The position numbers and the translations under genes were made by a program. Below the pieces are notes generated by a model. It was not told the origin of the DNA. It made no database searches and saw only the letters and a program-made list of their open reading frames with translations. Shown piece after piece: positions 1 through 64,000 of a DNA stretch of 64,000 bases. This DNA is from Variovorax sp. PBL-E5 (GTDB lineage: Bacteria > Pseudomonadota > Gammaproteobacteria > Burkholderiales > Burkholderiaceae_C): contig NZ_LR594671.1 in the NCBI RefSeq assembly GCF_901827185.1, forward strand, positions 744,001 to 808,000, given 5' to 3'. The number at the start of each line of letters is the position of its first letter. Position 1 is the first letter of the stretch.

Positions 1-258
1 GCCGAGCCGTTCGACCCACGCGTGCTGCTGCAGGATGCCCAGCACCGCGCCCAGCGCGTAGACACTCGAGGCCCACACCAGCTCGTCGGCTGTCGCGCTG
101 ATGCCGCCGGCGATGTAGCTGGCGAAGAAGGCGAAGAGCGCGTTGTCGAAGTAGTCGATCGCGGTCACGAGACCGATGGCCCACGGCATCAGCGCGGCCA
201 GCGCCATGCCGCCGCGGCCGGGCGATGCGGAGATCGATGCGCAGGCCGAGGCATTCAT
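1..258 (-). CDS. MFS drug exporter, N-terminal part (runs off window edge)
   Basis: Reading the minus strand from an ATG at 258 gives 86 residues with no stop before the window edge, so this is the N-terminus of a longer protein. After a short polar leader there is a first membrane segment (about residues 18-50) containing AIDYFDNALF, then ADELVWASSVYALGAVLGIL. This spacing of acidic residues and Trp is what TM1-TM2 of DHA2 (EmrB/QacA-like, 14-TM) major facilitator exporters look like, so proton-driven efflux at the inner membrane is likely. It lies 80 bases downstream of the merR-type gene on the same strand, so the regulator probably controls it. The substrate cannot be told. The subfamily call rests on the first two helices only. 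Confidence 0.75.
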   Translation of the reverse strand, partial: MNASACASISASPGRGGMALAALMPWAIGLVTAIDYFDNALFAFFASYIAGGISATADELVWASSVYALGAVLGILQQHAWVERLG

Positions 259-338
259 GGGTGCACCCTTGGCGCTTCGCGCCTTCCCGCAAAGCGGGAG
301 CGAGCTTGCCTGGAGCGGTCCGGCGCGGCGCTCATGGG

Positions 339-827
339 TCAGGCTTTCGCTGCGCCTTGCGCGCGCTCGCGCCGGGCGAGTGCCGTCTCGACCGGCTCGC
401 CTGCCAGGCGCCGTTCCACGTAGTCGAGATCGCGCCGCAATTGCGCCTGCAGCGCGGCGGCTTCCTTGAGCTGCGCGCGCACCTGCGCGACCCGGGTGTC
501 GAGCGCCTCGAGCTGGGCCGCGAGCGTTGCCTTCAGCGTCTTCAGCGACGCCTTGGACAGGTGCGGCCGTCCGCCGTCCGCAGGCGCCTCGTAGGGCTGC
601 TGCAGCATGGCGGTGATGGTCGCGAGCGAGAAGCCCAGCGAGCGCATGCGCAGCGCGCGGGCGAGCTTGCCGAGATCGGCCGCTTCGTAGAGCCGGTAGC
701 GGCCCTCGCTGCGCGACGGCACCACGATGCCGAGTTCCTCGTAGTACTTGAGCGTGCGCGGCGTCACGCCGAGCCTGGCCGCGGCATCCCGCACCGTGAG
801 AGGGGTGGGAGGGGCCGCGGCGTTCAT
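339..827 (-). CDS. MerR-family transcriptional regulator
   Basis: This 162-residue DNA-binding regulator begins with the MerR winged helix-turn-helix (about residues 10-80; VTPRTLKYYEELGIVVPSR and the wing GRYRLYEAADL), followed by a long dimerisation coiled coil rich in Ala/Leu/Gln (about 92-145). There is no Cys-rich C-terminal metal loop, so it is not a mercury or copper sensor of the classical type. It sits just upstream of, and on the same strand as, the MFS exporter gene, the usual arrangement for a regulator of a drug pump. An imperfect dyad at 861-892, between its start and the divergent riboswitch, is a candidate autoregulatory operator. The ATG at 827 gives the full HTH. Confidence 0.88.
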   Translation of the reverse strand: MNAAAPPTPLTVRDAAARLGVTPRTLKYYEELGIVVPSRSEGRYRLYEAADLGKLARALRMRSLGFSLATITAMLQQPYEAPADGGRPHLSKASLKTLKATLAAQLEALDTRVAQVRAQLKEAAALQAQLRRDLDYVERRLAGEPVETALARRERAQGAAKA

Positions 828-860
828 GGAAGCAAGGGTTCGGAAATGAGCCTCCAGTAT

Positions 861-892
861 ACCTAAACGTGTACGTTCACGTACAGGTTAGG
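861..892. promoter_or_regulatory. Candidate MerR operator dyad
   Basis: CCTAA (862-866) and TTAGG (888-892) bracket GTAC repeats, giving an imperfect dyad 34-65 bases upstream of the merR-type start. The spacing suits a MerR-family site between the -35 and -10 boxes. That it is the operator is inferred from position and symmetry. Confidence 0.4.
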
Positions 893-937
893 CCGGCAAG
901 CGGCTGCGCGGGAGTGCCTCGTGATAGGATCGCGCCC

Positions 938-1056
938 GTCATTGGGGAGTAGCTTCTCTTCCTTCGCGAAAGAGGCTGTCGTCAACATACTTGGCTCTTC
1001 CCGGGCCATGGCGCCAGCGGCCCTTGGGCTTGGCAAGACCTTTGACCACATCGCCT
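938..1056 (+). promoter_or_regulatory. yybP-ykoY manganese riboswitch
   Basis: The segment carries the conserved blocks of the yybP-ykoY aptamer in the right order. These are GGGGAGTAGC at 944-953, a hairpin with a TTCG loop (CTCTT ... AAGAG, 956-974), GTCAACATAC at 981-990, and CAAGACCTTTGACC at 1034-1047. This aptamer binds Mn2+ and is known to precede Mn efflux genes (MntP, TerC, UPF0016 and P-type ATPases). Here it ends about 60 bases before a UPF0016/TMEM165-family gene. A -10-like TAGGAT at 925-930 would start transcription just before the aptamer. The bases from 1057 to 1110 are the likely expression platform, including the AAGGAG ribosome site at 1104-1109. No covariance search was run. 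Confidence 0.88.
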
Positions 1057-1114
1057 TCGGATTGGCCGGCGGCGCCTTGTGGTCATTCGTCCTGTCGCCG
1101 GCCAAGGAGTTGTT

Positions 1115-1690
1115 TTGGAAGCCTTTCTTGTTTCCACGGGCATCGTGGCCCTCGCCGAGATCGGCGACAAGACCCAGTTGCTCGCCTTCATCCTCGCGGC
1201 CAAGTTCCGCAAGCCCGTGCCCATCATCCTGGGCATCCTGACCGCGACCATCGCCAACCATTCCGCCGCCGGTGCGCTCGGCGCCTGGATCACCACCGTC
1301 GTCGGGCCCGAGATCCTGCGCTGGGTGCTGGGCGTGTCGTTCATCGCGATGGCCGGCTGGACGCTGATCCCCGACAAGTTCGACGAGAGCGAAGCGAAGT
1401 TCGGCCACTTCGGCGTCTACGGCACCACGGTGCTCGCCTTCTTTCTGGCCGAGATGGGCGACAAGACGCAGATCGCCACCGTCGCGCTGGCCGCGCAATA
1501 CCATTCCTTCTTCACGGTGGTGGCCGGCACCACGCTGGGCATGATGATCGCCGACGGGCCGGCCGTGCTGCTCGGCGACCGTATCGCGAACCGCATGCCG
1601 GTCAAGCTGGTGCACCGGATCGCGGCCGCGATCTTCCTGATTCTCGGCGTCGCCACGCTGGCCGGGGCCGGCGCGCGCTGGGGCTTCTGA
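1115..1690 (+). CDS. TMEM165/GDT1 (UPF0016) family Mn2+ exporter
   Basis: This small inner-membrane cation exporter is about 191 residues. It has the duplicated family signature E-x-G-D-K-T-Q at residues 15-21 (EIGDKTQ) and 113-119 (EMGDKTQ), each in the first helix of a three-helix half; about six membrane segments are visible. Bacterial relatives export Mn2+ (Vibrio MneA, cyanobacterial Mnx), probably against protons. The TTG at 1115 is preferred because AAGGAG lies five bases upstream and the protein then begins directly with the first helix; a GTG at 1079 in the same frame would lie within the expression platform and lacks such a site. The Mn riboswitch upstream supports the ion assignment: high Mn2+ should switch expression on. 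The gene ends three bases from the convergent pgm stop. Confidence 0.9.
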   Translation: MEAFLVSTGIVALAEIGDKTQLLAFILAAKFRKPVPIILGILTATIANHSAAGALGAWITTVVGPEILRWVLGVSFIAMAGWTLIPDKFDESEAKFGHFGVYGTTVLAFFLAEMGDKTQIATVALAAQYHSFFTVVAGTTLGMMIADGPAVLLGDRIANRMPVKLVHRIAAAIFLILGVATLAGAGARWGF

Positions 1691-1693
1691 GGC

Positions 1694-3349
1694 TCAGGCC
1701 GCGGGCGCGATCGCCGCGTCGACCATGGCCTGCGCTTCCTGCAGGATGCGCTGCAGATGCTCGGGCCCGTCGAAGCTCTCGGCGTAGATCTTGTAGATGT
1801 CCTCGGTGCCCGAGGGCCGCGCCGCGAACCAGCCCTTGGGCGCGATGACCTTGATGCCGCCGATCGCCGCATCGTTGCCCGGCGCGCGGCTCAGAATGCG
1901 CTCGATCTTCTCGCCGGCCAGCGCGCTCGAGCCGACCTGCTGCGGCGTCAGCGCGGCCAGCTGCTTCTTCTGCTGCACGGTGGCCGGCGCATCCACCCGG
2001 CTCGCCGCGGGGCTGCCGAACTCGCGGCCCAGGTCCGCATAGAGCGCGCCCGGGTCGCGCCCCATGCGCGCGGTGATCTCGGCCGACAGCAGCGCGGCGG
2101 TGATGCCGTCCTTGTCGGTGGTCCACACCGAGCCGTCGCGGCGCAGGAAGGTCGCGCCCGCGCTTTCCTCGCCGGTGAAGCCGAGCGAGCCGTCCTGCAG
2201 GCCTTCGGTGAACCACTTGAAGCCGACCGGCACTTCATAGAGCTTGCGCCCGAGCCGCGCCGCCAGCCGGTCGATCAGCGCGGTCGAGACCACCGTCTTG
2301 CCCACCGCCGCCTGCGCCGGCCATTGCGGCCGATGCTGGAACAGATAGTCGATGCAGACCGACAGGTAGTGATTGGGCGGCAGCAGGCCCGTGCCGGCCG
2401 TGACGATGCCATGCCGGTCATGGTCGGTGTCGCAGGCGAAGCCGATGTCGAAGCGGTCCTTGATGTCGAGCAGCCGTTGCATTGCATAAGGCGACGACGG
2501 GTCCATGCGGATCTGGCCGTCCCAGTCCAGCGTCATGAAGCGGAAGGTCGGATCGACCGCGTCGCTGACCACCGTGAGGTCGAGCCCGTAGCGGTCGGCG
2601 ATGGCGGCCCAGTAATGCACGCCCGCGCCGCCGAGCGGATCGACGCCCATGCGGACCTTGGCATCGCGGATCGCCCCCATGTCGATCGCGCTGCCCAGGT
2701 CGTCGACATAGGCGCGCAGGAAATCGTGGCGGTGCGTGGTCGGCGCCTGCAAGGCCTTCTCGTACGGCATGCGCTTCACGCCGGCCAGCCGCTGTTCGAT
2801 GAAGCGGTTGGCCGCGGCCTCGACGCCGCCCGTGATGTCCTGGCCGGCCGGCCCGCCGTTGGGCGGGTTGTACTTGAAGCCGCCGTCGCGCGGCGGATTG
2901 TGCGAGGGCGTGACGACAATGCCGTCGGCCAGGCCGGCCGTGCGCCCGCGGTTGTAGACCAGGATCGCATGCGAGATCGCGGGCGTCGGCGTGAACTCGT
3001 CGTTCACTGCCAGCATCACCTCGACGCCGTTGGCGGCCAGCACCTCGAGCGCGCTCGCGCAGGCCGGCGCCGACAGCGCGTGCGTGTCGATGCCCATGAA
3101 CAGCGGCCCGTCGATGCCCTGTGCACGGCGGTAGTCGCAGATCGCCTGCGTGATCGCCAGCACATGCCATTCGTTGAACGAGCGCTCGAAGGCCGAGCCG
3201 CGATGGCCCGAGGTGCCGAACGCGACGCGCTGCGACGCCACGCCCAGGTCCGGAATGTCCGCGTGGTACGCGGCGAGCAGCGCACCGACATCGATGAGCG
3301 ACGAGGCAGGCGCCGGCTTGCCGGCGAGGGGGCTGATGTGTGTGGCCAT
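1694..3349 (-). CDS. pgm: Phosphoglucomutase (alpha-D-glucose-phosphate specific)
   Basis: This cytoplasmic enzyme interconverts glucose 1-phosphate and glucose 6-phosphate, feeding the pathway encoded upstream. At 551 residues it is normal length and has all four family loops: TPSHNP with the phosphorylated Ser near residue 149, the Mg-binding DTDHDRHG near 307-314, the sugar-binding GEESAG near 392-397, and the phosphate-binding RPSGTE near 510-515. The ATG at 3349 follows the tkt stop by 11 bases, and the protein then starts [10 protein letters not shown], as Pgm proteins do. The frame stays open further upstream to 3619, but that part lies inside tkt. It is the last gene of the gnd-zwf-HAD-tal-tkt-pgm operon. 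Confidence 0.95.
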
Positions 3350-3360
3350 GGCGATGAAGC

Positions 3361-5448
3361 CTACTGCGCCGGCGCGTGCAGCGCCAGCTGTTCCTTGGCC
3401 GCCGCGACCACGTGCGCCGCATCGAAACCGAAGTGCGCCTCCACGACCTTGCCCGGCGCCGACAACCCGAACGAACGCATGCCGATGATCGCGCCACGCT
3501 GCCCCACGTAGCGCTCCCAGCCCAGCGGCGAGGCCGCTTCGACCGACACCCGTGCGGCAACCCCGGGCGGCAGCACGCTGTCGCGGTAGTCGGCGCCCTG
3601 GCGCTCGAACAGGTCCCACGAAGGCATGCTGATCACGCGGGCCGCGATGCCTTCGTCCTTCAGTTGCTCATAGGCCGCGACGCAGAGCGCGACTTCGCTG
3701 CCCGTCCCCAGCAGCAGCACGTCCGGTCGGCCGTTGTCCGCATCGGCCAGCACATAGGCGCCGCGGGCCAGGCCGCCGGCGCTCGCATACCTGCCGCGGT
3801 CGAGCGTCGGCAGCGCCTGGCGCGACAGCACCAGGCTCGCGGGACGGTCGTCCAGCTGCATCACCACGCGCCAGGCTTCGACCACCTCGTTGGCATCGGC
3901 CGGCCGCAGCAGCACCATGCCGGGCATCGCGCGCATCGACGCGAGCTGCTCGATCGGCTGGTGCGTGGGCCCGTCCTCGCCCATGCTGATCGAATCGTGC
4001 GTCCAGACGTAGATGACCGGCAGGCCCATCATGGCGCACAGGCGGATCGCGCCGCGGCAGTAGTCGGTGAAGACGAAGAAGCTGGCCGCGAAGGGCCGCA
4101 GCTTCGATGCCGCCATGCCGTTTGCGATGGCGCACATCGCATGCTCGCGAATGCCGAAATGGAAGTTGCGTCCGCCGAAGCCGCCGCTTTCAAAGGTGCC
4201 CGCGAATTCGAAGTTCAGCTGCGTCTTGGTCGACGGCGCCAGATCGGCGGCGCCGCCGAGCAGCCACGGGACCTGCCCGGCGATCGCATTCAGCACCTTC
4301 CCCGAGGCATCGCGCGTGGCCAGCCCCTTCGCGTCGGCGGGGAAGCTCGGCAGCGCGCTGTCCCAGCCGGCGGGCAGGGCGCGCTGCTGCATGCCGTCGA
4401 TCTGCACGGCAAGGTCGGGGTACTGCGCGCGGTAGCTCGCGAGCTGCGCCTTCCATGCCTCGTGCGCGCGAGCGCCGCGCCGGCCGAACAGCGCGCCGAA
4501 GTGCGCCTGCACGCCTTGCGGCACCGCGAACTGCGCGTCGGGATCGAAGCCGAAGAACTGCTTGGCCAGCCGCGCTTCCTCGGTGCCGAGCGGCTCGCCA
4601 TGCGCCTCCTTGGTGTCCTGCTTGTGCGGCGCGCCGTAGCCGATGTGGCTGTGCACGACGATCAGCGTCGGCCGGTCCTCGGTCGCGACGAAGGCCGCGA
4701 GGGCGCGCGTCACGGCTTCGAGGTCGTTCGCGTCCGCCACCCGGTGCACCCGCCAGCCATAGGCCTCGAAGCGCGCGCCGATGTCCTCTGTGGAGGTGAT
4801 CGAGGTCGGGCCTTCGATGCTGATCTGGTTGTCGTCGTAGATCCAGCACAGGTTGGCGAGCTTCAGGTGCCCGGCCAGCGACGCCGCCTCGCCGCTGATG
4901 CCTTCCATCATGTCGCCGTCGCCGCAGAGCGCATAGACCTTGTAGTCGAACACCGCGTGCCCGGGGCGGTTGTAGATGGCGGCGAGCCAGCGCTGCGCGA
5001 TCGCCATGCCCACGCTGTTGGCGACGCCCTGGCCGAGCGGCCCAGTGGTGACTTCGACGCCCGAGGTCCATCCGTATTCGGGATGCCCGGTGCAGCGGCT
5101 GCCGGCCTGGCGAAAGCTCTGCAGATCGGCCAGCGTGACCGCGAGCCGGTCCGTCTCGTTGTCAGCGTAGTGCGGCCCCTTCGCCTTCACGCCGCACAGG
5201 TACAGCAGGCTGTAGAGCAGCGCCGACGCATGGCCGACCGACAGCACGAAGCGGTCGCGGTTCGGCCATTCGGGGTCGTTCGGGTCGGAGCGCAGGAAGC
5301 GCTGCCATATGCAGTAGGCGGTCGGCGCCGCACCCATCGGCGTGCCCGGGTGGCCGGAGTGGGCCTTTTCGACCGCATCGATGGACAGCGTGCGCAGCGT
5401 ATTGATGCACAGCAGGTCGAGCGGCTCCGCCTCGTTTCCGCGGCTCAT
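3361..5448 (-). CDS. tkt: Transketolase
   Basis: This thiamine-diphosphate enzyme transfers two-carbon ketol units in the non-oxidative pentose phosphate pathway. The 695-residue protein has GHPGTPMG at 32-39, the ThDP/Mg motif GDGDMMEG near 170 with the partner Asn in YDDNQIS, the pyrimidine-domain ThDP contact [13 protein letters not shown] segment (here [10 protein letters not shown]), and the C-terminal domain, so it is complete. Its ATG at 5448 overlaps the tal stop as ATGA, indicating translational coupling. A much longer open frame on the opposite strand here is a codon-bias shadow. Whether this is the only transketolase of the genome cannot be told from the window. Confidence 0.96.
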
Positions 5449-6536
5449 GACCCGCTGGCGTGGGCCAGCCGCTGCGTCTTGCCTGCGAGTCCCTGCAGCA
5501 GTTTCTGCCACGACTTGGCGAACGCATCGGCGCCTTCGCGCTGCAGGCGCCCGGCGAGTGCATTCACGTCGATGCCTGCATGCTCGAACGCGGCCAGCAC
5601 CGTATCGGCATCGCCACCGTCGTCGGGCAGGCCGGGGCCCGGCCGGCCGTGGTCGGCGAAGGCCTTGAGCGTTTTCTCGGGCATCGTGTCGATGCTGTCG
5701 GGCCCGGCCAGCGCGTCGACGTAGAGCGTGTCGGGCGCGGCCGGATCCTTGGTGCCGGTGCTGGCCCACAGCATGCGCTGCGGCCGCGCGCCGGCGGCCG
5801 CGAGCTTCTGCCAACGCGGCGAGGCCAGCAGTTCGCGGTAGGCGCGCCAGGCCTGCATCGCGACCGCGATGCCGAGCCGGTTGCGCAGGCTGGGCGGTGC
5901 ACGGTCCTTCACCGCCACGTCCCAGCGGCTGATGAACAGCGACGCGACCGAGGTGACCTTCGGATCGCGTCCCGCGGCGATGCGCCGCTCGATGCCGCGC
6001 AGGTAGGCCTCGGCCGCGGCGACGTAGTGCGCGCTGGAAAACAGCAGCGTGACGTTGATCGGCACGCCCGCGAAGATCGATGCCTCGATCGCCGGAATAC
6101 CTTCGGGCGTGCCGGGGATCTTGATGAACAGATTCGGCCGTGCGGCGCGTGCATGGAGCTCGGCCGCGACCTGGATGGTGCCGGCCGTGTCGTTGGCCAG
6201 CAGCGGCGACACTTCGAGCGAGACCCAGCCGTCCACGCCATCGGTCGCGTCATGCACCGGGCGGAACAGGTCGGCCGCGCGCGCGAGGTCGTCGATCGCG
6301 AGGCCGAAGAACAGCGCTTCGTCCGACGCGCCCTTGCCCGCCTGCGCGCGGATCGCCGCGTCGTAGTCCTCGGAGCCGCCGATCGCCTGTTCGAAGATGG
6401 TCGGGTTCGAGGTCAGCCCGGTGACCGAGAATTCGTCGATGTAGCGCGCCAGCGTGCCGCTGTCGAGCAGCCCGCGCGTGATGTTGTCGAGCCAGAGGCT
6501 CTGGCCCTGTGCATGGAGCCGGTGTGTCGCGTTCAT
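5445..6536 (-). CDS. tal: Transaldolase
   Basis: The enzyme transfers dihydroxyacetone units between sedoheptulose 7-phosphate and glyceraldehyde 3-phosphate. The 363-residue protein shows LTSNPTIFEQA at 41-51 and the Schiff-base Lys139 in LFIKIPGT, the two hallmarks of the Tal family. Its length matches the long, TalB-unlike bacterial transaldolases found beside tkt or pgi rather than the roughly 220-residue MipB type. It overlaps the upstream HAD gene stop and the downstream tkt start by four bases each, so the three genes should be translated in step. Confidence 0.95.
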   Translation of the reverse strand: MNATHRLHAQGQSLWLDNITRGLLDSGTLARYIDEFSVTGLTSNPTIFEQAIGGSEDYDAAIRAQAGKGASDEALFFGLAIDDLARAADLFRPVHDATDGVDGWVSLEVSPLLANDTAGTIQVAAELHARAARPNLFIKIPGTPEGIPAIEASIFAGVPINVTLLFSSAHYVAAAEAYLRGIERRIAAGRDPKVTSVASLFISRWDVAVKDRAPPSLRNRLGIAVAMQAWRAYRELLASPRWQKLAAAGARPQRMLWASTGTKDPAAPDTLYVDALAGPDSIDTMPEKTLKAFADHGRPGPGLPDDGGDADTVLAAFEHAGIDVNALAGRLQREGADAFAKSWQKLLQGLAGKTQRLAHASGS

Positions 6537-7222
6537 GGTGTCTCCTGGAGGACGAGGGGATCGATGCCGAGCAGATCGCAGATGTGCGCGATCGTGTGAT
6601 CGGCAGGCGGGTGGCTCGCGAGGGTGTCGGGGTCGAGGGCATAGTGGCCCTGGCGCGGGAAGACCGTCGTCAGCCGCTCGCCCATCACCGCCTTCATGGC
6701 GCTCAGGATGCGCAGCTTGTCGTCCACCATCACGTAATGGCGCGCCGGATAGCGCTGCTGCACCGCGTCGAGCATCTGCTCTTTGTGGATGTAGATCAGC
6801 ACCCGGCCATCGACCGCATCCCACAGCCCCGAGCGTTGCACCTTGCGCGGCTGGAACACCACGTCGCCGTCCGTCAGGATCACCGTCGGGCCGCGGCGCT
6901 GCAGATGCGCGATGACCTCCAGCGCCCTCGGATAGAGCCGGTCGGCGAAGGGATAGTCGATGAGGAAGGTCGACATCTGCAACAGGCGCGGGTCGTTCAT
7001 CTCGTCGCTGAGTTCGCGCAGGCGATAGCGCTGCAGCGCGCCGAGGTAGTCGGTGTAGCCGAGCTCGTCGCGCAGCTCCTCGAAGTAGACCCAGTAGCGA
7101 TCGGCCTTGGCGCTGCCGAAGTCGCGCACCAGGTGCGCGCGCAGGTCGTCGACCACCACATCGTTGTCGAGCAGCGTGTTGTCGACGTCGAGCAGGAAGA
7201 CTACATCTGGCACCGCGTTCAC
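6533..7222 (-). CDS. HAD-superfamily hydrolase in the pentose phosphate operon
   Basis: This 229-residue protein of the haloacid dehalogenase fold begins with motif I DVDNT (nucleophile Asp12, general acid Asp14). It has a helical cap of about 90 residues, a motif II in VILTDGD and a C-terminal motif IV MVDDK. Phosphatase activity on a small sugar phosphate is the most likely role, but the substrate is not evident. It starts with GTG at 7222, overlapping the zwf stop, and its own stop overlaps the tal start, so it is locked into the operon. That placement suggests either removal of a dead-end sugar phosphate (metabolite repair) or control of an intermediate pool; both are inferences. Confidence 0.85.
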
Positions 7223-8649
7223 AGGGCGGGCTCCTTGCCGGCCGCGGGCGCGCCGGGGTCGGGGTTGTGCCAGCCGCCGTCAGCCGCAATCAGCCGGTCC
7301 GCCGCGGGCGGGCCCCAGCTGCCGGGCGGGTAGATCGAGACCGGCGGATGCTGCGTGAGCACCGGATCGACCACCGCCCATGCGGCCTCGACCGCGCCCT
7401 CGCGCGTGAACAGCGCATCGTCGCCCGCCATCGCATCGCCGATCAGCCGTTCGTAGGGCGTCTTCTCGCCGGCTTCTTCCTCGACCAGGCAGAGCTCGCG
7501 CTGGTCGCCGACGAATTCCTGGCCCGCGCGCTTCACGCGTGCGGCCAGTGCGATGCATGAGCGCGGCGACAGATGAAAGCGCAGGTAGTTCGCGTCCTCG
7601 CACTGCGCCGCATCCGCGAACAGCGCCTGCGGCGGCGGCTTGAGTCGCACCAGCACTTCGCACGCGGTCTCGGGCAGCATCTTGCCGGAGCGCAGGTACC
7701 AGGGCACGCCGCTCCAGCGCCAGGAGTCGATGTACAGCCGCACGGCGCAATAGGTCTCGACGTCCGAGTCCTTCGCGACCTGCGGTTCGTCGCGGTAGCC
7801 GGCGTACTGGCCGCGCACCATGTCGGCGGCGCGCAGCGGGCGCATCGCCTCGAAGACGCTGGTCTTCTGTCGGTGCACGGCCGCGAAGCCGCGCTGCGAC
7901 GGCGGCTCCATCGCCAGCAGCGCGACGACCTGCATCAGGTGGTTCTGGATCACGTCGCGCAGGCAGCCCGCGCTTTCGTAGAACGCGCCGCGGCCCTCGA
8001 CGCCGAAGGACTCGGCCAGCGTGATCTGCACGCTCGCGATGTGGTCGCGGTTCCAGATCGGCTCGAGAAAGGAATTGGCGAAGCGGAAATACAGGATGTT
8101 CATGATCGCTTCCTTGCCGAGGAAGTGATCGATGCGGAAGATCGCATCTTCCGAGAACACCGACAGCGCGACGCGGTTGAGTTCGCGCGCCGATGCGAGG
8201 TCGCGGCCGAAGGGCTTCTCGACGATGACGCGCGCATGCGCGGCCAGGCCGGCCGCGCCCAGGCCCTGGATCACCGCCGGGAACAGCGCCGGCGGAATCG
8301 CGAGGTAGTGCGCGGGGCGCTGCGCGGCGCCGAGCGCCTGCTTGAGCGCCGCGAAGACCTTGGGGTCCTTGTAGTCGCCTTGCACATAACGCAGCTGCGA
8401 CAGCAGGCGCTCGAGCGCCTTCGCATCGTCGATCGCGCCGGCCTCTTCGATGCTCTTCTTCGCGCGTTCGCGCAGTTGTTCGAGCGTGCAGTCGGTCGAG
8501 GCGACACCGATCACCGGTACCGCGAGCGCGCCGCGCCGGCACAGCGCGTAGAGCGCCGGAAAGATCTTCTTGTAGGCGAGGTCGCCGGTGACCCCGAACA
8601 GCACCAGTGCGTCGGAGGGCTCGGCCGCGGGGGCGGAAGGATCTCGCAT
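7219..8649 (-). CDS. zwf: Glucose-6-phosphate 1-dehydrogenase
   Basis: This is the first enzyme of the oxidative pentose phosphate and Entner-Doudoroff routes, oxidising glucose 6-phosphate to 6-phosphogluconolactone with NAD(P)+. The 476-residue protein is full length: Rossmann segment [12 protein letters not shown] (17-28), EKPFG (144-148) and the catalytic RIDHFLGKE (172-180). The ATG at 8649 directly abuts the gnd stop at 8650, and the stop overlaps the GTG of the HAD gene. No lactonase gene (pgl) lies in the operon, so lactone opening must be spontaneous or encoded elsewhere. Confidence 0.96.
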
Positions 8650-9681
<1,032 letters not shown>

Positions 9682-9915
9682 TGAGATGCTCCTGTCGTTC
9701 GACGCGCCTGGGTGGCGCGATCCGGCGCCAAGGGGCGCGGTTCCCAGTGTGAGCCCCCGCGGCCCGTCGAGTTCCTTGGGCAATGCGCAGCTTCGTCTCT
9801 GTTCTTGCGCCGGACCTCGGAGCATGCGCCCATCATCCTCCCATCCGCGCCAGCCGGGAGGCTGCCCGTCGGTCGGGATTTTTCCTGTCGCCGGGCGACC
9901 GGCGACGCGGCGGTC
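9682..9915. other. Intergenic region upstream of the gnd operon
   Basis: This non-coding stretch of 234 bases separates the gnd start from the end of the TetR gene on the same strand. It should hold the promoter of the pentose phosphate operon, but I see no clear -35/-10 pair, strong dyad or terminator in it. Confidence 0.4.
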
Positions 9916-10500
9916 TCAGCGCGCGGTGCCCGGCTGCGAACCGACCAGCATCCGGCTGAAGAGCCGCGCCGCGCTCGCGGTGAAGGCCATCCCGTGTTCC
10001 AGATGCACGTTCATCGCGAAGCCGTCGAAGGCCATCAGCACGATGCCGGCGATCACCTGGCTCTCGGCCGCCGTCACCGACAGGCAGTCCGCGAGCAGCA
10101 CCGCCACGCGGCCCTGGAACAGTTCGCGCAGGTGCGGGCTGTAGTCGTCGCCGCCGCCGGTGGTCGACAGCGCTTGCATGATGTTCTTGGCGAAGCCGTT
10201 GTTCTCGCGCGGCAGGTCGCGCCACAGGATCGCGAGCAGGCGCTCCAGCCGCTCCTGCGGCACGGCGATCTTCTTGAGCGAGCGGTCGAGGCGGTCGAGC
10301 CGCTCCTTCAGCCAGGGCTCGTAGAGCGTGTAGAGGATGTCCATCTTCGAGCGGAAATAGACGTACACGTTGGCCGTCGAGATGCCCGCCTCGCGCGCGA
10401 TCGCCGGGATCGAGGTGTCGCTGTAGCCCTGCGCCGAGAACAGCCGGAACGCGGCCGCCAGGATCGCTTCGCGCACGTCTTGTTTCTTGGTCTGTGACAT
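9916..10500 (-). CDS. TetR/AcrR-family regulator divergent from the nicX-like operon
   Basis: This 194-residue repressor-type protein has an N-terminal TetR helix-turn-helix (residues 30-49, SIPAIAREAGISTANVYVYF) and a helical ligand-binding domain of unassigned specificity. The ATG at 10500 (MSQTKKQDV) is chosen because it precedes the HTH by the usual 10-30 residues; an upstream ATG at 10599 would run through the promoter of the divergent gene. Its start lies 137 bases from the nicX-like start, so it probably represses that operon until a pathway compound binds. No other regulator lies near the operon's 5' end. Confidence 0.88.
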   Translation of the reverse strand: MSQTKKQDVREAILAAAFRLFSAQGYSDTSIPAIAREAGISTANVYVYFRSKMDILYTLYEPWLKERLDRLDRSLKKIAVPQERLERLLAILWRDLPRENNGFAKNIMQALSTTGGGDDYSPHLRELFQGRVAVLLADCLSVTAAESQVIAGIVLMAFDGFAMNVHLEHGMAFTASAARLFSRMLVGSQPGTAR

Positions 10501-10637
10501 CTCGGTTCGATCCTGTTCCGGTGGATTGCGGCATTCTCTCAAAAATGAATGGTATTCGCTATTGACAGCCGGTTGATTGATTTCTAAAGTACTTTTCACA
10601 TCACCGGCCGTTGGTGAGAAATTTCAGGATTCAATCC
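10501..10637. promoter_or_regulatory. Divergent promoter region, TetR gene / nicX-like operon
   Basis: On the plus strand, TTGACA (10562-10567) and TAAAGT (10585-10590) are separated by 17 bases, a good sigma-70 promoter for the catabolic operon. Two dyads flank it: GAAT-GGT-ATTC (10547-10557), just before the -35 box, and TCACC/GGTGA (10601-10617), just after the -10 box near the likely start of transcription. Either could be the TetR operator. AGGA at 10627-10630 is the ribosome site for the ATG at 10638. The region is visibly AT-richer than the genes around it. Confidence 0.6.
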
Positions 10638-11714
10638 ATGCAAGCAGCGATCCGTACGCAAGAGCTCAATCCCGCGAAGCTCATGTCCCTGTTCCGAAAG
10701 CAGTTCGAGCTGTGCCGCGTCGAGCCCGGCCAGACGGTGGCCATCGTCAGCGACCTCGGCACCCGGCGCGAGTACATCGAGGCCGCCTTCGCCGCGGCCG
10801 AGGACATCGGCTTCGACATCTACGAGATGTGCGTCAACGCGATCCCCGGCTGGACCAGCGTCGGCGTCGCCACCATCGGCCAGTGCAAGGGCACGCTCGA
10901 AGCGTTGATGGCGGTCGACATGGTGCTGATCTTCCACGTGCCGCTGTTCTCCAAATGGCTGCGCGACATCCAGGCCAAGGGCGTGCGCGTGCAGATGATC
11001 ATCGACGCGCCCGACGACCTCTACCAGCTGCAGTCGCCGCCCGGCCTGAAGGAAGCCGTCAAGCATGCGCAGGCGCTCTACGAGAAGACGCGCGAGGCTC
11101 ACGTCACCAGCGCCGCCGGCACCGACCTGCGCTACCGCTGCGGCGAATACCCGGTCATGAGCCAGTACGGCATGGCCGACGAGCCCGGCCGCTTCGACCA
11201 CTGGGGCGTCGGCCTGCTGCACACCTTCCCGAACGAAGGCAGCGCGCAGGGCCGCGTCGTCATCGCGCCGGGCGACATCGTGATCCTGCCCTACTGCCGC
11301 TATGTGCAGGACGCCATCACGCTAGAGATCCGCGACGGCCACATCGTCAGCATCGAAGGCGGGCTCGACGCCGCGCTGATGCGCGAATGGCTCGGCGAAG
11401 GCAAGGTCAGCGAGGCCGACACCGACCCCTTCGCGCTGTCGCACCTGGGCTGGGGCCTCAATCCGCAATGCCGCTGGGATTCGCTGGCGCTGCATGGCGA
11501 TGCGCCCGAGCGCAGCCGAGCCGCGGCGCGCAGCTTCCCCGGCAACTTCCTGTTCTCCACCGGCCCCAACACGCAGGGCGGCGGCAAGCGCACCACGCGC
11601 GGCCACTACGACGTGCCGATGCGCGGCTGCACCATCTCGCTCGACGGCAACGTGGTGGTGAAGGACGGGCGCGTGGTCGACCCGAAGATGATCGTCAGGC
11701 GGGTGCCGCGCTGA
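10638..11714 (+). CDS. nicX: NicX-like 2,5-dihydroxypyridine 5,6-dioxygenase
   Basis: This protein of about 358 residues, with an M29-aminopeptidase-like fold, resembles NicX of Pseudomonas putida along its length. Shared blocks include QYGMADEPGRFDHW, a PNE-S-A-G stretch, HLGWGLNPQCRW, NFLFSTGPNT, GGGKRTT and the C-terminal GHYDVPMRGC, whose His and Asp belong to the region that binds the non-haem Fe(II). NicX opens 2,5-dihydroxypyridine to N-formylmaleamate in aerobic nicotinate and hydroxypyridine breakdown. Here the gene heads an operon with a molybdenum hydroxylase and hydrolases, as expected for such a route. A related dihydroxylated N-heterocycle is possible, since the resemblance was judged from memory of NicX and not by alignment. 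The ATG at 10638 has AGGA seven bases upstream. Confidence 0.8.
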   Translation: MQAAIRTQELNPAKLMSLFRKQFELCRVEPGQTVAIVSDLGTRREYIEAAFAAAEDIGFDIYEMCVNAIPGWTSVGVATIGQCKGTLEALMAVDMVLIFHVPLFSKWLRDIQAKGVRVQMIIDAPDDLYQLQSPPGLKEAVKHAQALYEKTREAHVTSAAGTDLRYRCGEYPVMSQYGMADEPGRFDHWGVGLLHTFPNEGSAQGRVVIAPGDIVILPYCRYVQDAITLEIRDGHIVSIEGGLDAALMREWLGEGKVSEADTDPFALSHLGWGLNPQCRWDSLALHGDAPERSRAAARSFPGNFLFSTGPNTQGGGKRTTRGHYDVPMRGCTISLDGNVVVKDGRVVDPKMIVRRVPR

Positions 11715-11745
11715 TGCACCGCATCACCACCGAGGAGCCCACCCC

Positions 11746-12228
11746 ATGCTGATCGAAGGCCAGTTCCCGATCGCCGCACCGCCCGAGGCGCTGCTGGTCC
11801 ACCTGTTCGATGCACGCCTCATGGCCTCGTGCCTGCCCGGCTGCGAGAAGCTCGAGGCGCTGGACGACGAGCGCTACCGCGCGGTGGTCGTCATCGCGAT
11901 GGCCGGCATCAAGGCGCGCTTCGAGCTGCTGGTACAGATCACGAAGCGCGACGAGCGCAACGTCTGGGCCGTCACGCGCGGCGACGAGGGCGGCCATGCG
12001 AGCAGCCTGCAGGCCGACAGCCAGGTCAGCCTGGAGCCGGTGGGCGCGGGCACGCAGGTGCGCTATCGCTCCGAGGTCTCGGTGACCGGCCGCCTGGGCC
12101 GCTTCGCGCTCGGCATGATGAAGAAGAAGGCGCAGAACATGGGCGACGAGTTCGCGGCCAACCTGCAGCGCAAGCTCGAAGAACTCGGTGCGGCCGCCGC
12201 GCGCACCGCGCCCGCCGAAAGCCGCTGA
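11746..12228 (+). CDS. CoxG-like SRPBCC protein
   Basis: This 160-residue protein has the CoxG pattern: IEGQFPIAAPPEAL, a short LFDARLMASCLPGCEKLE segment and a strand-rich middle. The C-terminal helix is preceded by GRLGRFALGMMKKKAQ. CoxG proteins have a START/SRPBCC lipid-binding-like fold and accompany molybdenum hydroxylase operons. In CO-oxidising bacteria CoxG helps attach or mature the enzyme at the membrane. Here it directly precedes the three hydroxylase subunit genes, so a similar anchoring or maturation role is likely. It is cytoplasmic by sequence, with no signal peptide. Confidence 0.82.
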   Translation: MLIEGQFPIAAPPEALLVHLFDARLMASCLPGCEKLEALDDERYRAVVVIAMAGIKARFELLVQITKRDERNVWAVTRGDEGGHASSLQADSQVSLEPVGAGTQVRYRSEVSVTGRLGRFALGMMKKKAQNMGDEFAANLQRKLEELGAAAARTAPAESR

Positions 12229-12230
12229 CC

Positions 12231-13082
12231 ATGAGCAGCCTGCGGGGCCTGTACCGCCCGAAGACCGTCGAGGAAGCTGCGGCCCTGCTGGCGCAGGACG
12301 ACGAGGCCAGGCTGCTGGCCGGCGGCGCGACGCTGGTCGCCATGCTCAATGCGCGCGTGATCGAGCCCGCTGCGTTGATCAGCCTGGCCGACATCGACGA
12401 GATCAAGGGCATCTCGCTGCTGGACGACGGCCGCGTGCGCATCGGCGCCTTCACGCGCCATCGCGACACGGCCGGCTGCGCGCTGGCGCTCGGCAACGCC
12501 GCGGTGGTGCGCCATGCGGCCTCGCAGATCGCCAATGCGACGGTGCGCAACATGGGCACCATCGGCGGCTCGATCTCGTTCGCCGATCCGGGCCTGGACT
12601 ATCCGCCGGCGCTGGTGGCTGCGGGTGCGCAGATCGAGATCGCGTCCACCGCCGGCCGCCGCACGCTGCCGGCTTGCGAGTTCTTCGTCGACTGGTACCT
12701 GACGGCGCTGGAGCCCGGCGAACTGGTCACGGCCGTGCTGTTGCCGCGGCCCGACCGTGGCACCGGCGTCTACATCAAGCATGCGCGCGTCGCGGGCGAC
12801 TACGCGACCGCGTCGGTGGCGGCCTGTCTGCTGGAAGACGGGCGCATGCGCGTCGCCGTCGGCGCCTGTGGCCCGACGCCGCTGGCCGGCGCGGACGCCG
12901 ACGAGATCCTGTCCGCCGATCGCGGCGACGCCGCCATCGCGCGCGCCGGCGAGCTGCTGGTCGCACGGGCCGACCCGCTCGACGATGTGCGCGGCAGCGC
13001 CGACTACCGGCGCCGCTTGATTCCCCGCCTGCTGCTGCGCGCGGTGCGCAGCGTCGAAGCCCTTTCCCGGAGTGCCGCATGA
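12231..13082 (+). CDS. Molybdenum hydroxylase, FAD-binding subunit (CoxM type)
   Basis: This medium subunit of a xanthine-oxidase-family hydroxylase carries FAD, which passes electrons from the iron-sulfur clusters to the acceptor. The 283-residue length is normal. The FAD-binding loops are visible as LLAGGATLVAMLN near residue 30 and NMGTIGGSISFADPG near 105-120. There is no extra Fe-S domain of the 4-hydroxybenzoyl-CoA reductase type. It starts two bases after the coxG-like stop, and its own stop overlaps the small-subunit ATG as ATGA. Confidence 0.9.
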   Translation: MSSLRGLYRPKTVEEAAALLAQDDEARLLAGGATLVAMLNARVIEPAALISLADIDEIKGISLLDDGRVRIGAFTRHRDTAGCALALGNAAVVRHAASQIANATVRNMGTIGGSISFADPGLDYPPALVAAGAQIEIASTAGRRTLPACEFFVDWYLTALEPGELVTAVLLPRPDRGTGVYIKHARVAGDYATASVAACLLEDGRMRVAVGACGPTPLAGADADEILSADRGDAAIARAGELLVARADPLDDVRGSADYRRRLIPRLLLRAVRSVEALSRSAA

Positions 13083-13588
13083 ACCCCGATGCCATCGCGC
13101 CCTCGCAGGCCATGGTCAGCCTGAACGTCAACGGCGAGCGCGTGCAGGTCGGTGCCGCCCTGCACGACACGCTGCTCACCGTACTGCGAGACCGCTTGCA
13201 ACTCACTGCCGCCAAGCGCGGCTGCAACCAGGGCGTCTGCGGTGCCTGCACCATCCGCGTCGACGGCGTGCCGATGCGCGGCTGCCTGAGCCTGGCGCAC
13301 AACTGCGAGAGCGCCGAGATCGCGACGCTCGAAGGCCTGCAGGACAGCCCGCGCATGCGCGCGTTGCAGACGGCCTTCGCCGAATGCGGCGCTTTCCAGT
13401 GCGGCTTCTGCACGCCCGGCATGCTGGTCAGTGCGCAGGCGCTGCTGGAGCGCAATGCGCAGCCCGACGAACAGGCCGTGCGTTCAGCGCTGTCGGGCAA
13501 CCTGTGCCGCTGTACCGGCTACGTCAAGATCGTCCAGGCGGTGCAGGGCGCGGCCCGCGCGCTGGCGCATGAAGGAGCCGCGCAATGA
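13079..13588 (+). CDS. Molybdenum hydroxylase, [2Fe-2S] subunit (CoxS type)
   Basis: This 169-residue small subunit carries two [2Fe-2S] clusters. The plant-ferredoxin-type cluster is held by Cys49, Cys54, Cys57 and Cys69 (CNQGVCGAC then GC). The second, in the four-helix domain, is held by Cys108, Cys111, Cys143 and Cys145 (CGFC and CRC in NLCRCTGY). All eight ligands are present. It relays electrons from the molybdenum centre of the large subunit to the FAD subunit. It overlaps both neighbours by four bases, so the M-S-L subunits are made together. Confidence 0.94.
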   Translation: MNPDAIAPSQAMVSLNVNGERVQVGAALHDTLLTVLRDRLQLTAAKRGCNQGVCGACTIRVDGVPMRGCLSLAHNCESAEIATLEGLQDSPRMRALQTAFAECGAFQCGFCTPGMLVSAQALLERNAQPDEQAVRSALSGNLCRCTGYVKIVQAVQGAARALAHEGAAQ

Positions 13589-15945
13589 ACGCCGTCGCGA
13601 TCGAGCCCGTCGAGGAAAGCCGAGGTGCGGTCGGCCAGGCCGTGCCGCAGCTCGAAGGCCACGAGAAGCTCAGCGGCAGCGCGCAGTACATCGCCGACCT
13701 CTACCGGCCCGGCATGCTGTTCGGCGCCATCCTGCAAAGCCATCTGCCGCATGCGCGCATCCTCGGCTACGACCTGAGCGCGGCCAAGGCGCTGCCGGGA
13801 GTGCGCGCCATCGTCACCGGCGACGACCTCGACGACGGGCACCGCATGGGCGCCTTCATCAAGGACGAGCCCGCCTTCGCCAAGGGCAAGGTGCGCTATG
13901 TCGGCGAGATCGTCGCCGCCGTGGCCGCCGACACCGAAGCCATCGCGCGGCAGGCGGTGCGTCTGATCCGTGTCGACTACGAGGAGTTGCCCGCGGTGCT
14001 CGATCCCGAGCAGGCCTTCGCGCCGGGCACGGCGACCGTGCATGACGATGCCGCGTCCTATGTCAAGGTCTTCGATGCCGGCACCGAAGGCAACCTCTGT
14101 TCGCGCACGTCCCTGGGTTGCGGCGACATCGACGCCGCCTGGGCGCAGTGCGACCTGATCGTCGAAGGCACCTGGCGCACGCAGGCCCAGGCCCACCTGT
14201 CGCTCGAACCCTGCGGCGCGCTGGCGGAGGTCGATGCAGCCGGCCGCGTCACGCTGTGGTCGGCCAACCAGTCGGTGTTCCGCGTTCAGGCCAGCGTCTG
14301 CGAATCGCTGGGCCTGCCGATGACGCGGCTGCGCTGCCTCACGCCGCGCATCGGCGCCGGCTTCGGCAACAAGATGGAGGCGCACGTGCAGCCGGCCGTG
14401 GTGCTGCTGGCGCTGAAGGCGCGCAAGCCCGTCAAGCTGATCCTCAGCCGCGAGGAAGATTTCGAATCGGTGCGTGCGCGCCATCCCGCGATCGTGCGCA
14501 TGAAGACCGGCGTCAAGCGCGACGGCATGCTGGTCGCGCGCGAGACCGAACTGCTGCTCGACGGAGGCGCCTACGGCGACGACAGCCCGGGCGTGCTCGG
14601 CTACGCGCTGCTGATGAACTGCGGGCCTTATCGCATCCCCAACGTCCATGCGCATGGCCGTGTGGCCTACACCAACAAGCTGCGCTTCGGCGCCTTCCGC
14701 GGCTTCGGCGTGCCGCAGGTCACCTTCGCCTCGGAGACGCAGCTCGACGAGATCGCGCACAAGCTCGGCATGGACCCGATGGCGCTGCGCCGCAAGAACG
14801 CGCTGGCCGGCGACGACCCGTGGTTCGGCGGCCAGCCGATCCTGTCCAACGGTCTCGCGCAATGTGTCGACATCGTCGAGAAGGCATCGCGCTGGCAGGC
14901 GGCCGATCGCTCGGCGCCAGCCGCACCCGGCTTCAAGCGCGGCTTCGGCATGGCGCTGTCGGCGCACATCAGCGGCCTGCTCGCATCGGGCGCGATCGTG
15001 CGCGTGCTGGAGGATGGCACGGTGCTGCTCAACACCGGCGCGGTCGACATCGGCCAGGGCTCGAACACGGTGCTGACGCAGATGTGCGCCGAAGCGCTCA
15101 AGCTGCCGGTCGAGCGCGTCGCCATCGCGAGTCCCGACACCGACGGCTCGCCTTACAACTGGGGCACCACCGCGAGCCGCGTCACCTACGTCACGGGCCG
15201 CTCGGTGGTCGGCGCCGCGGCCGAGGTGGAAGACAAGCTCAAGCAGCAGGCCAGCCAGATGCTCGAATGCGCACCGGAAGATCTCGAACTGCTGCCGGGC
15301 GGCCGCGTCGCGATCAAGGGCGTGTCGCAGCGCGCCGTCAGCTTCGCCGAGATCTCCGGCCGCGCGCACTGGGCCGCGGGCGGGCCGATCATCGGCACCC
15401 ACAGCTGGGTCTTCGACCAGAAGACCATCGACCCCAAGCGCGCGATCGCCAACGGCTTGCCCTTCTCGCAGATCGGCATCTACAGCTTCAATGCGCTGGT
15501 GGTCGAGGTCGAGGTCGACGAGCTCACCGGCAAGGTGCGCGTGTGCAACGCCTGGTCGGCCTGCGACATCGGCCGCACCATCAATCCCGTCATGGCCACA
15601 GGGCAGGTCGAGGGCGCTTTCGTGCAGGGCATGGGCTTCGCGCTGACCGAGGAGATGGTGTGGGACGGCGCGCGCCTGGCCAACCCGAGCCTGATGGACT
15701 ACAAGATCCCGACCTTCGCCGAGCTGCCCGACAGCGTCAACGCGTACCTCGTGGAGTCGAACGAGCCGAGCGGTCCCTTCGGCGCCAAGAGCGTCGGCGA
15801 GCTCGGTATCAACGGCGTGGCGGCGGCCGTCGCCAACGCGATCGCCGATGCCACCGGCGTGCGCCTGAACCGGCTGCCGCTGACGGCCGAGCGCGTGCTC
15901 GATGCGCTGCTGGCACGCGACGAGGCAGGGAGCGCCGCCGCATGA
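13585..15945 (+). CDS. Molybdenum hydroxylase, large catalytic subunit (CoxL type)
   Basis: This 786-residue protein binds the molybdopterin cytosine dinucleotide cofactor and hydroxylates the substrate with oxygen from water. The family blocks are present: VGEIVAAVAADT, GAGFGNKM, GAFRGFG at about 369-375 and GAKSVGEL at about 733-740, where Glu739 is the likely catalytic base. The AYRCSFR loop of form I CO dehydrogenase is absent, replaced by GAFRGFGVPQ, so CO is not the substrate. With a NicX-like enzyme in the operon, ring hydroxylation of a pyridine derivative (for example 3-hydroxypyridine to 2,5-dihydroxypyridine) is the simplest idea. It is inferred from context. Confidence 0.9.
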   Translation: MNAVAIEPVEESRGAVGQAVPQLEGHEKLSGSAQYIADLYRPGMLFGAILQSHLPHARILGYDLSAAKALPGVRAIVTGDDLDDGHRMGAFIKDEPAFAKGKVRYVGEIVAAVAADTEAIARQAVRLIRVDYEELPAVLDPEQAFAPGTATVHDDAASYVKVFDAGTEGNLCSRTSLGCGDIDAAWAQCDLIVEGTWRTQAQAHLSLEPCGALAEVDAAGRVTLWSANQSVFRVQASVCESLGLPMTRLRCLTPRIGAGFGNKMEAHVQPAVVLLALKARKPVKLILSREEDFESVRARHPAIVRMKTGVKRDGMLVARETELLLDGGAYGDDSPGVLGYALLMNCGPYRIPNVHAHGRVAYTNKLRFGAFRGFGVPQVTFASETQLDEIAHKLGMDPMALRRKNALAGDDPWFGGQPILSNGLAQCVDIVEKASRWQAADRSAPAAPGFKRGFGMALSAHISGLLASGAIVRVLEDGTVLLNTGAVDIGQGSNTVLTQMCAEALKLPVERVAIASPDTDGSPYNWGTTASRVTYVTGRSVVGAAAEVEDKLKQQASQMLECAPEDLELLPGGRVAIKGVSQRAVSFAEISGRAHWAAGGPIIGTHSWVFDQKTIDPKRAIANGLPFSQIGIYSFNALVVEVEVDELTGKVRVCNAWSACDIGRTINPVMATGQVEGAFVQGMGFALTEEMVWDGARLANPSLMDYKIPTFAELPDSVNAYLVESNEPSGPFGAKSVGELGINGVAAAVANAIADATGVRLNRLPLTAERVLDALLARDEAGSAAA

Positions 15946-16808
15946 AGCTCGATCACTATCCGCCGCAGGAGCCGCTGTCGCCGCTGGGCGCGGCATACCA
16001 GGCCCGCATCCTCGCGCTCGGCGAGGGCATCGAGGGCGAGGCGCATGCCTACGGCGCGGACCCGTACCAGACGCTCACCGTGTTCCGGCCCGAAGCGCCG
16101 AGCGGCGATGTGCTGCTGTTCTTCCACGGCGGCGGCTGGACCAGCGGCTACAAGGAGTGGATGTACTTCATGGCGCCCGCGCTGCTGGCGCAGGGCGTGA
16201 CTTTCGTGAGCGCGGGTTACCGGCTGGCGCCGGGCCATGTGTTCCCGGCCGGCTTCGAGGACGGGGCCGATGCGGTCGCGTGGGTGTGGCGGCATGTCGC
16301 AGGGCAGGGCGATGGCGCGCACCGTCTCTTCGTCGGCGGGCATTCGGCCGGTGGCCACTATGCGGCATTGCTCGCGGTCACGACGGGCTGGCGCGCGGCG
16401 CACGGGTTGCCGCCCGATGTGCTGAGCGGTTGCCTGCCGGTGTCGGGCGTCTACCGCCTCGGCGCCGACAGCGGCATCAACAGCCGGCCGCGCTTCCTCG
16501 GCACGCAGGCGCCCGAGCGCGCCGATGCGGCCGCGTCGCCGATCGCACGCGTCGAGGCGGCCGCCTGTCCGCCTTTCCTGATCACGCACGGCAGCCGCGA
16601 CTTCCCGCACCTCATCGTGCAGGCACAGCAGATGGCCGCAGCCCTCGAGGCCGCTGGCGTTGCCGTGCAAACCCACATCCTCGAAGGTGCAGACCACTTC
16701 GAGGCCAGCGTGGCCTGTGGCGAACGTCCCGCGGGATGGCCGGCACTCGCAGCAGCGTGGATGCGGCAGCGCGCCGCATCACCCCATCCCGTCGACAGGA
16801 GAACCTGA
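15942..16808 (+). CDS. Alpha/beta hydrolase, HGGG (hormone-sensitive lipase-like) type
   Basis: This 288-residue cytoplasmic hydrolase shows the oxyanion motif FHGGGW, the nucleophile elbow GGHSAGG and a C-terminal EGADHFE with the probable catalytic His. This layout is shared by small esterases and by kynurenine-formamidase-like enzymes, so N-formyl amide hydrolysis is possible. That would suit deformylation of the N-formylmaleamate that a NicX-type enzyme makes. It overlaps the large hydroxylase subunit stop (ATGA), and the next gene starts immediately after its TGA. A second hydrolase at the end of the operon is a rival for the same step. Confidence 0.82.
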   Translation: MKLDHYPPQEPLSPLGAAYQARILALGEGIEGEAHAYGADPYQTLTVFRPEAPSGDVLLFFHGGGWTSGYKEWMYFMAPALLAQGVTFVSAGYRLAPGHVFPAGFEDGADAVAWVWRHVAGQGDGAHRLFVGGHSAGGHYAALLAVTTGWRAAHGLPPDVLSGCLPVSGVYRLGADSGINSRPRFLGTQAPERADAAASPIARVEAAACPPFLITHGSRDFPHLIVQAQQMAAALEAAGVAVQTHILEGADHFEASVACGERPAGWPALAAAWMRQRAASPHPVDRRT

Positions 16809-18008
16809 ATGCAAAGTCCGACCCTGAACCGCAGATCGATCGTCGGCGGCATCGCCGCACTGGCCGCGGCCTTGTCCGCGCGAGGCGCCTTCGCGCAGGC
16901 CGACAAGCCCGTGCGCATCGGCTTCTCGATGGCCCGCACCGGCATGCTGGCCAACGCGACGCCATCGCAGTCCAACACCTACGAGCTCTGGAAGGAGCAG
17001 GTGAACGCGCGCGGCGGCATGGACGTCGGCGGCCAGAAGCGCAAGGTCGAGTTCGTCACCTACGACGACCAGTCCAAGCCCGAGCAGGCGGTGCGCATCT
17101 ACGAGAAGCTGATCACCGACGACAAGGTCGACCTGCTGCTCGCGCCCTGGGGCACGCCGTTCCAGATCGCCATCGCGCCGGTGCTGGAGAAGTTCAAGTT
17201 CCCGATGGTCGGCAACACCGCCGCGTCGGTCGCGCTGCGGCAGGTCAAGCCGGGCTACATCTGGTTCCCGACCTCGGCCATTCCGGACCGCATCGGCGTC
17301 GAGCTCACCGCGATGCTGAAGGCGCAGAACGTCAAGTCGGCGGTGGTGCTGTCCAACGTGCTGCCTTTCACCAAGGAGATCAAGAACTATCTCGAGCCCG
17401 AGCTCAAGAAGGCCGGCATCGAGATCAAGCTCTCCACCGAGTACCCACCGGACATCAAGGACATGACCTCGATCCTCACGCAGGTCAAGCAGGCCAATCC
17501 GGATGCCGTGCTCGCGCTCGCCTACCCGAGCGATTCGGTGCTCTATGCCAAGCAGGCCAAGGAACTCGGCATTGCGAGTCCGTTCCAGTTCATCGCCATC
17601 GGACCGAGCGATGCCTTCTTCGCCAAGGCGGTCGGTGCCGCGTCGGCCGAAGGCGTGGTCACCATCGCGCACTGGACGCCGCGCGCCGAATGGAAGGGCT
17701 CGCAGGCCTTCTACGACGCCTACGTCAAGAAGTTCGGCGAGGATCCGGACTACCTCAACTCGGCGCTGGCCTGGATGTCGCTCGAGATCCTCGAGACCGC
17801 GGTCGCCAAGGCCGGCCTCGACAAGAACAAGATCCGCCAGATCGTCAGCACCGAGACCTTCGACACCATCAACGGCAAGGTGCGCTTCGACGGCGTGCAG
17901 AACGCGATCACGCCGACCGCCTTCGTGCAGACGCAGAAGGGCAAGCTGCAGCTCGTGTGGCCGAAGTCGATCGCGACCGGCCAGTACGAGCCCAAGAAGT
18001 CCTGGTGA
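16809..18008 (+). CDS. Branched-chain-type ABC importer, periplasmic binding protein
   Basis: This 399-residue type I periplasmic binding protein of the LivJ/LivK superfamily has a cleavable export signal with adjacent arginines (NRRSIVGGIAAL...AFAQA), possibly a Tat signal. After about residue 32 the mature part runs RIGFSMARTGMLAN and then the two-lobed domain. It starts directly after the preceding stop, with AGGAGA eight bases upstream. Genes for two permeases and two ATPases follow at once, so this is the specificity component of a complete importer. In the nicX operon its ligand is probably the pathway substrate rather than leucine; that is inference from context. Confidence 0.92.
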   Translation: MQSPTLNRRSIVGGIAALAAALSARGAFAQADKPVRIGFSMARTGMLANATPSQSNTYELWKEQVNARGGMDVGGQKRKVEFVTYDDQSKPEQAVRIYEKLITDDKVDLLLAPWGTPFQIAIAPVLEKFKFPMVGNTAASVALRQVKPGYIWFPTSAIPDRIGVELTAMLKAQNVKSAVVLSNVLPFTKEIKNYLEPELKKAGIEIKLSTEYPPDIKDMTSILTQVKQANPDAVLALAYPSDSVLYAKQAKELGIASPFQFIAIGPSDAFFAKAVGAASAEGVVTIAHWTPRAEWKGSQAFYDAYVKKFGEDPDYLNSALAWMSLEILETAVAKAGLDKNKIRQIVSTETFDTINGKVRFDGVQNAITPTAFVQTQKGKLQLVWPKSIATGQYEPKKSW

Positions 18009-18009
18009 G

Positions 18010-18912
18010 ATGCCCGTTCTCGACGTCCTGCTGTCGGGGCAGCTGCTGTTCGCCGCGCTGGTGACGGGTTCGCTCTATGCGCTGGTGGCGCTCGGGCTGA
18101 ACCTGGTCTACGGCACGATGCGCATGCTCAATGTCGCGCACGGCGACCTCGTGATGCTGGGCGCCTATGGCGGCTACTGGGCCTTCAGCATCGCCGGCGT
18201 CTCGCCGCTGCTGGCCGCGCCGGTGGTGGCGGGGCTCGGCGGGCTGCTCGGCTACCTGCTGTACCGCGGGCTGTTCCGCCGGCTGCTGGCGCGCAGCGCG
18301 ACCGATGCGGGGCGCATGGAAGGCAACTCGCTGCTGCTCTTCTTCGGCCTGTCGATCATCCTGCAGAACGCCGCGGCCATGCTCTTCACGCCCAACAACC
18401 GGGCCTACCAGTACCTCGACGAAGTCTGGCATGTCGGCAATGTCTCGATGACGGGCAACCGCATCGCCGCGCTCGCGGTGGCGGGCAGCACCTGCATCGC
18501 GATCGCGGTGTTCCTCGGCCGCAGCATGGCCGGCCTGGCGATGCGTTCGGTGATCGAGCGGCGCGAGGCGGCCTTCATCGTCGGCGTCGACGTCGACCGT
18601 GTGCAGTGGACCAGCTTCGCGCTCGGCTTCGCGAGCGCGGCGCTGGCCGGCGTGCTGATGTCGATGCTCGAACAGTTCTCGCCCTTCTCGGGCTTTCCCT
18701 TCACCATCGCCGGCTTCATAGTGATCATCCTCGGCGGCCTCGGCAACGTGATGGCCGGGCTGGTGGCGGCGCTGGTGCTCGGCGCGATCGAGACCTACGG
18801 CGTCGCGCTCACCTCGGCCAATCTGCGTTCGGTGCTGCTGTACGGCTGCTTCGTCGGTGCGTTGCTCCTGTTCCCCAACGGCCTCTTGGCCAAACGCTCG
18901 GCCCGAAGCTGA
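18010..18912 (+). CDS. Branched-chain-type ABC importer, permease (LivH family)
   Basis: This 300-residue inner-membrane permease has about eight hydrophobic segments. It shows the LivH signatures GSLYALVALGLNLVYG near the N-terminus, the loop N-V-A-H-G-D preceding helix 3, and GFIVIILGGLGNVMAG toward the C-terminus. It starts one base after the binding-protein stop and ends one base before the second permease gene. It forms the channel with the LivM-type partner. Confidence 0.93.
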   Translation: MPVLDVLLSGQLLFAALVTGSLYALVALGLNLVYGTMRMLNVAHGDLVMLGAYGGYWAFSIAGVSPLLAAPVVAGLGGLLGYLLYRGLFRRLLARSATDAGRMEGNSLLLFFGLSIILQNAAAMLFTPNNRAYQYLDEVWHVGNVSMTGNRIAALAVAGSTCIAIAVFLGRSMAGLAMRSVIERREAAFIVGVDVDRVQWTSFALGFASAALAGVLMSMLEQFSPFSGFPFTIAGFIVIILGGLGNVMAGLVAALVLGAIETYGVALTSANLRSVLLYGCFVGALLLFPNGLLAKRSARS

Positions 18913-18913
18913 C

Positions 18914-19858
18914 ATGAATTCTCTTGGGCGCGAACGCTCCTGGCTGGTCCTTCTTGCCGCCGGCATCGTCGCGATGTCGGTGCTGCCCTTCGTCGCCAAC
19001 GACTACATCGTCGGCACCGGCCTCACGCTCTTGATGTGGCTCGCGCTCACGCAGAGCTGGTGCGTGCTGTCGAAGATGACCGGCTACGTCTCGCTCGGCC
19101 ACGTGGTGTTCTACGGCCTCGGCGCCTACCTGGTGGTGGTGACCTGGCAGCAGGTGCCGCTGTGGCTGGCGATCCCCGCGGCCGGGCTGCTCGCGGCCGC
19201 CTTCGCGGCGCTGGTCGGGCTGCCGGTGCTGCGTGTGCGCGGACCCTACTTCGTGATCCTGACCTTCGGGCTGGCCGAGCTGGTCAAGTTCAGCATCATG
19301 GCGATCGAGTCGGCCAGCGGCACTGCGAGCCGGATCCTGTTCGGCACGCCCGATCTCGTGATCGTCTACTTCGCGATGTTCGCGCTGGCACTGCTCGCGA
19401 CCGGCCTCCTGACCTGGGTCAGCCGCTCGCGCTTCGGCCACGGCCTGCGCTCGCTGCGCGAGAATGAGGAGGCCGCCGAGACGCTCGGCGTGCCGGTGGT
19501 GCGCTTCAAGCTGATCGCCTTCGTGCTCTCGGCCGCGATCCCGGGCATGGTCGGCGCGGTGATGGCGCTGCGCTCGACCTACTTCGTGGTCGACGGCGTG
19601 TTCGATCCGATGATCTCGATCACCGTCATCGCGATGGCGATCCTCGGCGGCGGCGACAACGCAAAGGGGCCGCTGCTCGGCGCCGTGTTCCTGTTCCTGG
19701 TGCAGGAGCTGCTGTGGGCCAACGCGCCGCTGCTCTACATGATCATCCTCGGCGCGATCCTCATCACCTTCGTGCTGCTGCTGCCCAACGGGCTGGTGGG
19801 GCTGGCCGATGCGTGGGCGCGCAGGCGCGATGCCGCCGCGGAAGGAGCCGAATCGTGA
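18914..19858 (+). CDS. Branched-chain-type ABC importer, permease (LivM family)
   Basis: This second permease has 314 residues. LivM features visible are SLGHVVFYGLGAYL, RGPYFVILTFGLAELVKF and the ATPase-docking segment GLRSLRENEEAAETLGV, with a closing LLLPNGLVGL. It ends in a four-base overlap with the GTG of the ATPase gene. Unlike the importer at 26-29 kb, its ATPase is a separate polypeptide. Confidence 0.93.
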   Translation: MNSLGRERSWLVLLAAGIVAMSVLPFVANDYIVGTGLTLLMWLALTQSWCVLSKMTGYVSLGHVVFYGLGAYLVVVTWQQVPLWLAIPAAGLLAAAFAALVGLPVLRVRGPYFVILTFGLAELVKFSIMAIESASGTASRILFGTPDLVIVYFAMFALALLATGLLTWVSRSRFGHGLRSLRENEEAAETLGVPVVRFKLIAFVLSAAIPGMVGAVMALRSTYFVVDGVFDPMISITVIAMAILGGGDNAKGPLLGAVFLFLVQELLWANAPLLYMIILGAILITFVLLLPNGLVGLADAWARRRDAAAEGAES

Positions 19859-20582
19859 GCGCACTGCTGTCCGTGCAGGGCCTGGGCAAGCGCTTCGGCG
19901 GACTGACCGCGCTGCACGACGTGTCCTTCGAAGTCGGCGCCGGCCAGATCGTCGGCGTCATGGGCGCCAACGGTGCCGGCAAGACCACGCTCTTCAGCCT
20001 CATCGCCGGCAACTCGCGCCCGAACGCGGGCCGCATCGAATTCGACGGCCAGCAGATCGTCGGCCTGCGGCCGGATCAGATCTGCCGGCTCGGCGTTGCG
20101 CGCACCTTTCAGATCGTCAAGCCCTTCGCTTCGCTGACCGTGCTGGAGAACCTGCGCACCGGCGCGATGTTCGGCCGCGCGCAGCACCTGCACGTGGCCG
20201 AGGCGGATGCCGCATCGCGCCGCGTGCTCGAAGACCTTGGCCTCGCCGCGATGGCGGACCGCCGCGCTTCGGCGCTCACGCTGTCGGGCCAGAAGCGGCT
20301 CGAGATCGCGCGCTGCGTGGCGACCGGTGCGCAGCTGCTGCTGCTCGACGAGGTGATGGCAGGGCTCACGCCCACCGAGGTCGGCGAGATGCTCGAGACG
20401 CTGCGCCGCCTGCAGCAGTCGCGCGGCCTCACGCTCCTGGTCATCGAGCACGTGATGCGCGCGCTGATGGAGCTGTGCGGCCGCATCGTCGTGCTGCACC
20501 ACGGCGAGCTGATCGCCGAAGGTTCGCCGGCGGAGATCGGCGACAACCCGAAGGTGCTGTCGGTGTATTTCGGAGCGCATGC

Positions 20583-20586
<4 letters not shown>
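19855..20586 (+). CDS. Branched-chain-type ABC importer, ATPase (LivG family)
   Basis: This 243-residue nucleotide-binding subunit has Walker A GANGAGKTT, the LivG-type segment VARTFQIVKPF after the Q-loop and the Walker B LLLLDEVMAGL. The signature reads LSGQKRLE rather than LSGGQ-R, as is usual for LivG. The GTG at 19855 is supported by GAAGGAG upstream and the overlap with the preceding stop. It pairs with the LivF-type ATPase that follows. Confidence 0.93.
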
Positions 20587-21305
<719 letters not shown>

Positions 21306-21317
21306 ACAGGACACGAC

Positions 21318-22151
21318 ATGGGCATGAGCTATCGCATTCCGGGTTCGCCCGCACTGGCCGTCGACCTCGCCGGCACCGGGCCGCTGGCCCTCTTCATGCA
21401 CGGCATCGGCGGCAACCGCAGCAACTGGCGCGCCAACCTGCCGGCCTTCGCGCCGCACTTCGCCTGCGTGGCCTGGGACGCGCGCGGCTACGGCGACAGC
21501 GAGGACTACGAAGGCACGCTCGCCTTCGACGATTTCGTCGACGACGTGCTGCGCGTGCTCGACCACTTCGGCGCCGAGCGCGCGCACCTGGTCGGCCTGT
21601 CGATGGGCGGCCGCATCGCGATGCGCGCGGCGCTGCTGCATCCGCAGCGCATCGCGACGCTGACGCTGCTCGACACGCACGAAGGCTTCGAGGCCTTCAC
21701 GCCGCAGCAGCGCCAGGATTTCGTCGACAGCCGGCGCGCGCCGCTGCTGGCCGGGCAGTCGCCGGCCGACATCGCCGATGCGGTCGCGCGCTCGCTGGTC
21801 GGGCCACACGCCACGACAGCGCAACTGCAGCAGCTGATCGACAGCATCGCGGCGTTGCACAAGGATTCGTACATCAAGTCGCTGCGGGCCACGGTCGACC
21901 AGGTGGTGCTGGGCGACATCTCGCGCATCACGGCGCCGGCACACTTCGTGGTCGGCGCCGACGACCGGCTCACGCCGGTGGCGATGCATCGCGAGATGGC
22001 GGCCAAGCTCGGCGGCGCACCGGTCACGGTGCTGTCGCGCGCGGGCCACTTGAGCAACATCGAGAATGCGCCGGCCTTCAACGCGGCGGCCGTCGAGTGG
22101 CTGGCGCCGCGCGCCACGCTCGGATCGACGCCGCTGCACTGGCCGGCCTGA
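21318..22151 (+). CDS. Alpha/beta hydrolase, possible NicD-type deformylase
   Basis: This 277-residue alpha/beta hydrolase has the oxyanion segment FMHGIGGNR, WDARGYGDS, the nucleophile elbow GLSMGG and a late GAGH-like RAGHLSN with the catalytic His. It follows the importer by 12 bases and is the last gene of the operon. NicD, the N-formylmaleamate deformylase that acts after NicX, belongs to this broad fold. Either this protein or the HGGG hydrolase at 15.9 kb could do that step; sequence alone does not decide. Ring-cleavage product hydrolases (MhpC type) look similar, so this is a family call. Confidence 0.8.
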   Translation: MGMSYRIPGSPALAVDLAGTGPLALFMHGIGGNRSNWRANLPAFAPHFACVAWDARGYGDSEDYEGTLAFDDFVDDVLRVLDHFGAERAHLVGLSMGGRIAMRAALLHPQRIATLTLLDTHEGFEAFTPQQRQDFVDSRRAPLLAGQSPADIADAVARSLVGPHATTAQLQQLIDSIAALHKDSYIKSLRATVDQVVLGDISRITAPAHFVVGADDRLTPVAMHREMAAKLGGAPVTVLSRAGHLSNIENAPAFNAAAVEWLAPRATLGSTPLHWPA

Positions 22152-22306
22152 GCCTTAGAAGATTTGCTTACATCTTTGCCAGAGGTGCTGTTTCGGCAGG
22201 CACCCTGTCGCAACGACCAGCCGGCGAGGCTTCCGCGCGAATTGCGCATCGTTGTCCACACCCTTGTCCCCCGGCGCGGTGGAGAACTTGCGGGCTTGCT
22301 GCGCCC
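22152..22306. other. Convergent intergenic gap
   Basis: This stretch of 155 bases lies between the hydrolase and the convergent LuxR-type gene. A weak hairpin, AAGAT (22159-22163) with ATCTT (22172-22176), lies just after the hydrolase stop and might help end transcription. Nothing else is clear. Confidence 0.35.
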
Positions 22307-23140
22307 TCAGTGGGTTCGTGCCGGCGATGCCGCGGAGGCCGTGCCGGCCTGCAGGCGCAGCCGGCGCCGCGTCAGCAATTCGGTTACCACATGGGCGAGC
22401 CGATTGCGGCCCTTGACATCCAGTTTTAGCAGGGCGTTTTTCAGGTAGTAGCGCACCGTGGAGATTTCGATGCCGAGCTCGCGCGCGATTTCCTTGTCCG
22501 CGTAGCCGCGCGAGGCCAGCATGGTGACCTCCGCCTCGCGCTCGGTCAGCCGCGCGTGCTCGGCCAGCAGCAGCGGCACGTCGGCCGCCTCGTCGCTCGG
22601 CAGCACGATCGCGTCGGCCGGCGCCGGCTTCTGCAGGCGCACGAAGGCGGCGGTCAAGGCCGGCTCGATCATGCGCAGGATCGCCAGGTCGTTGGCATCG
22701 AAGTCGTCGCGCGACTGGGTGCGGAACACCAGCAGATCGCCGACGCAGCGGCCCTCGGCGTAGGCATACAGGTTCATGCCCCAGTAGATGCCATGCACGC
22801 GCAGGAAGTCGTTGAAGAACTCGGTGCGCGTGAGTTCGCTCATCGAGAACACCTGGCTGAAGGAGGCGCAGCGCATCGGCTTGAGCGCCGGCGTGACCGG
22901 ATCGCAGAACTGGTAGTAGTGGTCGTAGGTGGCCGCGTGCGCCGCGTCCATGTTGTGCGCGACGCGGATCACATAGCGCGAGGTCTCGGGGTCCATGTCG
23001 CGCGACACCATGCTGTCGGCGCCGAGCAGCCGCGTGACCGGTCCCGCGAGTTGCTGCCTCAGCTCGTCGGCATCCTCGGCGTTGACCAGCAGTCGAAAAC
23101 TTTCCGCCAGCGCGGCGGACTGTCGCTCGCTCAGGTACAT
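22307..23140 (-). CDS. LuxR-type HTH transcriptional regulator
   Basis: This 277-residue regulator has a GAF/autoinducer-domain-sized N-terminal region (about residues 1-190) of unknown ligand and a C-terminal LuxR/FixJ helix-turn-helix. The HTH is visible as LTEREAEVTMLASRGY, KEIARELGIE and STVRYYLKNALLKL (about 205-250). No response-regulator receiver Asp pattern and no ATPase domain are seen. The ATG at 23140 has GGAG six bases upstream; the frame is open further upstream but without a good ribosome site. It is divergent from the amidase and amide-type importer genes, with a long inverted repeat between them, so it probably controls that operon. Confidence 0.85.
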   Translation of the reverse strand: MYLSERQSAALAESFRLLVNAEDADELRQQLAGPVTRLLGADSMVSRDMDPETSRYVIRVAHNMDAAHAATYDHYYQFCDPVTPALKPMRCASFSQVFSMSELTRTEFFNDFLRVHGIYWGMNLYAYAEGRCVGDLLVFRTQSRDDFDANDLAILRMIEPALTAAFVRLQKPAPADAIVLPSDEAADVPLLLAEHARLTEREAEVTMLASRGYADKEIARELGIEISTVRYYLKNALLKLDVKGRNRLAHVVTELLTRRRLRLQAGTASAASPARTH

Positions 23141-23380
23141 GGCAACTCCAATCCTCTGTGTTCGTCGGCGTCCGGGCGTCGCTGACCGCTTCGTTCCAAG
23201 CAACAAGGGTGCCCGGCCGCCGGTGCGACGGGTTCGCTGTCCCCTCATTCTTCAGGGGAGCCGTCGCGAACCCCGCTCGATATGCTGAACGTATCGCAAC
23301 ACCTGTCCGCAGGCAATCGGGGTTCGCGCAGGTGCGGCCCGGCCGCGCCGGGCGCCCGACCACCTGTATCGAGAGCTTCC
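23141..23380. promoter_or_regulatory. Divergent regulatory region, LuxR-type gene / amidase
   Basis: Two symmetric elements stand out in these 240 bases. TCCCCT (23240-23245) and AGGGGA (23254-23259) form a short dyad. A perfect 11-base inverted repeat, CGCGAACCCCG (23265-23275) and CGGGGTTCGCG (23318-23328), encloses 42 bases. The long one could be a pair of half-sites for the LuxR-type protein or form a hairpin in the amidase leader. No convincing -35/-10 pair was picked out. Confidence 0.5.
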
Positions 23381-24787
23381 ATGAACGCGTCTGAACTCGG
23401 AATCGTCGAATTGCAACGGGCGCTGGCGCAGCGCGAACTCAGCTGCGCCGACCATGTCGAGGCGCTGATCGCCCGCACCGAGGCCGCCGCCGGCCTCAAC
23501 GGCTATGTCGATTTCGATCCCGCGCCGCTGCGCGCCCAGGCACGGCAGGCGGACGCTCAGCGCGCCGCCGGCACCGCGCTGCCACTGCTCGGCATTCCGA
23601 TCGCGCTCAAGGACAACATCGACACCGCCGATCTGCCGACCAGCGCAGGCACGGGCGCATTGCGCGGCAAGCGCCCGAAGGCCGATGCCGAGATCGTGCG
23701 GCGGCTCAAGGCGGCCGGCGCGATCGTCGCGGGCAAGGCCAACATGCACGAGCTCGCCTTCGGCATCACCTGCAACAACGCGGTCACCGGCGCGGCGCGC
23801 AATCCGTGGGCGCCGGACCGCATTCCGGGCGGCAGCAGCGGCGGCTCGGCGGTGGTGGTCGCGGCCGGGCTGGTGCCGGCGGCGATCGGCACCGACACCG
23901 GCGCCTCGGTGCGCCTGCCTGCCGCGCTGTGCGGCGTCGCCGGGCTGCGGCCGACGGTAGGCCGGGTGCCGGGCCGCGGCATCGCGCCGATCGCTTCCAC
24001 GCGCGACACCGCCGGTCCGATCGCGCGCAGCGTGGAGGACCTCGCGTTGCTCGATGCGGTGCTGACCGGCGATGCGACGCCGGTGCCTGACGCATCACTC
24101 GCCGGCCTGCGCCTGGGCATTCCGCGCGAACGCTTCTGGGGCGAGCTCGACGCGCCGGTCGCCGCGGTCATGGACGACGCGCTGCAGCGGCTGCGCGCAG
24201 CCGGTGTGGTCCTCGTCGAAGTCGCATTGCCGGGCCTCGACGCGCTCAACGATGCCACGGGCTTTCCGGTGGCGCTCTTCGAATTCCTCGACGAGATGCC
24301 GCGCTACCTGCGCGATGCGGGACACGGTGTCGACATCGCGCAATTGCTGGCGGGCATCGGCAGCCCCGACGTGGCCGGCATCCTGCGACCGCTGCTGGCG
24401 GGCGGTGCGATTCCCGAAGCGGTCTACCGCGGCGCGCTCGAAACGCGCGGCCAGTTGCAGCGCCTCTACCGCGACACCTTCGAAAGCAACGCGGTGCGGG
24501 CGCTCGTGTTCCCCACTTCGCCGCTCACCGCGCGGCCGATCGGCCAGGACGAGACGGTCGAGTTCAATGGCCGGCAGGTGCCGACCTTCCTCGCCTTCAT
24601 CCGCAACACGGACCCCGGCAGCAACGCCGGCATCCCCGGCATCAGCCTGCCGGCCGGGATCGCGAGCGATGGCCTGCCGGTGGGCCTCGCGCTCGATGCG
24701 CCGGCCGGCAGCGACCGGCAGCTGCTGGGCATCGCCGCCGCCATCGAGCGGGTGCTGCCGCGTGCCGCCATGCCTTCGATTTCCTGA
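23381..24787 (+). CDS. Amidase (amidase signature family)
   Basis: This 468-residue amidase-signature enzyme has the Ser-cisSer-Lys triad in place: Lys77 in ALKDNIDT, cis-Ser152 in GGSSGGS and the nucleophile Ser176 in GTDTGASVRLPA (Ala replaces the usual second Gly). It hydrolyses an amide to acid plus ammonia; family members act on aliphatic, aryl and half-amide substrates. The ATG at 23381 begins MNASELGIVEL, the usual N-terminus; the frame is open upstream through the regulatory repeat. An amide/urea-type importer follows 33 bases later, so uptake and hydrolysis of an amide are probably coupled. A link to the pyridine operon (for example maleamate hydrolysis) is possible but unproved. Confidence 0.9.
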   Translation: MNASELGIVELQRALAQRELSCADHVEALIARTEAAAGLNGYVDFDPAPLRAQARQADAQRAAGTALPLLGIPIALKDNIDTADLPTSAGTGALRGKRPKADAEIVRRLKAAGAIVAGKANMHELAFGITCNNAVTGAARNPWAPDRIPGGSSGGSAVVVAAGLVPAAIGTDTGASVRLPAALCGVAGLRPTVGRVPGRGIAPIASTRDTAGPIARSVEDLALLDAVLTGDATPVPDASLAGLRLGIPRERFWGELDAPVAAVMDDALQRLRAAGVVLVEVALPGLDALNDATGFPVALFEFLDEMPRYLRDAGHGVDIAQLLAGIGSPDVAGILRPLLAGGAIPEAVYRGALETRGQLQRLYRDTFESNAVRALVFPTSPLTARPIGQDETVEFNGRQVPTFLAFIRNTDPGSNAGIPGISLPAGIASDGLPVGLALDAPAGSDRQLLGIAAAIERVLPRAAMPSIS

Positions 24788-24820
24788 GCCCCGACCCGCC
24801 CAAACATGAGGAGCCTCGTG

Positions 24821-25975
24821 ATGAACCGTCGCCATTTCGTTTCGTTCGCAGCGGGCCTGACCGGCGCTGCGCTGGCCTCGCGCAATGCGTTCGCGGCCAC
24901 GCCGCTGAAGGTCGCCGTGATGATCCCGCTGAGCGGGCCGGCCAGCCTGTTCGGCGCCTCGTCCAAGGCCTGCGCGGAGCTCGCGGTGGAGCAGATCAAC
25001 GCGCGCGGCGGCATCCTCGGACGCAAGCTCGAGATCGCGATCGGCGACGCCGGCCTGCCGCCCGCCGAGGCCGCGCAGACCGCGCTCAAGCTGTGGAAGG
25101 GCGGCAAGTGCGAGGTCTTCATCGGCATGCACGACAGCGCCGTGCGCGGCGCGCTCAACGGCCTGTTCAAGGGCCAGGTGCCTTACTTCTACACGCCGGT
25201 GTACGAGGGCGGCGAATGCGCGGCGGGCGACTTCATGAACGGCGAGACGCCGTCGCAGCAGCTCGAGCCCGTGATCCCGTGGCTCACCGGCGAGCGCAAG
25301 ATCAAGAAGTGGTACCTGATCGGCAACGACTACATCTGGGGCCGCAACACCAACGGTGCCGCCAAGGGCTACATCGCCCGGGCCGGCGCGCAGGTGGTCG
25401 GCGACGAGTACGTCGCCTTCACCGTCGACAACTTCGACTCGAGCCTGGCGCGCATCCGCGACTCGGGCGCCGACGCGGTGCTGGTGTCGCTGGTGGGCGG
25501 CTCGTCGGTCACCTTCAACAAGGCCTTCGCCGGCTTCGGCCTGGCCGACAAGGCGGTGCGGCTCGGATCGCTGATCGAGGAGAACACGCTGGCCGGCATC
25601 GGCAACGAGAACGCGAAGAACCTGTACGCCAGCATGGGCTATTTCTCGACGCTGACGACACCCGGCGCCACCGCCTTCGCCGCGGCCTATGCCAAGCGCT
25701 TCGGCGACAAGGCGCCGATGCTCAACGGCCTGGCCGAATCGACTTACGAAGGCTTCCTCATGCTGGATGCGATCGCGACCAAGGCCGGCGACCTGAACGT
25801 GGCCAAGATGGAGCGCGCAAGCGAAGGTGCGACCTACCAGGGCCCGCGCGGCACCGTGACGATGCATGCGCGCCATGTCGACCAGGACATCTTCGTGGCC
25901 GACGTGAATGCCAAGGGCTTCAACATCGTGAAGACCTTCTCGCACGTGCCTTCGGGCCAGAGCTGCAAGGCCTGA
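24821..25975 (+). CDS. Amide/urea-type ABC importer, periplasmic binding protein
   Basis: This 384-residue type I binding protein has a Tat-like signal (NRRHFVSFAAGL...AFA, cleavage near residue 25). The mature start LKVAVMIPLSGPASLFG and the segments YTPVYEGGECA and YLIGNDYIWG resemble the AmiC/FmdD/UrtA group that binds short amides or urea. The ATG at 24821 is used because GAGGAG (24808-24813) lies upstream; an ATG at 24806 overlaps that site and would spoil the signal peptide. It follows the amidase and precedes its own permeases and ATPases. Confidence 0.9.
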   Translation: MNRRHFVSFAAGLTGAALASRNAFAATPLKVAVMIPLSGPASLFGASSKACAELAVEQINARGGILGRKLEIAIGDAGLPPAEAAQTALKLWKGGKCEVFIGMHDSAVRGALNGLFKGQVPYFYTPVYEGGECAAGDFMNGETPSQQLEPVIPWLTGERKIKKWYLIGNDYIWGRNTNGAAKGYIARAGAQVVGDEYVAFTVDNFDSSLARIRDSGADAVLVSLVGGSSVTFNKAFAGFGLADKAVRLGSLIEENTLAGIGNENAKNLYASMGYFSTLTTPGATAFAAAYAKRFGDKAPMLNGLAESTYEGFLMLDAIATKAGDLNVAKMERASEGATYQGPRGTVTMHARHVDQDIFVADVNAKGFNIVKTFSHVPSGQSCKA

Positions 25976-26009
25976 GCAACGCACGCACCGCAGGCGAGCG
26001 ATCGAGCCG

Positions 26010-26867
26010 ATGGACAACAACGCGCTGCTGCTGCAGCTGCTGAACATCGCCTACCAGCTGTCGACGCTGGCTCTGATCACGCTCGGCCTCGCCGTGGTGT
26101 TCGGGCTGCTCGGCGTGCTGAACATGGCGCACGGCGAGTTCGTGATGCTGGGTGCCTACTCGGTGGTGGTGGTGCAGGGCCTCGGGCTGCCGCTCCTGTG
26201 CGCGGTACCGCTGGCGATGGTCGTCTGCGCGGCCATCGGCTGGGTGGTCGAGCGCTGGCTGATCCGGCCGCTCTATGCGCGGCCCTTCGACACGCTGCTT
26301 GCGACCTGGGCGCTGGCGCTGCTGATCCGCAAGGGTGTCGAAAGCCTCTTCGGCAAGGGCTACCGCAATGTCGAGACGCAGATGGCCGCGCCCGTGTCTT
26401 TCTTGGGCGTCAGCTATCCGGCCTACCGGCTCGCGCTGATCGCGATGGTGATCGCGATCATGGTCCTGCTGGTGCGCTGGTACCGCGGCAGTTCGGCCGG
26501 CCTGCGCGTGCGTGCGATGACCGGCAATCCGGTGCTCGCGCAGGCGCTCGGCATCGACACCGAGCGGCTGGCTTCGCGTGCCTTCGTCGTCGGCGTGACG
26601 CTGGCAGGCCTTGCGGGCGTGATGCTCGCGCCGCTGGTGCGCATCGAGCCCGGCATCGGCGTCGACTACTTGCTCGACTCGTTCTTCGTGCTCGTGGTCG
26701 GCGGGCTCGGCACGCTCTCGGGCCTGGGCGGCGGCGTGGCCGTGATCGGCGGCACCAAGGCCGTGGTGTCCGGCCTCGCGGACCAGACCAGCGGCTATGC
26801 CGTCGTGCTCGTCCTTTCCATTCTGTTCCTCTGGCTGCGACCCCATGGACTCTTCGGACGCCGTTGA
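26010..26867 (+). CDS. Amide/urea-type ABC importer, permease (LivH/UrtB family)
   Basis: This 285-residue permease has about eight membrane segments. LivH-family landmarks are GLAVVFGLLGVLNMAHGEF and FFVLVVGGLGTLSG. The following gene starts 23 bases before its stop, an overlap that implies coupled translation. Its partner permease is fused to an ATPase. Confidence 0.92.
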   Translation: MDNNALLLQLLNIAYQLSTLALITLGLAVVFGLLGVLNMAHGEFVMLGAYSVVVVQGLGLPLLCAVPLAMVVCAAIGWVVERWLIRPLYARPFDTLLATWALALLIRKGVESLFGKGYRNVETQMAAPVSFLGVSYPAYRLALIAMVIAIMVLLVRWYRGSSAGLRVRAMTGNPVLAQALGIDTERLASRAFVVGVTLAGLAGVMLAPLVRIEPGIGVDYLLDSFFVLVVGGLGTLSGLGGGVAVIGGTKAVVSGLADQTSGYAVVLVLSILFLWLRPHGLFGRR

Positions 26868-28620
26868 GCGCACCGGCCTCGCGATCAGCGCCGGGCCTGC
26901 GCTGAAGCCATGGATCGGCACCTTCGCGCTGGCCCTCGGCCTGATCGCGGTGCCGCTGGTGGCGGACAACTTCGTCGCCTACGAGATCGCGCTGTTCCTG
27001 ATCTACGGCATCGCGACGCAGGGCGTGGCGCTGTGCTGGGGCCAGTGCGGCTTCCTGCCGCTGGGCCATGCGCTGTTCTTCGGCCTTGGCGCCTACCTCG
27101 CGGGTGGCATCCTCAAGGCGGCCGAGCAGGGCAGTGCGTGGCTGGCGCTGCTGCCGATCGCGGTGCTGCTGCCGGCGGCTCTGGCGTGGCTGATCGCGCA
27201 CCTGGTGTTCGTGCGCAATGCGCGCAGCGGGCCCTTCTTCTCGCTGATCACGCTCGCGGCCACCATGCTCGGCTTTCTCGCGGCCCAGCAGTGGAGCGCG
27301 GTCACCGGCGGCTTCAACGGCCTCTCGGGCATCCCGGAGCTGCCGGGCACCGAGCGCTTCACCACGCTGTACTGGGTGATCGCGGCGGTCGCCGTCGCCA
27401 GCACCGCCGGGCTGACGCTGCTGATGCGCCGGCCGATCGGCGTGCTCTGGCGCGCCATCGCGCAGAACGAGGACCGGCTCCAGTTCTTCGGCTTCGCGAC
27501 CCATCGCTGGAAGGCCGGCGCCTTCGCGCTGTCGGCCGCGCTGGCGGCGCTGGCGGGCCTGCTGTTCGCGGCCCACCAGGGCATCGTCACGCCGCTGGCG
27601 ACGGACTACGTGCTGGCCACCCAGTTCGTGATCTGGGCGGCCGTCGGCGGCAAGGCGAGTCCGCTCGGTGCCTTGCTCGGTGCCGTCATCGTCGGCTATG
27701 CCTCGTCGGAACTGCGCGATCACTTCAGCGCCTGGGAGGTGATCGTCGGCATCGCGTTCATGGGCGTGGTGCGCTTCCTGCCGAACGGCGTCGCGGGATG
27801 GTTCGAGCGCTGGCGCCGGGCCGAGGCGGCGCCCCACGCGGTGCCGGCGCCCGCGGCACCGCTGCGCGGCCTGCCGTCGCTGGTCTTCGAGGAGGTCGCC
27901 ACCGGGCATGCGGGCGTGACGATCCTCGACGGGTTGACGCTCGCGTTGCAGGGGCCGGGCATCCGCTGCGTGATCGGTCCCAACGGCGCTGGCAAGACCT
28001 CGTCCTTCAACGTGATGACCGGCCGGCTGCCGGTGCGCGGCGGCCGCATCCATTTGCATGGCGAGGACATCTCGGGCTGGCCCGCATGGCGCGTGGCGCG
28101 CCGCGCGGTGGGCCGCAAGTTCCAGATCCCGGCGGTGTTCGCCGAGCTCAGCGTGCGGCAGAACCTCGCCATCGCCTTGTGGGCCGAGCGGCTCGGCGGG
28201 TGGCAGGCCTTCGCGCGCGCGCCGCTCGGCTGGCACTCGCCGATGGAGGACGAGATGCTGGGCCTGTTCCCGATGCTGCAGAGGCAGCTCGATCTGCCCG
28301 CGGGCCGGCTCGCGCAGGGCGACCGGCAGGCGCTCGAATTCGTGATGACCGTGCTGCCCGAGCCGCGTCTGTTGCTGCTGGACGAGCCGTGCGCCGGCCT
28401 GTCGCCCGCGGAGACGCGGCGCATGATCGATGCCATCAAGGTGGCCGCGCGCCGGCTCGATGCCGCGGCGCTGGTCATCGAGCACGACATGAGCGCGGTC
28501 GCGGTCATCGCCGGCCACGTGTATGTGCTCCACCAGGGCCGGCTGCTGGCCGAGGGCAGCCTGGCCGAGGTGCAGGCCGATGCCCGGGTGCGCGCGGTCT
28601 ATGCGGGAGGCAGCAAGTGA
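26845..28620 (+). CDS. Fused ABC importer permease-ATPase (LivM/UrtC + LivG/UrtD)
   Basis: This 591-residue fusion has a LivM-type permease in about residues 1-330 (CGFLPLGHALFFGLGAYL, RSGPFFSLITLAATMLG). A Pro/Ala-rich linker (about 331-350) follows, then a LivG-type ATPase domain with Walker A GPNGAGKTS, VGRKFQIPAVF and Walker B LLLLDEPCAGLSP. The region before Walker B reads LAQGDRQALE in place of the LSGG signature, as in UrtD-like ATPases. Both halves look intact. One importer half-site is thus covalently joined, while the second ATPase is separate and follows directly. Such fusions occur in amide/urea-type systems. Confidence 0.92.
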   Translation: MDSSDAVERTGLAISAGPALKPWIGTFALALGLIAVPLVADNFVAYEIALFLIYGIATQGVALCWGQCGFLPLGHALFFGLGAYLAGGILKAAEQGSAWLALLPIAVLLPAALAWLIAHLVFVRNARSGPFFSLITLAATMLGFLAAQQWSAVTGGFNGLSGIPELPGTERFTTLYWVIAAVAVASTAGLTLLMRRPIGVLWRAIAQNEDRLQFFGFATHRWKAGAFALSAALAALAGLLFAAHQGIVTPLATDYVLATQFVIWAAVGGKASPLGALLGAVIVGYASSELRDHFSAWEVIVGIAFMGVVRFLPNGVAGWFERWRRAEAAPHAVPAPAAPLRGLPSLVFEEVATGHAGVTILDGLTLALQGPGIRCVIGPNGAGKTSSFNVMTGRLPVRGGRIHLHGEDISGWPAWRVARRAVGRKFQIPAVFAELSVRQNLAIALWAERLGGWQAFARAPLGWHSPMEDEMLGLFPMLQRQLDLPAGRLAQGDRQALEFVMTVLPEPRLLLLDEPCAGLSPAETRRMIDAIKVAARRLDAAALVIEHDMSAVAVIAGHVYVLHQGRLLAEGSLAEVQADARVRAVYAGGSK

Positions 28621-29309
28621 CCGAGGGCTTCGTCTTCGACGGCGTGGTCGCGGGCTACGGCGACACCACGGTGCTGCGCGGCATCGGCGGCGCGGTCCGG
28701 CCGGGCCGCGTGCTCGGCGTGCTGGGCCGTAATGGCGTGGGCAAGACGACGTTGATGCGCGCGCTGGCCGGCTTCCTGCCGCTGATGGGCGGCAGCGTGC
28801 GCTTCGGCCCGCGCGAGCTGGCGAAGGTGCCCGCGCATGCGCGCCTCGCGGCGGGCATCGCCTACAGCCCGCAGGAGGACACGGTGTTCACCGAGCTCAG
28901 CGTCGGCGAGAACCTGCGGCTGCATCTGGCCGATGGCGGCATGGCGCGCTATGCGCCTTACTTCGAGGCCTTTCCGCGCCTGGCCGAACGCGGTGCGCAG
29001 CGGGCCGGATCACTCAGCGGCGGCGAGCGCAAGCTGCTCGCCTTCACGCGCACGCTGGCGCTGGATGCGGCGGTCACGCTGATGGACGAACCGACCGAGG
29101 GCGTGCAGCCGGAGAACATCGAGCGCATGTCGCGCCTGGTGCGCGCGCGTTGTGAGGCGGGGGGCGGCTTCGTCATCGTCGAGCAGAACCTGTCCTTCGT
29201 GCTCGGCACGGCCGACGAGGTGCTGCTGCTGGACCATGGGGAGGCCGTGCTCGCGGGGCCGATCGGCGGATTCTCCAGGAGCGACCTCGAGGGCCGCCTC
29301 GTCGTGTGA
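28617..29309 (+). CDS. Amide/urea-type ABC importer, ATPase (LivF/UrtE family)
   Basis: This 230-residue ATPase has Walker A GRNGVGKTT, IAYSPQEDTVFTELSVGENL, signature LSGGERK and Walker B VTLMDEPTEGVQPE. The TEGVQP segment and the RNGVGK Walker A are typical of the UrtE branch. The GTG at 28617 overlaps the fusion-gene stop (GTGA). It closes the amidase/importer operon. Confidence 0.92.
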   Translation: MTEGFVFDGVVAGYGDTTVLRGIGGAVRPGRVLGVLGRNGVGKTTLMRALAGFLPLMGGSVRFGPRELAKVPAHARLAAGIAYSPQEDTVFTELSVGENLRLHLADGGMARYAPYFEAFPRLAERGAQRAGSLSGGERKLLAFTRTLALDAAVTLMDEPTEGVQPENIERMSRLVRARCEAGGGFVIVEQNLSFVLGTADEVLLLDHGEAVLAGPIGGFSRSDLEGRLVV

Positions 29310-29325
29310 GGCTCGGAGCGCGGGC

Positions 29326-29601
29326 CTACGGCAGCTGCGCGGGCATCGTCTCCACGCCCCATTCGGCGCGCATGCCCGACAGCATGAGCCCGGTGTGCGT
29401 GTGCGCCGCAGCGACTTCGGCCGCCTCGTGCGAGCGCAGCGCGGCGACGCCGGAGGCGGTGGCCGAATTGTAGGTTGGCAACGGGCCGCGCGCATAGTCG
29501 ACGACGGTGGGCGTGTCGCCCGGCTGTCCCGAGACGATGATCGTCCAGTAGTAGTGCCCGGGGATGGGCTCGTCGACGATCAGCTCCAGATTGTTCTTCA
29601 T
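29326..29601 (-). CDS. Small hypothetical protein
   Basis: This open frame of about 91 residues is opposite to and just after the amide importer operon. The sequence begins MKNNLELIVDEPIPGHYYW and has no signal peptide or membrane segment. It looks like a compact soluble alpha/beta protein, and I do not recognise a family. The start is uncertain: ATGs at 29601, 29604 and 29625 are all in frame and none has a good ribosome site. Its codon usage matches the neighbours, and the product is not low-complexity, which favours a real gene. Confidence 0.6.
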   Translation of the reverse strand: MKNNLELIVDEPIPGHYYWTIIVSGQPGDTPTVVDYARGPLPTYNSATASGVAALRSHEAAEVAAAHTHTGLMLSGMRAEWGVETMPAQLP

Positions 29602-29779
29602 CATTGTCCGGTGGGTGGAGGCCATGCCGTATTGGGCGTGCAAACGCCGCAGGGCGGGGAGTGCGGATTTCACGGATCGGCGAATCGTCGGTAAAGATGC
29701 GGCCGCGACGACACAGCCGCGGCGCGGGTTCAGAATGGCGAGCCGGCAGCCCGCGCTGCGTTCAACCAGGTGCCACGCC

Positions 29780-30487
29780 ATGCCCCAGCACATCGGAATC
29801 GTCGGCTGCTCCGCGGAAGGAGCGGCCCTTTGCTATCGCACGATCTGCGCCGAAGGCGCGCAGTTCCTCGGCCCGCACGCGCATCCCGAAGTCTCGATGC
29901 ATACCTTCTCGCTCGCCGACTACACGCAGTGCCTCGACCGCGGCGACCTCGCGGGCGTGGGCGAGCTGATGCTCGGCTCGGCGCACAAGCTCGCGAGGGC
30001 GGGCGCCGACTTCCTGATCTGCCCCGACAACACCATCCACCAGGCTTTTTCGCATGTGCAGGCGCGCTCGCCGCTGCCGTGGCTGCACATCGCCGAGGTG
30101 GCTGCGGCCGAAGCCGTGCGGCGCGGCTTCGGCCGGCTCGCCATCACCGGCACGCGCTGGCTCGTGGACAGCGAGGTCTATCCCGAGAAGCTCGCAGCGC
30201 GCGGCCTTGCGTACGTGCGCCCGAGCGTGGAGGACCGCACGGACATCCATCGCATCATCATGGACGAGCTGGTCCGCGGCATCTTCGAGCCGGCGTCGGT
30301 GGCCAGCTTCCAGCGCGTCATCGCGCGCCTGAAGGACGAGGGCTGCGATGCCGTGGTGCTCGGCTGCACCGAGATCCCGCTGATCATCGACGACACCAAC
30401 TCGCCGCTGCCGACGCTCGATTCGACGCGCCTGCTGGCGCGCGCCGCGCTGCGCCGCGCGGTCGAGGCCGACACGGCCCGGCGCTGA
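29780..30487 (+). CDS. Aspartate/glutamate racemase-fold protein with an altered first motif
   Basis: This 235-residue protein has the two-domain Asp/Glu racemase fold (IGIVGCSAEGAALCYR at the start). The family normally uses two Cys, one before Asn-Thr and one in G-C-T-E. The second is present (Cys196 in LGCTEIPL). The first motif reads C81-P-D-N-T85, so Asp83 stands where the catalytic Cys belongs, unless Cys81 has taken over. Substrate and even racemase activity are therefore uncertain. Maleate isomerase (NicE) is in the same superfamily but needs both Cys. The ATG at 29780 overlaps nothing. A VOC protein and a hydrolase follow on the same strand. Confidence 0.82.
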   Translation: MPQHIGIVGCSAEGAALCYRTICAEGAQFLGPHAHPEVSMHTFSLADYTQCLDRGDLAGVGELMLGSAHKLARAGADFLICPDNTIHQAFSHVQARSPLPWLHIAEVAAAEAVRRGFGRLAITGTRWLVDSEVYPEKLAARGLAYVRPSVEDRTDIHRIIMDELVRGIFEPASVASFQRVIARLKDEGCDAVVLGCTEIPLIIDDTNSPLPTLDSTRLLARAALRRAVEADTARR

Positions 30488-30532
30488 AGGCCGTTCGCGC
30501 GCAACCCCCGTTTCTCCCACCAAGGACCTGCC

Positions 30533-30913
30533 ATGCTCAAGATCTCCGGTTTGTATGCCTACGTTCCTGCCCACGACGTCGAACGCTGCCGCGCCTTTTA
30601 TGCCGACACGCTCGGGCTCGGCCCGGGCCGCAAGGCCGGCCCCGGCTATACCTTCGAGTGCGCGAAGGGCACCGCCTTCTTCGTCTATCCGACGCCCAAC
30701 GCGGGAACCAACCAGGCCAGCTGCGCGTTCTGGCAGGTCGACGACGTGGAAGCCGTGGTCGCGTGGCTGAAGGGCCGCGGCGTCGTGTTCGAAAGTTATC
30801 CGATGCCCGAGAGCGCGCCCGGCAGCAACGTCTATCCGAACCAGGGCGCCAAGGCCGCGTGGTTCAAGGACACCGAAGGCAACATCATGGCGGTGGTGGA
30901 AAGCAGCTACTGA
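30533..30913 (+). CDS. VOC/glyoxalase-family protein
   Basis: This 126-residue single-repeat vicinal-oxygen-chelate protein shows DVERCRAFYADTLGL and the closing KDTEGNIMAVVE, both characteristic of the family. Some metal-ligand positions are not obvious (few His), so it may bind rather than turn over its ligand; glyoxalase, dioxygenase and resistance proteins share the fold. It lies 45 bases after the racemase-like gene and 14 before the next hydrolase, probably in one operon. Function is not assigned. Confidence 0.85.
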   Translation: MLKISGLYAYVPAHDVERCRAFYADTLGLGPGRKAGPGYTFECAKGTAFFVYPTPNAGTNQASCAFWQVDDVEAVVAWLKGRGVVFESYPMPESAPGSNVYPNQGAKAAWFKDTEGNIMAVVESSY

Positions 30914-30927
30914 ATCGGAGACTTGCG

Positions 30928-31632
30928 ATGGCGACATTCCTGTTGATTCACGGCGCCTGGTCGGCCGCATGGGCCTGGAAGAAGCTGCGCGCGCCGATGC
31001 GCGATCGCGGCCACGAACTCTTCACGCCGACCCACACCGGGCTCGGCGAACGCGCGCATCTCGCGCGGCCCGAGATCGACCTCGAGGCGCATATCGCCGA
31101 CGTGCTGGCCGTGATCGAGTTCGAGGATCTGCACGACCTGGTCGTGGTCGGCCACAGCTATGGCGGCATGGTGGCGACGGGCGTGGTCGACCGCGTGCAC
31201 GAGCGCGTCAGGCGCCTGGTCTACCTCGACGCCTTCGTGCCGCGCGATGGCCAGTCGGTCTTCGATCTGCTCGGCGAGCCGACGCACCAGCAGGCGATCG
31301 CGCTGGCGCGCCAGGGCGGCGACGGTTGGCGCGTGCCGCCCAATCCGATGCCGCCCGACACGCCCGAGGCCGACAAGGCCTGGGCCATGCCGCGCCGCCG
31401 GATGCAGCCGCTGCGCACGCTGGAGCAGCGCCTGCCGCTGACCGGCGCGGTGGATCGCGTGCGCCGCTCGTACATCTACTGCACGCGCGTCGCGCCCGGC
31501 GATCCGTTCCGGCCTTTCGCGCAGCGCGCGCAGGCCGAGGGCTGGGACTACCGCGCGCTCGATGCCAGTCACAACCCGCAGATCACGATGCCGGAGACCT
31601 TGGCAGACGTGTTCGACGAGATCGCGCGATAG
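30928..31632 (+). CDS. Alpha/beta hydrolase (salicylate-esterase-like)
   Basis: This 234-residue hydrolase begins directly with the core fold (FLLIHGAWSAAWAWKKL). It has the nucleophile elbow VGHSYGG and a C-terminal ASHNPQITMPE with the catalytic His, the layout of small plant-MES-like bacterial esterases. No signal peptide is present. GGAG lies before the ATG at 30928. It ends the racemase-VOC-hydrolase group, with a candidate terminator hairpin after it. The substrate is unknown. Confidence 0.85.
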   Translation: MATFLLIHGAWSAAWAWKKLRAPMRDRGHELFTPTHTGLGERAHLARPEIDLEAHIADVLAVIEFEDLHDLVVVGHSYGGMVATGVVDRVHERVRRLVYLDAFVPRDGQSVFDLLGEPTHQQAIALARQGGDGWRVPPNPMPPDTPEADKAWAMPRRRMQPLRTLEQRLPLTGAVDRVRRSYIYCTRVAPGDPFRPFAQRAQAEGWDYRALDASHNPQITMPETLADVFDEIAR

Positions 31633-31652
31633 GCCGGCTCGTCGCATTGGCG

Positions 31653-31683
31653 GCGATGGCGGCTCCGATGCGTGCGCCATCGC
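31653..31683 (+). terminator. Candidate terminator hairpin
   Basis: A perfect 9-base inverted repeat, GCGATGGCG (31653-31661) and CGCCATCGC (31675-31683), with a 13-base loop, lies 21 bases after the hydrolase stop. There is no T-run, so it would be a Rho-assisted or mRNA-stabilising hairpin at most. Confidence 0.45.
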
Positions 31684-31852
31684 ACCGAAGCGATCACGCC
31701 TGAACGCAGTCGCTTGGAAATTTGCTGAACATGGCCGCTTTCATGTTCGTATATCTCCCAGATTGAAAGAGTGACCGCCTGTACGTACTCTCTGCCGCCG
31801 TCTCCGTTTCTTGCACGACAAGCAATGGGCGACGCACAGGGAGGAGCAGCAC

Positions 31853-31966
31853 GTGCCGCGTCGCGTTTCCTTGCACATGAAACCCTTGGGGTATCTCGCA
31901 TGCACGCTGAGTGCGATGGTCGCCGGCGCCCGGTCCCTCCGCTTCTGCCAATTCGGCCGCGGCTGA
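31853..31966 (+). other. Out-of-frame signal-peptide leader of the following gene
   Basis: GGGAGGAG (31839-31846) is followed six bases later by a GTG at 31853. It opens a frame reading MPRRVSLHMKPLGYLACTLS then AMVAGA, a typical Sec signal (an internal ATG is at 31877). The frame stops at 31964-31966. The 31911-32921 gene lies in a different frame that opens only at 31911. A one-base shift between 31911 and 31963 would join the signal peptide to that body. This suggests a frameshift mutation or an assembly error. Confidence 0.6.
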
Positions 31967-32921
31967 ATACAGGGCCCGGTTCGCTGAGGCAGCTGTGGCG
32001 CAACAGGAGAACCCCTTGGTCTCCTACAAGTCTCTCTCCGGTGCCGCCCGGCGCGACCGTCTCGAATGGATGTACCGCCAGGGCGTTCCGGTCACGGCGC
32101 AGTCGGCCGCGGCCGTGCGTACGCTGCTCCAGGGTGCTGTCACCGACGACGAGCGCATCGTGCTGGTGCGCATTCTGGGAAGCCTGTACACCGAGGAGGA
32201 TGCGACCGGCTACAACGCCGACATTCTTCTGGATCTGCGGGCGCTCGCGAATGACGCCAACAAGGAGGTGGCGCATGCGGCGGTGTCGACCTTTGCAGGG
32301 ATCGGCTATCTGCCCGGATCCGATGCATTGCTTAAGGATGCTTTCGACCATCAGCTGCTCGACCCCCCAGCGTATTCCCGCGAGATGCTGCGCCTGATGG
32401 CAACGGCGCCGGCGGATGCCTGGGCCGGCATGCTGGACCGTCTCCCGGCGCAATCGGGAATGTCCGTGGCGGACACGCTGATCGTGCCTCTTCAGCAGGA
32501 CCCGGCCTTGCTGAAAAAATACGCATCCGCCAATCTCGGAAGACTTCGGCAATTCATCGAGAAGAACGAGCCCGTGTTTCTCGATGCACCGGATCAATTC
32601 GATTTGAATCTCGCGACCCGGTACGCCAATTGGTTGCGGGCCCTGGCGTGCATCGAAAGCCAGCGTTCGGGAATGGCGGTCGACGATGTGCTGGTCGGCA
32701 CGTTGAGCATGCCCGGAACCGACGGTCGAAAGGTCATCGCGTACCTGCTGTCCCCCGAGGCAACGCCGCTGCTGCGGTCCGCGCATGCGGACTCGCCGGC
32801 GGCAGGGCTCGTCGACATCGTGGGTCGCTATGCCGCGCAGTACCCGGGCAGCATGCCGCTGCAACAGGCGGCCATGGTCGTCACGCACGGCGCAGTTCCA
32901 CCCCGAGGGAAGAGCCGATGA
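31911..32921 (+). CDS. Probable exported helical-repeat protein of unknown function, frameshifted at its 5' end
   Basis: The open frame gives up to 336 residues, mostly alpha-helical with repeating helix pairs (for example VRTLLQGAVTDDERIVLVRI and DANKEVAHAAVSTFAGIGYL) reminiscent of HEAT/ARM repeats. I do not recognise a family. In this frame the first possible start is a GTG at 31911, immediately after an in-frame TGA and without a ribosome site. A well-supported start with a signal peptide lies in another frame at 31853. The mature protein would then be periplasmic. Base composition is slightly less GC-rich than the neighbours. It may be a pseudogene, a sequencing error, or intact with a different start. 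Confidence 0.65.
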   Translation: MRWSPAPGPSASANSAAAEYRARFAEAAVAQQENPLVSYKSLSGAARRDRLEWMYRQGVPVTAQSAAAVRTLLQGAVTDDERIVLVRILGSLYTEEDATGYNADILLDLRALANDANKEVAHAAVSTFAGIGYLPGSDALLKDAFDHQLLDPPAYSREMLRLMATAPADAWAGMLDRLPAQSGMSVADTLIVPLQQDPALLKKYASANLGRLRQFIEKNEPVFLDAPDQFDLNLATRYANWLRALACIESQRSGMAVDDVLVGTLSMPGTDGRKVIAYLLSPEATPLLRSAHADSPAAGLVDIVGRYAAQYPGSMPLQQAAMVVTHGAVPPRGKSR

Positions 32922-33005
32922 AACATCGCGGCCGGCGGGGCACGCAATGTCCGGGGGACGCATTGGCGGTACATCTGAATGGCCGTCAACGACAACACCG
33001 CGTCC

Positions 33006-34691
33006 TCACTGGTTCTGCTTGTGCTCGCCGGGGCCATGCTGCCCCGCGGGACGGCCGCCGCGTTCATGCGGCTGCGGCTGCGGCTGCGGTTGCCGCTGCG
33101 CCGCGCGCGGCGGGCGAGCTTGGGCTTGCGTCTGCCGCTGTGCTTGAGCCTGCTGTGTCCGTTGCTGCTGCGCCTGCATCTGCTGTTGACGCTGACGCGT
33201 TTGTGTCTGCGCCTGTGCCTGCTGGTTGCGCGCCTGCTGCGCTTGTGCACGTTGTTGCTGTTGCTGCTGGCGGGCCTGCTGTTGCTGGTTTTGTTGCAGC
33301 TGTTGCGCCCGGGCGCGTTGCGAGGCGTCTTCCTGCCGATGCGGCGGCCGCTGTGGCCGTTGCTGCAGCACGTGGGCCTGCTGTTGCGTCGGCTGCTGCG
33401 TCCGTCGTTGCTGCGCCTGCTGCTGTGCCTGCGCCTGTGCTTCCTGCGCACGGATCTGTCGCGTCTGTTGGCGTGGTGCCTGTGCCTGCTGCTGGCGTTG
33501 CTGTTCCTGCTGCGCGCGCGCCTGCCGTTGCTGTTGCAGCATGGCTTGCTGCGCCAGTGCCCGTTGACCCTGCTGGGCTTGCTCGCGCTGCAGCTGCTCC
33601 GCCTGCGTCTGCTGCTGGCGTTCCTGTGCCTGCAGGGCTCGCACCTGCTGCGGATTGGCGCCGTTGACGACGGTGTTGCGGATGTGGTTGTTCACCACCG
33701 TGGTCGAGCGTGAGATGTAGGTCGAGCGGTTGTAGACCACCGCGGGCCGATCGAAGGCCGGCTGCGCCCGCGCACTGCCGCCGCGCGCGCCGTCCGGCCG
33801 GCCCCAATGCATGCCCCATGCGTGCCAGCCCCAGTCATGGCGTTCGAGTGCCGCGCCGACCACCACGCCGACGCCGAAACCCAAGGCACCGGCCGTGGCA
33901 TAGGACGGCGGCGAATAGACGTAGCCGGGATAGATCGCCACCGGGTCGCCATAGAACTGCTGCGGATCGTAGGCCGGCACGTAGACCACGTCGGGCTGTG
34001 CCGGTTCGATGGTGATGAATTGCGCCGGCGGCTCGATGATCGGCGGCCCTGCATAGAGCAAGGGCGTATTCGGATCCGGCGTGTAGTCGGGCGGCGCAAC
34101 GGCCGTCGCGACGCGCAGCCGCGTCGTGCTCTGGAGCTTGCCTGCTTTCGACGCGCGCTGGCGCATGACCTGGATCGCGTTCATCACGTCGTCCGGATCG
34201 TTGTAGTAGGCCTCGCCCAATGCGGTGGTCCACGGCAGGTTCTTCGCCATCTGGTCGAGCACCGGCCTGAACGCGGTCAGCGACTTCACGCTTGCGTCCC
34301 AGGGCTGCTGTTGCGCGGCATCGGCCAGCGGGCCGCCTTTGAGCGTGCCGTTCTGGGCCAGCCATTGGTCGGCGGCCGTCACCTGCGCGGGGTAGGTCGC
34401 GCCCGCGAGCACCTGTGCCACCAGCTTGTCCGGGTAGAGCGCGATCGGTGCGACCATCTCGTAGAGCTGGTCGGCGCTCGGCGGCGTATAGCCCGTGGGG
34501 GTGGGCGCCGCGGGCGCGACGGCGGAGGGTGCTGCGGCAGCGGGTGCGTTGGCCGGCACGGATGCGGTCGGTGCGGCAGGCGCAGGCGCGGTGCCGGGCT
34601 TGTCGCAACCTGCGAGCATCAGCGCAGCGGCGCAGAGCGCGACCGCGAGCGGCCGGGAAACCTGAAGGGGAGGGGGTGATGTCATCGTCAT
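33006..34691 (-). CDS. DUF3300 lipoprotein with a long Gln-rich tail
   Basis: The protein has 561 residues. Residues 1-29 form a lipoprotein signal with lipobox LAGC (Cys29). An Ala/Pro-rich linker (about 30-68) follows, then a DUF3300 domain (about 70-290; QLYEMVAPIALYPDKLVAQV, YVPAYDPQQFYGDP). The last 215 or so residues are almost only Gln, Ala and Arg, predicted disordered or coiled. DUF3300 proteins are envelope proteins of unknown function. The tail carries a strong positive charge, which might bind cell wall or polyanions; that is a guess. Triplet-rich coding makes strand-slippage length variation likely. The protein ends ...HKQNQ. Confidence 0.85.
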   Translation of the reverse strand: MTMTSPPPLQVSRPLAVALCAAALMLAGCDKPGTAPAPAAPTASVPANAPAAAAPSAVAPAAPTPTGYTPPSADQLYEMVAPIALYPDKLVAQVLAGATYPAQVTAADQWLAQNGTLKGGPLADAAQQQPWDASVKSLTAFRPVLDQMAKNLPWTTALGEAYYNDPDDVMNAIQVMRQRASKAGKLQSTTRLRVATAVAPPDYTPDPNTPLLYAGPPIIEPPAQFITIEPAQPDVVYVPAYDPQQFYGDPVAIYPGYVYSPPSYATAGALGFGVGVVVGAALERHDWGWHAWGMHWGRPDGARGGSARAQPAFDRPAVVYNRSTYISRSTTVVNNHIRNTVVNGANPQQVRALQAQERQQQTQAEQLQREQAQQGQRALAQQAMLQQQRQARAQQEQQRQQQAQAPRQQTRQIRAQEAQAQAQQQAQQRRTQQPTQQQAHVLQQRPQRPPHRQEDASQRARAQQLQQNQQQQARQQQQQQRAQAQQARNQQAQAQTQTRQRQQQMQAQQQRTQQAQAQRQTQAQARPPRAAQRQPQPQPQPHERGGRPAGQHGPGEHKQNQ

Positions 34692-34753
34692 GGAATGCCG
34701 ACCCTAGCGTACGCGCCGGCGCCACCTGTGACAGCCGGTATCGGCTGCGCGTG

Positions 34754-35578
34754 TCAGCGTGATCCGCCCTGCCAGAGCTGCCCGAGCGGCAGCACCACGC
34801 CCGCGAACAGCGAGTTCGCCGCCGGCCGCGGCCGCACCGCGTGCGCGATGCCGAAGTCGAAGGTCAATCGCTTGTTCGGGCTGAAGGTCAGTGCCGAGAG
34901 AAACTGCAACCCGTTGTCGGCGCCGCGGCGATGCGTGCCGGAGACTTCGCCCGTCAGTCCCCAATGTTCGGACAGCGGGATCGAGAACGAGGTCGATGCG
35001 CCCAACTGCGTGCGCGCGCTGCCGGGATCGGCCAGGCCCAGGCGCGTGGCATTGAGATTGGCGTCCATGTGCACCGGGCCGAAGTCGCGGCTGTAGATGG
35101 TGTTGATCGTGTAGTCGGTCTTGCCGCTGCCGATCGTGTCGCGGGCGGTCGGAATCTTGACGCCGAATTCCATGCCGAAGGCGCTCGCGTCATCGACGAT
35201 CCACGCGCGCTTGAGCGTGACGGTGGTGTCACCCACGCCCTGCGACCGGCCGAGGTCGTTGTCCTGCGTCCAGACATGCGCGTCGCCGCCGACGAGCACG
35301 CCCCACTCGTTGCTGAAAGCGAGCTTGAAGAGGTAAGGCAGGCTGCTGCGATGCGAAGTCCCGTCTCTCATGCGCAGGCCGCCGAGTTCGAACTCGAGCT
35401 GCCCGGGGTAGGGCAGTTGCGCGGGACTGGAGATCGAAGGGCGGTAGGGCGTGATGGGCGGGCCTTCGTCGTCATCGGCCGCGTGTGCGGCGCCGGCGAG
35501 TGCCATGGCCGCCAAGGCGATCGGCAGGCCTGTGCCCGCGGGTCGCGGGCGTGGTCTTGGGAGAACAGCGTGTGTCAT
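34754..35578 (-). CDS. Outer-membrane beta-barrel protein, phenol MetA-like family
   Basis: This 274-residue protein has a Sec signal (IALAAMALAGAAHAADD) followed by alternating amphipathic strands throughout, such as LEFELGGLRM, GVGDTTVTLKRAWI and LTFDFGIAHAVRP. This fits the putative MetA-pathway-of-phenol-degradation transporter family (12-14 strands). Family members are thought to let hydrophobic compounds cross the outer membrane. The start is at 35578 or, three codons earlier, at 35587; neither has a clear ribosome site. It stands alone between the DUF3300 gene and the divergent small gene. Confidence 0.75.
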   Translation of the reverse strand: MTHAVLPRPRPRPAGTGLPIALAAMALAGAAHAADDDEGPPITPYRPSISSPAQLPYPGQLEFELGGLRMRDGTSHRSSLPYLFKLAFSNEWGVLVGGDAHVWTQDNDLGRSQGVGDTTVTLKRAWIVDDASAFGMEFGVKIPTARDTIGSGKTDYTINTIYSRDFGPVHMDANLNATRLGLADPGSARTQLGASTSFSIPLSEHWGLTGEVSGTHRRGADNGLQFLSALTFSPNKRLTFDFGIAHAVRPRPAANSLFAGVVLPLGQLWQGGSR

Positions 35579-35649
35579 GGGATGCATCGGAAGAGAGGAC
35601 CTGGATTCTGACCCGGCCGCATCGCCGGATCTAAGATCGGCGCGTGGAA

Positions 35650-35862
35650 ATGCCCTCCGTCTTCGATGCACCCTCGGCCGCTGCCGCCATCCATCGTCTC
35701 GCAGCCCGCCTTCGTGCCGAGCGCGTCGAGCACTTTCGCCCGCCGCCACCGGAGCCCACCACCTGCTGCGGCCGCGGCTGCGACGGTTGCGTCTGGGAGG
35801 GCTATTTCGCAGCGGTCGCGTGGTGGTTCGAAGACGCGGCGATGCTGCTGAAGCAGTCGTAG
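35650..35862 (+). CDS. Small Cys-rich oxidoreductase-like domain protein
   Basis: This 70-residue protein carries TTCCGRGCDGCVWEGYF, the signature of the oxidoreductase-like N-terminal domain family (PF09791-like), with four closely spaced Cys that could bind a metal. It is short because the domain is all there is. A GTG two codons earlier is an alternative start. Function is unknown. It is divergent from the outer-membrane protein gene. Confidence 0.75.
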   Translation: MPSVFDAPSAAAAIHRLAARLRAERVEHFRPPPPEPTTCCGRGCDGCVWEGYFAAVAWWFEDAAMLLKQS

Positions 35863-35922
35863 AAGCGGCCTTGCATGGCGCAGATTGAATACGACTTCGA
35901 CGGTGCAGCAGAGGCGCGGGCT

Positions 35923-36309
35923 TCACCCCGCCTTGTCCACGAACCCACCTGCCTTCGCCTCATGCGGCAGCGACCACCCGAAGTACACCTCCGCCTCGAC
36001 GATCTTCCCGTCGCATGTCGTCAGGAGTTCCGTGTTCCGGAAGCGATGCCCGCCCTTGACGCGGCCTTCGTAGGTGACGAAGACGCGCGGTCCGTCCTGC
36101 ACCAGGTGGACGTAGTCGAAGCCTTCGGTGTTCTCGCTGTTCGGCCAGCAGCGTGCGAAGTAGGCGGCGCGGTCCAGCCGGTTGTCGAGCGGGCTCGTGA
36201 AGTGGAAGTCGTCCGCCAGCAATGCTTCGATCGCTGCGCGGTCCTTGCTCACGTAGGCCGCGTAGCAGGCCTTGACCAAGGCGATGGGGTCGGTGTGCGA
36301 TGACGTCAT
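35923..36309 (-). CDS. SnoaL/NTF2-like protein
   Basis: This 128-residue protein of the SnoaL-like NTF2 fold has IALVKACYAAYVSKDRAAIE, LLADDFHFTSPLDN and a strand-rich C-terminal half (RVFVTYEGRV, RNTELLTTCDGKIVEAEVYF). Members are small enzymes (ketosteroid-isomerase-like) or ligand-binding proteins; the substrate is not evident. It lies 46 bases downstream of the Ldh2-type gene on the same strand and might be read from the same transcript. Confidence 0.85.
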   Translation of the reverse strand: MTSSHTDPIALVKACYAAYVSKDRAAIEALLADDFHFTSPLDNRLDRAAYFARCWPNSENTEGFDYVHLVQDGPRVFVTYEGRVKGGHRFRNTELLTTCDGKIVEAEVYFGWSLPHEAKAGGFVDKAG

Positions 36310-36355
36310 CGCTTCACTCTAGCCATCGCCCAGGGCGCCGCAAGTCGCCGCCGTC

Positions 36356-37423
36356 CTACGCGATCGCCACGCCCACCCTGGCGCCGGCCGCCTCGATCTC
36401 GCTCCAGGTCGCGTCGTCGAGCGCAATGCCGTCGCGCTCGCGCGCCATGCGCGCGCTGCGCTCGGGCTCGCCCGCGATCTGCACCGCATCGAAGCCGGCG
36501 CCCGGCGGGCTTTGCCGCAGCCAGTCGATGAAGGCCTTCGCCTCCTCTGCGAAGCTTTGCTGGGTGCCCAGCTTCGCCGGATCGATCAGCACGGTCAGCA
36601 TGCCGTTGAACACCGGCCGCGCCGTGTCGGCCTCGCGGTGCCAGGTGCCGCTGCCGGTCAGCGCGCCGCCGAGCAGTTCGCAGGCCACGGCCATGCCGTA
36701 GCCCTTGTGCTCGCCGAAGGTCATCAGCGCGCCGAAGAGCCCGTTGCGCTGCGGGACGACGACCACGCCCGGATCGTCGGTCGGCGCGCCACGTTCGTCG
36801 ATGAGGTAGCCCGCCGGCACGCGCTCCCCCTTGTTGTGGGCCACGCGCATCTTGCCCTGCGCCACCCGGCTGGTCGCGAAGTCGAGGATGAACGGCTCCG
36901 CGCCCGCGAGCGGCACGCCGATGCAGCAGGGGTTGGTGCCGAAGCGGCCGTCGCCCCCGCCCCAGGGCGCGACCACCGGGCGCGACAGCACGTTGACGAA
37001 ATGCATCGACACGAGCCCTTGCGCGGTCGCCATCTCGGCGAAGTGGCCGATGCGGCCCAGGTGGTGCGCGTGGGCGAGCGACAGGATGCAACTGCCCTGT
37101 TGCCGGGCACGCGCGATGCCGAGTTCCATCGCCTGCACGCCGACGACCTGGCCATAGCCGCGCTGGCCGTCGAGCGCGAGCATCGCGCCGGCGTCGAGGT
37201 CGACCTTGACCGAGGTGTTGGGTTGGAGGCCGCCTTCGGCGATCGCATCGACATAGCGCGGCACCATGCCGACGCCATGCGAGTCATGGCCGCTCAGGTT
37301 GGCGAGCACGAGGTTGGCCGCGACCTGCTCGGCCTCGGCTTGCGCGCTGCCGGCGGCGGCGAGGATGCGGGTGATCCGGGTGCGAAGGGCGGCGGGTGCG
37401 AGGGTGATGGTCATGGTGGGCAT
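36356..37423 (-). CDS. Ldh2-family (malate/L-lactate/ureidoglycolate-type) dehydrogenase
   Basis: This 355-residue NAD(P)-dependent oxidoreductase of the Ldh2/MDH2 family has a non-Rossmann fold. It is recognised by HDSHGVGMVPRYVDAI near residues 45-62, AHAHHLGRIGHFAE and DFATSRVAQGKM. Family members interconvert 2-hydroxy and 2-keto acids (lactate, malate, sulfolactate) or reduce cyclic imines. In an acid-sugar operon behind a UxaA-type dehydratase it may act on a 2-keto-acid end product; that is inferred. It follows the dehydratase gene by 18 bases. Confidence 0.87.
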   Translation of the reverse strand: MPTMTITLAPAALRTRITRILAAAGSAQAEAEQVAANLVLANLSGHDSHGVGMVPRYVDAIAEGGLQPNTSVKVDLDAGAMLALDGQRGYGQVVGVQAMELGIARARQQGSCILSLAHAHHLGRIGHFAEMATAQGLVSMHFVNVLSRPVVAPWGGGDGRFGTNPCCIGVPLAGAEPFILDFATSRVAQGKMRVAHNKGERVPAGYLIDERGAPTDDPGVVVVPQRNGLFGALMTFGEHKGYGMAVACELLGGALTGSGTWHREADTARPVFNGMLTVLIDPAKLGTQQSFAEEAKAFIDWLRQSPPGAGFDAVQIAGEPERSARMARERDGIALDDATWSEIEAAGARVGVAIA

Positions 37424-37441
37424 CTGCTATGCGTCGCGCGC

Positions 37442-38968
37442 TCACATCACCGCACCGACTTGCCATGGCACGAACTCGTTCTGACCATAGCCATGCTTCT
37501 CGCTCTTGCTCTGCGCGCCCGACGCCGTCGCCAGCACCAGTTCGAAGATGCGCTGCCCCATCTCCTGGATCGACGCGGTGCCTTCGACGATCTCGCCGCA
37601 GTTGATGTCCATGTCTTCTTCCTGCCGCTGCCACAGCGCCGAGTTGGTGGCGAGCTTGAGCGAGGGCGAGGGCGCGCAGCCGTAGGCCGAGCCGCGTCCG
37701 GTGGTGAAGCAGATCATGTTGGCGCCGCCGGCCACCTGGCCGGTCGCGCTCACGGGGTCGTAGCCCGGCGTGTCCATGTAGACGAAGCCGTGCGCGGTCA
37801 CCGGTTCGGCGTATTCGTACACCGCCTCGAGGTTGCTGGTGCCGCCCTTGGCGACCGCGCCCAGGCTCTTCTCGAGGATGGTGGTGAGGCCGCCGGCCTT
37901 GTTGCCGGGCGAGGGGTTGTTGTTCATCTCGCCTTCGTTGATGGCGGTGTAGTGCTCCCACCAGGCGATGCGGTCGACCAGCTTCTGGCCGACCTCGCGC
38001 CGCACCGCGCGGCGCGTGAGCAGATGCTCGGCGCCATAGACCTCGGGTGTCTCCGACAGGATCGCGGTGCCCCCATGCGCGACCAGCAGATCGACCGCTG
38101 CGCCGAGCGCGGGGTTGGCGCTGATGCCCGAGTAGCCGTCGGAGCCGCCGCACTGCAGGCCGATGGTGATGTGCGCCGCGCTGCAGGGCTCGCGCTTCAC
38201 CGCATTGGCGCGCGGCAGCATCTCGTTGATCAGCGCGATGCCTTTCTCGACCGTCTTGCGCGTGCCGCCCGTGTCCTGGATGTTGAAGACGCGGAAGTTC
38301 TCGCCTTCGGCCAGATTGCCGGTGGCGAGCCACGCGTTGATCTGGTTCGCCTCGCAGCCCAGCCCGACCACCAGCACGGCCGCGAAGTTGGCATGCGTGG
38401 CATAGCCGGTGAGCGTGCGTTCGAGGATCTGCATGCCCATGCCCTGGGTGTCCATGCCGCAGCCGGTGCCGTGCGTGAGCGCGACGATGCCGTCGACGTT
38501 GGGATAGGCCGCGAGCGCCTGCGGGTTCGTCTGGCGAGAGAAGTGGTCGGCGATCGCGCGTGCGGCGGTGGCCGAGCAGTTGACGCTGGTGAGCACGCCG
38601 ATGTAGTTGCGCGTCGCGACGCGGCCGTCGGCGCGCCGGATGCCCATGAAAGTGGCTTCGCGGCGCGCGGGCGCCGGCTTGACGTCGGCGCCGAAGGCGT
38701 AGTCGCGCGCGAAGTGGCCCTTGTCCGGACCCATGTCCAGGTTGTGCGTGTGCACGTGCTCGCCGGGCGCGATCGGCTTGCTCGCGAAGCCGATGATCTG
38801 GTTGTAGCGGCGCACCGGCTCGCCCTGCGCGATGGCACGCACGGCGATCTTGTGGCCGGGTGGGATCAGGCCGCGCGCGACCACGTTCTCGATCGCGGCG
38901 CCGCCGAGCACCTGCGCGCGTGCGATCACCACGTCGTCGGCGGGATGGAGTCGGATGAAGGGGTTCAT
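37442..38968 (-). CDS. UxaA/GarD-type acid-sugar dehydratase
   Basis: This 508-residue Fe2+-dependent dehydratase of the altronate/galactarate family joins a small N-terminal SAF domain (about residues 1-75, FIRLHPADDVVIARAQVL) to the catalytic UxaA domain. The latter shows HGTGCGMDTQGMG, GLGCEANQI, GLQCGGSDGYSGISANPALG and CFTTGRGSAYG. Activity is loss of water from an aldonic or aldaric acid (altronate, galactarate or a relative) to a 2-keto-3-deoxy acid. It follows the GntR regulator by 13 bases. The exact sugar acid cannot be read from sequence. Confidence 0.9.
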   Translation of the reverse strand: MNPFIRLHPADDVVIARAQVLGGAAIENVVARGLIPPGHKIAVRAIAQGEPVRRYNQIIGFASKPIAPGEHVHTHNLDMGPDKGHFARDYAFGADVKPAPARREATFMGIRRADGRVATRNYIGVLTSVNCSATAARAIADHFSRQTNPQALAAYPNVDGIVALTHGTGCGMDTQGMGMQILERTLTGYATHANFAAVLVVGLGCEANQINAWLATGNLAEGENFRVFNIQDTGGTRKTVEKGIALINEMLPRANAVKREPCSAAHITIGLQCGGSDGYSGISANPALGAAVDLLVAHGGTAILSETPEVYGAEHLLTRRAVRREVGQKLVDRIAWWEHYTAINEGEMNNNPSPGNKAGGLTTILEKSLGAVAKGGTSNLEAVYEYAEPVTAHGFVYMDTPGYDPVSATGQVAGGANMICFTTGRGSAYGCAPSPSLKLATNSALWQRQEEDMDINCGEIVEGTASIQEMGQRIFELVLATASGAQSKSEKHGYGQNEFVPWQVGAVM

Positions 38969-38981
38969 GGGGGTTCTTTCA

Positions 38982-39689
38982 TCAGGGCGCATGGGCGCGA
39001 CGCCAGCTCACAGAGAAACGCTGGTGCGCCTTGTCCATGTGTTCGTGCATTGCCATGCGTGCCGCATCGGGGTCGCGCGCAACGATGGCGGCCAGCACGG
39101 CTTCGTGTTCGGTGATCGCGCTCTGCCACGACTTGCCCGTCTCGAAATAGCCGCCCAGCCGCTTGAACAGCGGGCCGAGGCGCGAATCGAGAAAGCCCTG
39201 CACGGTCTCGGTCAGCACGGCATTGCCGCTGGCGCGCACGATGGCGAGGTGAAAGGCGCGGTCGGCGTCGAGCGGCATCACGCCGCGTGCGGCGAGCTCT
39301 TTCATGTCGTCGAGAGCGCGCGCGATGGCATCGCGGTCGGCGCGCTTGGCCAGCGTGGCGGCGAGCGCGGCGGTCTCGCCCTCGACCACGCGGCGTGCGC
39401 GGATGAGTTCGAGCGGACCCCAGCCCATCACCTCGACCGGCGTGCCGCTGCGCTTCGAGCGGTCGAGCACGTAGACGCCCGAGCCGGTGCGCACCTCGAC
39501 GCGGCCTTCGACCTCGAGCGCGATCAGCGCCTCGCGCACCGAGGGCCGGCTGACGCCGAACTGCTTGGCCAGGTCGCGCTCGGCCGGCAGGCGCGCGCCG
39601 GTGGCGAACTCGCCCTTCGCGATCAGCGTGCGCAGCTGATCGGCGATCTGGCGGTAGAGGCGTTGCGGTTCGACGGTCTGCAGCGGCAC
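38982..39689 (-). CDS. GntR-family (FadR/FCD type) regulator of the acid-sugar locus
   Basis: This 235-residue regulator has a winged helix at about residues 10-75 (LPAERDLAKQFGVSRPSVREAL) and an FCD ligand-binding domain at about 90-220. The latter has the Asp/His metal pattern DADRAFHLAIVRA and ITEHEAVLAAI. FCD regulators usually sense a carboxylic acid bound to the metal. It heads the dehydratase operon and is divergent from the SDR-led operon; palindromes at 39710-39742 lie between the two starts. Control of both operons by the pathway acid is likely. Confidence 0.92.
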   Translation of the reverse strand: MPLQTVEPQRLYRQIADQLRTLIAKGEFATGARLPAERDLAKQFGVSRPSVREALIALEVEGRVEVRTGSGVYVLDRSKRSGTPVEVMGWGPLELIRARRVVEGETAALAATLAKRADRDAIARALDDMKELAARGVMPLDADRAFHLAIVRASGNAVLTETVQGFLDSRLGPLFKRLGGYFETGKSWQSAITEHEAVLAAIVARDPDAARMAMHEHMDKAHQRFSVSWRRAHAP

Positions 39690-39709
39690 GGTAGCGCGGA
39701 GTTTAAGGG

Positions 39710-39742
39710 TTGTCCTTAATTGGACAAGTGGTCAGGCCAATT
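39710..39742. promoter_or_regulatory. Candidate GntR operator between divergent acid-sugar operons
   Basis: Overlapping symmetric elements lie here. TTGTCC (39710-39715) and GGACAA (39722-39727) form one dyad. AATTGG (39718-39723) and CCAATT (39737-39742) form another, around TGGTCAGGCCA (39729-39739). The last resembles the TGGT-N3-ACCA core bound by FCD-type GntR proteins. The site is 21 bases upstream of the gntR start. Confidence 0.6.
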
Positions 39743-39803
39743 CAGAATACGATCCGCACCGGCCCGCAACCATCGGGCGAAACCCTCGACAAGGAAATTC
39801 CCC

Positions 39804-40538
39804 ATGAGACTCCAAGGCAAGACGGCGCTCGTCACTGCCGCCGGCCAGGGCATCGGCCATGCCAGCGCGCGGTTGCTCGCAGCCGAAGGTGCGCAGGTCT
39901 GGGCCACCGACGTCAACGAGAAGCTGCTCGAAGGCTTTGCCGGCATCGCCAACATCCGCACCGCGAAACTCGACGTGCTCGACAAGGCCGCCATCGATGC
40001 CTTCTTCGCCGGCGTGCCGGCGCTCGACGTGCTCTTCAACTGCGCGGGCGTGGTGCACAACGGCACGGCGCTGCAGGCCAGCGACGACGATCTGGACTTC
40101 GCGTTCCGCCTCAACGTGCGCGCGCAGATGTGGACCATCCAGGCCGCGCTGCCCGGCATGATCGCGGCCGGGCGCGGCAGCATCATCAACATGGCCAGCG
40201 TGTGCTCCAGCATCAAGGGGCTGCCGAGCCGCTTCGTCTACGGCACCACCAAGGCGGCGGTGCTCGGCCTCACCAAGAGCGTGGCGGCCGATTTCGTGGG
40301 ACAGGGGATCCGCTGCAATGCGGTGTGCCCGGGCACGGTCGATACGCCTTCGCTCGGCGATCGCATCAATGCCAACGCCGATCCGGTCGCCGCGCGCAAG
40401 GCCTTCATCGCGCGTCAGCCGATGGGCCGGCTCGCGCAGGCAGAAGAGATCGCGCCCCTGGTACTGTTCCTTGCCAGCGACGAATCGCAATTCGTCACCG
40501 GACAGGCCTACTCGGTCGACGGCGGCATCACGATATGA
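39804..40538 (+). CDS. SDR dehydrogenase, 2-keto-3-deoxy-L-fuconate dehydrogenase-like
   Basis: This classical 244-residue short-chain dehydrogenase has the cofactor loop TAAGQGIG at 11-18 with Asp36 after the second strand (NAD preference). The catalytic Ser132/Ser135 region is followed by Tyr146 and Lys150 in YGTTK. The segments RFVYGTTKAAVLGLTKSVA and NAVCPGTVDTPSLG resemble 2-keto-3-deoxy-L-fuconate 4-dehydrogenases. With the FAA-fold hydrolase behind it and dehydratases on both sides, oxidation of a 2-keto-3-deoxy acid to a 2,4-diketo acid is the likely step. The ATG at 39804 is preferred over one at 39720 inside the operator. Confidence 0.88.
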   Translation: MRLQGKTALVTAAGQGIGHASARLLAAEGAQVWATDVNEKLLEGFAGIANIRTAKLDVLDKAAIDAFFAGVPALDVLFNCAGVVHNGTALQASDDDLDFAFRLNVRAQMWTIQAALPGMIAAGRGSIINMASVCSSIKGLPSRFVYGTTKAAVLGLTKSVAADFVGQGIRCNAVCPGTVDTPSLGDRINANADPVAARKAFIARQPMGRLAQAEEIAPLVLFLASDESQFVTGQAYSVDGGITI

Positions 40539-40668
40539 CGCTCGCCCCCAGGCTGCGCGCACTGCGTGTCGCTTCGCCAACCCCCCTGCCGGGGGCGGGC
40601 CGGCCGCTTCGGGCGGCCGTGCGCGGCGGCCCCCTTGTATTTCTGTTTCTCTTGAAAGGATTTTGTTC
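40539..40668. repeat. GC-rich intergenic palindromic repeat, copy A
   Basis: This 130-base gap holds CCCC-rich and GGGG-rich arms (CCCCC ... GGGGG around 40580-40597). It also holds a strong hairpin with arms CGGCCGC and GCGGCCG around TTCGG. The leading part resembles the gap at 41518-41648, so both look like copies of one intergenic element. GAAAGGA near the end is the ribosome site of the next gene. Confidence 0.6.
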
Positions 40669-41517
40669 ATGAAACTCGTACGCTTCGGCAACCCCGGCAA
40701 GGAAAAGCCCGGCCTCATCGATGCCGACGGACGCCTGCGCGACCTCAGCGCCGTGGTCAAGGACATCGGCCCCGATCAGCTCGGCGATGCCGCGCTGGCC
40801 AGGCTGCGCAAGCAGAAGGTCGACAAGCTGCCGATCGTCCGCGGCTCGCCGCGCATCGGCTGCCCGGTCGGCGGCATCGGCAAGTTCATCGCCATCGGCC
40901 TGAACTACTCCGACCACGCGGCCGAGACCGGCGCCGAGATCCCGAAGGAGCCGATCGTCTTCACCAAGGCGATCTCCTGCATCCAGGGCCCGAACGATCC
41001 GGTGATGCTGCCCAAGAACTCGGTCAAGAGCGACTGGGAAGTCGAGCTCGGCGTGGTCATCGGCACGCGTGCACGCTATGTCTCGCAGAAAAGTGCGCTC
41101 GACTTCGTGGCCGGCTACTGCACCATCAACGACGTGAGCGAACGCGAGTTCCAGACCGAGCGCGGCGGCACCTGGGACAAAGGCAAGGGCTGCGACACCT
41201 TCGGCCCGATCGGCCCGTGGCTGGTCACGCGCGACGAAGTGCCCCATCCGCAGAAGCTCGGCATGTGGCTCGATCTCAACGGCAAGCGCATGCAGACCGG
41301 CAGCACCAGGACCATGATCTTCGGCGTCGCCAAGCTGGTGAGTTACGTGAGCCAGTTCATGACGCTGAATCCGGGCGACGTGATCACCACCGGCACGCCG
41401 CCCGGCGTCGGCCTCGGCATGAAGCCGCCGCTCTACCTCAAGAAGGGCGACGTGATGACGCTGGGCATCGACGGGCTCGGCGAGCAGCGGCAGAACGTCG
41501 TCGCGTTCAAGCTCTGA
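40669..41517 (+). CDS. FAA-hydrolase-family enzyme, 2,4-diketo-3-deoxy acid hydrolase-like
   Basis: This 282-residue fumarylacetoacetate-hydrolase-fold enzyme has a short N-terminal domain (MKLVRFGNPGKEKPGLIDAD) and a catalytic domain with FIAIGLNYSDHAAE, DWEVELGVVIG, NDVSEREFQ and ITTGTPPGVGLG. These hold the acidic ligands for Mg2+. Relatives are often labelled ureidoglycolate lyase, but those next to this kind of SDR hydrolyse 2,4-diketo-3-deoxy-L-fuconate or -rhamnonate to pyruvate plus a hydroxy acid. That matches the neighbouring enzymes and is the preferred reading. GAAAGGA precedes the ATG at 40669. Confidence 0.88.
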   Translation: MKLVRFGNPGKEKPGLIDADGRLRDLSAVVKDIGPDQLGDAALARLRKQKVDKLPIVRGSPRIGCPVGGIGKFIAIGLNYSDHAAETGAEIPKEPIVFTKAISCIQGPNDPVMLPKNSVKSDWEVELGVVIGTRARYVSQKSALDFVAGYCTINDVSEREFQTERGGTWDKGKGCDTFGPIGPWLVTRDEVPHPQKLGMWLDLNGKRMQTGSTRTMIFGVAKLVSYVSQFMTLNPGDVITTGTPPGVGLGMKPPLYLKKGDVMTLGIDGLGEQRQNVVAFKL

Positions 41518-41648
41518 GATGAGCTCTCCCCCAGCCTCGCCCACTTCGTGTGGCTCTGCACCCCCTTCCAGGGGGCAACACCAGCGGCCCGGCGAAGCCG
41601 GTTCCGCGGTGTTTCACGAACGGGCCTGGCTTCGCCGGCCGGTCTGCG
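41518..41648. repeat. GC-rich intergenic palindromic repeat, copy B
   Basis: This gap shares its first half with the gap at 40539-40668: a C-run, a C-G-T-G-T core, then CCCCC (41561-41565) and GGGGG (41571-41575). It adds an 11-base perfect inverted repeat, CCGGCGAAGCC (41589-41599) and GGCTTCGCCGG (41628-41638). It resembles repeats commonly seen between Comamonadaceae genes. Confidence 0.6.
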
Positions 41649-42332
41649 GTGACGTATCAGTTTGACTTTGCCGCCGTGCTGGCGCAGTGGCCGCTGCTGC
41701 TCGAAGGCGCATGGGTCACGGTGCAGCTGTCCTTCCTGGCGACGGTGATCGGCTTCGTGCTCGGCGCGCTGTGCGCGGTCGGGCGCGGCAGCCGGCACGC
41801 GTGGCTGCGGCGCGTTGTCGGTGTGTATGTCGAAGGCATCCGCAACACGCCGCTCCTGATCCAGGCCTATTTCCTGATCTTCGGGCTGTCGAGCGTGGGC
41901 GTGACGATGCCGATCCTGGTCGGCGCGGTGCTTGCGCTGGTGATCAACATCGGCGCCTACACCTGCGAGATCATCCGCGCCGGCATCGAGTCGATCCACA
42001 AGGGCCAGCTCGAAGCCGCGGACTGCCTCGGCATGTCGAAGCTGCAGGTGTTCTGGCACGTGATCCTGCGGCCCGCGGTGGAGCGGGTCTATCCCTCGCT
42101 CACCAGCCAGTTCGTGCTGCTGATGCTGGCGTCGAGCATCATGTCCTCGATCGGTGCCGAGGAGCTGTTCGGCATCGCCAACCGCATCCAGTCCGACACC
42201 TTCCGCAACTTCGAGATCTTCCTCGTGCTGTGGGCGGTGTACCTCGCACTGTCGTACCTGATGCGGCTCGGCTTCTGGCTGCTCGGGCAGATCGTGTTCA
42301 CGCGCCGGCGCAAGCTCGGCACGCCGCTCTGA
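41649..42332 (+). CDS. Polar-amino-acid-type ABC importer, permease 1
   Basis: This 227-residue HisM/GlnP-family permease has about five membrane helices. The family loop EGIRNTPLLIQAYF is near residue 60, and the EAA motif contacting the ATPase reads GQLEAADCLGMSKLQVFWHV. The GTG at 41649 (VTYQFDFAAV) is chosen because the upstream continuation to 41550 lies in the repeat element and is not protein-like. Together with the next three genes it makes a complete importer placed among acid-sugar enzymes. Confidence 0.92.
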   Translation: MTYQFDFAAVLAQWPLLLEGAWVTVQLSFLATVIGFVLGALCAVGRGSRHAWLRRVVGVYVEGIRNTPLLIQAYFLIFGLSSVGVTMPILVGAVLALVINIGAYTCEIIRAGIESIHKGQLEAADCLGMSKLQVFWHVILRPAVERVYPSLTSQFVLLMLASSIMSSIGAEELFGIANRIQSDTFRNFEIFLVLWAVYLALSYLMRLGFWLLGQIVFTRRRKLGTPL

Positions 42333-42345
42333 CGAAGGCCGCGGC

Positions 42346-42976
42346 ATGACGCACGAGCAAGCCACCTACCTGCTGCTGGGCGCCATCGGCACGCTGGAGC
42401 TGTCGGTGCTGACCTTCGTCGCCGGGGGTCTCGCCGGGCTCGGCATGGCGCTGGCGCGCATCTCGCCGTTGCGCGGCGTGCGTGTCGCCGCGGCGGCCTG
42501 GATCCAGGTGATCCAGGGCACGCCGCTGCTGGTGCTGATGGGGCTGTGCTTCTACGGTCCGAACATCCTCGGCATCGGCTCGGTGCCGGCGCTGGTGGCC
42601 GCGGCGCTGGCGATGACGATCTATGCGAGCGCCTTCCTCGGCGAGATCTGGCGCGGCTGCATCCAGTCGGTGCACAAGAGCCAGTGGGAAGCGGCCGAAT
42701 GCATCGGCCTCACGCGCTGGCAGCGCATGGTCAAGGTGGTGCTGCCGCAGGCGCTGCGCATCGCGACGCCGCCGACCGTCGGCTTCATGGTGCAGATCAT
42801 CAAGAACACCTCGATCGCGTCGCTGGTCATCGGCTTTGCCGAGCTTTCGTACAACGCCAAGGTGCTGAACAACTCGACCTTCCAGCCCTTCATCTATTTC
42901 GGCTGCGCGGCGCTCCTGTATTTCGCGATGTGCTATCCGCTCTCGCGCTGGAGCCGCGCGCTGGAAAGGAAACTCA

Positions 42977-42993
<17 letters not shown>
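42346..42993 (+). CDS. Polar-amino-acid-type ABC importer, permease 2
   Basis: This 215-residue HisQ/GlnP-family permease has IQVIQGTPLLVLMGLCFYG and the EAA loop SQWEAAECIGLTRWQRMVKV. It starts 13 bases after permease 1, and its end overlaps the ATPase start by 17 bases. The two permeases presumably form a heterodimer. Confidence 0.93.
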
Positions 42994-43705
<712 letters not shown>

Positions 43706-43750
43706 GCCGAGCGCCCGCCGATTTCATTCCAACCACGAGGATCACGAGAC

Positions 43751-44569
43751 ATGAACCACTTCCAACGCCGCCGCATTCCCCTGTTGCTGTCGAGCCTGCT
43801 GCTGGCCGGCGCCACGCTCGGCCTGGGCGTCGCCGCCCATGCGGACCAGCTCGACACCATCACCGCCGCCAAGAAGATCCGTGTCGCGATCGATCTCGGC
43901 GTGCCGCCCTACGGCTTCAAGGACGACAAGCTCAACTCCACCGGCTCGGATGTCGAGACCGCGCAACTGCTGGCCAAGGACCTGGGCCTCGAACTCGAGA
44001 TCGTGCCGACGACCGGCGCCAATCGCATTCCCTTCCTGCAGACCGACAAGGCCGACATCGTGATCTCCAGCCTCTCGGTCACGCCCGAGCGCGAGAAAGT
44101 GATCGATTTCTCGATTCCCTACGCCGGCATCTCGGCCGTGGTCGGTGCGCCCAAGAGCATGAACATCAAGAGCGCCGCCGACCTGTCGGGCAAGAAGGTG
44201 ATCGCCACGCGCAGCACCACCAACGACCAGGAGGTGACCAAGATCCTGCCGAAGGACGCGACCATCGTCCGCTTCGACGACGACGCGACCTCGATCACCG
44301 CGATCGTCAGCGGCCAGGCCGACATCTTCGCGACCGCGCCGCCGCTGCTGAAAGCCATCAACGAGAAGAACCCGGCCAAGCAGATGGAGGTCAAGTTCAC
44401 GATGAAGGTCAACATGCTCGCGGTCGGCTTCCGCAAGGGCGAGCCCAAGCTCAAGGAAAAGATCGACGGCTGGATCCGCACCAACCTCAAGAACGGCAAG
44501 CTCGATGCGATCTACAAGAAATTCCACGGCGCCGACCTGCCCGAGGAAGTGACGAAGAACGGCGCCTGA
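43751..44569 (+). CDS. Polar-amino-acid-type ABC importer, periplasmic binding protein
   Basis: This 272-residue type II binding protein (SBP_bac_3) has a Sec signal ending near residue 32 (LGVAAHADQ). The mature domain contains IRVAIDLGVPPYGFKDD, the ligand segment DIVISSLSVTPER, KVIATRSTTNDQ and the C-terminal LDAIYKKFHGADLPEE. The family mostly binds amino acids, but here the surrounding enzymes act on acid sugars. The ligand could be an acid sugar or an amino-acid-like analogue. GAGGA precedes the ATG at 43751. Confidence 0.92.
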   Translation: MNHFQRRRIPLLLSSLLLAGATLGLGVAAHADQLDTITAAKKIRVAIDLGVPPYGFKDDKLNSTGSDVETAQLLAKDLGLELEIVPTTGANRIPFLQTDKADIVISSLSVTPEREKVIDFSIPYAGISAVVGAPKSMNIKSAADLSGKKVIATRSTTNDQEVTKILPKDATIVRFDDDATSITAIVSGQADIFATAPPLLKAINEKNPAKQMEVKFTMKVNMLAVGFRKGEPKLKEKIDGWIRTNLKNGKLDAIYKKFHGADLPEEVTKNGA

Positions 44570-44582
44570 ATCGGATTGCGAC

Positions 44583-45689
44583 ATGGCAGCCAGGATCGAC
44601 CAGGTCGAGATCACGCAGATCGACATCGCGCCGAAGGTGCGGCGCACCGACGCCATCCAGTCCTTCGTCACGCAGGAGACCGTGATGGTCACGCTGCGCT
44701 GCGACGACGGCTCGGACGGCACCGGCTACACCTACACCATCGGCACCGGCGGCTCGTCGATCGTGGCGCTCTTGCGCGACCATCTCGCGCCGCTCCTGAT
44801 CGGGCGCGATCCGCAATGCGTGGAAGCGGTCTGGCGCGACCTGTTCTTCCACACGCATGCCACGGCGGTCGGCGCCATCACCAGCCTCGCGCTCGCGGCG
44901 ATCGACACCGCGCTGTGGGATCGCAATGGCCGCGCCGCGGGCCTGCCGCTGTGGCGCATGGCCGGCGGTGCCGGGCCGCGCGTGCCGGTCTACACCACCG
45001 AAGGCGGCTGGCTGCACCTGGAGCCCGGCGAGCTGGTCGAGCAGACGCTGGCCGCCAAGGCGGATGGCTTTCTCGGCGCCAAGATCAAGGTCGGCAAGCC
45101 GCATGTCGCGCAGGACATGGCGCGCCTGTCGGCGGTGCGCAGCGCGGTCGGTGCGGATTTCGAGCTGATGGTCGATGCCAACCAGGCGTTCACGCTGGCC
45201 GAAGCGATCCGCCGCGCGCGCCAGTACGCCGAACTCGACCTCGCCTGGTTCGAGGAGCCGATGCCCGCCGAGCACGTGGCCGCGCATGCGCAACTGCTGG
45301 CCAGCACCAGCGTGCCGATCGCGGTCGGTGAATCCATGTACCACTTGTCGCAGTTCGGCGAGTACGTGCACAAGGGTGCGTGCTCGATCGTCCAGGCCGA
45401 CGTGGCGCGGGTTGGCGGCATCACGCCCTGGCTCAAGATCGCGCACCTGGCCGAGGCACACAACCTCGCGATGTGCCCGCACTTCCTGATGGAGCTGCAC
45501 GTGAGCCTGTGCGCGGCGGTGCCCAACGCGCGCTGGGTCGAATACATCCCGCAGCTCGACGACCTGACCACCAGCCGTCTGAAGATCGAGGCCGGCCATG
45601 CGCTGGCGCCCGAGACGCCCGGGTTGGGTATCGAGTGGGATTCGGCGCAGCTGAAGGCGCGCCGCAAGTTCGCGCCGATCGTGATCTGA
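44583..45689 (+). CDS. Enolase-superfamily acid-sugar dehydratase (mandelate racemase subgroup)
   Basis: This 368-residue member of the mandelate racemase/muconate lactonising superfamily has a capping N-terminal domain and a TIM barrel. Active-site residues can be placed: Lys167-x-Lys169 (KIKVGK), metal ligands Asp198, Glu224 and Glu250, and His300 in CPHFLMELH as the opposite base. The KxK plus His pattern is that of the racemase/acid-sugar dehydratase subgroup (talarate/galactarate or related). It is shorter than L-fuconate dehydratase (about 440 residues), so that activity is less likely. It closes the SDR-FAA-importer operon and would make the 2-keto-3-deoxy acid. Confidence 0.88.
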   Translation: MAARIDQVEITQIDIAPKVRRTDAIQSFVTQETVMVTLRCDDGSDGTGYTYTIGTGGSSIVALLRDHLAPLLIGRDPQCVEAVWRDLFFHTHATAVGAITSLALAAIDTALWDRNGRAAGLPLWRMAGGAGPRVPVYTTEGGWLHLEPGELVEQTLAAKADGFLGAKIKVGKPHVAQDMARLSAVRSAVGADFELMVDANQAFTLAEAIRRARQYAELDLAWFEEPMPAEHVAAHAQLLASTSVPIAVGESMYHLSQFGEYVHKGACSIVQADVARVGGITPWLKIAHLAEAHNLAMCPHFLMELHVSLCAAVPNARWVEYIPQLDDLTTSRLKIEAGHALAPETPGLGIEWDSAQLKARRKFAPIVI

Positions 45690-45728
45690 CGCAGCGCACG
45701 GCCGGCCGCGCGCTGGCTCTTCAGCCGC

Positions 45729-45977
45729 TCAGGAATGCGCGACCGACAGCAGGTTGTCGATCGCGAGCACCACGTCGTCCTGGGCGTCGCGGCTGGGCGT
45801 GCCCTCGGTGAGCAGCTGGCGGATCAGGCGCAGCGTGTTGAGTAGTTCCGCTTCCATCTCGGTCATCAGCGGAATCACCTCGTATTGGGGGTACTTGCCG
45901 CGTGCGCCCATCGGCCGGCCTGGCCCGGACAGGTCGACGTCGTAGCCCTCGCGGACGGCTTCGGCCTGGGTTTTCAT
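45729..45977 (-). CDS. Small hypothetical protein, second of a coupled pair
   Basis: This 82-residue soluble protein begins MKTQAEAVREGYDVDLSGPG, has a Pro/Gly-rich middle and ends in a helical part (EMEAELLNTLRLIRQLLTEG, AIDNLLSVAHS). No family is recognised. Its ATG overlaps the upstream stop as ATGA (45974-45977), so the two proteins are probably made together and may interact. It ends 40 bases from the convergent dehydratase gene. Confidence 0.65.
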   Translation of the reverse strand: MKTQAEAVREGYDVDLSGPGRPMGARGKYPQYEVIPLMTEMEAELLNTLRLIRQLLTEGTPSRDAQDDVVLAIDNLLSVAHS

Positions 45978-46297
45978 GACAGCTGCATCAGGTCCGAGAT
46001 GCGCTGGCCCATCGCCTGGATGCGCGAACGCCTTTCCCCGGCGCGCCGGCTGGCCAGCAGTTCGAGCGCCTGGGCCACCGATTCGGCGCCTTTGTCGCCT
46101 TCGGCCGTGCGATGGCGCCACGCGTCGGCCAGCTCGGCCAGCTGTCTGCTGTTGAGACGTTCCACCGCGGGACGCGGCTCGCGCACCGGTGCCGGCCCCG
46201 TCCCGGCAGGCGGGAGACTGGCGCGCAAGAGGTCGAGCAGCCCCTTGGAGGACCACCGCAGCTGGGAAGAGGAGGTTTGTGTTTCCATGTAATACAT
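45974..46297 (-). CDS. Small hypothetical protein, first of a coupled pair
   Basis: This protein of about 107 residues begins MYYMETQTSSSQLRWSSKG. A helical start (GLLDLLRASL) and a Pro-rich linker are followed by long amphipathic helices (LNSRQLAELADAWRHR, VAQALELLASRRAGERR). The second half looks like a protein- or nucleic-acid-interaction helix bundle. No family is recognised. The start at 46297 or 46288 is undecided; a weak AGG lies before 46297. The AT-richer 60 bases upstream hold repeated GTTAC/GTAAC words and probably its promoter. Confidence 0.65.
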   Translation of the reverse strand: MYYMETQTSSSQLRWSSKGLLDLLRASLPPAGTGPAPVREPRPAVERLNSRQLAELADAWRHRTAEGDKGAESVAQALELLASRRAGERRSRIQAMGQRISDLMQLS

Positions 46298-46366
46298 TGT
46301 GCCTAGTTACAGCACGCGTAACAAGATATTTCGTTACTTTCTTCTTACCTGCGTGAAAAAAGCCAT

Positions 46367-46861
46367 TCAGGCGGCCCCGGTGTCCTGGAGATGGCTTCGA
46401 TACCCGGCGGCGCCGGCATCCCGCGAGGAAACATCCAGCCTTTCGAGGATCCGCGCCACGTGCCGCTTGACGGTGTGCGGGTCGCGCGAAGCTGTTGCGC
46501 GACCTCGGCCCCATGGCGCAGCATCGCGACGTCCCCGGCCGGCGCGCGCGGCCGATTCGGCCAGCGCCTCGGGCGACTTGCGCCACGGCGGGTCATGGGG
46601 TTCCAGCGCCTCGCACCGGCAGGAGACAAAGCGTGGAAGGTCGTCCTCTTCGTCGGCCCTCAGCCACAGCGCGATGCAGCCCGGCGGCAAGGACTGCAAC
46701 TGGCGCGACAGCGCAGCCGTCTTGCCGTAGCCCGCAGGCGCCACCAGAAGAACCAGCCGCCGTTCCAGCAGCGCAGCATGGAGGTGGCGGTCGAGTGCTT
46801 CACGTGCCGTCCATACGGTGCGCAAGCGGGGCGGCCTTATCTTGGCGTGGGCGAAGGTCAT
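46367..46861 (-). pseudogene. Collapsed LuxR/MalT-like (LAL) regulator
   Basis: LAL regulators are about 900 residues, with an N-terminal ATPase and a C-terminal LuxR helix-turn-helix. Here the N-terminus is normal (FAHAKIRPPRLRTVWTARE, Walker A VAPAGYGKTA, CIALWLRADEEDD). By about residue 105 the sequence then jumps to the very end of a LuxR domain (DPHTVKRHVARILERLDVSS). The first half of that domain, GDVAMLRHGAEVAQQLRAT, is present but in a different frame just before it. So at least one large internal deletion and one single-base frameshift have occurred. No functional regulator can be made. Confidence 0.82.
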
Positions 46862-47026
46862 GGCGGGCGTCTCTGCGGTGGCGATTTCATGCCGGCGCGC
46901 GGGCCCGCCGATTGCGGCCCCGCGCGGCCTCGCAGTGCGAGGGGACGCGTGCCCGCATCGGTCGATGCCCGGCCCCATCAAAATGTCCTATTGACAGAAC
47001 AATGGAAGTGACCAACCATCGCGGCC
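46862..47026. promoter_or_regulatory. Promoter region of the HutC-type regulator operon
   Basis: Just before the regulator start is an AT-rich patch with TGTC (46984-46987) and TTGACA (46991-46996). ATTG and CAAT arms there enclose ACAGAA (46990-47003 region). This may combine a -35 box with an operator for the regulator itself. The rest is GC-rich without visible structure. Confidence 0.4.
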
Positions 47027-47818
47027 ATGTCGCAGATGCCGCTGCCCAAATACCACCAGATCTACCTGGTGCTGCGCGAGCAGCTGGAAGAGGGGCGCTT
47101 TGCCGACGGCCTGCCTGGCGAGCTGGCGCTGATGGCGCAGTTCGGCGTGGCACGGGTCACGGTCCGGCGCGCGCTCGAGCGCATGTCCGCCGAAGGGCTG
47201 ATCTCGCGCAACCCGGGCCGCCGCACGCGCCCCGTCGCCCCGCCGGCCGCTGCCGAAGGCCGCGCCGCCGACGGCAAGGGACGTGCGCATTTGCATGGGC
47301 TGCTCGAGAACCTGGTCACGATGGGGCTGCACACCTCGGTCAAGGTGATCGACGTGGCGACGATCCCGGCCTCGACGGCGGTGGCGCAGGCGCTGCAGCT
47401 GCAGCTCGGCGATCCGGTGCAGAAGGCGGTGCGCGTGCGCTCGATGCGCGCGGGCCCGCTGTCGCACATCACCACCTACGTGCCCGCGGAGATCGCGCAG
47501 CAGTTCGGCCGCCGCGAACTCGCAAGGAAGCCGATCCTGATGTTGCTGGAGGAGTCCGGCGTCAAGGTCGGGCGTGCCCACCAGACCATCTCCGCGCGGC
47601 TCGCCGACAACGTGCTGGCCGGGCATCTCGACGTCGCCGTCGGCTCGGCCCTGCTCGCCGTGCGGCGCCTGGTCTACGACGATGCCGACAAGCCGGTGCA
47701 GTGGCTGCATGGCTTCTATCGGCCCGACCGCTACACCTACGAGATGCAGCTCTCCCGCGTCGGCAGCATCGACGCCAAGGTCTGGATCAACCAGGATGTT
47801 CCCGCTCCATTCAACTGA
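47027..47818 (+). CDS. GntR-family (HutC/UTRA type) regulator
   Basis: This 263-residue regulator has a winged helix at about residues 8-70 (GELALMAQFGVARVTVRRAL, MSAEGLISRNPGRRTR) and a C-terminal UTRA sensor (about 95-245; LLENLVTMGLHTSVKV and RRLVYDDADKPVQW). UTRA domains bind small effectors, commonly the pathway substrate or an intermediate. As first gene of the long plus-strand cluster, 16 bases before the importer's binding protein, it probably regulates its own operon, including the LeuCD-like, PrpD-like and perhaps Hyu genes. Confidence 0.92.
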   Translation: MSQMPLPKYHQIYLVLREQLEEGRFADGLPGELALMAQFGVARVTVRRALERMSAEGLISRNPGRRTRPVAPPAAAEGRAADGKGRAHLHGLLENLVTMGLHTSVKVIDVATIPASTAVAQALQLQLGDPVQKAVRVRSMRAGPLSHITTYVPAEIAQQFGRRELARKPILMLLEESGVKVGRAHQTISARLADNVLAGHLDVAVGSALLAVRRLVYDDADKPVQWLHGFYRPDRYTYEMQLSRVGSIDAKVWINQDVPAPFN

Positions 47819-47834
47819 AGAAAAAGGAAAGCCC

Positions 47835-49037
47835 ATGTCCAATCGTCGCCGCTTCATGTCGCAATCCGCTGCCGTGGCTTCCGCCATCGCGTTCCCGCTG
47901 GTGGCCGGCGCGCAGCCGAAGACCGTCAAGGTCGGCGTGCTGCATCCGGTCACCGGCGCACTCGCCTACTCGGGCCAGCAGTGCCGGCTCGGTGCGCAGA
48001 TGGCGATCGAGGACATCAACAAGGCCGGCGGCATCCACTCGCTCGGCGGCGCGCAGATCGAGGCGCTGCTGGGCGACGCGCAGTCCACCCCGCAGGCCGG
48101 CACCGCCGAGGTCGAGAAGATGAACGAGGCCGGCGTCTCGGCGATCGTGGGCGCCTTCGCCTCGGCCATCTGTCTGGCCACCACGCAGGCGGCGGCCAAG
48201 TACAACCTGCCGCACGTGGTCGATGTCGGCGTGGCCGACCAGATCGTCGAGCGCGGACTGAAGAACACCTTCCGCTTCGGCCCCGGCTACAACAAGTCGA
48301 CCGAAGTGGCGATGGCCAACCTGCTGGTGCTCAACAAGGCCGCGGGCAATCCCGCCAAAACGGTGATGATCATCCACGAGGACTCGTTGTTCGGCACCGG
48401 CACGGCGCAGCTGCTGTCGCGCGAGCTGCCGGGCTACGGCTTCGAGGTCAAGGAGGTGGTGAAGCACGCCAACCCGACGCGCGACTTCAACAACATCGTG
48501 CTGCGCATGAAGTCGATCAACCCCGACATCGTGATCCCGGCCAACTACTACAACGAATACGCGCTGCTGGTGCGCACGATGCAGCAGCAGAAGGTGTCGC
48601 CCAAGGCGATCTTCTCGGTGCTGGGCGGCGCGGCGTCGAGCTACAAGTTCGTGAAGGAATACCCCGAAGCCGCCAACGGCATCATCGATTGCAACCACTG
48701 GTTCAACCCGAAGGACAAGCGCTCGGCCGAACTGCGCAAGCGGGTCGAGGCCAAGGGCCTGTTCTTCAGCTACGAGGTCTTCATGACCTACACCGCGATG
48801 GGCCTTCTGGCCGATGCGATCGAGCGCGCGAAGTCGACCGACCGCGCCGCGATCATCGATGCGCTGGAGAAGAGCAGCTTCTCGAACCACATCATGCCGT
48901 ACGGCCCGACGAAGTTCGTCAACGGCCAGAACCAGGGCGCGCAGCCGCTGATGACGCAGGTGTTCAAGAACGACATCAAGGTGATCATTCCGCGCGACTA
49001 TCGCGAGGTGGAGCCGGTGTTTCCGCTGAAGGCGTGA
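47835..49037 (+). CDS. Branched-chain-type ABC importer, periplasmic binding protein
   Basis: This 400-residue type I binding protein has a Tat-like signal (NRRRFMSQSAAVASA...VAGAQP, cleavage near 26-28). The mature domain begins VKVGVLHPVTGALAYSGQQ. A full set of permeases and ATPases follows. Compared with the binding proteins at 16.8 and 24.8 kb the sequence is clearly distinct, so the three importers should have different ligands. GGAAAG lies upstream of the ATG at 47835. Confidence 0.92.
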   Translation: MSNRRRFMSQSAAVASAIAFPLVAGAQPKTVKVGVLHPVTGALAYSGQQCRLGAQMAIEDINKAGGIHSLGGAQIEALLGDAQSTPQAGTAEVEKMNEAGVSAIVGAFASAICLATTQAAAKYNLPHVVDVGVADQIVERGLKNTFRFGPGYNKSTEVAMANLLVLNKAAGNPAKTVMIIHEDSLFGTGTAQLLSRELPGYGFEVKEVVKHANPTRDFNNIVLRMKSINPDIVIPANYYNEYALLVRTMQQQKVSPKAIFSVLGGAASSYKFVKEYPEAANGIIDCNHWFNPKDKRSAELRKRVEAKGLFFSYEVFMTYTAMGLLADAIERAKSTDRAAIIDALEKSSFSNHIMPYGPTKFVNGQNQGAQPLMTQVFKNDIKVIIPRDYREVEPVFPLKA

Positions 49038-49074
49038 GGATGAGCGTGGGCCTGGGACGGGCGGGAACCTGACC

Positions 49075-49947
49075 GTGTTCGACTTCAATATCCTCTTCCC
49101 GTCGGTCCTCAACGGCCTGACCACCGGCGCGGTCTATGCGCTGATCGCGCTCGGCCTCACGCTGATCTACGGCGTGCTGCACATCATCAACTTCGCGCAC
49201 GGCGCCTGCCTGATGCTGGCGCTGTATGCGGTGTACTTCCTCAAGGAGCGCTGGGGCATCGACCCCTACCTCGCGCTGCCGATCGTGATCCCCGGCATGT
49301 TCGCGCTCGGCTACGGGCTGCAGCGCATCGTCATCAACCGCGCCGGCCACGGCAAGGACGAGAACATCCTGCTGGCCACGCTCGGCATCGCGATCGTGAT
49401 GGAGAACCTGGCGCTGATCTTCTTCAAGTCCGACACGCGCAGCATCGACACCGCCTACGCGCTCAGCACCGTCGCCATCGGCCCGGCGATGATCGCGGTG
49501 CCCAAGCTGGTCGCCTTCGCGGGCGCGCTGGTGGTGTCGGCGCTGCTGTTCTGGATCATGGGCGCGACCGACCTCGGCCGTGCCATCCGTGCCGTCGCCA
49601 AGGAGCGCGAAGGCGCCAAGCTGATGGGCATCGACGTCGAGCACGTCTATGCAATGAGCTTCGGCATCGGCCTGGCCTGCCTCGGCGCCGCCGCCTGCTT
49701 CCTGCTGCCGGCCTACTACGTCAATCCGCAGGTCGGCAGCGGCTTCGTGCTGGTCGCCTTCACCATCGTCGTGCTCGGCGGCATGGGCAGCTTCGTCGGC
49801 GCGCTCGTCGGCGGCTTCCTGGTCGGCGTGGTGGAATCGCTCGGCGGCCTCTACCTCGGCGAATCGCTGGGGCAGATCGGCATCTTCGCGATCTTCATCG
49901 GCGTCGTGCTGTTCCGGCCCGAAGGGCTGTTCGGAGCCAAGGCATGA
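49075..49947 (+). CDS. Branched-chain-type ABC importer, permease (LivH family)
   Basis: This 290-residue permease has about eight membrane helices: GLTTGAVYALIALGLTLIYG, HIINFAHGACLML and the C-terminal AFTIVVLGGMGSFVGALVGG. The GTG start at 49075 gives the expected N-terminus (FDFNILFPSVLNGLTTGAV). Its stop overlaps the next ATG. Confidence 0.92.
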   Translation: MFDFNILFPSVLNGLTTGAVYALIALGLTLIYGVLHIINFAHGACLMLALYAVYFLKERWGIDPYLALPIVIPGMFALGYGLQRIVINRAGHGKDENILLATLGIAIVMENLALIFFKSDTRSIDTAYALSTVAIGPAMIAVPKLVAFAGALVVSALLFWIMGATDLGRAIRAVAKEREGAKLMGIDVEHVYAMSFGIGLACLGAAACFLLPAYYVNPQVGSGFVLVAFTIVVLGGMGSFVGALVGGFLVGVVESLGGLYLGESLGQIGIFAIFIGVVLFRPEGLFGAKA

Positions 49948-50936
49948 GCGCCGTCACGCAACGTGGCCGCGACCTTGCCGGCATCGCCCTGTTCGCGGTG
50001 CTGGTGGCCTGCGTGCCGCTCGCGACCTCGTCGGGTGTCGCGCTCAACTTCGTCACGATGGCGCTCTATGCGGCGCTGATCGCGCAGGCCTGGAACATCC
50101 TCGGCGGCTTCGGCGGGCAGTTCTCGTTCGGCCATGCGCTGTTCTTCGGCACCGGCGCCTACATCCAGGCCATCGCGCAACTGCAGGGCGGCCTCAATGC
50201 GTGGGTCGCGCTGGCGCTGGCGGTGATCGGCGCCGCGGTCGTGGGCCTCGTGATCGGCGCGCTGACCTTCCGCTACGGCCTCAAGGGCTCCTACTTCGCG
50301 CTGGTCACGCTGGCCTTTGCCGAGGTGTTCCGCATCGTCGCGACCTCGGTGCCCTTCACCGGCGGCGGCGTCGGCCTGATGGTGCCGCTGCGCGAGTCGG
50401 CGGCCAACCTGCAGTTCGCCTCGCGCGCCGGCTACCTGTGGCTGGTGCTGGGCTTCGTCGTCGCCGCATTGCTCGTGTCCTGGTGGCTGCGCAACGGCCG
50501 CTTCGGCGCCTACCTGCAGGCGGTACGCGACAACGAGGACGCGGCGCGCGCCGTGGGCGTGAACCCGTTTCGCATCAAGCTCGGCGCGATCGGCATCTCC
50601 GGCGCCTTCATGGGCGCGGCGGGTGCCTTCTACGTGCAGATGTTCCAGTACATCGACGCCGGCATCGCCTACGGCGCGACGATCTCGATCGAGGCACTGG
50701 TGGCCGCCATCGTCGGCGGCATGGGCACGCTGTGGGGGCCGGTGCTGGGCGCCGTGGTGCTGCATGCGCTGGCGGACTTCACGCGCAACCTGTTCGGCGA
50801 ACTGCCCGGCATCAACATGGTGGTCTACGGCACGGTGCTGGTGCTGATCGTGATCTTCCTGCCGCGCGGCATCGCGGGCATGGGTCTGTCGGCGCGGCAG
50901 CTGTGGGTTTCGGCGAAGGGAGGCCGACGTGGCTGA
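49944..50936 (+). CDS. Branched-chain-type ABC importer, permease (LivM family)
   Basis: This 330-residue permease has FGGQFSFGHALFFGTGAYIQ, KGSYFALVTLAFAEVFRIV and the ATPase-docking loop YLQAVRDNEDAARAVGV. It overlaps its neighbours by four bases upstream and eight downstream. It is not fused to an ATPase, unlike the 26.8-kb system. Confidence 0.93.
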   Translation: MSAVTQRGRDLAGIALFAVLVACVPLATSSGVALNFVTMALYAALIAQAWNILGGFGGQFSFGHALFFGTGAYIQAIAQLQGGLNAWVALALAVIGAAVVGLVIGALTFRYGLKGSYFALVTLAFAEVFRIVATSVPFTGGGVGLMVPLRESAANLQFASRAGYLWLVLGFVVAALLVSWWLRNGRFGAYLQAVRDNEDAARAVGVNPFRIKLGAIGISGAFMGAAGAFYVQMFQYIDAGIAYGATISIEALVAAIVGGMGTLWGPVLGAVVLHALADFTRNLFGELPGINMVVYGTVLVLIVIFLPRGIAGMGLSARQLWVSAKGGRRG

Positions 50937-51690
50937 ATCGCTCTTGGTGCTCGACGGCATCTCGCGCGCCTTCGGCGGCCTGAAGGCGGTGCAGAACGTG
51001 AGCCTCGCGGTGGCCGGAGGCAGCCTGTCGGCGCTGATCGGCCCCAACGGCGCGGGCAAGACCACGCTGTTCGCGCTGATGTCCGGCTTCCTCAAACCCG
51101 ACAGCGGCAGCGTGCGCTTCGCGGGCCGCGACATCACCGGCCATGAGCCGCACCGCAACGCGATGCTCGGCATGACGCGCACCTTCCAGATCGTCAGGCC
51201 CTTCGCGGCCCAGACCGTGCGCGAGAACATCGCGGTCGGCGCGCACCTGCGCGTGCGCAGCCGCGGCGCGGCGCTGTCGCGTGCGGAGGCGGTGGCCGAG
51301 CGCGTGGGCCTCGCGCCGCAGCTCGACAAGGCGGCCTCGGACCTCACCGTGGCCGGCCGCAAGCGCCTCGAACTCGCGCGCGCGCTCGCGGCCGAGCCGC
51401 GCCTGCTCTTGCTCGACGAGGTGCTCGCCGGCCTCAATCCGCAGGAGATCGCCGAGATGATGCCGGTGGTGCGCGGCATCGCCGACAGCGGCATCACGGT
51501 GCTGATGATCGAGCACGTGATGCAGGCCGTGATGCATCTCGCAGAGCACGTCTGGGTGCTGGCGCAGGGCCAGCTGATCGCCGAGGGCAATCCGGCCCAG
51601 GTCACCTCCGACGACAAGGTGGTCGAGGCCTACCTGGGCCACGGCACCGCGGCGCGGCTGCGCAAGGCGGCCGCGGGAGCCGGCGCATGA
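50929..51690 (+). CDS. Branched-chain-type ABC importer, ATPase (LivG family)
   Basis: This 253-residue ATPase has Walker A GPNGAGKTT, TRTFQIVRPFAAQTVRENI, VAGRKRLELARAL in place of the LSGG signature as in other LivG proteins, and Walker B LLLLDEVLAGLNP. The GTG at 50929 has AAGGGAGG upstream. Its stop overlaps the LivF gene as ATGA. Confidence 0.93.
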   Translation: MAESLLVLDGISRAFGGLKAVQNVSLAVAGGSLSALIGPNGAGKTTLFALMSGFLKPDSGSVRFAGRDITGHEPHRNAMLGMTRTFQIVRPFAAQTVRENIAVGAHLRVRSRGAALSRAEAVAERVGLAPQLDKAASDLTVAGRKRLELARALAAEPRLLLLDEVLAGLNPQEIAEMMPVVRGIADSGITVLMIEHVMQAVMHLAEHVWVLAQGQLIAEGNPAQVTSDDKVVEAYLGHGTAARLRKAAAGAGA

Positions 51691-52397
51691 CGGTGCTGCT
51701 CGACATCCGCGACCTGCGCGGCGGCTACGGCCGCGTCGAGGTGCTGCGCGGCGTCGACCTGCAGGTCCGCGCCGGCGAGATGGTCGCGCTGCTGGGCAGC
51801 AACGGCGCCGGCAAGTCGACGCTCAACAAGATGGTCTGCGGCCTCTGCCCCGCATGGAGCGGCACGGTCGGCTTCGACGGCCGCGACCTGAGCGGCGCGC
51901 ACTACCGCGAGGTGGTGAAGGCCGGCCTGATCCAGGTGCCCGAAGGCCGCAAGGTGTTCCCCAACCTGAGCGTGCGCGAGAACCTCGAGCTCGGCTCTTT
52001 CACGCGCGCCCGCGAGCGCCGCGCCGCCAACCTCGAGAAGGTGTTCGGCATCTTCCCGCGCCTGCGCGAGCGCATGCGCCAGAACGCCGGCACGCTCAGC
52101 GGCGGCGAGCAGCAGATGCTCGCCATCGGCCGCGGCCTGATGGCCGAGCCGGTGCTGCTGATCCTCGACGAACCCTCGCTGGGCCTGTCGCCGCTGCTGG
52201 TGGAAGAGATGTTCGCGCTGATCCGCGAACTGCGCGACGGTGGGCTCGCGGTGCTGCTGGTCGAGCAGAACGTCGGCCAGTCGCTCGAGATCGCCGACCG
52301 CGCCTATGTGCTGGAGAACGGCAGCGTGCGCTTCTCGGGCCTGCCGCAGGACCTGCTGGGCAGCGACGAACTGCGCCGCGCCTACCTCGGTCTTTGA
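51687..52397 (+). CDS. Branched-chain-type ABC importer, ATPase (LivF family)
   Basis: This 236-residue ATPase has Walker A GSNGAGKST, IQVPEGRKVFPNLSVRENL, signature LSGGEQQM and Walker B LLILDEPSLGLSPL. It is the last component of the importer; the Bug-type binding protein gene follows 20 bases later, so the operon continues into the catabolic genes. Confidence 0.94.
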   Translation: MTVLLDIRDLRGGYGRVEVLRGVDLQVRAGEMVALLGSNGAGKSTLNKMVCGLCPAWSGTVGFDGRDLSGAHYREVVKAGLIQVPEGRKVFPNLSVRENLELGSFTRARERRAANLEKVFGIFPRLRERMRQNAGTLSGGEQQMLAIGRGLMAEPVLLILDEPSLGLSPLLVEEMFALIRELRDGGLAVLLVEQNVGQSLEIADRAYVLENGSVRFSGLPQDLLGSDELRRAYLGL

Positions 52398-52417
52398 ATC
52401 CATGAAGGAGATATTTC

Positions 52418-53371
52418 GTGAAACGCCGTGACATCCTGATCTCGTCCGTGGCCGCCGCGCTCGCCACCGGCGCCCGCGCGCAGAACAACGCGCCCGTGCG
52501 CATCCTGGTCGGCGCGACGGCCGGCGGCTCCACCGACACCATCGCCCGCACGCTGGCCGCCAGCATGGGACCGCTGCTCGGCCGCACGGTGATCGTCGAG
52601 AACCGCCCCGGCGCCGGCGGCAACATCGCCGCCGATGCGGTGGCCAAGGCCGCGCCCGATGGCAACACGCTGCTGATGAGCTACACCAGCCATGCGATCA
52701 ACGCCACGCTCTACCCGACGCTGCCTTTCGATCCGGTGAAGGACTTCACCGCGCTCACCTGCGTCGCGACCTCGCCTTCGATCCTGGTCGCCAACCCCTC
52801 GGTGCCGGCCAACGACGTGCGCGAGCTGATCGCACTGGTCAAGAGCCGGCCGGGCCAGTACAACTTCGCCATCGGCGGCATCGGCTCCTCGCTGCACATG
52901 GCCGGCGAGGCCTTCAAGATGCAGTCGGGCACCTACATCGTGAACATTCCCTACCGCGGCACTTCGCCCGCGGTGCAGGACGTGCTCGCGGGCCAGGTGC
53001 AGCTGATGTTCGCCGCGGTCGGCAACGTGCAGGCCCACATCAAGGCCGGCAAGTTGAAGGCGCTCGGCGTCACTTCGGCCAAGCGGTTGCCCGAGTTCCC
53101 GAACGTCCCGACCATCGCCGAGGTCCTGCCCGGCTACGAGTCGAGCGCGTGGTTCGGTTTGTTCGGGCCGGCGCACATGAGTGCGGACCTGACACGCCGC
53201 ATCGCCGACGCCGCACGCCGGGCCATCGCCCAGCCCGAGATGCGCAAGCGCCTCGACAATGAAGGCGCGATCCCGGTCGGCAACACGCCCGAACAGTTCT
53301 CCGCCTTCGTGCAGAGCGAGATCACGCGCTGGGGCAAGGTGGTGAAGTATTCCGGAGCCAAACCCGAATGA
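52418..53371 (+). CDS. Bug-family (TctC-type) solute-binding protein 1
   Basis: This 317-residue periplasmic protein of the Bordetella-uptake-gene/TctC family has a signal with KRRDILISSVAAAL...ARAQ. The mature region shows VRILVGATAGGSTDTIAR, VIVENRPGAGGNIAAD and a closing GKVVKYSGAK. Such proteins usually bind carboxylates such as citrate, aspartate or dicarboxylates and work with TctAB permeases. No TctA or TctB gene is in the window, so this may be an orphan sensor-type binder or use permeases encoded elsewhere. GAAGGAG supports the GTG at 52418. Its stop overlaps the LeuC-like ATG. Confidence 0.92.
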   Translation: MKRRDILISSVAAALATGARAQNNAPVRILVGATAGGSTDTIARTLAASMGPLLGRTVIVENRPGAGGNIAADAVAKAAPDGNTLLMSYTSHAINATLYPTLPFDPVKDFTALTCVATSPSILVANPSVPANDVRELIALVKSRPGQYNFAIGGIGSSLHMAGEAFKMQSGTYIVNIPYRGTSPAVQDVLAGQVQLMFAAVGNVQAHIKAGKLKALGVTSAKRLPEFPNVPTIAEVLPGYESSAWFGLFGPAHMSADLTRRIADAARRAIAQPEMRKRLDNEGAIPVGNTPEQFSAFVQSEITRWGKVVKYSGAKPE

Positions 53372-54654
53372 ACGCACGCACTGCCTCCGCGCACGCGCCG
53401 CCGCAGACGCTGGCGCAGAAGCTCATCGCCCGCGCCTGCGGCCGCGACGGCGTCGCGGTGGGCGAGATCGTGACCTGTGCGGTCGACCTCGCGATGTTCC
53501 ACGACTCCTCCGGCCCGCGCCGCCTGCAGCCGATGCTCGAGGAACTCGGCGCGCAGATCTGGGACCGCTCGCGCATCGTGCTGGTGATGGACCACTACGT
53601 GCCCGAGCGCGACGACGATTCGCGCCGCATCGTGCGCATCGCGCGCGACTGGGCGCGCGACCAGCAGCTGCCGCACGTCTACGACAGCCAGGGCATCTGC
53701 CACGTGGTGGTGCCGCAGCACGGCCACATCCGGCCCGGCATGCTGTGCGTGGGCGGCGATTCGCATTCGCCCACCGGCGGTGCCTTCGGCGCCTACATGT
53801 TCGGCATCGGCAGCACCGAGATGCTGGGCGTGGTCGTCACCGGCAGCATCTGGCTGCGCGTGCCTGAAACCATCCGCATGTGGTGGGACGGCGCGCTGCC
53901 TGCCGGCGTCACCGCCAAGGACATGATGCTGCACATGATCGGCCGCTTCGGCATGAACGGCGGCCGCTACCAGGCGGTCGAGTTCTGCGGCCCGGCCGTC
54001 GCGGCGCTGTCGATGCAGGAGCGCATGACGCTGTCCAACATGAGCGCCGAGCTCGGCGCGCAGGCCGGGCTGATCGCGCCCGATGCGACCACCGCGGCCT
54101 ACCTCGCCACGGCCGGCGCGCCGCCGGTCGACATGGCGCCGTGGTTCACCGACGACGGGGCCGCGTTCACGCAGCATCGCTTCGACGCATCGGCGCTGGA
54201 ACCGTATGTCGCCGCGCCGCACAGCCCGGCCAATGCGCACGGCGTGAGCCGGCATGCCGGCACGCGCATCGATGTCGCCTACATCGGCGCCTGCACCGGC
54301 GCCAAGCTCGACGACCTGCGCGCCGCGGCCGAGGTGCTGCGCGGCCACAAGGTCGCGGCCGGCGTGCGGCTGATCGTCGCGCCGGCCAGCCTGCGCGACC
54401 AGGACCAGGCGCGCGAGGAGGGCGTGCTGCAGGCGCTGCTCGACGCCGGCGCCGAGCTCTATCCGACTGCGTGCGGCGCCTGCTCGGGCTATGGCGATCC
54501 GCTGGACGACGTGACCGTGATCTCCACCACCGCGCGCAACTTCAAGGGCCGCATGGGCTCGCCGAGCGCGCTGGTGTATCTCGGCTCGCCGTACACGGTG
54601 GCGGCGTCCGCGCTGCGCGGCTGTGTGACCGATCCGCGCGAGGTGCTCGCATGA
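53368..54654 (+). CDS. Aconitase-superfamily hydratase, large subunit (LeuC/DmdA-like)
   Basis: This 428-residue protein matches the large subunit of two-subunit hydro-lyases such as isopropylmalate isomerase and 2,3-dimethylmalate dehydratase. The [4Fe-4S] ligands are visible: Cys309 (GACTGAKLDD) and Cys369 and Cys372 (ACGACSGYGD). The substrate loops DHYVPE and VGGDSHSPTGGAFGAYM are also present. It would add or remove water from a substituted malate/maleate-type acid. A leucine role is unlikely because no other leu genes are nearby and catabolic genes surround it. The small subunit follows with an ATGA overlap. Confidence 0.9.
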   Translation: MNARTASAHAPPQTLAQKLIARACGRDGVAVGEIVTCAVDLAMFHDSSGPRRLQPMLEELGAQIWDRSRIVLVMDHYVPERDDDSRRIVRIARDWARDQQLPHVYDSQGICHVVVPQHGHIRPGMLCVGGDSHSPTGGAFGAYMFGIGSTEMLGVVVTGSIWLRVPETIRMWWDGALPAGVTAKDMMLHMIGRFGMNGGRYQAVEFCGPAVAALSMQERMTLSNMSAELGAQAGLIAPDATTAAYLATAGAPPVDMAPWFTDDGAAFTQHRFDASALEPYVAAPHSPANAHGVSRHAGTRIDVAYIGACTGAKLDDLRAAAEVLRGHKVAAGVRLIVAPASLRDQDQAREEGVLQALLDAGAELYPTACGACSGYGDPLDDVTVISTTARNFKGRMGSPSALVYLGSPYTVAASALRGCVTDPREVLA

Positions 54655-55151
54655 CGGCCCATCGCGTCTGGCGCGTCGGCGCCGATGTCGACACCGACGC
54701 GCTGGCGCCGGGCCATGCGATGAAGCACGGCATCGACATCATCGCCAAGCATTCCCTCGAAGCCATGCGGCCCGAGTTCGCGCGCGCGGTGCAGCCGGGC
54801 GACGTGATCGTGGCCGGGCCCAACTTCGGCATCGGCTCCTCGCGCGAGCAGGCCGCGGCCGTGCTGGTGCACCTGGGCGTGGCGGCGGTGATCGCGCCCT
54901 CGTACGGCGGCCTCTATTTTCGCAACGCCTTCAACCTCGGCCTGCTGCTGCTGACCTGCGCCGAGGCCGAGTCGCTGCAGGACGGCGATACGGTGTCGCT
55001 CGATGTCGCGCGGCCCGCGGTGCGCACCGGCGACGGCCGCGAACTCGCCTGCGAACCCGTGCCCGATTTCCTGATGGAGATGGTGCGCGCGGGCGGCCTG
55101 ATGAAGCAGCTGCAGCAGCGCTTCGCGAACAAGGACCGCGATGCGCGCTGA
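54651..55151 (+). CDS. Aconitase-superfamily hydratase, small subunit (LeuD/DmdB-like)
   Basis: This 166-residue swivel-domain subunit has VGADVDTDALAPG near the start and NFGIGSSREQAAAVL at about 60-75, the equivalents of the DTD and GSSRE(H/Q)A substrate-binding motifs. It pairs with the preceding large subunit to make the active site. The next gene starts 11 bases before its stop. Confidence 0.92.
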   Translation: MTAHRVWRVGADVDTDALAPGHAMKHGIDIIAKHSLEAMRPEFARAVQPGDVIVAGPNFGIGSSREQAAAVLVHLGVAAVIAPSYGGLYFRNAFNLGLLLLTCAEAESLQDGDTVSLDVARPAVRTGDGRELACEPVPDFLMEMVRAGGLMKQLQQRFANKDRDAR

Positions 55152-56544
55152 AGCCGACGCGCCCCTCGCCGATGCGCGCCGCTGGGATGCGCAGCTGGCA
55201 ACGCTGCATGCCACGGCCGCACTGCATGCGGGCCGCGCGGCCGAGCCCGCCGCAGCGCAGCAGGCGCGCCGCTGGCTGATCGATACGCTGGGCTGCGCGA
55301 TCGCGGGCCGCCACGCCGCCGAAGTGCGGCGCTTCGAAGCGGCGATGGCCGCACTCGAACCCAGCGGCGCCTTTCGCTTTCCCGATGGGCCGGCGATGGG
55401 CGTGCTCGGCGCCGCGCAGCTGATCGCGATGGCCGCCACCTGGGACGAGGCCTGCGAAGGCCATGCGCTCGCGCACGGCCGGCCCGGCGTGCCGCTGATC
55501 GCGGCGCTGTGGCCGCTGGCCCTGCAGCGCGGCGCGACGCTGGCGCAGTTCGTCGATGCCTTCGTGCTCGGCTACGAAGTCGGCGCGCGCGCCGGCGCCT
55601 GGCTGCGCATCCGGCCCGGCATGCACGTCGATGCCAACTGGCCGGCGCTCGGCGTTGCGGCCGGCGTGGCGCGGCTGCTCGGCCTCGACGCGGCCGGCAT
55701 CGTGCAGGCGATCGACATCGCGGCCTGCCAGCTCGCGGCCAGCCTCTACCTGCCGGTGGCCTCGGGCCGCACGGCGCGCAACACCTACCTCGCGCACAGC
55801 GCACTGCTCGGGCTGCAGGCCGCCTTTGCGAGCGCGGCCGGCATCGATGCGCCGGCCGATGCGCTTGCGCACTATGCGAGCGCGCATGCGGCTGCATCGG
55901 TGCAGCCCTTGCCAGGTCCCGAAGCGACGCTGCTGCTCGATGCCTACCTCAAGCCCTTCGCGGCGGTGCGCCATGTGCACTACGGCGCGGTCGCGGCCCA
56001 GCGTCTGCGCGAGCGCCTGCATGCCGATACGTCGGTCATTCGCGCGATCGAGCTGACGATCTACGAGGAAGCCACCGTCTACTGCGGCAACCGCGCGCCG
56101 CGCACGCCGATCCAGGCGCAGTTCAGCCTGTCCTTCGGCCTTGCGGCGATGCTGCGCTTCGGCGTGCTCGATCCCTCGGTCTACACGCCGGAACGCTTCG
56201 GCGACGCCGAGCTGCGGCGGCTCGAAGCCCTCGTCGTGCTGCGCATCGATCCCGCACTCTCGGCGCGCGGCGAGCGCGGTGCGACGCTTGCGCTGACGCA
56301 CGACGGCGGGCACCTCGGCGAAACCGTCCACACGATCGCCGGCGATGCCGGTCATCCGCTCGACCGCGCCGCGCTGCTCGCCAAGTTCACGCACTATGCC
56401 GCGCGCAGCGTCGCGGACGATCGCGCCGCATCCTTCTGCGACACCGTCCTCGACAGCGCCGACATCGACCTGCGCCTGCTCTGGCAACAGCTCGCGCCGG
56501 CACCGCTCGCCATTCCTTCCCCCACCACTTCGCCACGACCATGA
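55141..56544 (+). CDS. MmgE/PrpD-family protein
   Basis: This 467-residue protein of the MmgE/PrpD superfamily has a helical N-terminal domain (ARRWLIDTLGCAIAGRHAAE, EGHALAHGRPGVPLIAAL, GYEVGARAGAWLRI) and a smaller alpha/beta domain (about 265-395). Known members are 2-methylcitrate dehydratase, cis-aconitate decarboxylase and iminodisuccinate epimerase, all acting on tri- or dicarboxylates. No prpB or prpC partner of the propionate pathway lies next to it, but a PrpB-like lyase begins at 63.8 kb in the same cluster. The exact reaction is unknown. Confidence 0.87.
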   Translation: MRAEADAPLADARRWDAQLATLHATAALHAGRAAEPAAAQQARRWLIDTLGCAIAGRHAAEVRRFEAAMAALEPSGAFRFPDGPAMGVLGAAQLIAMAATWDEACEGHALAHGRPGVPLIAALWPLALQRGATLAQFVDAFVLGYEVGARAGAWLRIRPGMHVDANWPALGVAAGVARLLGLDAAGIVQAIDIAACQLAASLYLPVASGRTARNTYLAHSALLGLQAAFASAAGIDAPADALAHYASAHAAASVQPLPGPEATLLLDAYLKPFAAVRHVHYGAVAAQRLRERLHADTSVIRAIELTIYEEATVYCGNRAPRTPIQAQFSLSFGLAAMLRFGVLDPSVYTPERFGDAELRRLEALVVLRIDPALSARGERGATLALTHDGGHLGETVHTIAGDAGHPLDRAALLAKFTHYAARSVADDRAASFCDTVLDSADIDLRLLWQQLAPAPLAIPSPTTSPRP

Positions 56545-57509
56545 AACTCCTGCGCCATCTCGCGACCGCCTTTCTGGCGGCGCTGCCGCTGTTCGCTCTT
56601 GCCCAGGCGGCCGACTTTCCGAGCAAGCCGATCCGCATCGTGGTGCCGTTCCCGCCGGGCGGTGCCACCGACGAGGCGGCGCGCCTGATCGCCACCCAGA
56701 TGGGCGCGCACTGGGGCCAGCCGGTGGTGGTCGACAACCGCCCGGGCGCGGGCGGCAACGTCGGCTCCGACATCGTCGCCAAGTCGGCGCCCGACGGCTA
56801 CACGCTGGTGATGGGCGTGACCGGCTCGCATGCCATCAACATCTCGCTCTACAGCAAGATGCCCTACGACCCGGTGAAGGATTTCGTTGCCATCAGCCAG
56901 GTGGCGGTGGTGCCCAACGTGCTGGTGGTGCATCCCTCGGTGCCGGCGAAGAACCTGGCCGAACTGGTGGCGCTGGCCAAGACCGAGCCCGGCAAGCTCA
57001 ACTACGCCTCGCTCGGCAACGGCACGGCCGCGCACCTCGGCATGGAGATGCTCAAGACCGCGGCCGGCATCGACGTGACGCACGTGCCCTACAAGGGCAG
57101 CGCGCCCGCGGTGTCCGACCTGATCGCCGGCCAGGTGCAGATGATGGTCGACGGCCTGCCCTCGTCGCTGCCGCACGTGAAGGCCGGCCAGCTGCGCGCG
57201 ATCGCGCTCACCAGCCTGCACCGTTCGCCCTCGCTGCCCGATCTGCCGACCATCGCGGAAACGTACCCGGGCTTCTATGCCGATGCCTGGTCGGGCCTGT
57301 TCGCGCCCAAGGGCACGCCCAAGCCGATCATCGACAAGCTCTCGACCGAGGTGCAGCGCATCCTGCGTCTGCCCGACGTGCGCCAGAAGCTCGCCGCGCT
57401 CGGTGCCGAGCCCGTAGGTTCAACGCCTGCGGAGTTCGAGGCACACGTGAATCGCGAGATCGCGAAATGGGCCAAGGTCGTCAAGAGCAGTGGAGCGAAG
57501 GTGGACTGA
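56541..57509 (+). CDS. Bug-family (TctC-type) solute-binding protein 2
   Basis: This 322-residue protein has a Sec signal (LATAFLAALPLFALAQAADF), the mature start PIRIVVPFPPGGATDEAAR, then VVVDNRPGAGGNVGSD and a closing WAKVVKSSGAK. It is clearly related to, but distinct from, the Bug protein at 52.4 kb; two such binders flank the hydratase and PrpD genes. Like the first it has no TctAB partner here. It overlaps the PrpD-like gene as ATGA and ends the first part of the cluster. Confidence 0.93.
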   Translation: MKLLRHLATAFLAALPLFALAQAADFPSKPIRIVVPFPPGGATDEAARLIATQMGAHWGQPVVVDNRPGAGGNVGSDIVAKSAPDGYTLVMGVTGSHAINISLYSKMPYDPVKDFVAISQVAVVPNVLVVHPSVPAKNLAELVALAKTEPGKLNYASLGNGTAAHLGMEMLKTAAGIDVTHVPYKGSAPAVSDLIAGQVQMMVDGLPSSLPHVKAGQLRAIALTSLHRSPSLPDLPTIAETYPGFYADAWSGLFAPKGTPKPIIDKLSTEVQRILRLPDVRQKLAALGAEPVGSTPAEFEAHVNREIAKWAKVVKSSGAKVD

Positions 57510-57979
57510 GCATGCGCGCACGACACACCGAAGTTTGAAAGATGAATATGTCGAGGAACAAAAGCGGACGAGGTTCGGGCCTGGCGGGCGCGCGGGCACG
57601 CGGGGGTGCGTCGGCGGGCGGTGTGCCCTGTGCCGGCCGACGTCACCGGCCCCTGCGGGGCTTCCCTGCGCTGCTCGCGGTACGCGGGGTCTCGCTCAAA
57701 CTCGCTTCGCTCAGACAGTCGCGAGCCCTGATCCGCGTACCGCTGCGCTGCTCGGCGGTGCCTCAACGGCCGGCCCAGGGCACACCGCCCGCCGCCGTGG
57801 ACATGCTCGGGTCTTGCTCCCTCTCCCTCCGGGAGAGGGTTGGGGTGAGGGCAAGGGCCTCAACGAAGTACACGCCTTTCGCACGCCCCGGAGCCCGGCC
57901 CGCATTGCAGACCGGGCGGACTTCGCATCGTCAACAGCAGTGCGCCACCGCGTTGTCTTGAGCCAAGAAGGCACCCGAA
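57510..57979. repeat. 470-base gap with large nested palindrome and a second hairpin repeat
   Basis: No gene is supported here. A 27-base inverted repeat with one mismatch has arms at 57613-57639 and 57767-57793. Nested inside is a perfect 11-base pair, GCGGTACGCGG (57677-57687) and CCGCGTACCGC (57733-57743), so about 181 bases could fold into one long cruciform. A separate perfect 9-base hairpin, CCCTCTCCC (57819-57827) and GGGAGAGGG (57831-57839), belongs to a repeat type common in proteobacterial intergenic DNA. AAGAAGG before 57980 is the ribosome site of the next gene. The element separates the importer/hydratase genes from the Hyu genes. Confidence 0.75.
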
Positions 57980-59668
57980 ATGAATGACACCATCATCGAT
58001 CCCGTCACGCTGGCCGTCCTGCGCGGCCGCCTCGAGCAGGTGGCCGACGAGATGGACGCCACGCTCTACCGCAGCGCCTTCAATCCGATCATCGCCGAGG
58101 CGCACGATGCGTGCCACGGACTCTACGATGCCGACACCGGCGACACGCTGGTGCAGGGCAAGTCGGGCCTGCCGGTGTTCGTCGGCGCGATGGCCTTCGC
58201 GGTGCGCGCCACCGCGGCAGTGGCCGAGTCGCGCTGGGGCATGATCGACGGCGACATCTGGATCAGCAACGATCCCTACGACGGCGGCACGCACGCCAAC
58301 GACTTCAAGCTGGTGCGGCCCTTCTTCCGCAATGGCAAGCTCTACTGCTACATGGCCTCGGCCGCGCACTGGCACGACGTCGGCGGCGCGGTGCCCGGCA
58401 ACTACAACCCCTCGGCCACCGAATGCTGGCAGGAGGCGGTGCAGATCCCGCCGGTGCGCATCGTGCGCGAAGGCGAGCTCGACCAGGACGTGCTCGCGAT
58501 ACTGCGCGCCAACACGCGCCTGCCCGAAAGCCTGTGGGGCGATCTCAACGGCCAGCTGGCCGCGCTCGAGCTCGGCGCCAGGCGGCTGCACGGCCTGCTC
58601 GACGAATACGGCGACGCGCTGGTGCTGCAGGCGCTGGGCGAACTGCGCAGCCGCGCGCTCAGGCTGATGCGCTCGCACATCGCCTCGCTGCCCGACGGCC
58701 GCTACAGCTTCGACGACGTGCTCGACAACGACGGCATCACCGACCAGCCGCTGGCCATCGCGCTCGACATGACGGTGGCCGGCGACCGGCTCACGCTCGA
58801 TTTCTCGCGCAGCTCGCCGCAGTGCGCGGGGCCGGTCAACATCTCGCGCGCGACCTCGATCGCGGCCTGCTACGTCGCGCTCAAGCACCTGTTCCCCGAC
58901 GTGCCGGCCAATGCCGGCGTGCTCGATGCGGTGGACTTCGTGATCCCCGACAAGCTGGTGATCAGCTGCGAGCGCCCGCGCCCGGTCGGCGGCTACACCG
59001 AGACCATCCTGCGCATGATCGACGTGATCTTCAGCGCCACCGCCAAGGCCGATCCGACGCGCGCGGTGGCGCAGGCCTACGGCACCATCAATGCGCTGTC
59101 GATCGCCGGCCATCGCAGCGATGCCGCCCGCGAGGGCCAGCGCTGGGTGATGTTCAGCTTCTTCGGCGGCGGCCATGGCGGGCATTCGGGCGGCGATGGG
59201 CTCTCGCACGGCAATGCGCCGATCTCGACGGCGACCATTCCGCCGCTCGAGATCCTCGAAGCCGCGTACCCGGTGCGCTTCACCGAATGGTCGCTGCGTG
59301 CCGACTCGGGCGGCGACGGCCGGCATCGCGGTGGCCTCGGCGCGGTCTACGAGATCGAGCTGCTCGAACAGAACGCCGAGGTCTTCCTGTTCGGCGAGCG
59401 CGGCAGCTCGCCGCCCAAGGGCATCGCGGGCGGCGGGCCGGGCGCGGTCAATGTCTTTCGCTACGAGAACGATGGCCAATGGCACACGCCGCCGATGCTG
59501 TCCAAGATCCATGGCGTCAAGCTCGCGCGCGGCGAGCGCGTGCGGCTCGAAACGCCGGGCGGCGGCGGCTGGGGCGCGGCGGCCGAACGGCCCGCAGCGC
59601 AGCGCGAACAGGACCGCGCGATGGGTTACGTGGGCACGGCCTCGGCGCAGAAGAAAGCATCCGAATGA
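57980..59668 (+). CDS. hyuB: Hydantoinase B / oxoprolinase-type subunit (HyuB)
   Basis: This 562-residue beta subunit belongs to the ATP-dependent hydantoinase/oxoprolinase/acetone-carboxylase family. Family blocks are ISNDPYDGGTHANDF, the metal-region HWHDVGGAVPGNY, GGYTETILRMIDV and the C-terminal RADSGGDGRHRGGLG, and the length is normal. With HyuA it would use ATP to open a cyclic amide (hydantoin, 5-oxoproline or an analogue) or carboxylate a ketone. No gamma subunit of acetone carboxylase is present, which favours ring hydrolysis. It overlaps hyuA as ATGA. Confidence 0.92.
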   Translation: MNDTIIDPVTLAVLRGRLEQVADEMDATLYRSAFNPIIAEAHDACHGLYDADTGDTLVQGKSGLPVFVGAMAFAVRATAAVAESRWGMIDGDIWISNDPYDGGTHANDFKLVRPFFRNGKLYCYMASAAHWHDVGGAVPGNYNPSATECWQEAVQIPPVRIVREGELDQDVLAILRANTRLPESLWGDLNGQLAALELGARRLHGLLDEYGDALVLQALGELRSRALRLMRSHIASLPDGRYSFDDVLDNDGITDQPLAIALDMTVAGDRLTLDFSRSSPQCAGPVNISRATSIAACYVALKHLFPDVPANAGVLDAVDFVIPDKLVISCERPRPVGGYTETILRMIDVIFSATAKADPTRAVAQAYGTINALSIAGHRSDAAREGQRWVMFSFFGGGHGGHSGGDGLSHGNAPISTATIPPLEILEAAYPVRFTEWSLRADSGGDGRHRGGLGAVYEIELLEQNAEVFLFGERGSSPPKGIAGGGPGAVNVFRYENDGQWHTPPMLSKIHGVKLARGERVRLETPGGGGWGAAAERPAAQREQDRAMGYVGTASAQKKASE

Positions 59669-61734
59669 CAGCAGCAGAATCTTCCGCTAAACCCGCACGG
59701 CTGGTCGTCGGCGTCGACGTCGGCGGCACCTTCACCGACCTCTTCGTGCTCGACGAGGCCAAGGGTACCGCACGCATCGTCAAGGTGCCGTCCACGCGCG
59801 GCGAAGAGGCGCGTGGCTTCATGAACGGCGTCGCGCGCGTGGCCGATTCGGCCGCGGCCATCGCCACCATCGTGCACGGCACCACCGTCGGCACCAACGC
59901 GCTGCTCGAACGCAAGGTCGCGCGCACCGGCATCATCACCACGCGCGGCTTTCGCGACGTGCTGGAGATGCGCCGCCGCGACCGGCCCGTGACCTGGGGC
60001 CTGCGCGGCAGCTTCGTGCCGGTGGTGCCGCGCGACCTGCGGCGCGAGGTCGACGAGCGCGTGCTGGCCGACGGCACGCTGCACACGCCGGTCGATCTCG
60101 ACCAGGTGCGCGCCGAGGCGCGCGCGCTGCTGGCCGCGGGCTGCGAGGCGGTGTGCGTGTTCTTCATCAACACCTATGCCAATCCCGCGAACGAGCGGCT
60201 GGCCGTCGCCGCGGTGCGCGCGCTCTGGCCCAACGCGCACGTGACTTCGGCCTGCGAGGTGCTGCCCGAGATCCGCGAGTTCGAGCGCTGCTCCACCGCC
60301 ACGCTCAATGCCGCGCTGCAGCCGGTGGTCGGCAGCTACCTCGCGCGGCTGGAGTCCGACCTGCGCGCGCACGGCTTCGACGGCGAACTGCTGGTGGTGC
60401 AGAGCAACGGCGGCGTGATGTCGCGCCAGACCGCGAGCGAACTGCCGGTGCGCACCGCGCTCTCGGGGCCGGCGGCCGGCGTGATCGCCTGCGCCGCGAT
60501 CGCGCGCGCGGCCGGCTTTCCGAATGCGATCACCGGCGACATGGGCGGCACTTCTTTCGATGTCTCGCTGGTCGCCAACGGCGAAGCCGCGCTGGCCGCG
60601 CAGACCGCGATCGAGTTCGGCATGGTGATCCGCTCGCCGATGATCCAGATCGAGACCATCGGCGCCGGCGGCGGCTCGATCGCTTCGGTCGATGCGAGCG
60701 GCATGCTGCAGGTCGGCCCCGAGTCGGCCGGCAGCGTGCCCGGGCCGGCCTGCTACGGCCGCGGCAACATGCGGCCGACGGTGACGGATGCCAACGTGCT
60801 GCTCGGCCGCATCGCCGCCGACCGGCCGCTGGGCGGCGGCCTGCTGGCCGCGCTCGACATCGACAAGGCGCACCAGGCCATCGACGAACACGTGGCCAAG
60901 CCGCTCGGGCTCGACGTGCACACCGCCGCCGAGGCGATCCTCACGGTGGCCAATGCGCGCATGGCCGGCGCGATCCGTCTCGTGTCGATCGAGCGCGGCC
61001 ACGATCCGCGCCGCTTCGCCTACATGCCCTTCGGCGGTGGCGGCGCGCTGCACGTGTGCGCGATGATGCGCGAGGTCGGCGTCGCCACCGGCATCGTGCC
61101 GCGCTACCCGGGCGTGACCTCGGCGCTCGGCTGCGTGATCGCCGACATGCGGCACGACGCGGTGCAGACGCTCAACCGGCCGCTCGACGAACTCGACGTC
61201 GCGGACCTGCGCGCGCGCATCGCGGCGCTCGCGGCGGCCTGCCAGGAGCGGCTCGATACCTCGGGCGTGCGCTTCGAGGAGGTGCGCGAGATCGTCGCGC
61301 TCGACATGCTCTACGCGGGCCAGACGCACACGCTACCGGTGCTGCTGCCCGCGGGCAGCGGCAGCACGCTCACACGCGAATCGATCCGCCAGGCCTTCGA
61401 GGCCAGCTACGGCGCCGCCTTCGGCCGCGTGCTCGCCGGCATCGGCATCCGCGTGATGAATCTGCGCTATGCGCGCGTCGGCGTGCGGCCCAAGTTCGAC
61501 CTCGCGGTGCTGGCGCCGGAAGGCGAGGGCCGCACCGCGCCGCTCGGCATGCAGCGCGTGTTCCACGCCGGGCAATGGCGCGAGGCCACGCGCTATGCGC
61601 GGCTCGACCTGCCGGTCGGCGCGCGCGTCGACGGGCCCGCGATCCTGGAGCAGGCCGACACCACCGTGTGGCTCGAACCGGGCTTCCATGCCGAGGTCGA
61701 TGCGCACGGCAATCTTCTCGTGAGGTTGTCATGA
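59665..61734 (+). CDS. hyuA: Hydantoinase A / oxoprolinase-type subunit (HyuA)
   Basis: This 689-residue alpha subunit has an actin/hexokinase-like ATP-binding fold. Phosphate loop 1 is GVDVGGTFTD (about 16-25), with HGTTVGTNALLER, phosphate loop 2 GDMGGTSFDVS, and SIERGHDPRRF and FGGGGALHVC further on. These match N-methylhydantoinase and 5-oxoprolinase A subunits, which phosphorylate the amide carbonyl. It forms the enzyme with HyuB. The order B-A, with no HyuC carbamoylase, suggests that the opened product is processed by other enzymes, probably those encoded directly downstream. Confidence 0.93.
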   Translation: MTAAESSAKPARLVVGVDVGGTFTDLFVLDEAKGTARIVKVPSTRGEEARGFMNGVARVADSAAAIATIVHGTTVGTNALLERKVARTGIITTRGFRDVLEMRRRDRPVTWGLRGSFVPVVPRDLRREVDERVLADGTLHTPVDLDQVRAEARALLAAGCEAVCVFFINTYANPANERLAVAAVRALWPNAHVTSACEVLPEIREFERCSTATLNAALQPVVGSYLARLESDLRAHGFDGELLVVQSNGGVMSRQTASELPVRTALSGPAAGVIACAAIARAAGFPNAITGDMGGTSFDVSLVANGEAALAAQTAIEFGMVIRSPMIQIETIGAGGGSIASVDASGMLQVGPESAGSVPGPACYGRGNMRPTVTDANVLLGRIAADRPLGGGLLAALDIDKAHQAIDEHVAKPLGLDVHTAAEAILTVANARMAGAIRLVSIERGHDPRRFAYMPFGGGGALHVCAMMREVGVATGIVPRYPGVTSALGCVIADMRHDAVQTLNRPLDELDVADLRARIAALAAACQERLDTSGVRFEEVREIVALDMLYAGQTHTLPVLLPAGSGSTLTRESIRQAFEASYGAAFGRVLAGIGIRVMNLRYARVGVRPKFDLAVLAPEGEGRTAPLGMQRVFHAGQWREATRYARLDLPVGARVDGPAILEQADTTVWLEPGFHAEVDAHGNLLVRLS

Positions 61735-62345
61735 ACGAAGGCACACGCATCGACGGGCCGAAGACCGCGCTCGTGGTCATCGACCTGCAGAACGACTTCC
61801 TCGATCCGAAGGGCGCCTATGCGCGCGGCGGCGACACCAACCCGTCGGCACTGCGGCTGCCCGAACGCGTCGCCGGCGTGGCGCGCGCGCTCAAGGCCGC
61901 GGGCGGCATGGTGCTCGCGAGCCAGTTCACGCTGTGGCCCGATGCAGCGGGCGAGCCGATGGTGTCGCCGCACCTGCTGGCGCTGCGGCCCTATCTGAAG
62001 AAGGGCGACTTCGCGCCCGGCAGCTGGGGGCAGGCGAACGTCGATGCACTGGCCGGCCTGATCGACGCGACGGTCAGCAAGGTCGCCTACTCGGCCTTCT
62101 TCAACACCCAGCTCGATTGGGTGCTGCGCCGCGCCGGCATCGACACCGTCGCGGTGTGCGGCATCGTCACCAACGGCGGCGTCGCCAGCACGGTGCGCGA
62201 TGCGCACATGCGCGACTACCGCACGCTGGTGCTCGGCGACGGCTGCGCGGCCTTCGGCGAAGAGCGCCACCAGACCTCGCTGGCCGACATGCGCAATGTG
62301 GCCGAGGTGACGGACTGCGCGGCCTTCATCCGGTCGCTGGCATGA
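61731..62345 (+). CDS. Isochorismatase-fold hydrolase lacking the usual catalytic Cys
   Basis: This 204-residue protein has the isochorismatase-like fold, with Asp18 in VVIDLQNDF and Lys117 in SKVAYSAF. Cysteine hydrolases of the family (maleamate, biuret and ureidoacrylate amidases) have a nucleophilic Cys in T-N-x-C-V. Here the segment is T147-N-G-G150-V, so Gly replaces it, as in true isochorismatases; another Cys lies seven residues earlier (Cys143). It may hydrolyse the HyuAB product by another mechanism, or do something different. It overlaps hyuA and the flavoprotein gene as ATGA on both sides. Confidence 0.87.
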   Translation: MNEGTRIDGPKTALVVIDLQNDFLDPKGAYARGGDTNPSALRLPERVAGVARALKAAGGMVLASQFTLWPDAAGEPMVSPHLLALRPYLKKGDFAPGSWGQANVDALAGLIDATVSKVAYSAFFNTQLDWVLRRAGIDTVAVCGIVTNGGVASTVRDAHMRDYRTLVLGDGCAAFGEERHQTSLADMRNVAEVTDCAAFIRSLA

Positions 62346-63775
62346 CGATGGACCTGGTCGATGGGCTCGTGCGCCGCATCCGCCGCACGCCGCATCTCGA
62401 TGCCGAGGCCCGAACGCAGGTGGCGATCGTCGGCGCCGGCGCTTGCGGGCTCGTGGCCGCGCTGATGCTGCATGACGCGGGCATCGACTGCGTGCTGCTC
62501 GAACGCGATGCGGCGCCCAGCGGATCGACCGCGCTGTCCTCGGGCTTCGTGCCCGCGCCCGCGACGCGCGCGCAGCGCGCGCAAGGCATCCTCGACGACA
62601 GCCCGGCGCGCTTTGCCGCCGACATCCAGGCCAAGGCCCACGGCCGCGCGGCGCCGGCCCTGGTGCAGGCCTATGCGGAGGCGATCGGCCCGGCCATCGA
62701 TGCCTTGCAGGAACGCCATGGCCTTGACTGGATCGTGCTCGACAACTTTCTCTATCCGGGCCACAGCCGCCACCGCATGCACGCGCTGCCGCAGAAGACC
62801 GGCGCCGCGCTGATGGCGAGCCTGCAGGCCGCGGCGGAGGTGGCCGGCATTCCGGTGCTGACGCAGGCGCTGGTCGACACGCTGTGGCTCGACGATGCGG
62901 ACCGCGTCGTCGGCATCGGTTACCGGCGCCCGGACGGTCGCGAGGAACAGCTCGCCTGCGACGCGCTGCTGCTGGCCTGCAACGGCTTCGGCGGCAATGC
63001 GGCGATGGTGCGTACGCTCTTGCCCGAGATGGCCGAGGCCACCTTCGGCGGCCATGCCGGCAACGACGGCAGCGCGATCCTCTGGGGCGAAGCGCTCGGC
63101 GCGCGGCTGCGCGACCTCGGCGGCTACCAGGGCCATGGCTCGTGGATCACGCCGCAGGGCGCGCTGATGTCGTGGGCCGTGATGATGGAAGGCGGCATGC
63201 AGATCAACCGTGAAGGGCGGCGCTTCCACGACGAGACACAGGGCTATTCCGAAGCCGCCGTGCATGTGCTCGCGCAGCCGGGCGGCATCGCATGGAACGT
63301 GTTCGATGCACCGCTGCTCGCGCTGGCGCGGGGCTTTCCGGATTTCTGCGAGGCCGAGGCGGCGGGCGCGCTGCGCCGCTGCGATTCGGTCGCGCAGCTC
63401 GCGGCCTGCATCGGTTGCGACGCGGTCGCGCTGCAGGCCACGCTCGCTACGCTCCACAGCCGCTCGGCGCAACCCGACGGCCGCGTCTTCACGCGCGGAC
63501 TAGCAGCCCCTTACTTCGCGGTCAAGGTCACCGGCGCGCTGTTTCACACCCAGGGCGGGCTCGACATCGATGCCGACACGCGCGTGCTGCGGCAGGACGG
63601 CTCGCCACTGCCCAACCTGCTGGCCGCGGGCGGCGCGGCCGGTGGCGTGTCGGGCGATGCGGTCTGGGGCTATCTCTCGGGCAACGGCCTCCTGAGCGCG
63701 ATCGCCGGCGGCGCCATCGCGGCGCGCACCGCGGCCGCACGGATCCATGCCAACAAGGACTCCCATGACGAATGA
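62342..63775 (+). CDS. FAD-dependent fumarate-reductase/ketosteroid-dehydrogenase-like flavoprotein
   Basis: This 477-residue flavoprotein has the N-terminal dinucleotide fold VAIVGAGACGLVAALML with Glu ending the second strand (LLERD). Next comes SALSSGFVPA at the FAD pyrophosphate, then a capping domain. The C-terminal GLDIDADTRVL and AGGAAGGVSGDAVWGYLSG are typical of the FrdA/3-ketosteroid 1-dehydrogenase family. It has no signal peptide, haem domain or FMN-transfer motif. It probably adds or removes hydrogen across a C-C bond next to a carbonyl or carboxylate of the pathway intermediate. It overlaps the previous gene and, by 11 bases, the next. Confidence 0.87.
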   Translation: MTMDLVDGLVRRIRRTPHLDAEARTQVAIVGAGACGLVAALMLHDAGIDCVLLERDAAPSGSTALSSGFVPAPATRAQRAQGILDDSPARFAADIQAKAHGRAAPALVQAYAEAIGPAIDALQERHGLDWIVLDNFLYPGHSRHRMHALPQKTGAALMASLQAAAEVAGIPVLTQALVDTLWLDDADRVVGIGYRRPDGREEQLACDALLLACNGFGGNAAMVRTLLPEMAEATFGGHAGNDGSAILWGEALGARLRDLGGYQGHGSWITPQGALMSWAVMMEGGMQINREGRRFHDETQGYSEAAVHVLAQPGGIAWNVFDAPLLALARGFPDFCEAEAAGALRRCDSVAQLAACIGCDAVALQATLATLHSRSAQPDGRVFTRGLAAPYFAVKVTGALFHTQGGLDIDADTRVLRQDGSPLPNLLAAGGAAGGVSGDAVWGYLSGNGLLSAIAGGAIAARTAAARIHANKDSHDE

Positions 63776-64000
63776 ATCGAACACCACGCTCAAGGCCCGG
63801 CTGGCGCGTGCCGACATCGTGCTCGCGCCCGGCATCTACGACGCGCTGAGCGCGCTGATCGCCGAGCAGGCCGGCTTCGAGGCGCTGTACCTCTCGGGCG
63901 CCTCGATCGCGTACACGCGGCTCGGGCGCTCCGACGTCGGACTCACCACCTTCAGCGAAGTCGCCGACACGCTGGCGCGCATCACCGAGCGCGTCACCGT
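63765..64000 (+). CDS. PrpB-like isocitrate lyase/PEP mutase-family protein, N-terminal part
   Basis: The first 78 residues before the window edge begin MTNESNTTLKARLARADIVL. APGIYDALSALIAEQAGFEA follows, then YLSGASIAYTRLGRSDVG and TTFSEVADTLARI. This is the N-terminal half-barrel of the isocitrate lyase/phosphoenolpyruvate mutase superfamily (methylisocitrate lyase, 2,3-dimethylmalate lyase, oxaloacetate decarboxylase). With a LeuCD-like hydratase and a PrpD-like protein in the same cluster, C-C cleavage of a substituted malate is the natural guess. The active-site K-K-C-G motif lies beyond the window, so the subfamily cannot be checked. Confidence 0.85.
   Translation, partial: MTNESNTTLKARLARADIVLAPGIYDALSALIAEQAGFEALYLSGASIAYTRLGRSDVGLTTFSEVADTLARITERVT

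Follow-up and report, generated by a model that had tools for sequence, protein, structure and literature searches.

An Operon of Variovorax sp. PBL-E5 with Exchangeable Ring Openers as a Candidate Route for Cyclic Imide Catabolism

Introduction

Which compound is degraded by an operon of Variovorax sp. PBL-E5 that encodes a HyuAB-type ring opener together with a LeuCD-like hydratase, a PrpB-like lyase and an ABC importer? The operon lies at the end of the window, the stretch of 64,000 nucleotides that was analysed. A first-pass annotation had suggested that a cyclic imide or lactam is imported, opened, hydrated and split, by a combination of enzymes for which it knew of no described pathway; our literature text searches likewise found no paper describing this gene combination. 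As a whole, the earlier interpretation holds in part. With a probability of about 0.55, we consider that the operon serves the catabolism of a cyclic imide with a five-membered ring; maleimides or succinimides bearing alkyl groups are the likeliest substrates. A small nitrogen-containing ring would thereby be converted to ordinary food molecules.

Results and Discussion

Sixteen genes, all on the plus strand, form one run from 47027 to 64637, exceeding the window by 637 bases; family-library scans covered 10 of them. The run starts with a GntR/HutC-type (UTRA) transcription regulator (47027..47818, 263 aa; PF00392 and PF07702) and the substrate-binding protein (SBP) of a branched-chain-amino-acid-type ABC importer (47835..49037, 400 aa; PF13458, 176 bits). 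Two ABC permeases (49075..49947, 290 aa; 49944..50936, 330 aa) and two ABC ATPases (50929..51690, 253 aa; 51687..52397, 236 aa), assigned by reading of the sequence and conserved in synteny, are followed by a Bug/TctC-type periplasmic binding protein (Bug1, 52418..53371, 317 aa; sequence reading). Next come the LeuC-like large subunit (53368..54654, 428 aa) and the LeuD/DmdB-like small subunit (54651..55151, 166 aa) of a [4Fe-4S] hydratase, a divergent MmgE/PrpD-family protein (55141..56544, 467 aa) and a second Bug/TctC-type protein (Bug2, 56541..57509, 322 aa; sequence reading). The HyuB-like (57980..59668, 562 aa) and HyuA-like (59665..61734, 689 aa) subunits of the ATP-dependent ring opener, an isochorismatase-fold protein (61731..62345, 204 aa), an FAD flavoprotein of the fumarate reductase/ketosteroid dehydrogenase type (62342..63775, 477 aa) and a PrpB-like C−C lyase of the isocitrate lyase superfamily (63747..64637, crossing the window end at 64000; L009:1748-2638; 296 aa; alternative start ATG 63765) complete the operon. 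Gene calls and family scans confirmed all genes named before, on the same strand and in the same order, and extension past 64000 brought the operon to its probable end with the lyase gene. The statement that nearly all starts and stops overlap applies to 11 of 15 junctions, the other four being gaps of 16, 37, 20 and 470 bases. A short open reading frame (approximately 64691-65212) and then TetR-type and beta-oxidation genes are located 3' of the lyase gene; judged by their sequences they look unrelated to the operon.

The 470-base gap separates Bug2 and HyuB (57510-57979). Searched against the own genome it gave 59 matches, three of those within the gap itself, and in 11 other measured loci the Bug2-HyuB spacing does not exceed 120 bases (median 2). 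The gap thus looks like a strain-specific repeat insertion. A search of 57400-58100 gave no match resembling a terminator or promoter.

Loci for comparison were chosen by LeuC, which biases the tallies; exceptions are the search of order genomes and the reverse searches of family genomes. A HyuA orthologue occurs in 5 of 200 family genomes and adjoins LeuC in 5/5; among order genomes with a HyuA orthologue the adjacency is found in 4/4 (own genome included in both counts). Rare co-occurrence in other genomes, which would have refuted the earlier interpretation, was thus not observed. All genes except those for the Bug and MmgE proteins recur in two genomes of one genus from another class of the phylum (L142 and L144), with 39-70% identity to the window, altered gene order and a moved prpB. 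This recurrence and the HyuA-LeuC adjacency indicate that the grouping is more than chance. Among 49 distinct HyuAB loci the FrdA-like and the PrpB-like gene are present in 45 each and the isochorismatase-fold gene in 47; contig ends explain at least some of the absences. One LeuCD-HyuAB locus (L150) contains none of these three genes within its 20 kb and has a different importer.

Of the 108 distinct LeuC-bearing loci, 95 contain an orthologue of the UTRA regulator and 56 contain Bug1. The MmgE/PrpD protein (weak scores of 77 bits to PF03972 and 87 bits to PF19305) reaches at least 45% identity in only 13 of the 108, and Bug2 is present in the same 13. On these sequence counts both are accessory and stand outside the core, so that the PrpD step proposed earlier is not supported as a core reaction. 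Neither an opener nor an isomerase-like gene was seen in 29 of the 108 loci, several of which are cut by contig ends; the PrpB-like gene occurs in only 15 of these 29 and the FrdA-like gene in 8. The LeuC core therefore also serves without ring opening. The importer, scored by its SBP, accompanies an opener in 69/69 well-covered loci (46/46, 14/14 and 9/9; 66 distinct). Among 19 well-covered loci in which no opener was scored, three contain the importer and a fourth, L035, has a cut-off fragment of it. In agreement with the first-pass annotation, this supports a single functional unit equipped with an importer of its own.

In the HyuA translation (PF01968, PF05378, PF19278) the phosphate/adenosine motifs DxGGTxTD, DxGGT and GxxPGP, as given in the motif description of the CapAB paper (PMC8453981), are intact (DVGGTFTD, DMGGT, GSVPGP). 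By-eye residue alignment of HyuB (PF02538, 556 bits) with 6yra_B aligns all four CapB metal ligands, D41, H99, D102 and H124 (Asp-His-Asp-His). With 521 bits for CapA and 281 bits for CapB, the pair stays below the caprolactamase equivalog cut-offs of 1000 each. Among HyuA sequences of known structure, that of the N-methylhydantoinase 7hk5 comes nearest (409 bits).

The strongest new result of the sequence comparison is that relatives have cyclic amide hydrolases of two other, unrelated families in exchange for HyuAB. A single protein of about 498 aa after leuD replaces the HyuB-HyuA-isochorismatase block in 14 distinct loci, and frdA comes next in 13 of them (exception L042). It matches best to allantoinase AllB and to hydantoinases (TIGR03178, 220 bits, below the cut-off of 358), with allantoinases and a D-hydantoinase as PDB matches. 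The pattern HxH...K...H...H...D, which we take to be the metal-ligand pattern of dihydropyrimidinase/allantoinase-type hydrolases, is present in 15/15 aligned rows. In reverse search this amidohydrolase was found in 8 of 200 family genomes, LeuC being adjacent in all. A PuuE/cyclic-imidase-type protein adjoins the importer in 11 further loci (TIGR03212, 68 bits, below the cut-off of 425; PDB PuuE, 53 bits). Both proteins score far below the named-family cut-offs and may have novel substrates. Two opener types were not found together in any of 111 loci at the chosen identity cut-offs, and a LeuC tree of 56 rows, built without shuffle control, needs at least seven opener changes. Relatives thus retain the gene set while swapping unrelated ring-opening enzymes, which, with the intact motifs, supports the assignment of ring opening to HyuAB. 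The substrate type common to the three families is presumably a CO-NH-CO ring, and no carbamoylase of known type was recognised among the operon genes; from both points we infer a cyclic imide. Of the alternatives "imide or lactam" considered before, the imide is favoured and the lactam less likely, because two of the three opener families have known imide or ureide substrates.

The hydratase and the lyase are supported as the most constant enzymes of the set. The LeuC-like subunit (NF001614, 525 bits, cut-off 385; PF00330, 303 bits) keeps the [4Fe-4S] cysteines C309, C369 and C372 in 100/100 aligned rows. KRCGH, presumably the catalytic Cys motif of methylisocitrate lyase, is found in 82/82 aligned rows of the PrpB-like lyase and also in methylisocitrate lyases among its best PDB matches; the score of 285 bits to TIGR02317 is below the equivalog cut-off of 354. 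The LeuD-like subunit (TIGR02087, 156 bits, cut-off 109) carries GSSRE in 97/98 aligned rows. Its loop GHAMKHG, located where substrate recognition is assigned in the loop description of PMC7308503, is unlike both M. jannaschii loops. The loop Lys is kept in 96/98 aligned rows, and since M. tuberculosis LeuD has the same Lys aligned the loop leaves the substrate unfixed.

The isochorismatase-fold protein (PF00857, 131 bits) has Gly in place of the catalytic Cys (TNGGV; RutB 8bkd has TNVCV) in 51/51 aligned rows, as it also has D18, K117, G149 and G150. With the nucleophile of TNxCV missing, an ordinary amidase such as NicF, RutB or N-carbamoylsarcosine amidohydrolase is not supported. Orthologues occur in six of 200 family genomes, one of them (G034) away from any HyuAB. 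This Cys-less partner accompanies HyuAB and neither of the other openers (0/14 amidohydrolase and 0/11 PuuE-like loci). This, and the fact that none of the operon genes was recognised as a half-amidase of known type, speaks against the cyclic imide reading. The flavoprotein (TIGR01813, 209 bits, below the cut-off of 285) keeps H265 and H402, while Y302 and Y444 replace two Arg of fumarate reductase in 75/75 aligned rows; we take these columns to hold the catalytic and a second substrate-binding Arg. Tyr in both columns speaks against a fumarate or urocanate reductase.

The comparison shows which genes are present, the motifs they keep, their conserved linkage and the swapping of openers; the reactions, their order and the imide itself are inferred. 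The UTRA regulator would sense the imide or a product, and the five-part ABC importer, with the Bug proteins, would take up the imide. HyuAB would open the ring with ATP to the half-amide, which would then lose its ammonia; an amidase encoded elsewhere could catalyse this step, a dialkylmaleamate could hydrolyse spontaneously, or the isochorismatase-fold protein could have an unusual activity for it. If the compound is saturated, the flavoprotein would introduce the double bond. The LeuCD-like [4Fe-4S] enzyme would then add water to the substituted maleate, and cleavage of the substituted malate by the PrpB-like lyase would yield a carboxylic acid together with a 2-oxo acid, the latter probably pyruvate.

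A ureide ring, i.e. a relative of hydantoin, dihydropyrimidine or allantoin, would suit the opener families equally well, with the missing carbamoylase as the sole counter-argument from that side. HyuAB or a hydantoinase would give an N-carbamoyl acid, to be decarbamoylated by the isochorismatase-fold protein as counterpart of N-carbamoylsarcosine amidohydrolase before the LeuCD and lyase steps. The N-methylhydantoin route combines HyuAB with just such an amidohydrolase, 7hk5 is the nearest structure-solved HyuA sequence and the replacement openers score best against allantoinases. We nevertheless regard this course as unlikely: the putative decarbamoylating protein lacks its nucleophile and is not found beside the other two openers, inspection of the operon genes showed no other carbamoylase, and no simple route leads from a ureide to a C2/C3-substituted malate. 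The isochorismatase-fold protein would instead be a counterpart of NicF if a pyridine- or pyrrole-type heterocycle were degraded via a substituted maleamate by the NicC/NicF/NicE logic of aerobic nicotinate degradation, the imide being one of several entries. Five Pigmentiphaga-type loci are in favour, holding regulator, LeuCD, isochorismatase-fold protein and lyase with a maleate-isomerase/arylmalonate-decarboxylase-like gene nearby (5/5), an FAD monooxygenase (4/5; L084, L088, L091, L103) and an aldehyde dehydrogenase (3/5; L084, L088, L091); L171 combines regulator, isochorismatase-fold protein, monooxygenase, isomerase-like protein and another LeuCD inside 10 kb. However, NicF-type amidases require the catalytic Cys that is missing here, and the monooxygenase, isomerase-like and aldehyde dehydrogenase genes all lie outside the window's operon, which makes this origin rather improbable.

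It is harder still to believe that the Hyu block is an ordinary 5-oxoprolinase or lactamase that has no more than a common transcript to connect it with an unrelated LeuCD-lyase pathway. HyuA and HyuB clearly belong to their families, the long gap precedes HyuB in the window and opener-less LeuCD-lyase modules exist, but the gap looks like a strain-specific insertion, HyuA and LeuC are neighbours in all family and order genomes that have a HyuA orthologue, and it would be strange if only chance had put two other cyclic amide hydrolase families in its place at these loci. That HyuAB acts as an ATP-dependent carboxylase in the manner of acetone or acetophenone carboxylase, whose subunits are of the same superfamily and among the matches, seems very improbable with HyuA at 300 bits to these compared to 521 bits to the lactamase/hydantoinase branch, and with hydrolases taking its place in related loci.

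Within the cyclic imide reading, methyl-substituted maleimides or succinimides from oxidative chlorophyll, heme or bilin breakdown, e.g. hematinic acid and its dihydro form, are a rather speculative choice of substrate, to which we give little weight. The abstract of PMC7318184 reports that chlorophyll products with one or two pyrrole units occur in leaves as well as in the spit and feces of herbivores, and the paper names hematinic acid. The dihydro forms would be the substrates of the flavoprotein. Hematinic acid is 3-(2-carboxyethyl)-4-methylmaleimide, and its ring-opened form is a methyl-homoaconitate. This could be hydrated by the LeuCD-like enzyme and split by the methylisocitrate-lyase-like enzyme into pyruvate, from the methyl-bearing ring carbon, and glutarate. 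The corresponding products of ethyl-methylmaleimide would be pyruvate and butyrate. Dialkylmaleamates hydrolyse by themselves, which would account for the absence of an amidase.

Comparison with Known Systems

Nicotinate fermentation by Eubacterium barkeri employs an enamidase, the dimethylmaleate hydratase DmdAB and dimethylmalate lyase. Similar to the proposed route, a cyclic amide is opened, a substituted maleate is hydrated by a LeuCD-like enzyme and the product is split by a lyase of the PrpB superfamily. In contrast, none of the 16 genes of the Variovorax operon, ten of them scanned against the family libraries, was recognised as a B12-dependent methyleneglutarate mutase or a methylitaconate isomerase; the operon has other ring openers, its own ABC importer and a flavoprotein; the host is, as we assume, aerobic, unlike the fermentation.

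A cyclic imide route is also part of nicotinate catabolism in Aspergillus nidulans, where, according to the account of HxnM and HxnN in PMC9304392, the imide is opened by an enzyme related to PuuE and to the cyclic imide hydrolase of P. putida, and the amide hydrolysis that follows can also be performed by other amidases. The product there is 2-hydroxyglutarate, and that account does not mention LeuCD or a lyase. With the caprolactamase CapAB and N-methylhydantoinase (PMC8453981; PDB 6yra, 7hk5) the operon shares the nucleotide motifs of HyuA and all four metal ligands of HyuB, but it scores far under the CapA and CapB equivalog cut-offs and has other partner genes.

The 2-methylcitrate cycle (PrpB, PrpC, PrpD) has the lyase superfamily and the MmgE/PrpD family in common with the operon; here, however, no citrate-synthase-like gene was recognised, and the MmgE/PrpD protein is weak and accessory. 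A separate PrpB-like gene, also below the TIGR02317 cut-off (272 bits), lies elsewhere in the own genome near its best, high-scoring PrpD-family gene. In tricarballylate use, the dehydrogenase TcuA acts before aconitase. The operon flavoprotein differs from TcuA with 113 bits at a cut-off of 369, and the genome's TcuA over the cut-off is encoded elsewhere (L153, 772 bits), but both systems share an FAD dehydrogenase that feeds, or in the operon would feed, a hydratase of the aconitase family.

Results and Discussion

All genes named in the first-pass annotation were found by sequence reading and scans in the operon (47027-64637 in window numbering, the last 637 bases lying past the window; plus strand), sixteen on a single strand: a UTRA regulator, a five-part ABC importer, the binding protein Bug1, leuC, leuD, MmgE/PrpD, Bug2, hyuB, hyuA, an isochorismatase-fold gene (isoch), an FrdA-like flavoprotein gene (frdA) and a PrpB-like C-C lyase gene (prpB). 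Permeases, ATPases and Bug proteins were named by eye. The ten other genes were scanned against family libraries, which agreed with the earlier names, albeit with weak scores for MmgE/PrpD. Following the operon past 64000, where the annotation had left it incomplete, showed that prpB stops at 64637 (L009:1748-2638 in the extracted locus). By eye, the genes behind it are a short ORF, a TetR-type regulator gene and genes of beta-oxidation, in this order, and look like a separate unit.

Eleven of the 15 gene junctions overlap. The single large gap (57510-57979) holds repeat-type sequence with 59 matches in the same genome, three of them inside the gap itself, and the spacing at this position is at most 120 bases in 11 other loci. 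The 470 bases were considered as an operon border and rejected; they are assigned to a repeat-type insertion. The gap is a mosaic repeat, of which one stretch roughly 40 bases long (query 302-343) is found at dozens of places. Between 45700 and 64000, Rfam gave no family above its gathering score. Upstream of the operon, window 43751-45689 reads as genes for two proteins, a binding protein of the amino-acid type and then a mandelate racemase-type member of the enolase superfamily.

For comparison, LeuC relatives were collected from named genomes (the best 80 of 559), from 200 family genomes (23 with a match at E 1e-100) and from 398 phylum genomes (11 at E 1e-105), the own genome being included in both counts, and the surrounding regions were compared by translated search. 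Among the best 80 of 559, the top matches show 87-92% identity and are mostly named Variovorax records; together with the LeuC identity between G122, a genome of the same genus, and Variovorax sp. Root473, this assigns the own genome to Variovorax. The resulting set comprises 111 loci, 108 of them distinct. L074, L094 and L110, whose LeuC is identical to that of another locus (L074 from Variovorax sp. Root473, for example, to L031 from genome G122), were dropped from the LeuC tree and the 108-locus tallies and kept in the 111-locus scoring of openers and importer, the gap measurement and the residue-conservation alignments. Translated matches were assigned to families by identity cut-offs of our choice. 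In-frame stop signs were removed from aligned hits in one PrpB-like, two FrdA-like and four MmgE rows, and in no other family; several ORFs in L041 and L036, judged by eye to be in wrong frames, were excluded.

The core is widely kept. Among the 108 distinct loci (best 80 of 559 relatives included), LeuD occurs in 103, the regulator in 95, the PrpB-like lyase in 85 and the FrdA-like flavoprotein in 77, with contig ends among the misses. Two loci from one genus of another class (L142, L144) carry the regulator, the importer and every enzyme except MmgE at 39-70% identity, in the order leuC leuD prpB hyuB hyuA isoch frdA, and in L149, from another family of the order, the set is present including MmgE and Bug2. 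The unit ranges over several Burkholderiales families and another class of the phylum. These gene sets and tallies argue that it is kept by selection.

Co-occurrence across genomes, proposed earlier as a check, was borne out. HyuA was found in five of 200 family genomes and adjoins LeuC in all five; at E 1e-230 it was found in four of 300 order genomes, each time beside LeuCD (own genome counted in both). A reverse search with the amidohydrolase introduced below gave eight of 200 family genomes, 8/8 beside LeuC. Mere proximity was rejected as evidence: the own genome (7.09 Mb; window at G000:C1:744001-808000) contains five HyuA and several aconitase-family matches, so that a single neighbourhood says little and the argument rests on conservation. 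A less fitting result is that neither an opener nor an isomerase-like gene was scored in 29 of the 108 loci (best 80 of 559 included). Clustering of the flanks gave mostly lineage-specific neighbours, the informative ones being the PuuE-like and Pigmentiphaga genes.

Elsewhere in the genome there is an ordinary LeuC scoring 784 bits, and a PrpB-like gene lies close to the strongest PrpD match; the copies in the operon are therefore probably not the housekeeping ones. Other paralogues lie on contig C3. A second, divergent LeuCD occurs with a PrpB-like gene and a branched-chain-type ABC cluster at G000:C3:222000-241900 (L169; LeuC, LeuD and lyase 31-36% identical to those of the operon). A flavoprotein paralogue is located between two MmgE/PrpD matches at G000:C3:325603-329160 (mid L157), and G000:C3:168255-175930 holds three TcuA-like flavoprotein matches in 8 kb with an MmgE/PrpD match nearby.

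Three types of putative ring opener occur beside this core (counts from the set with the best 80 of 559). HyuB-HyuA occupies the variable block of 49 distinct loci, 47 of them with isoch; L106 of Acidovorax delafieldii DSM 64 is of this type, and L101 of a Ramlibacter of the amidohydrolase type. An amidohydrolase of about 498 aa, a single protein encoded after leuD, is found in 14 loci, with frdA next to it in 13; L042 has neither frdA nor prpB. A PuuE/cyclic-imidase-like protein of about 298 aa is encoded divergently to the importer in 11 loci (L128:845-1741, minus strand; same place in L108, L109, L112, L114, L118-L120, L123, L126 and L129). These PuuE-type loci adjoin the same LeuCD-flavoprotein core, with the lyase in 9/11, and also carry a short-chain dehydrogenase, an AtuA-like protein and, near the importer on the other strand, a distant MmgE match (28-33% identity). 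Under our cut-offs, none of the 111 loci (best 80 of 559 included) holds two opener types.

On the LeuC tree, thinned to 8 of 30 Variovorax and freed of rows with a short LeuC match, the opener type changes at least seven times over 56 rows, a count without shuffle control, taken from a quick tree that leaves 35 of its 84 inner branches open. In the best-supported change, amidohydrolase loci L032 and L085 lie within a set of 16 rows (support 96), the remainder of which have HyuAB or, in two cut loci, are unscored. Three unrelated openers at one step are strong comparative evidence, on the sequence level, pointing towards a shared ring compound. L150 (G747:C29:59500-79400) combines LeuCD and HyuAB with genes that read as a NitT/TauT-type importer and an epimerase-like protein; these stand in place of the importer, flavoprotein and lyase that are usual in the other loci.

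The substrate-binding protein of the importer (47835-49037) was scored in well-covered loci, i.e. those whose sequence extends 5600 bases upstream and 3800 bases downstream of the LeuC start, a reach sometimes exceeded by the PuuE-like gene. It is present in 46/46 HyuAB, 14/14 amidohydrolase and 9/9 PuuE loci (66 distinct; best 80 of 559 included), with 52-56% identity in the last group. Where no opener was scored, it is present in 3/19. In two of these exceptions, L080 and L099, hyuB lies at or near the contig end, and L130 is without the upstream stretch that holds puuE in L128; in a fourth locus, L035, only one end of the gene is found. The importer tracks the opener more than the LeuC core, pointing to import of the closed ring.

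In the isoch protein, Asp18 and Lys117 are kept and Gly replaces the Cys nucleophile in 51/51 aligned rows, similar to YecD and to true isochorismatases. Because the Cys is missing, the protein was rejected as a known type of maleamate amidase or carbamoylase. The flavoprotein belongs to the fumarate reductase fold family, with Tyr in place of two Arg, on which grounds fumarate or urocanate reductase was rejected; TcuA was rejected as well. The Tyr is a likeness to ketosteroid dehydrogenases, and the flavoprotein may act as a desaturase. A loop Lys in LeuD was considered as proof of a tricarboxylate (homoaconitase-like) substrate; it is not diagnostic, as the same Lys is aligned in M. tuberculosis LeuD. 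The core idea of the first-pass annotation, uptake and opening of a ring followed by hydration and cleavage, stands, but MmgE/PrpD, found in 13 of 108 distinct loci (best 80 of 559 included), is not a core step and isoch is not an amidase of known type.

HyuAB enzymes use lactams, hydantoins and imide-like rings as substrates. The closest families are allantoinases and hydantoinases for the amidohydrolase and, among named matches, PuuE allantoinase for the PuuE-like protein; neither protein reaches the cut-off of a named family. The PuuE family is akin to cyclic imide hydrolases (PMC9304392), and enzymes of the hydantoinase/allantoinase/imidase and PuuE/imidase types use CO-NH-CO rings (in part PMC9863593, PMC4437985 and PMC9304392). 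The substrate feature common to the three families is CO-NH-CO. A ureide as the ring is unlikely: it requires a carbamoylase, and the operon showed no recognisable enzyme of a known carbamoylase type. The probable compound taken up by the conserved catabolic unit is, in our view, a cyclic imide with a five-membered ring. Such an imide would directly yield a maleate-type diacid as LeuCD substrate and, from it, the malate-type acid used by the lyase. Less in keeping with this, no gene of the operon could be recognised as an amidase acting on the half-amide. Consumption of tetrapyrrole-derived maleimides is a candidate reading, albeit a long shot.

Conclusion

We found no description of the gene combination in the open literature, most subscription papers being outside the scope; as far as these searches go, the catabolic unit is undescribed. 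The exchange of openers offers an experimental handle, a single compound that all three unrelated enzymes would act on. The pathway would give roles to a Cys-less isoch enzyme and to clades of HyuAB, LeuCD and flavoproteins, groups which the family libraries used name only generically. If the ring were a tetrapyrrole imide, a missing step in chlorophyll and heme turnover would be supplied.

The isoch protein accompanies HyuAB and is found HyuAB-free in six loci. One is L171 (G034:C8:611500-631400), whose isoch orthologue (64%), the sixth of six in 200 family genomes, stands with the regulator, a monooxygenase, an isomerase-like protein and another LeuCD (36%). The others are five Pigmentiphaga-type loci (L084, L087, L088, L091, L103) combining LeuCD, isoch and lyase. 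Near their LeuCD, a maleate-isomerase/arylmalonate-decarboxylase-like gene (5/5), an FAD monooxygenase (4/5) and an aldehyde dehydrogenase (3/5) occur, a gene set that resembles the NicC/NicF/NicE set.
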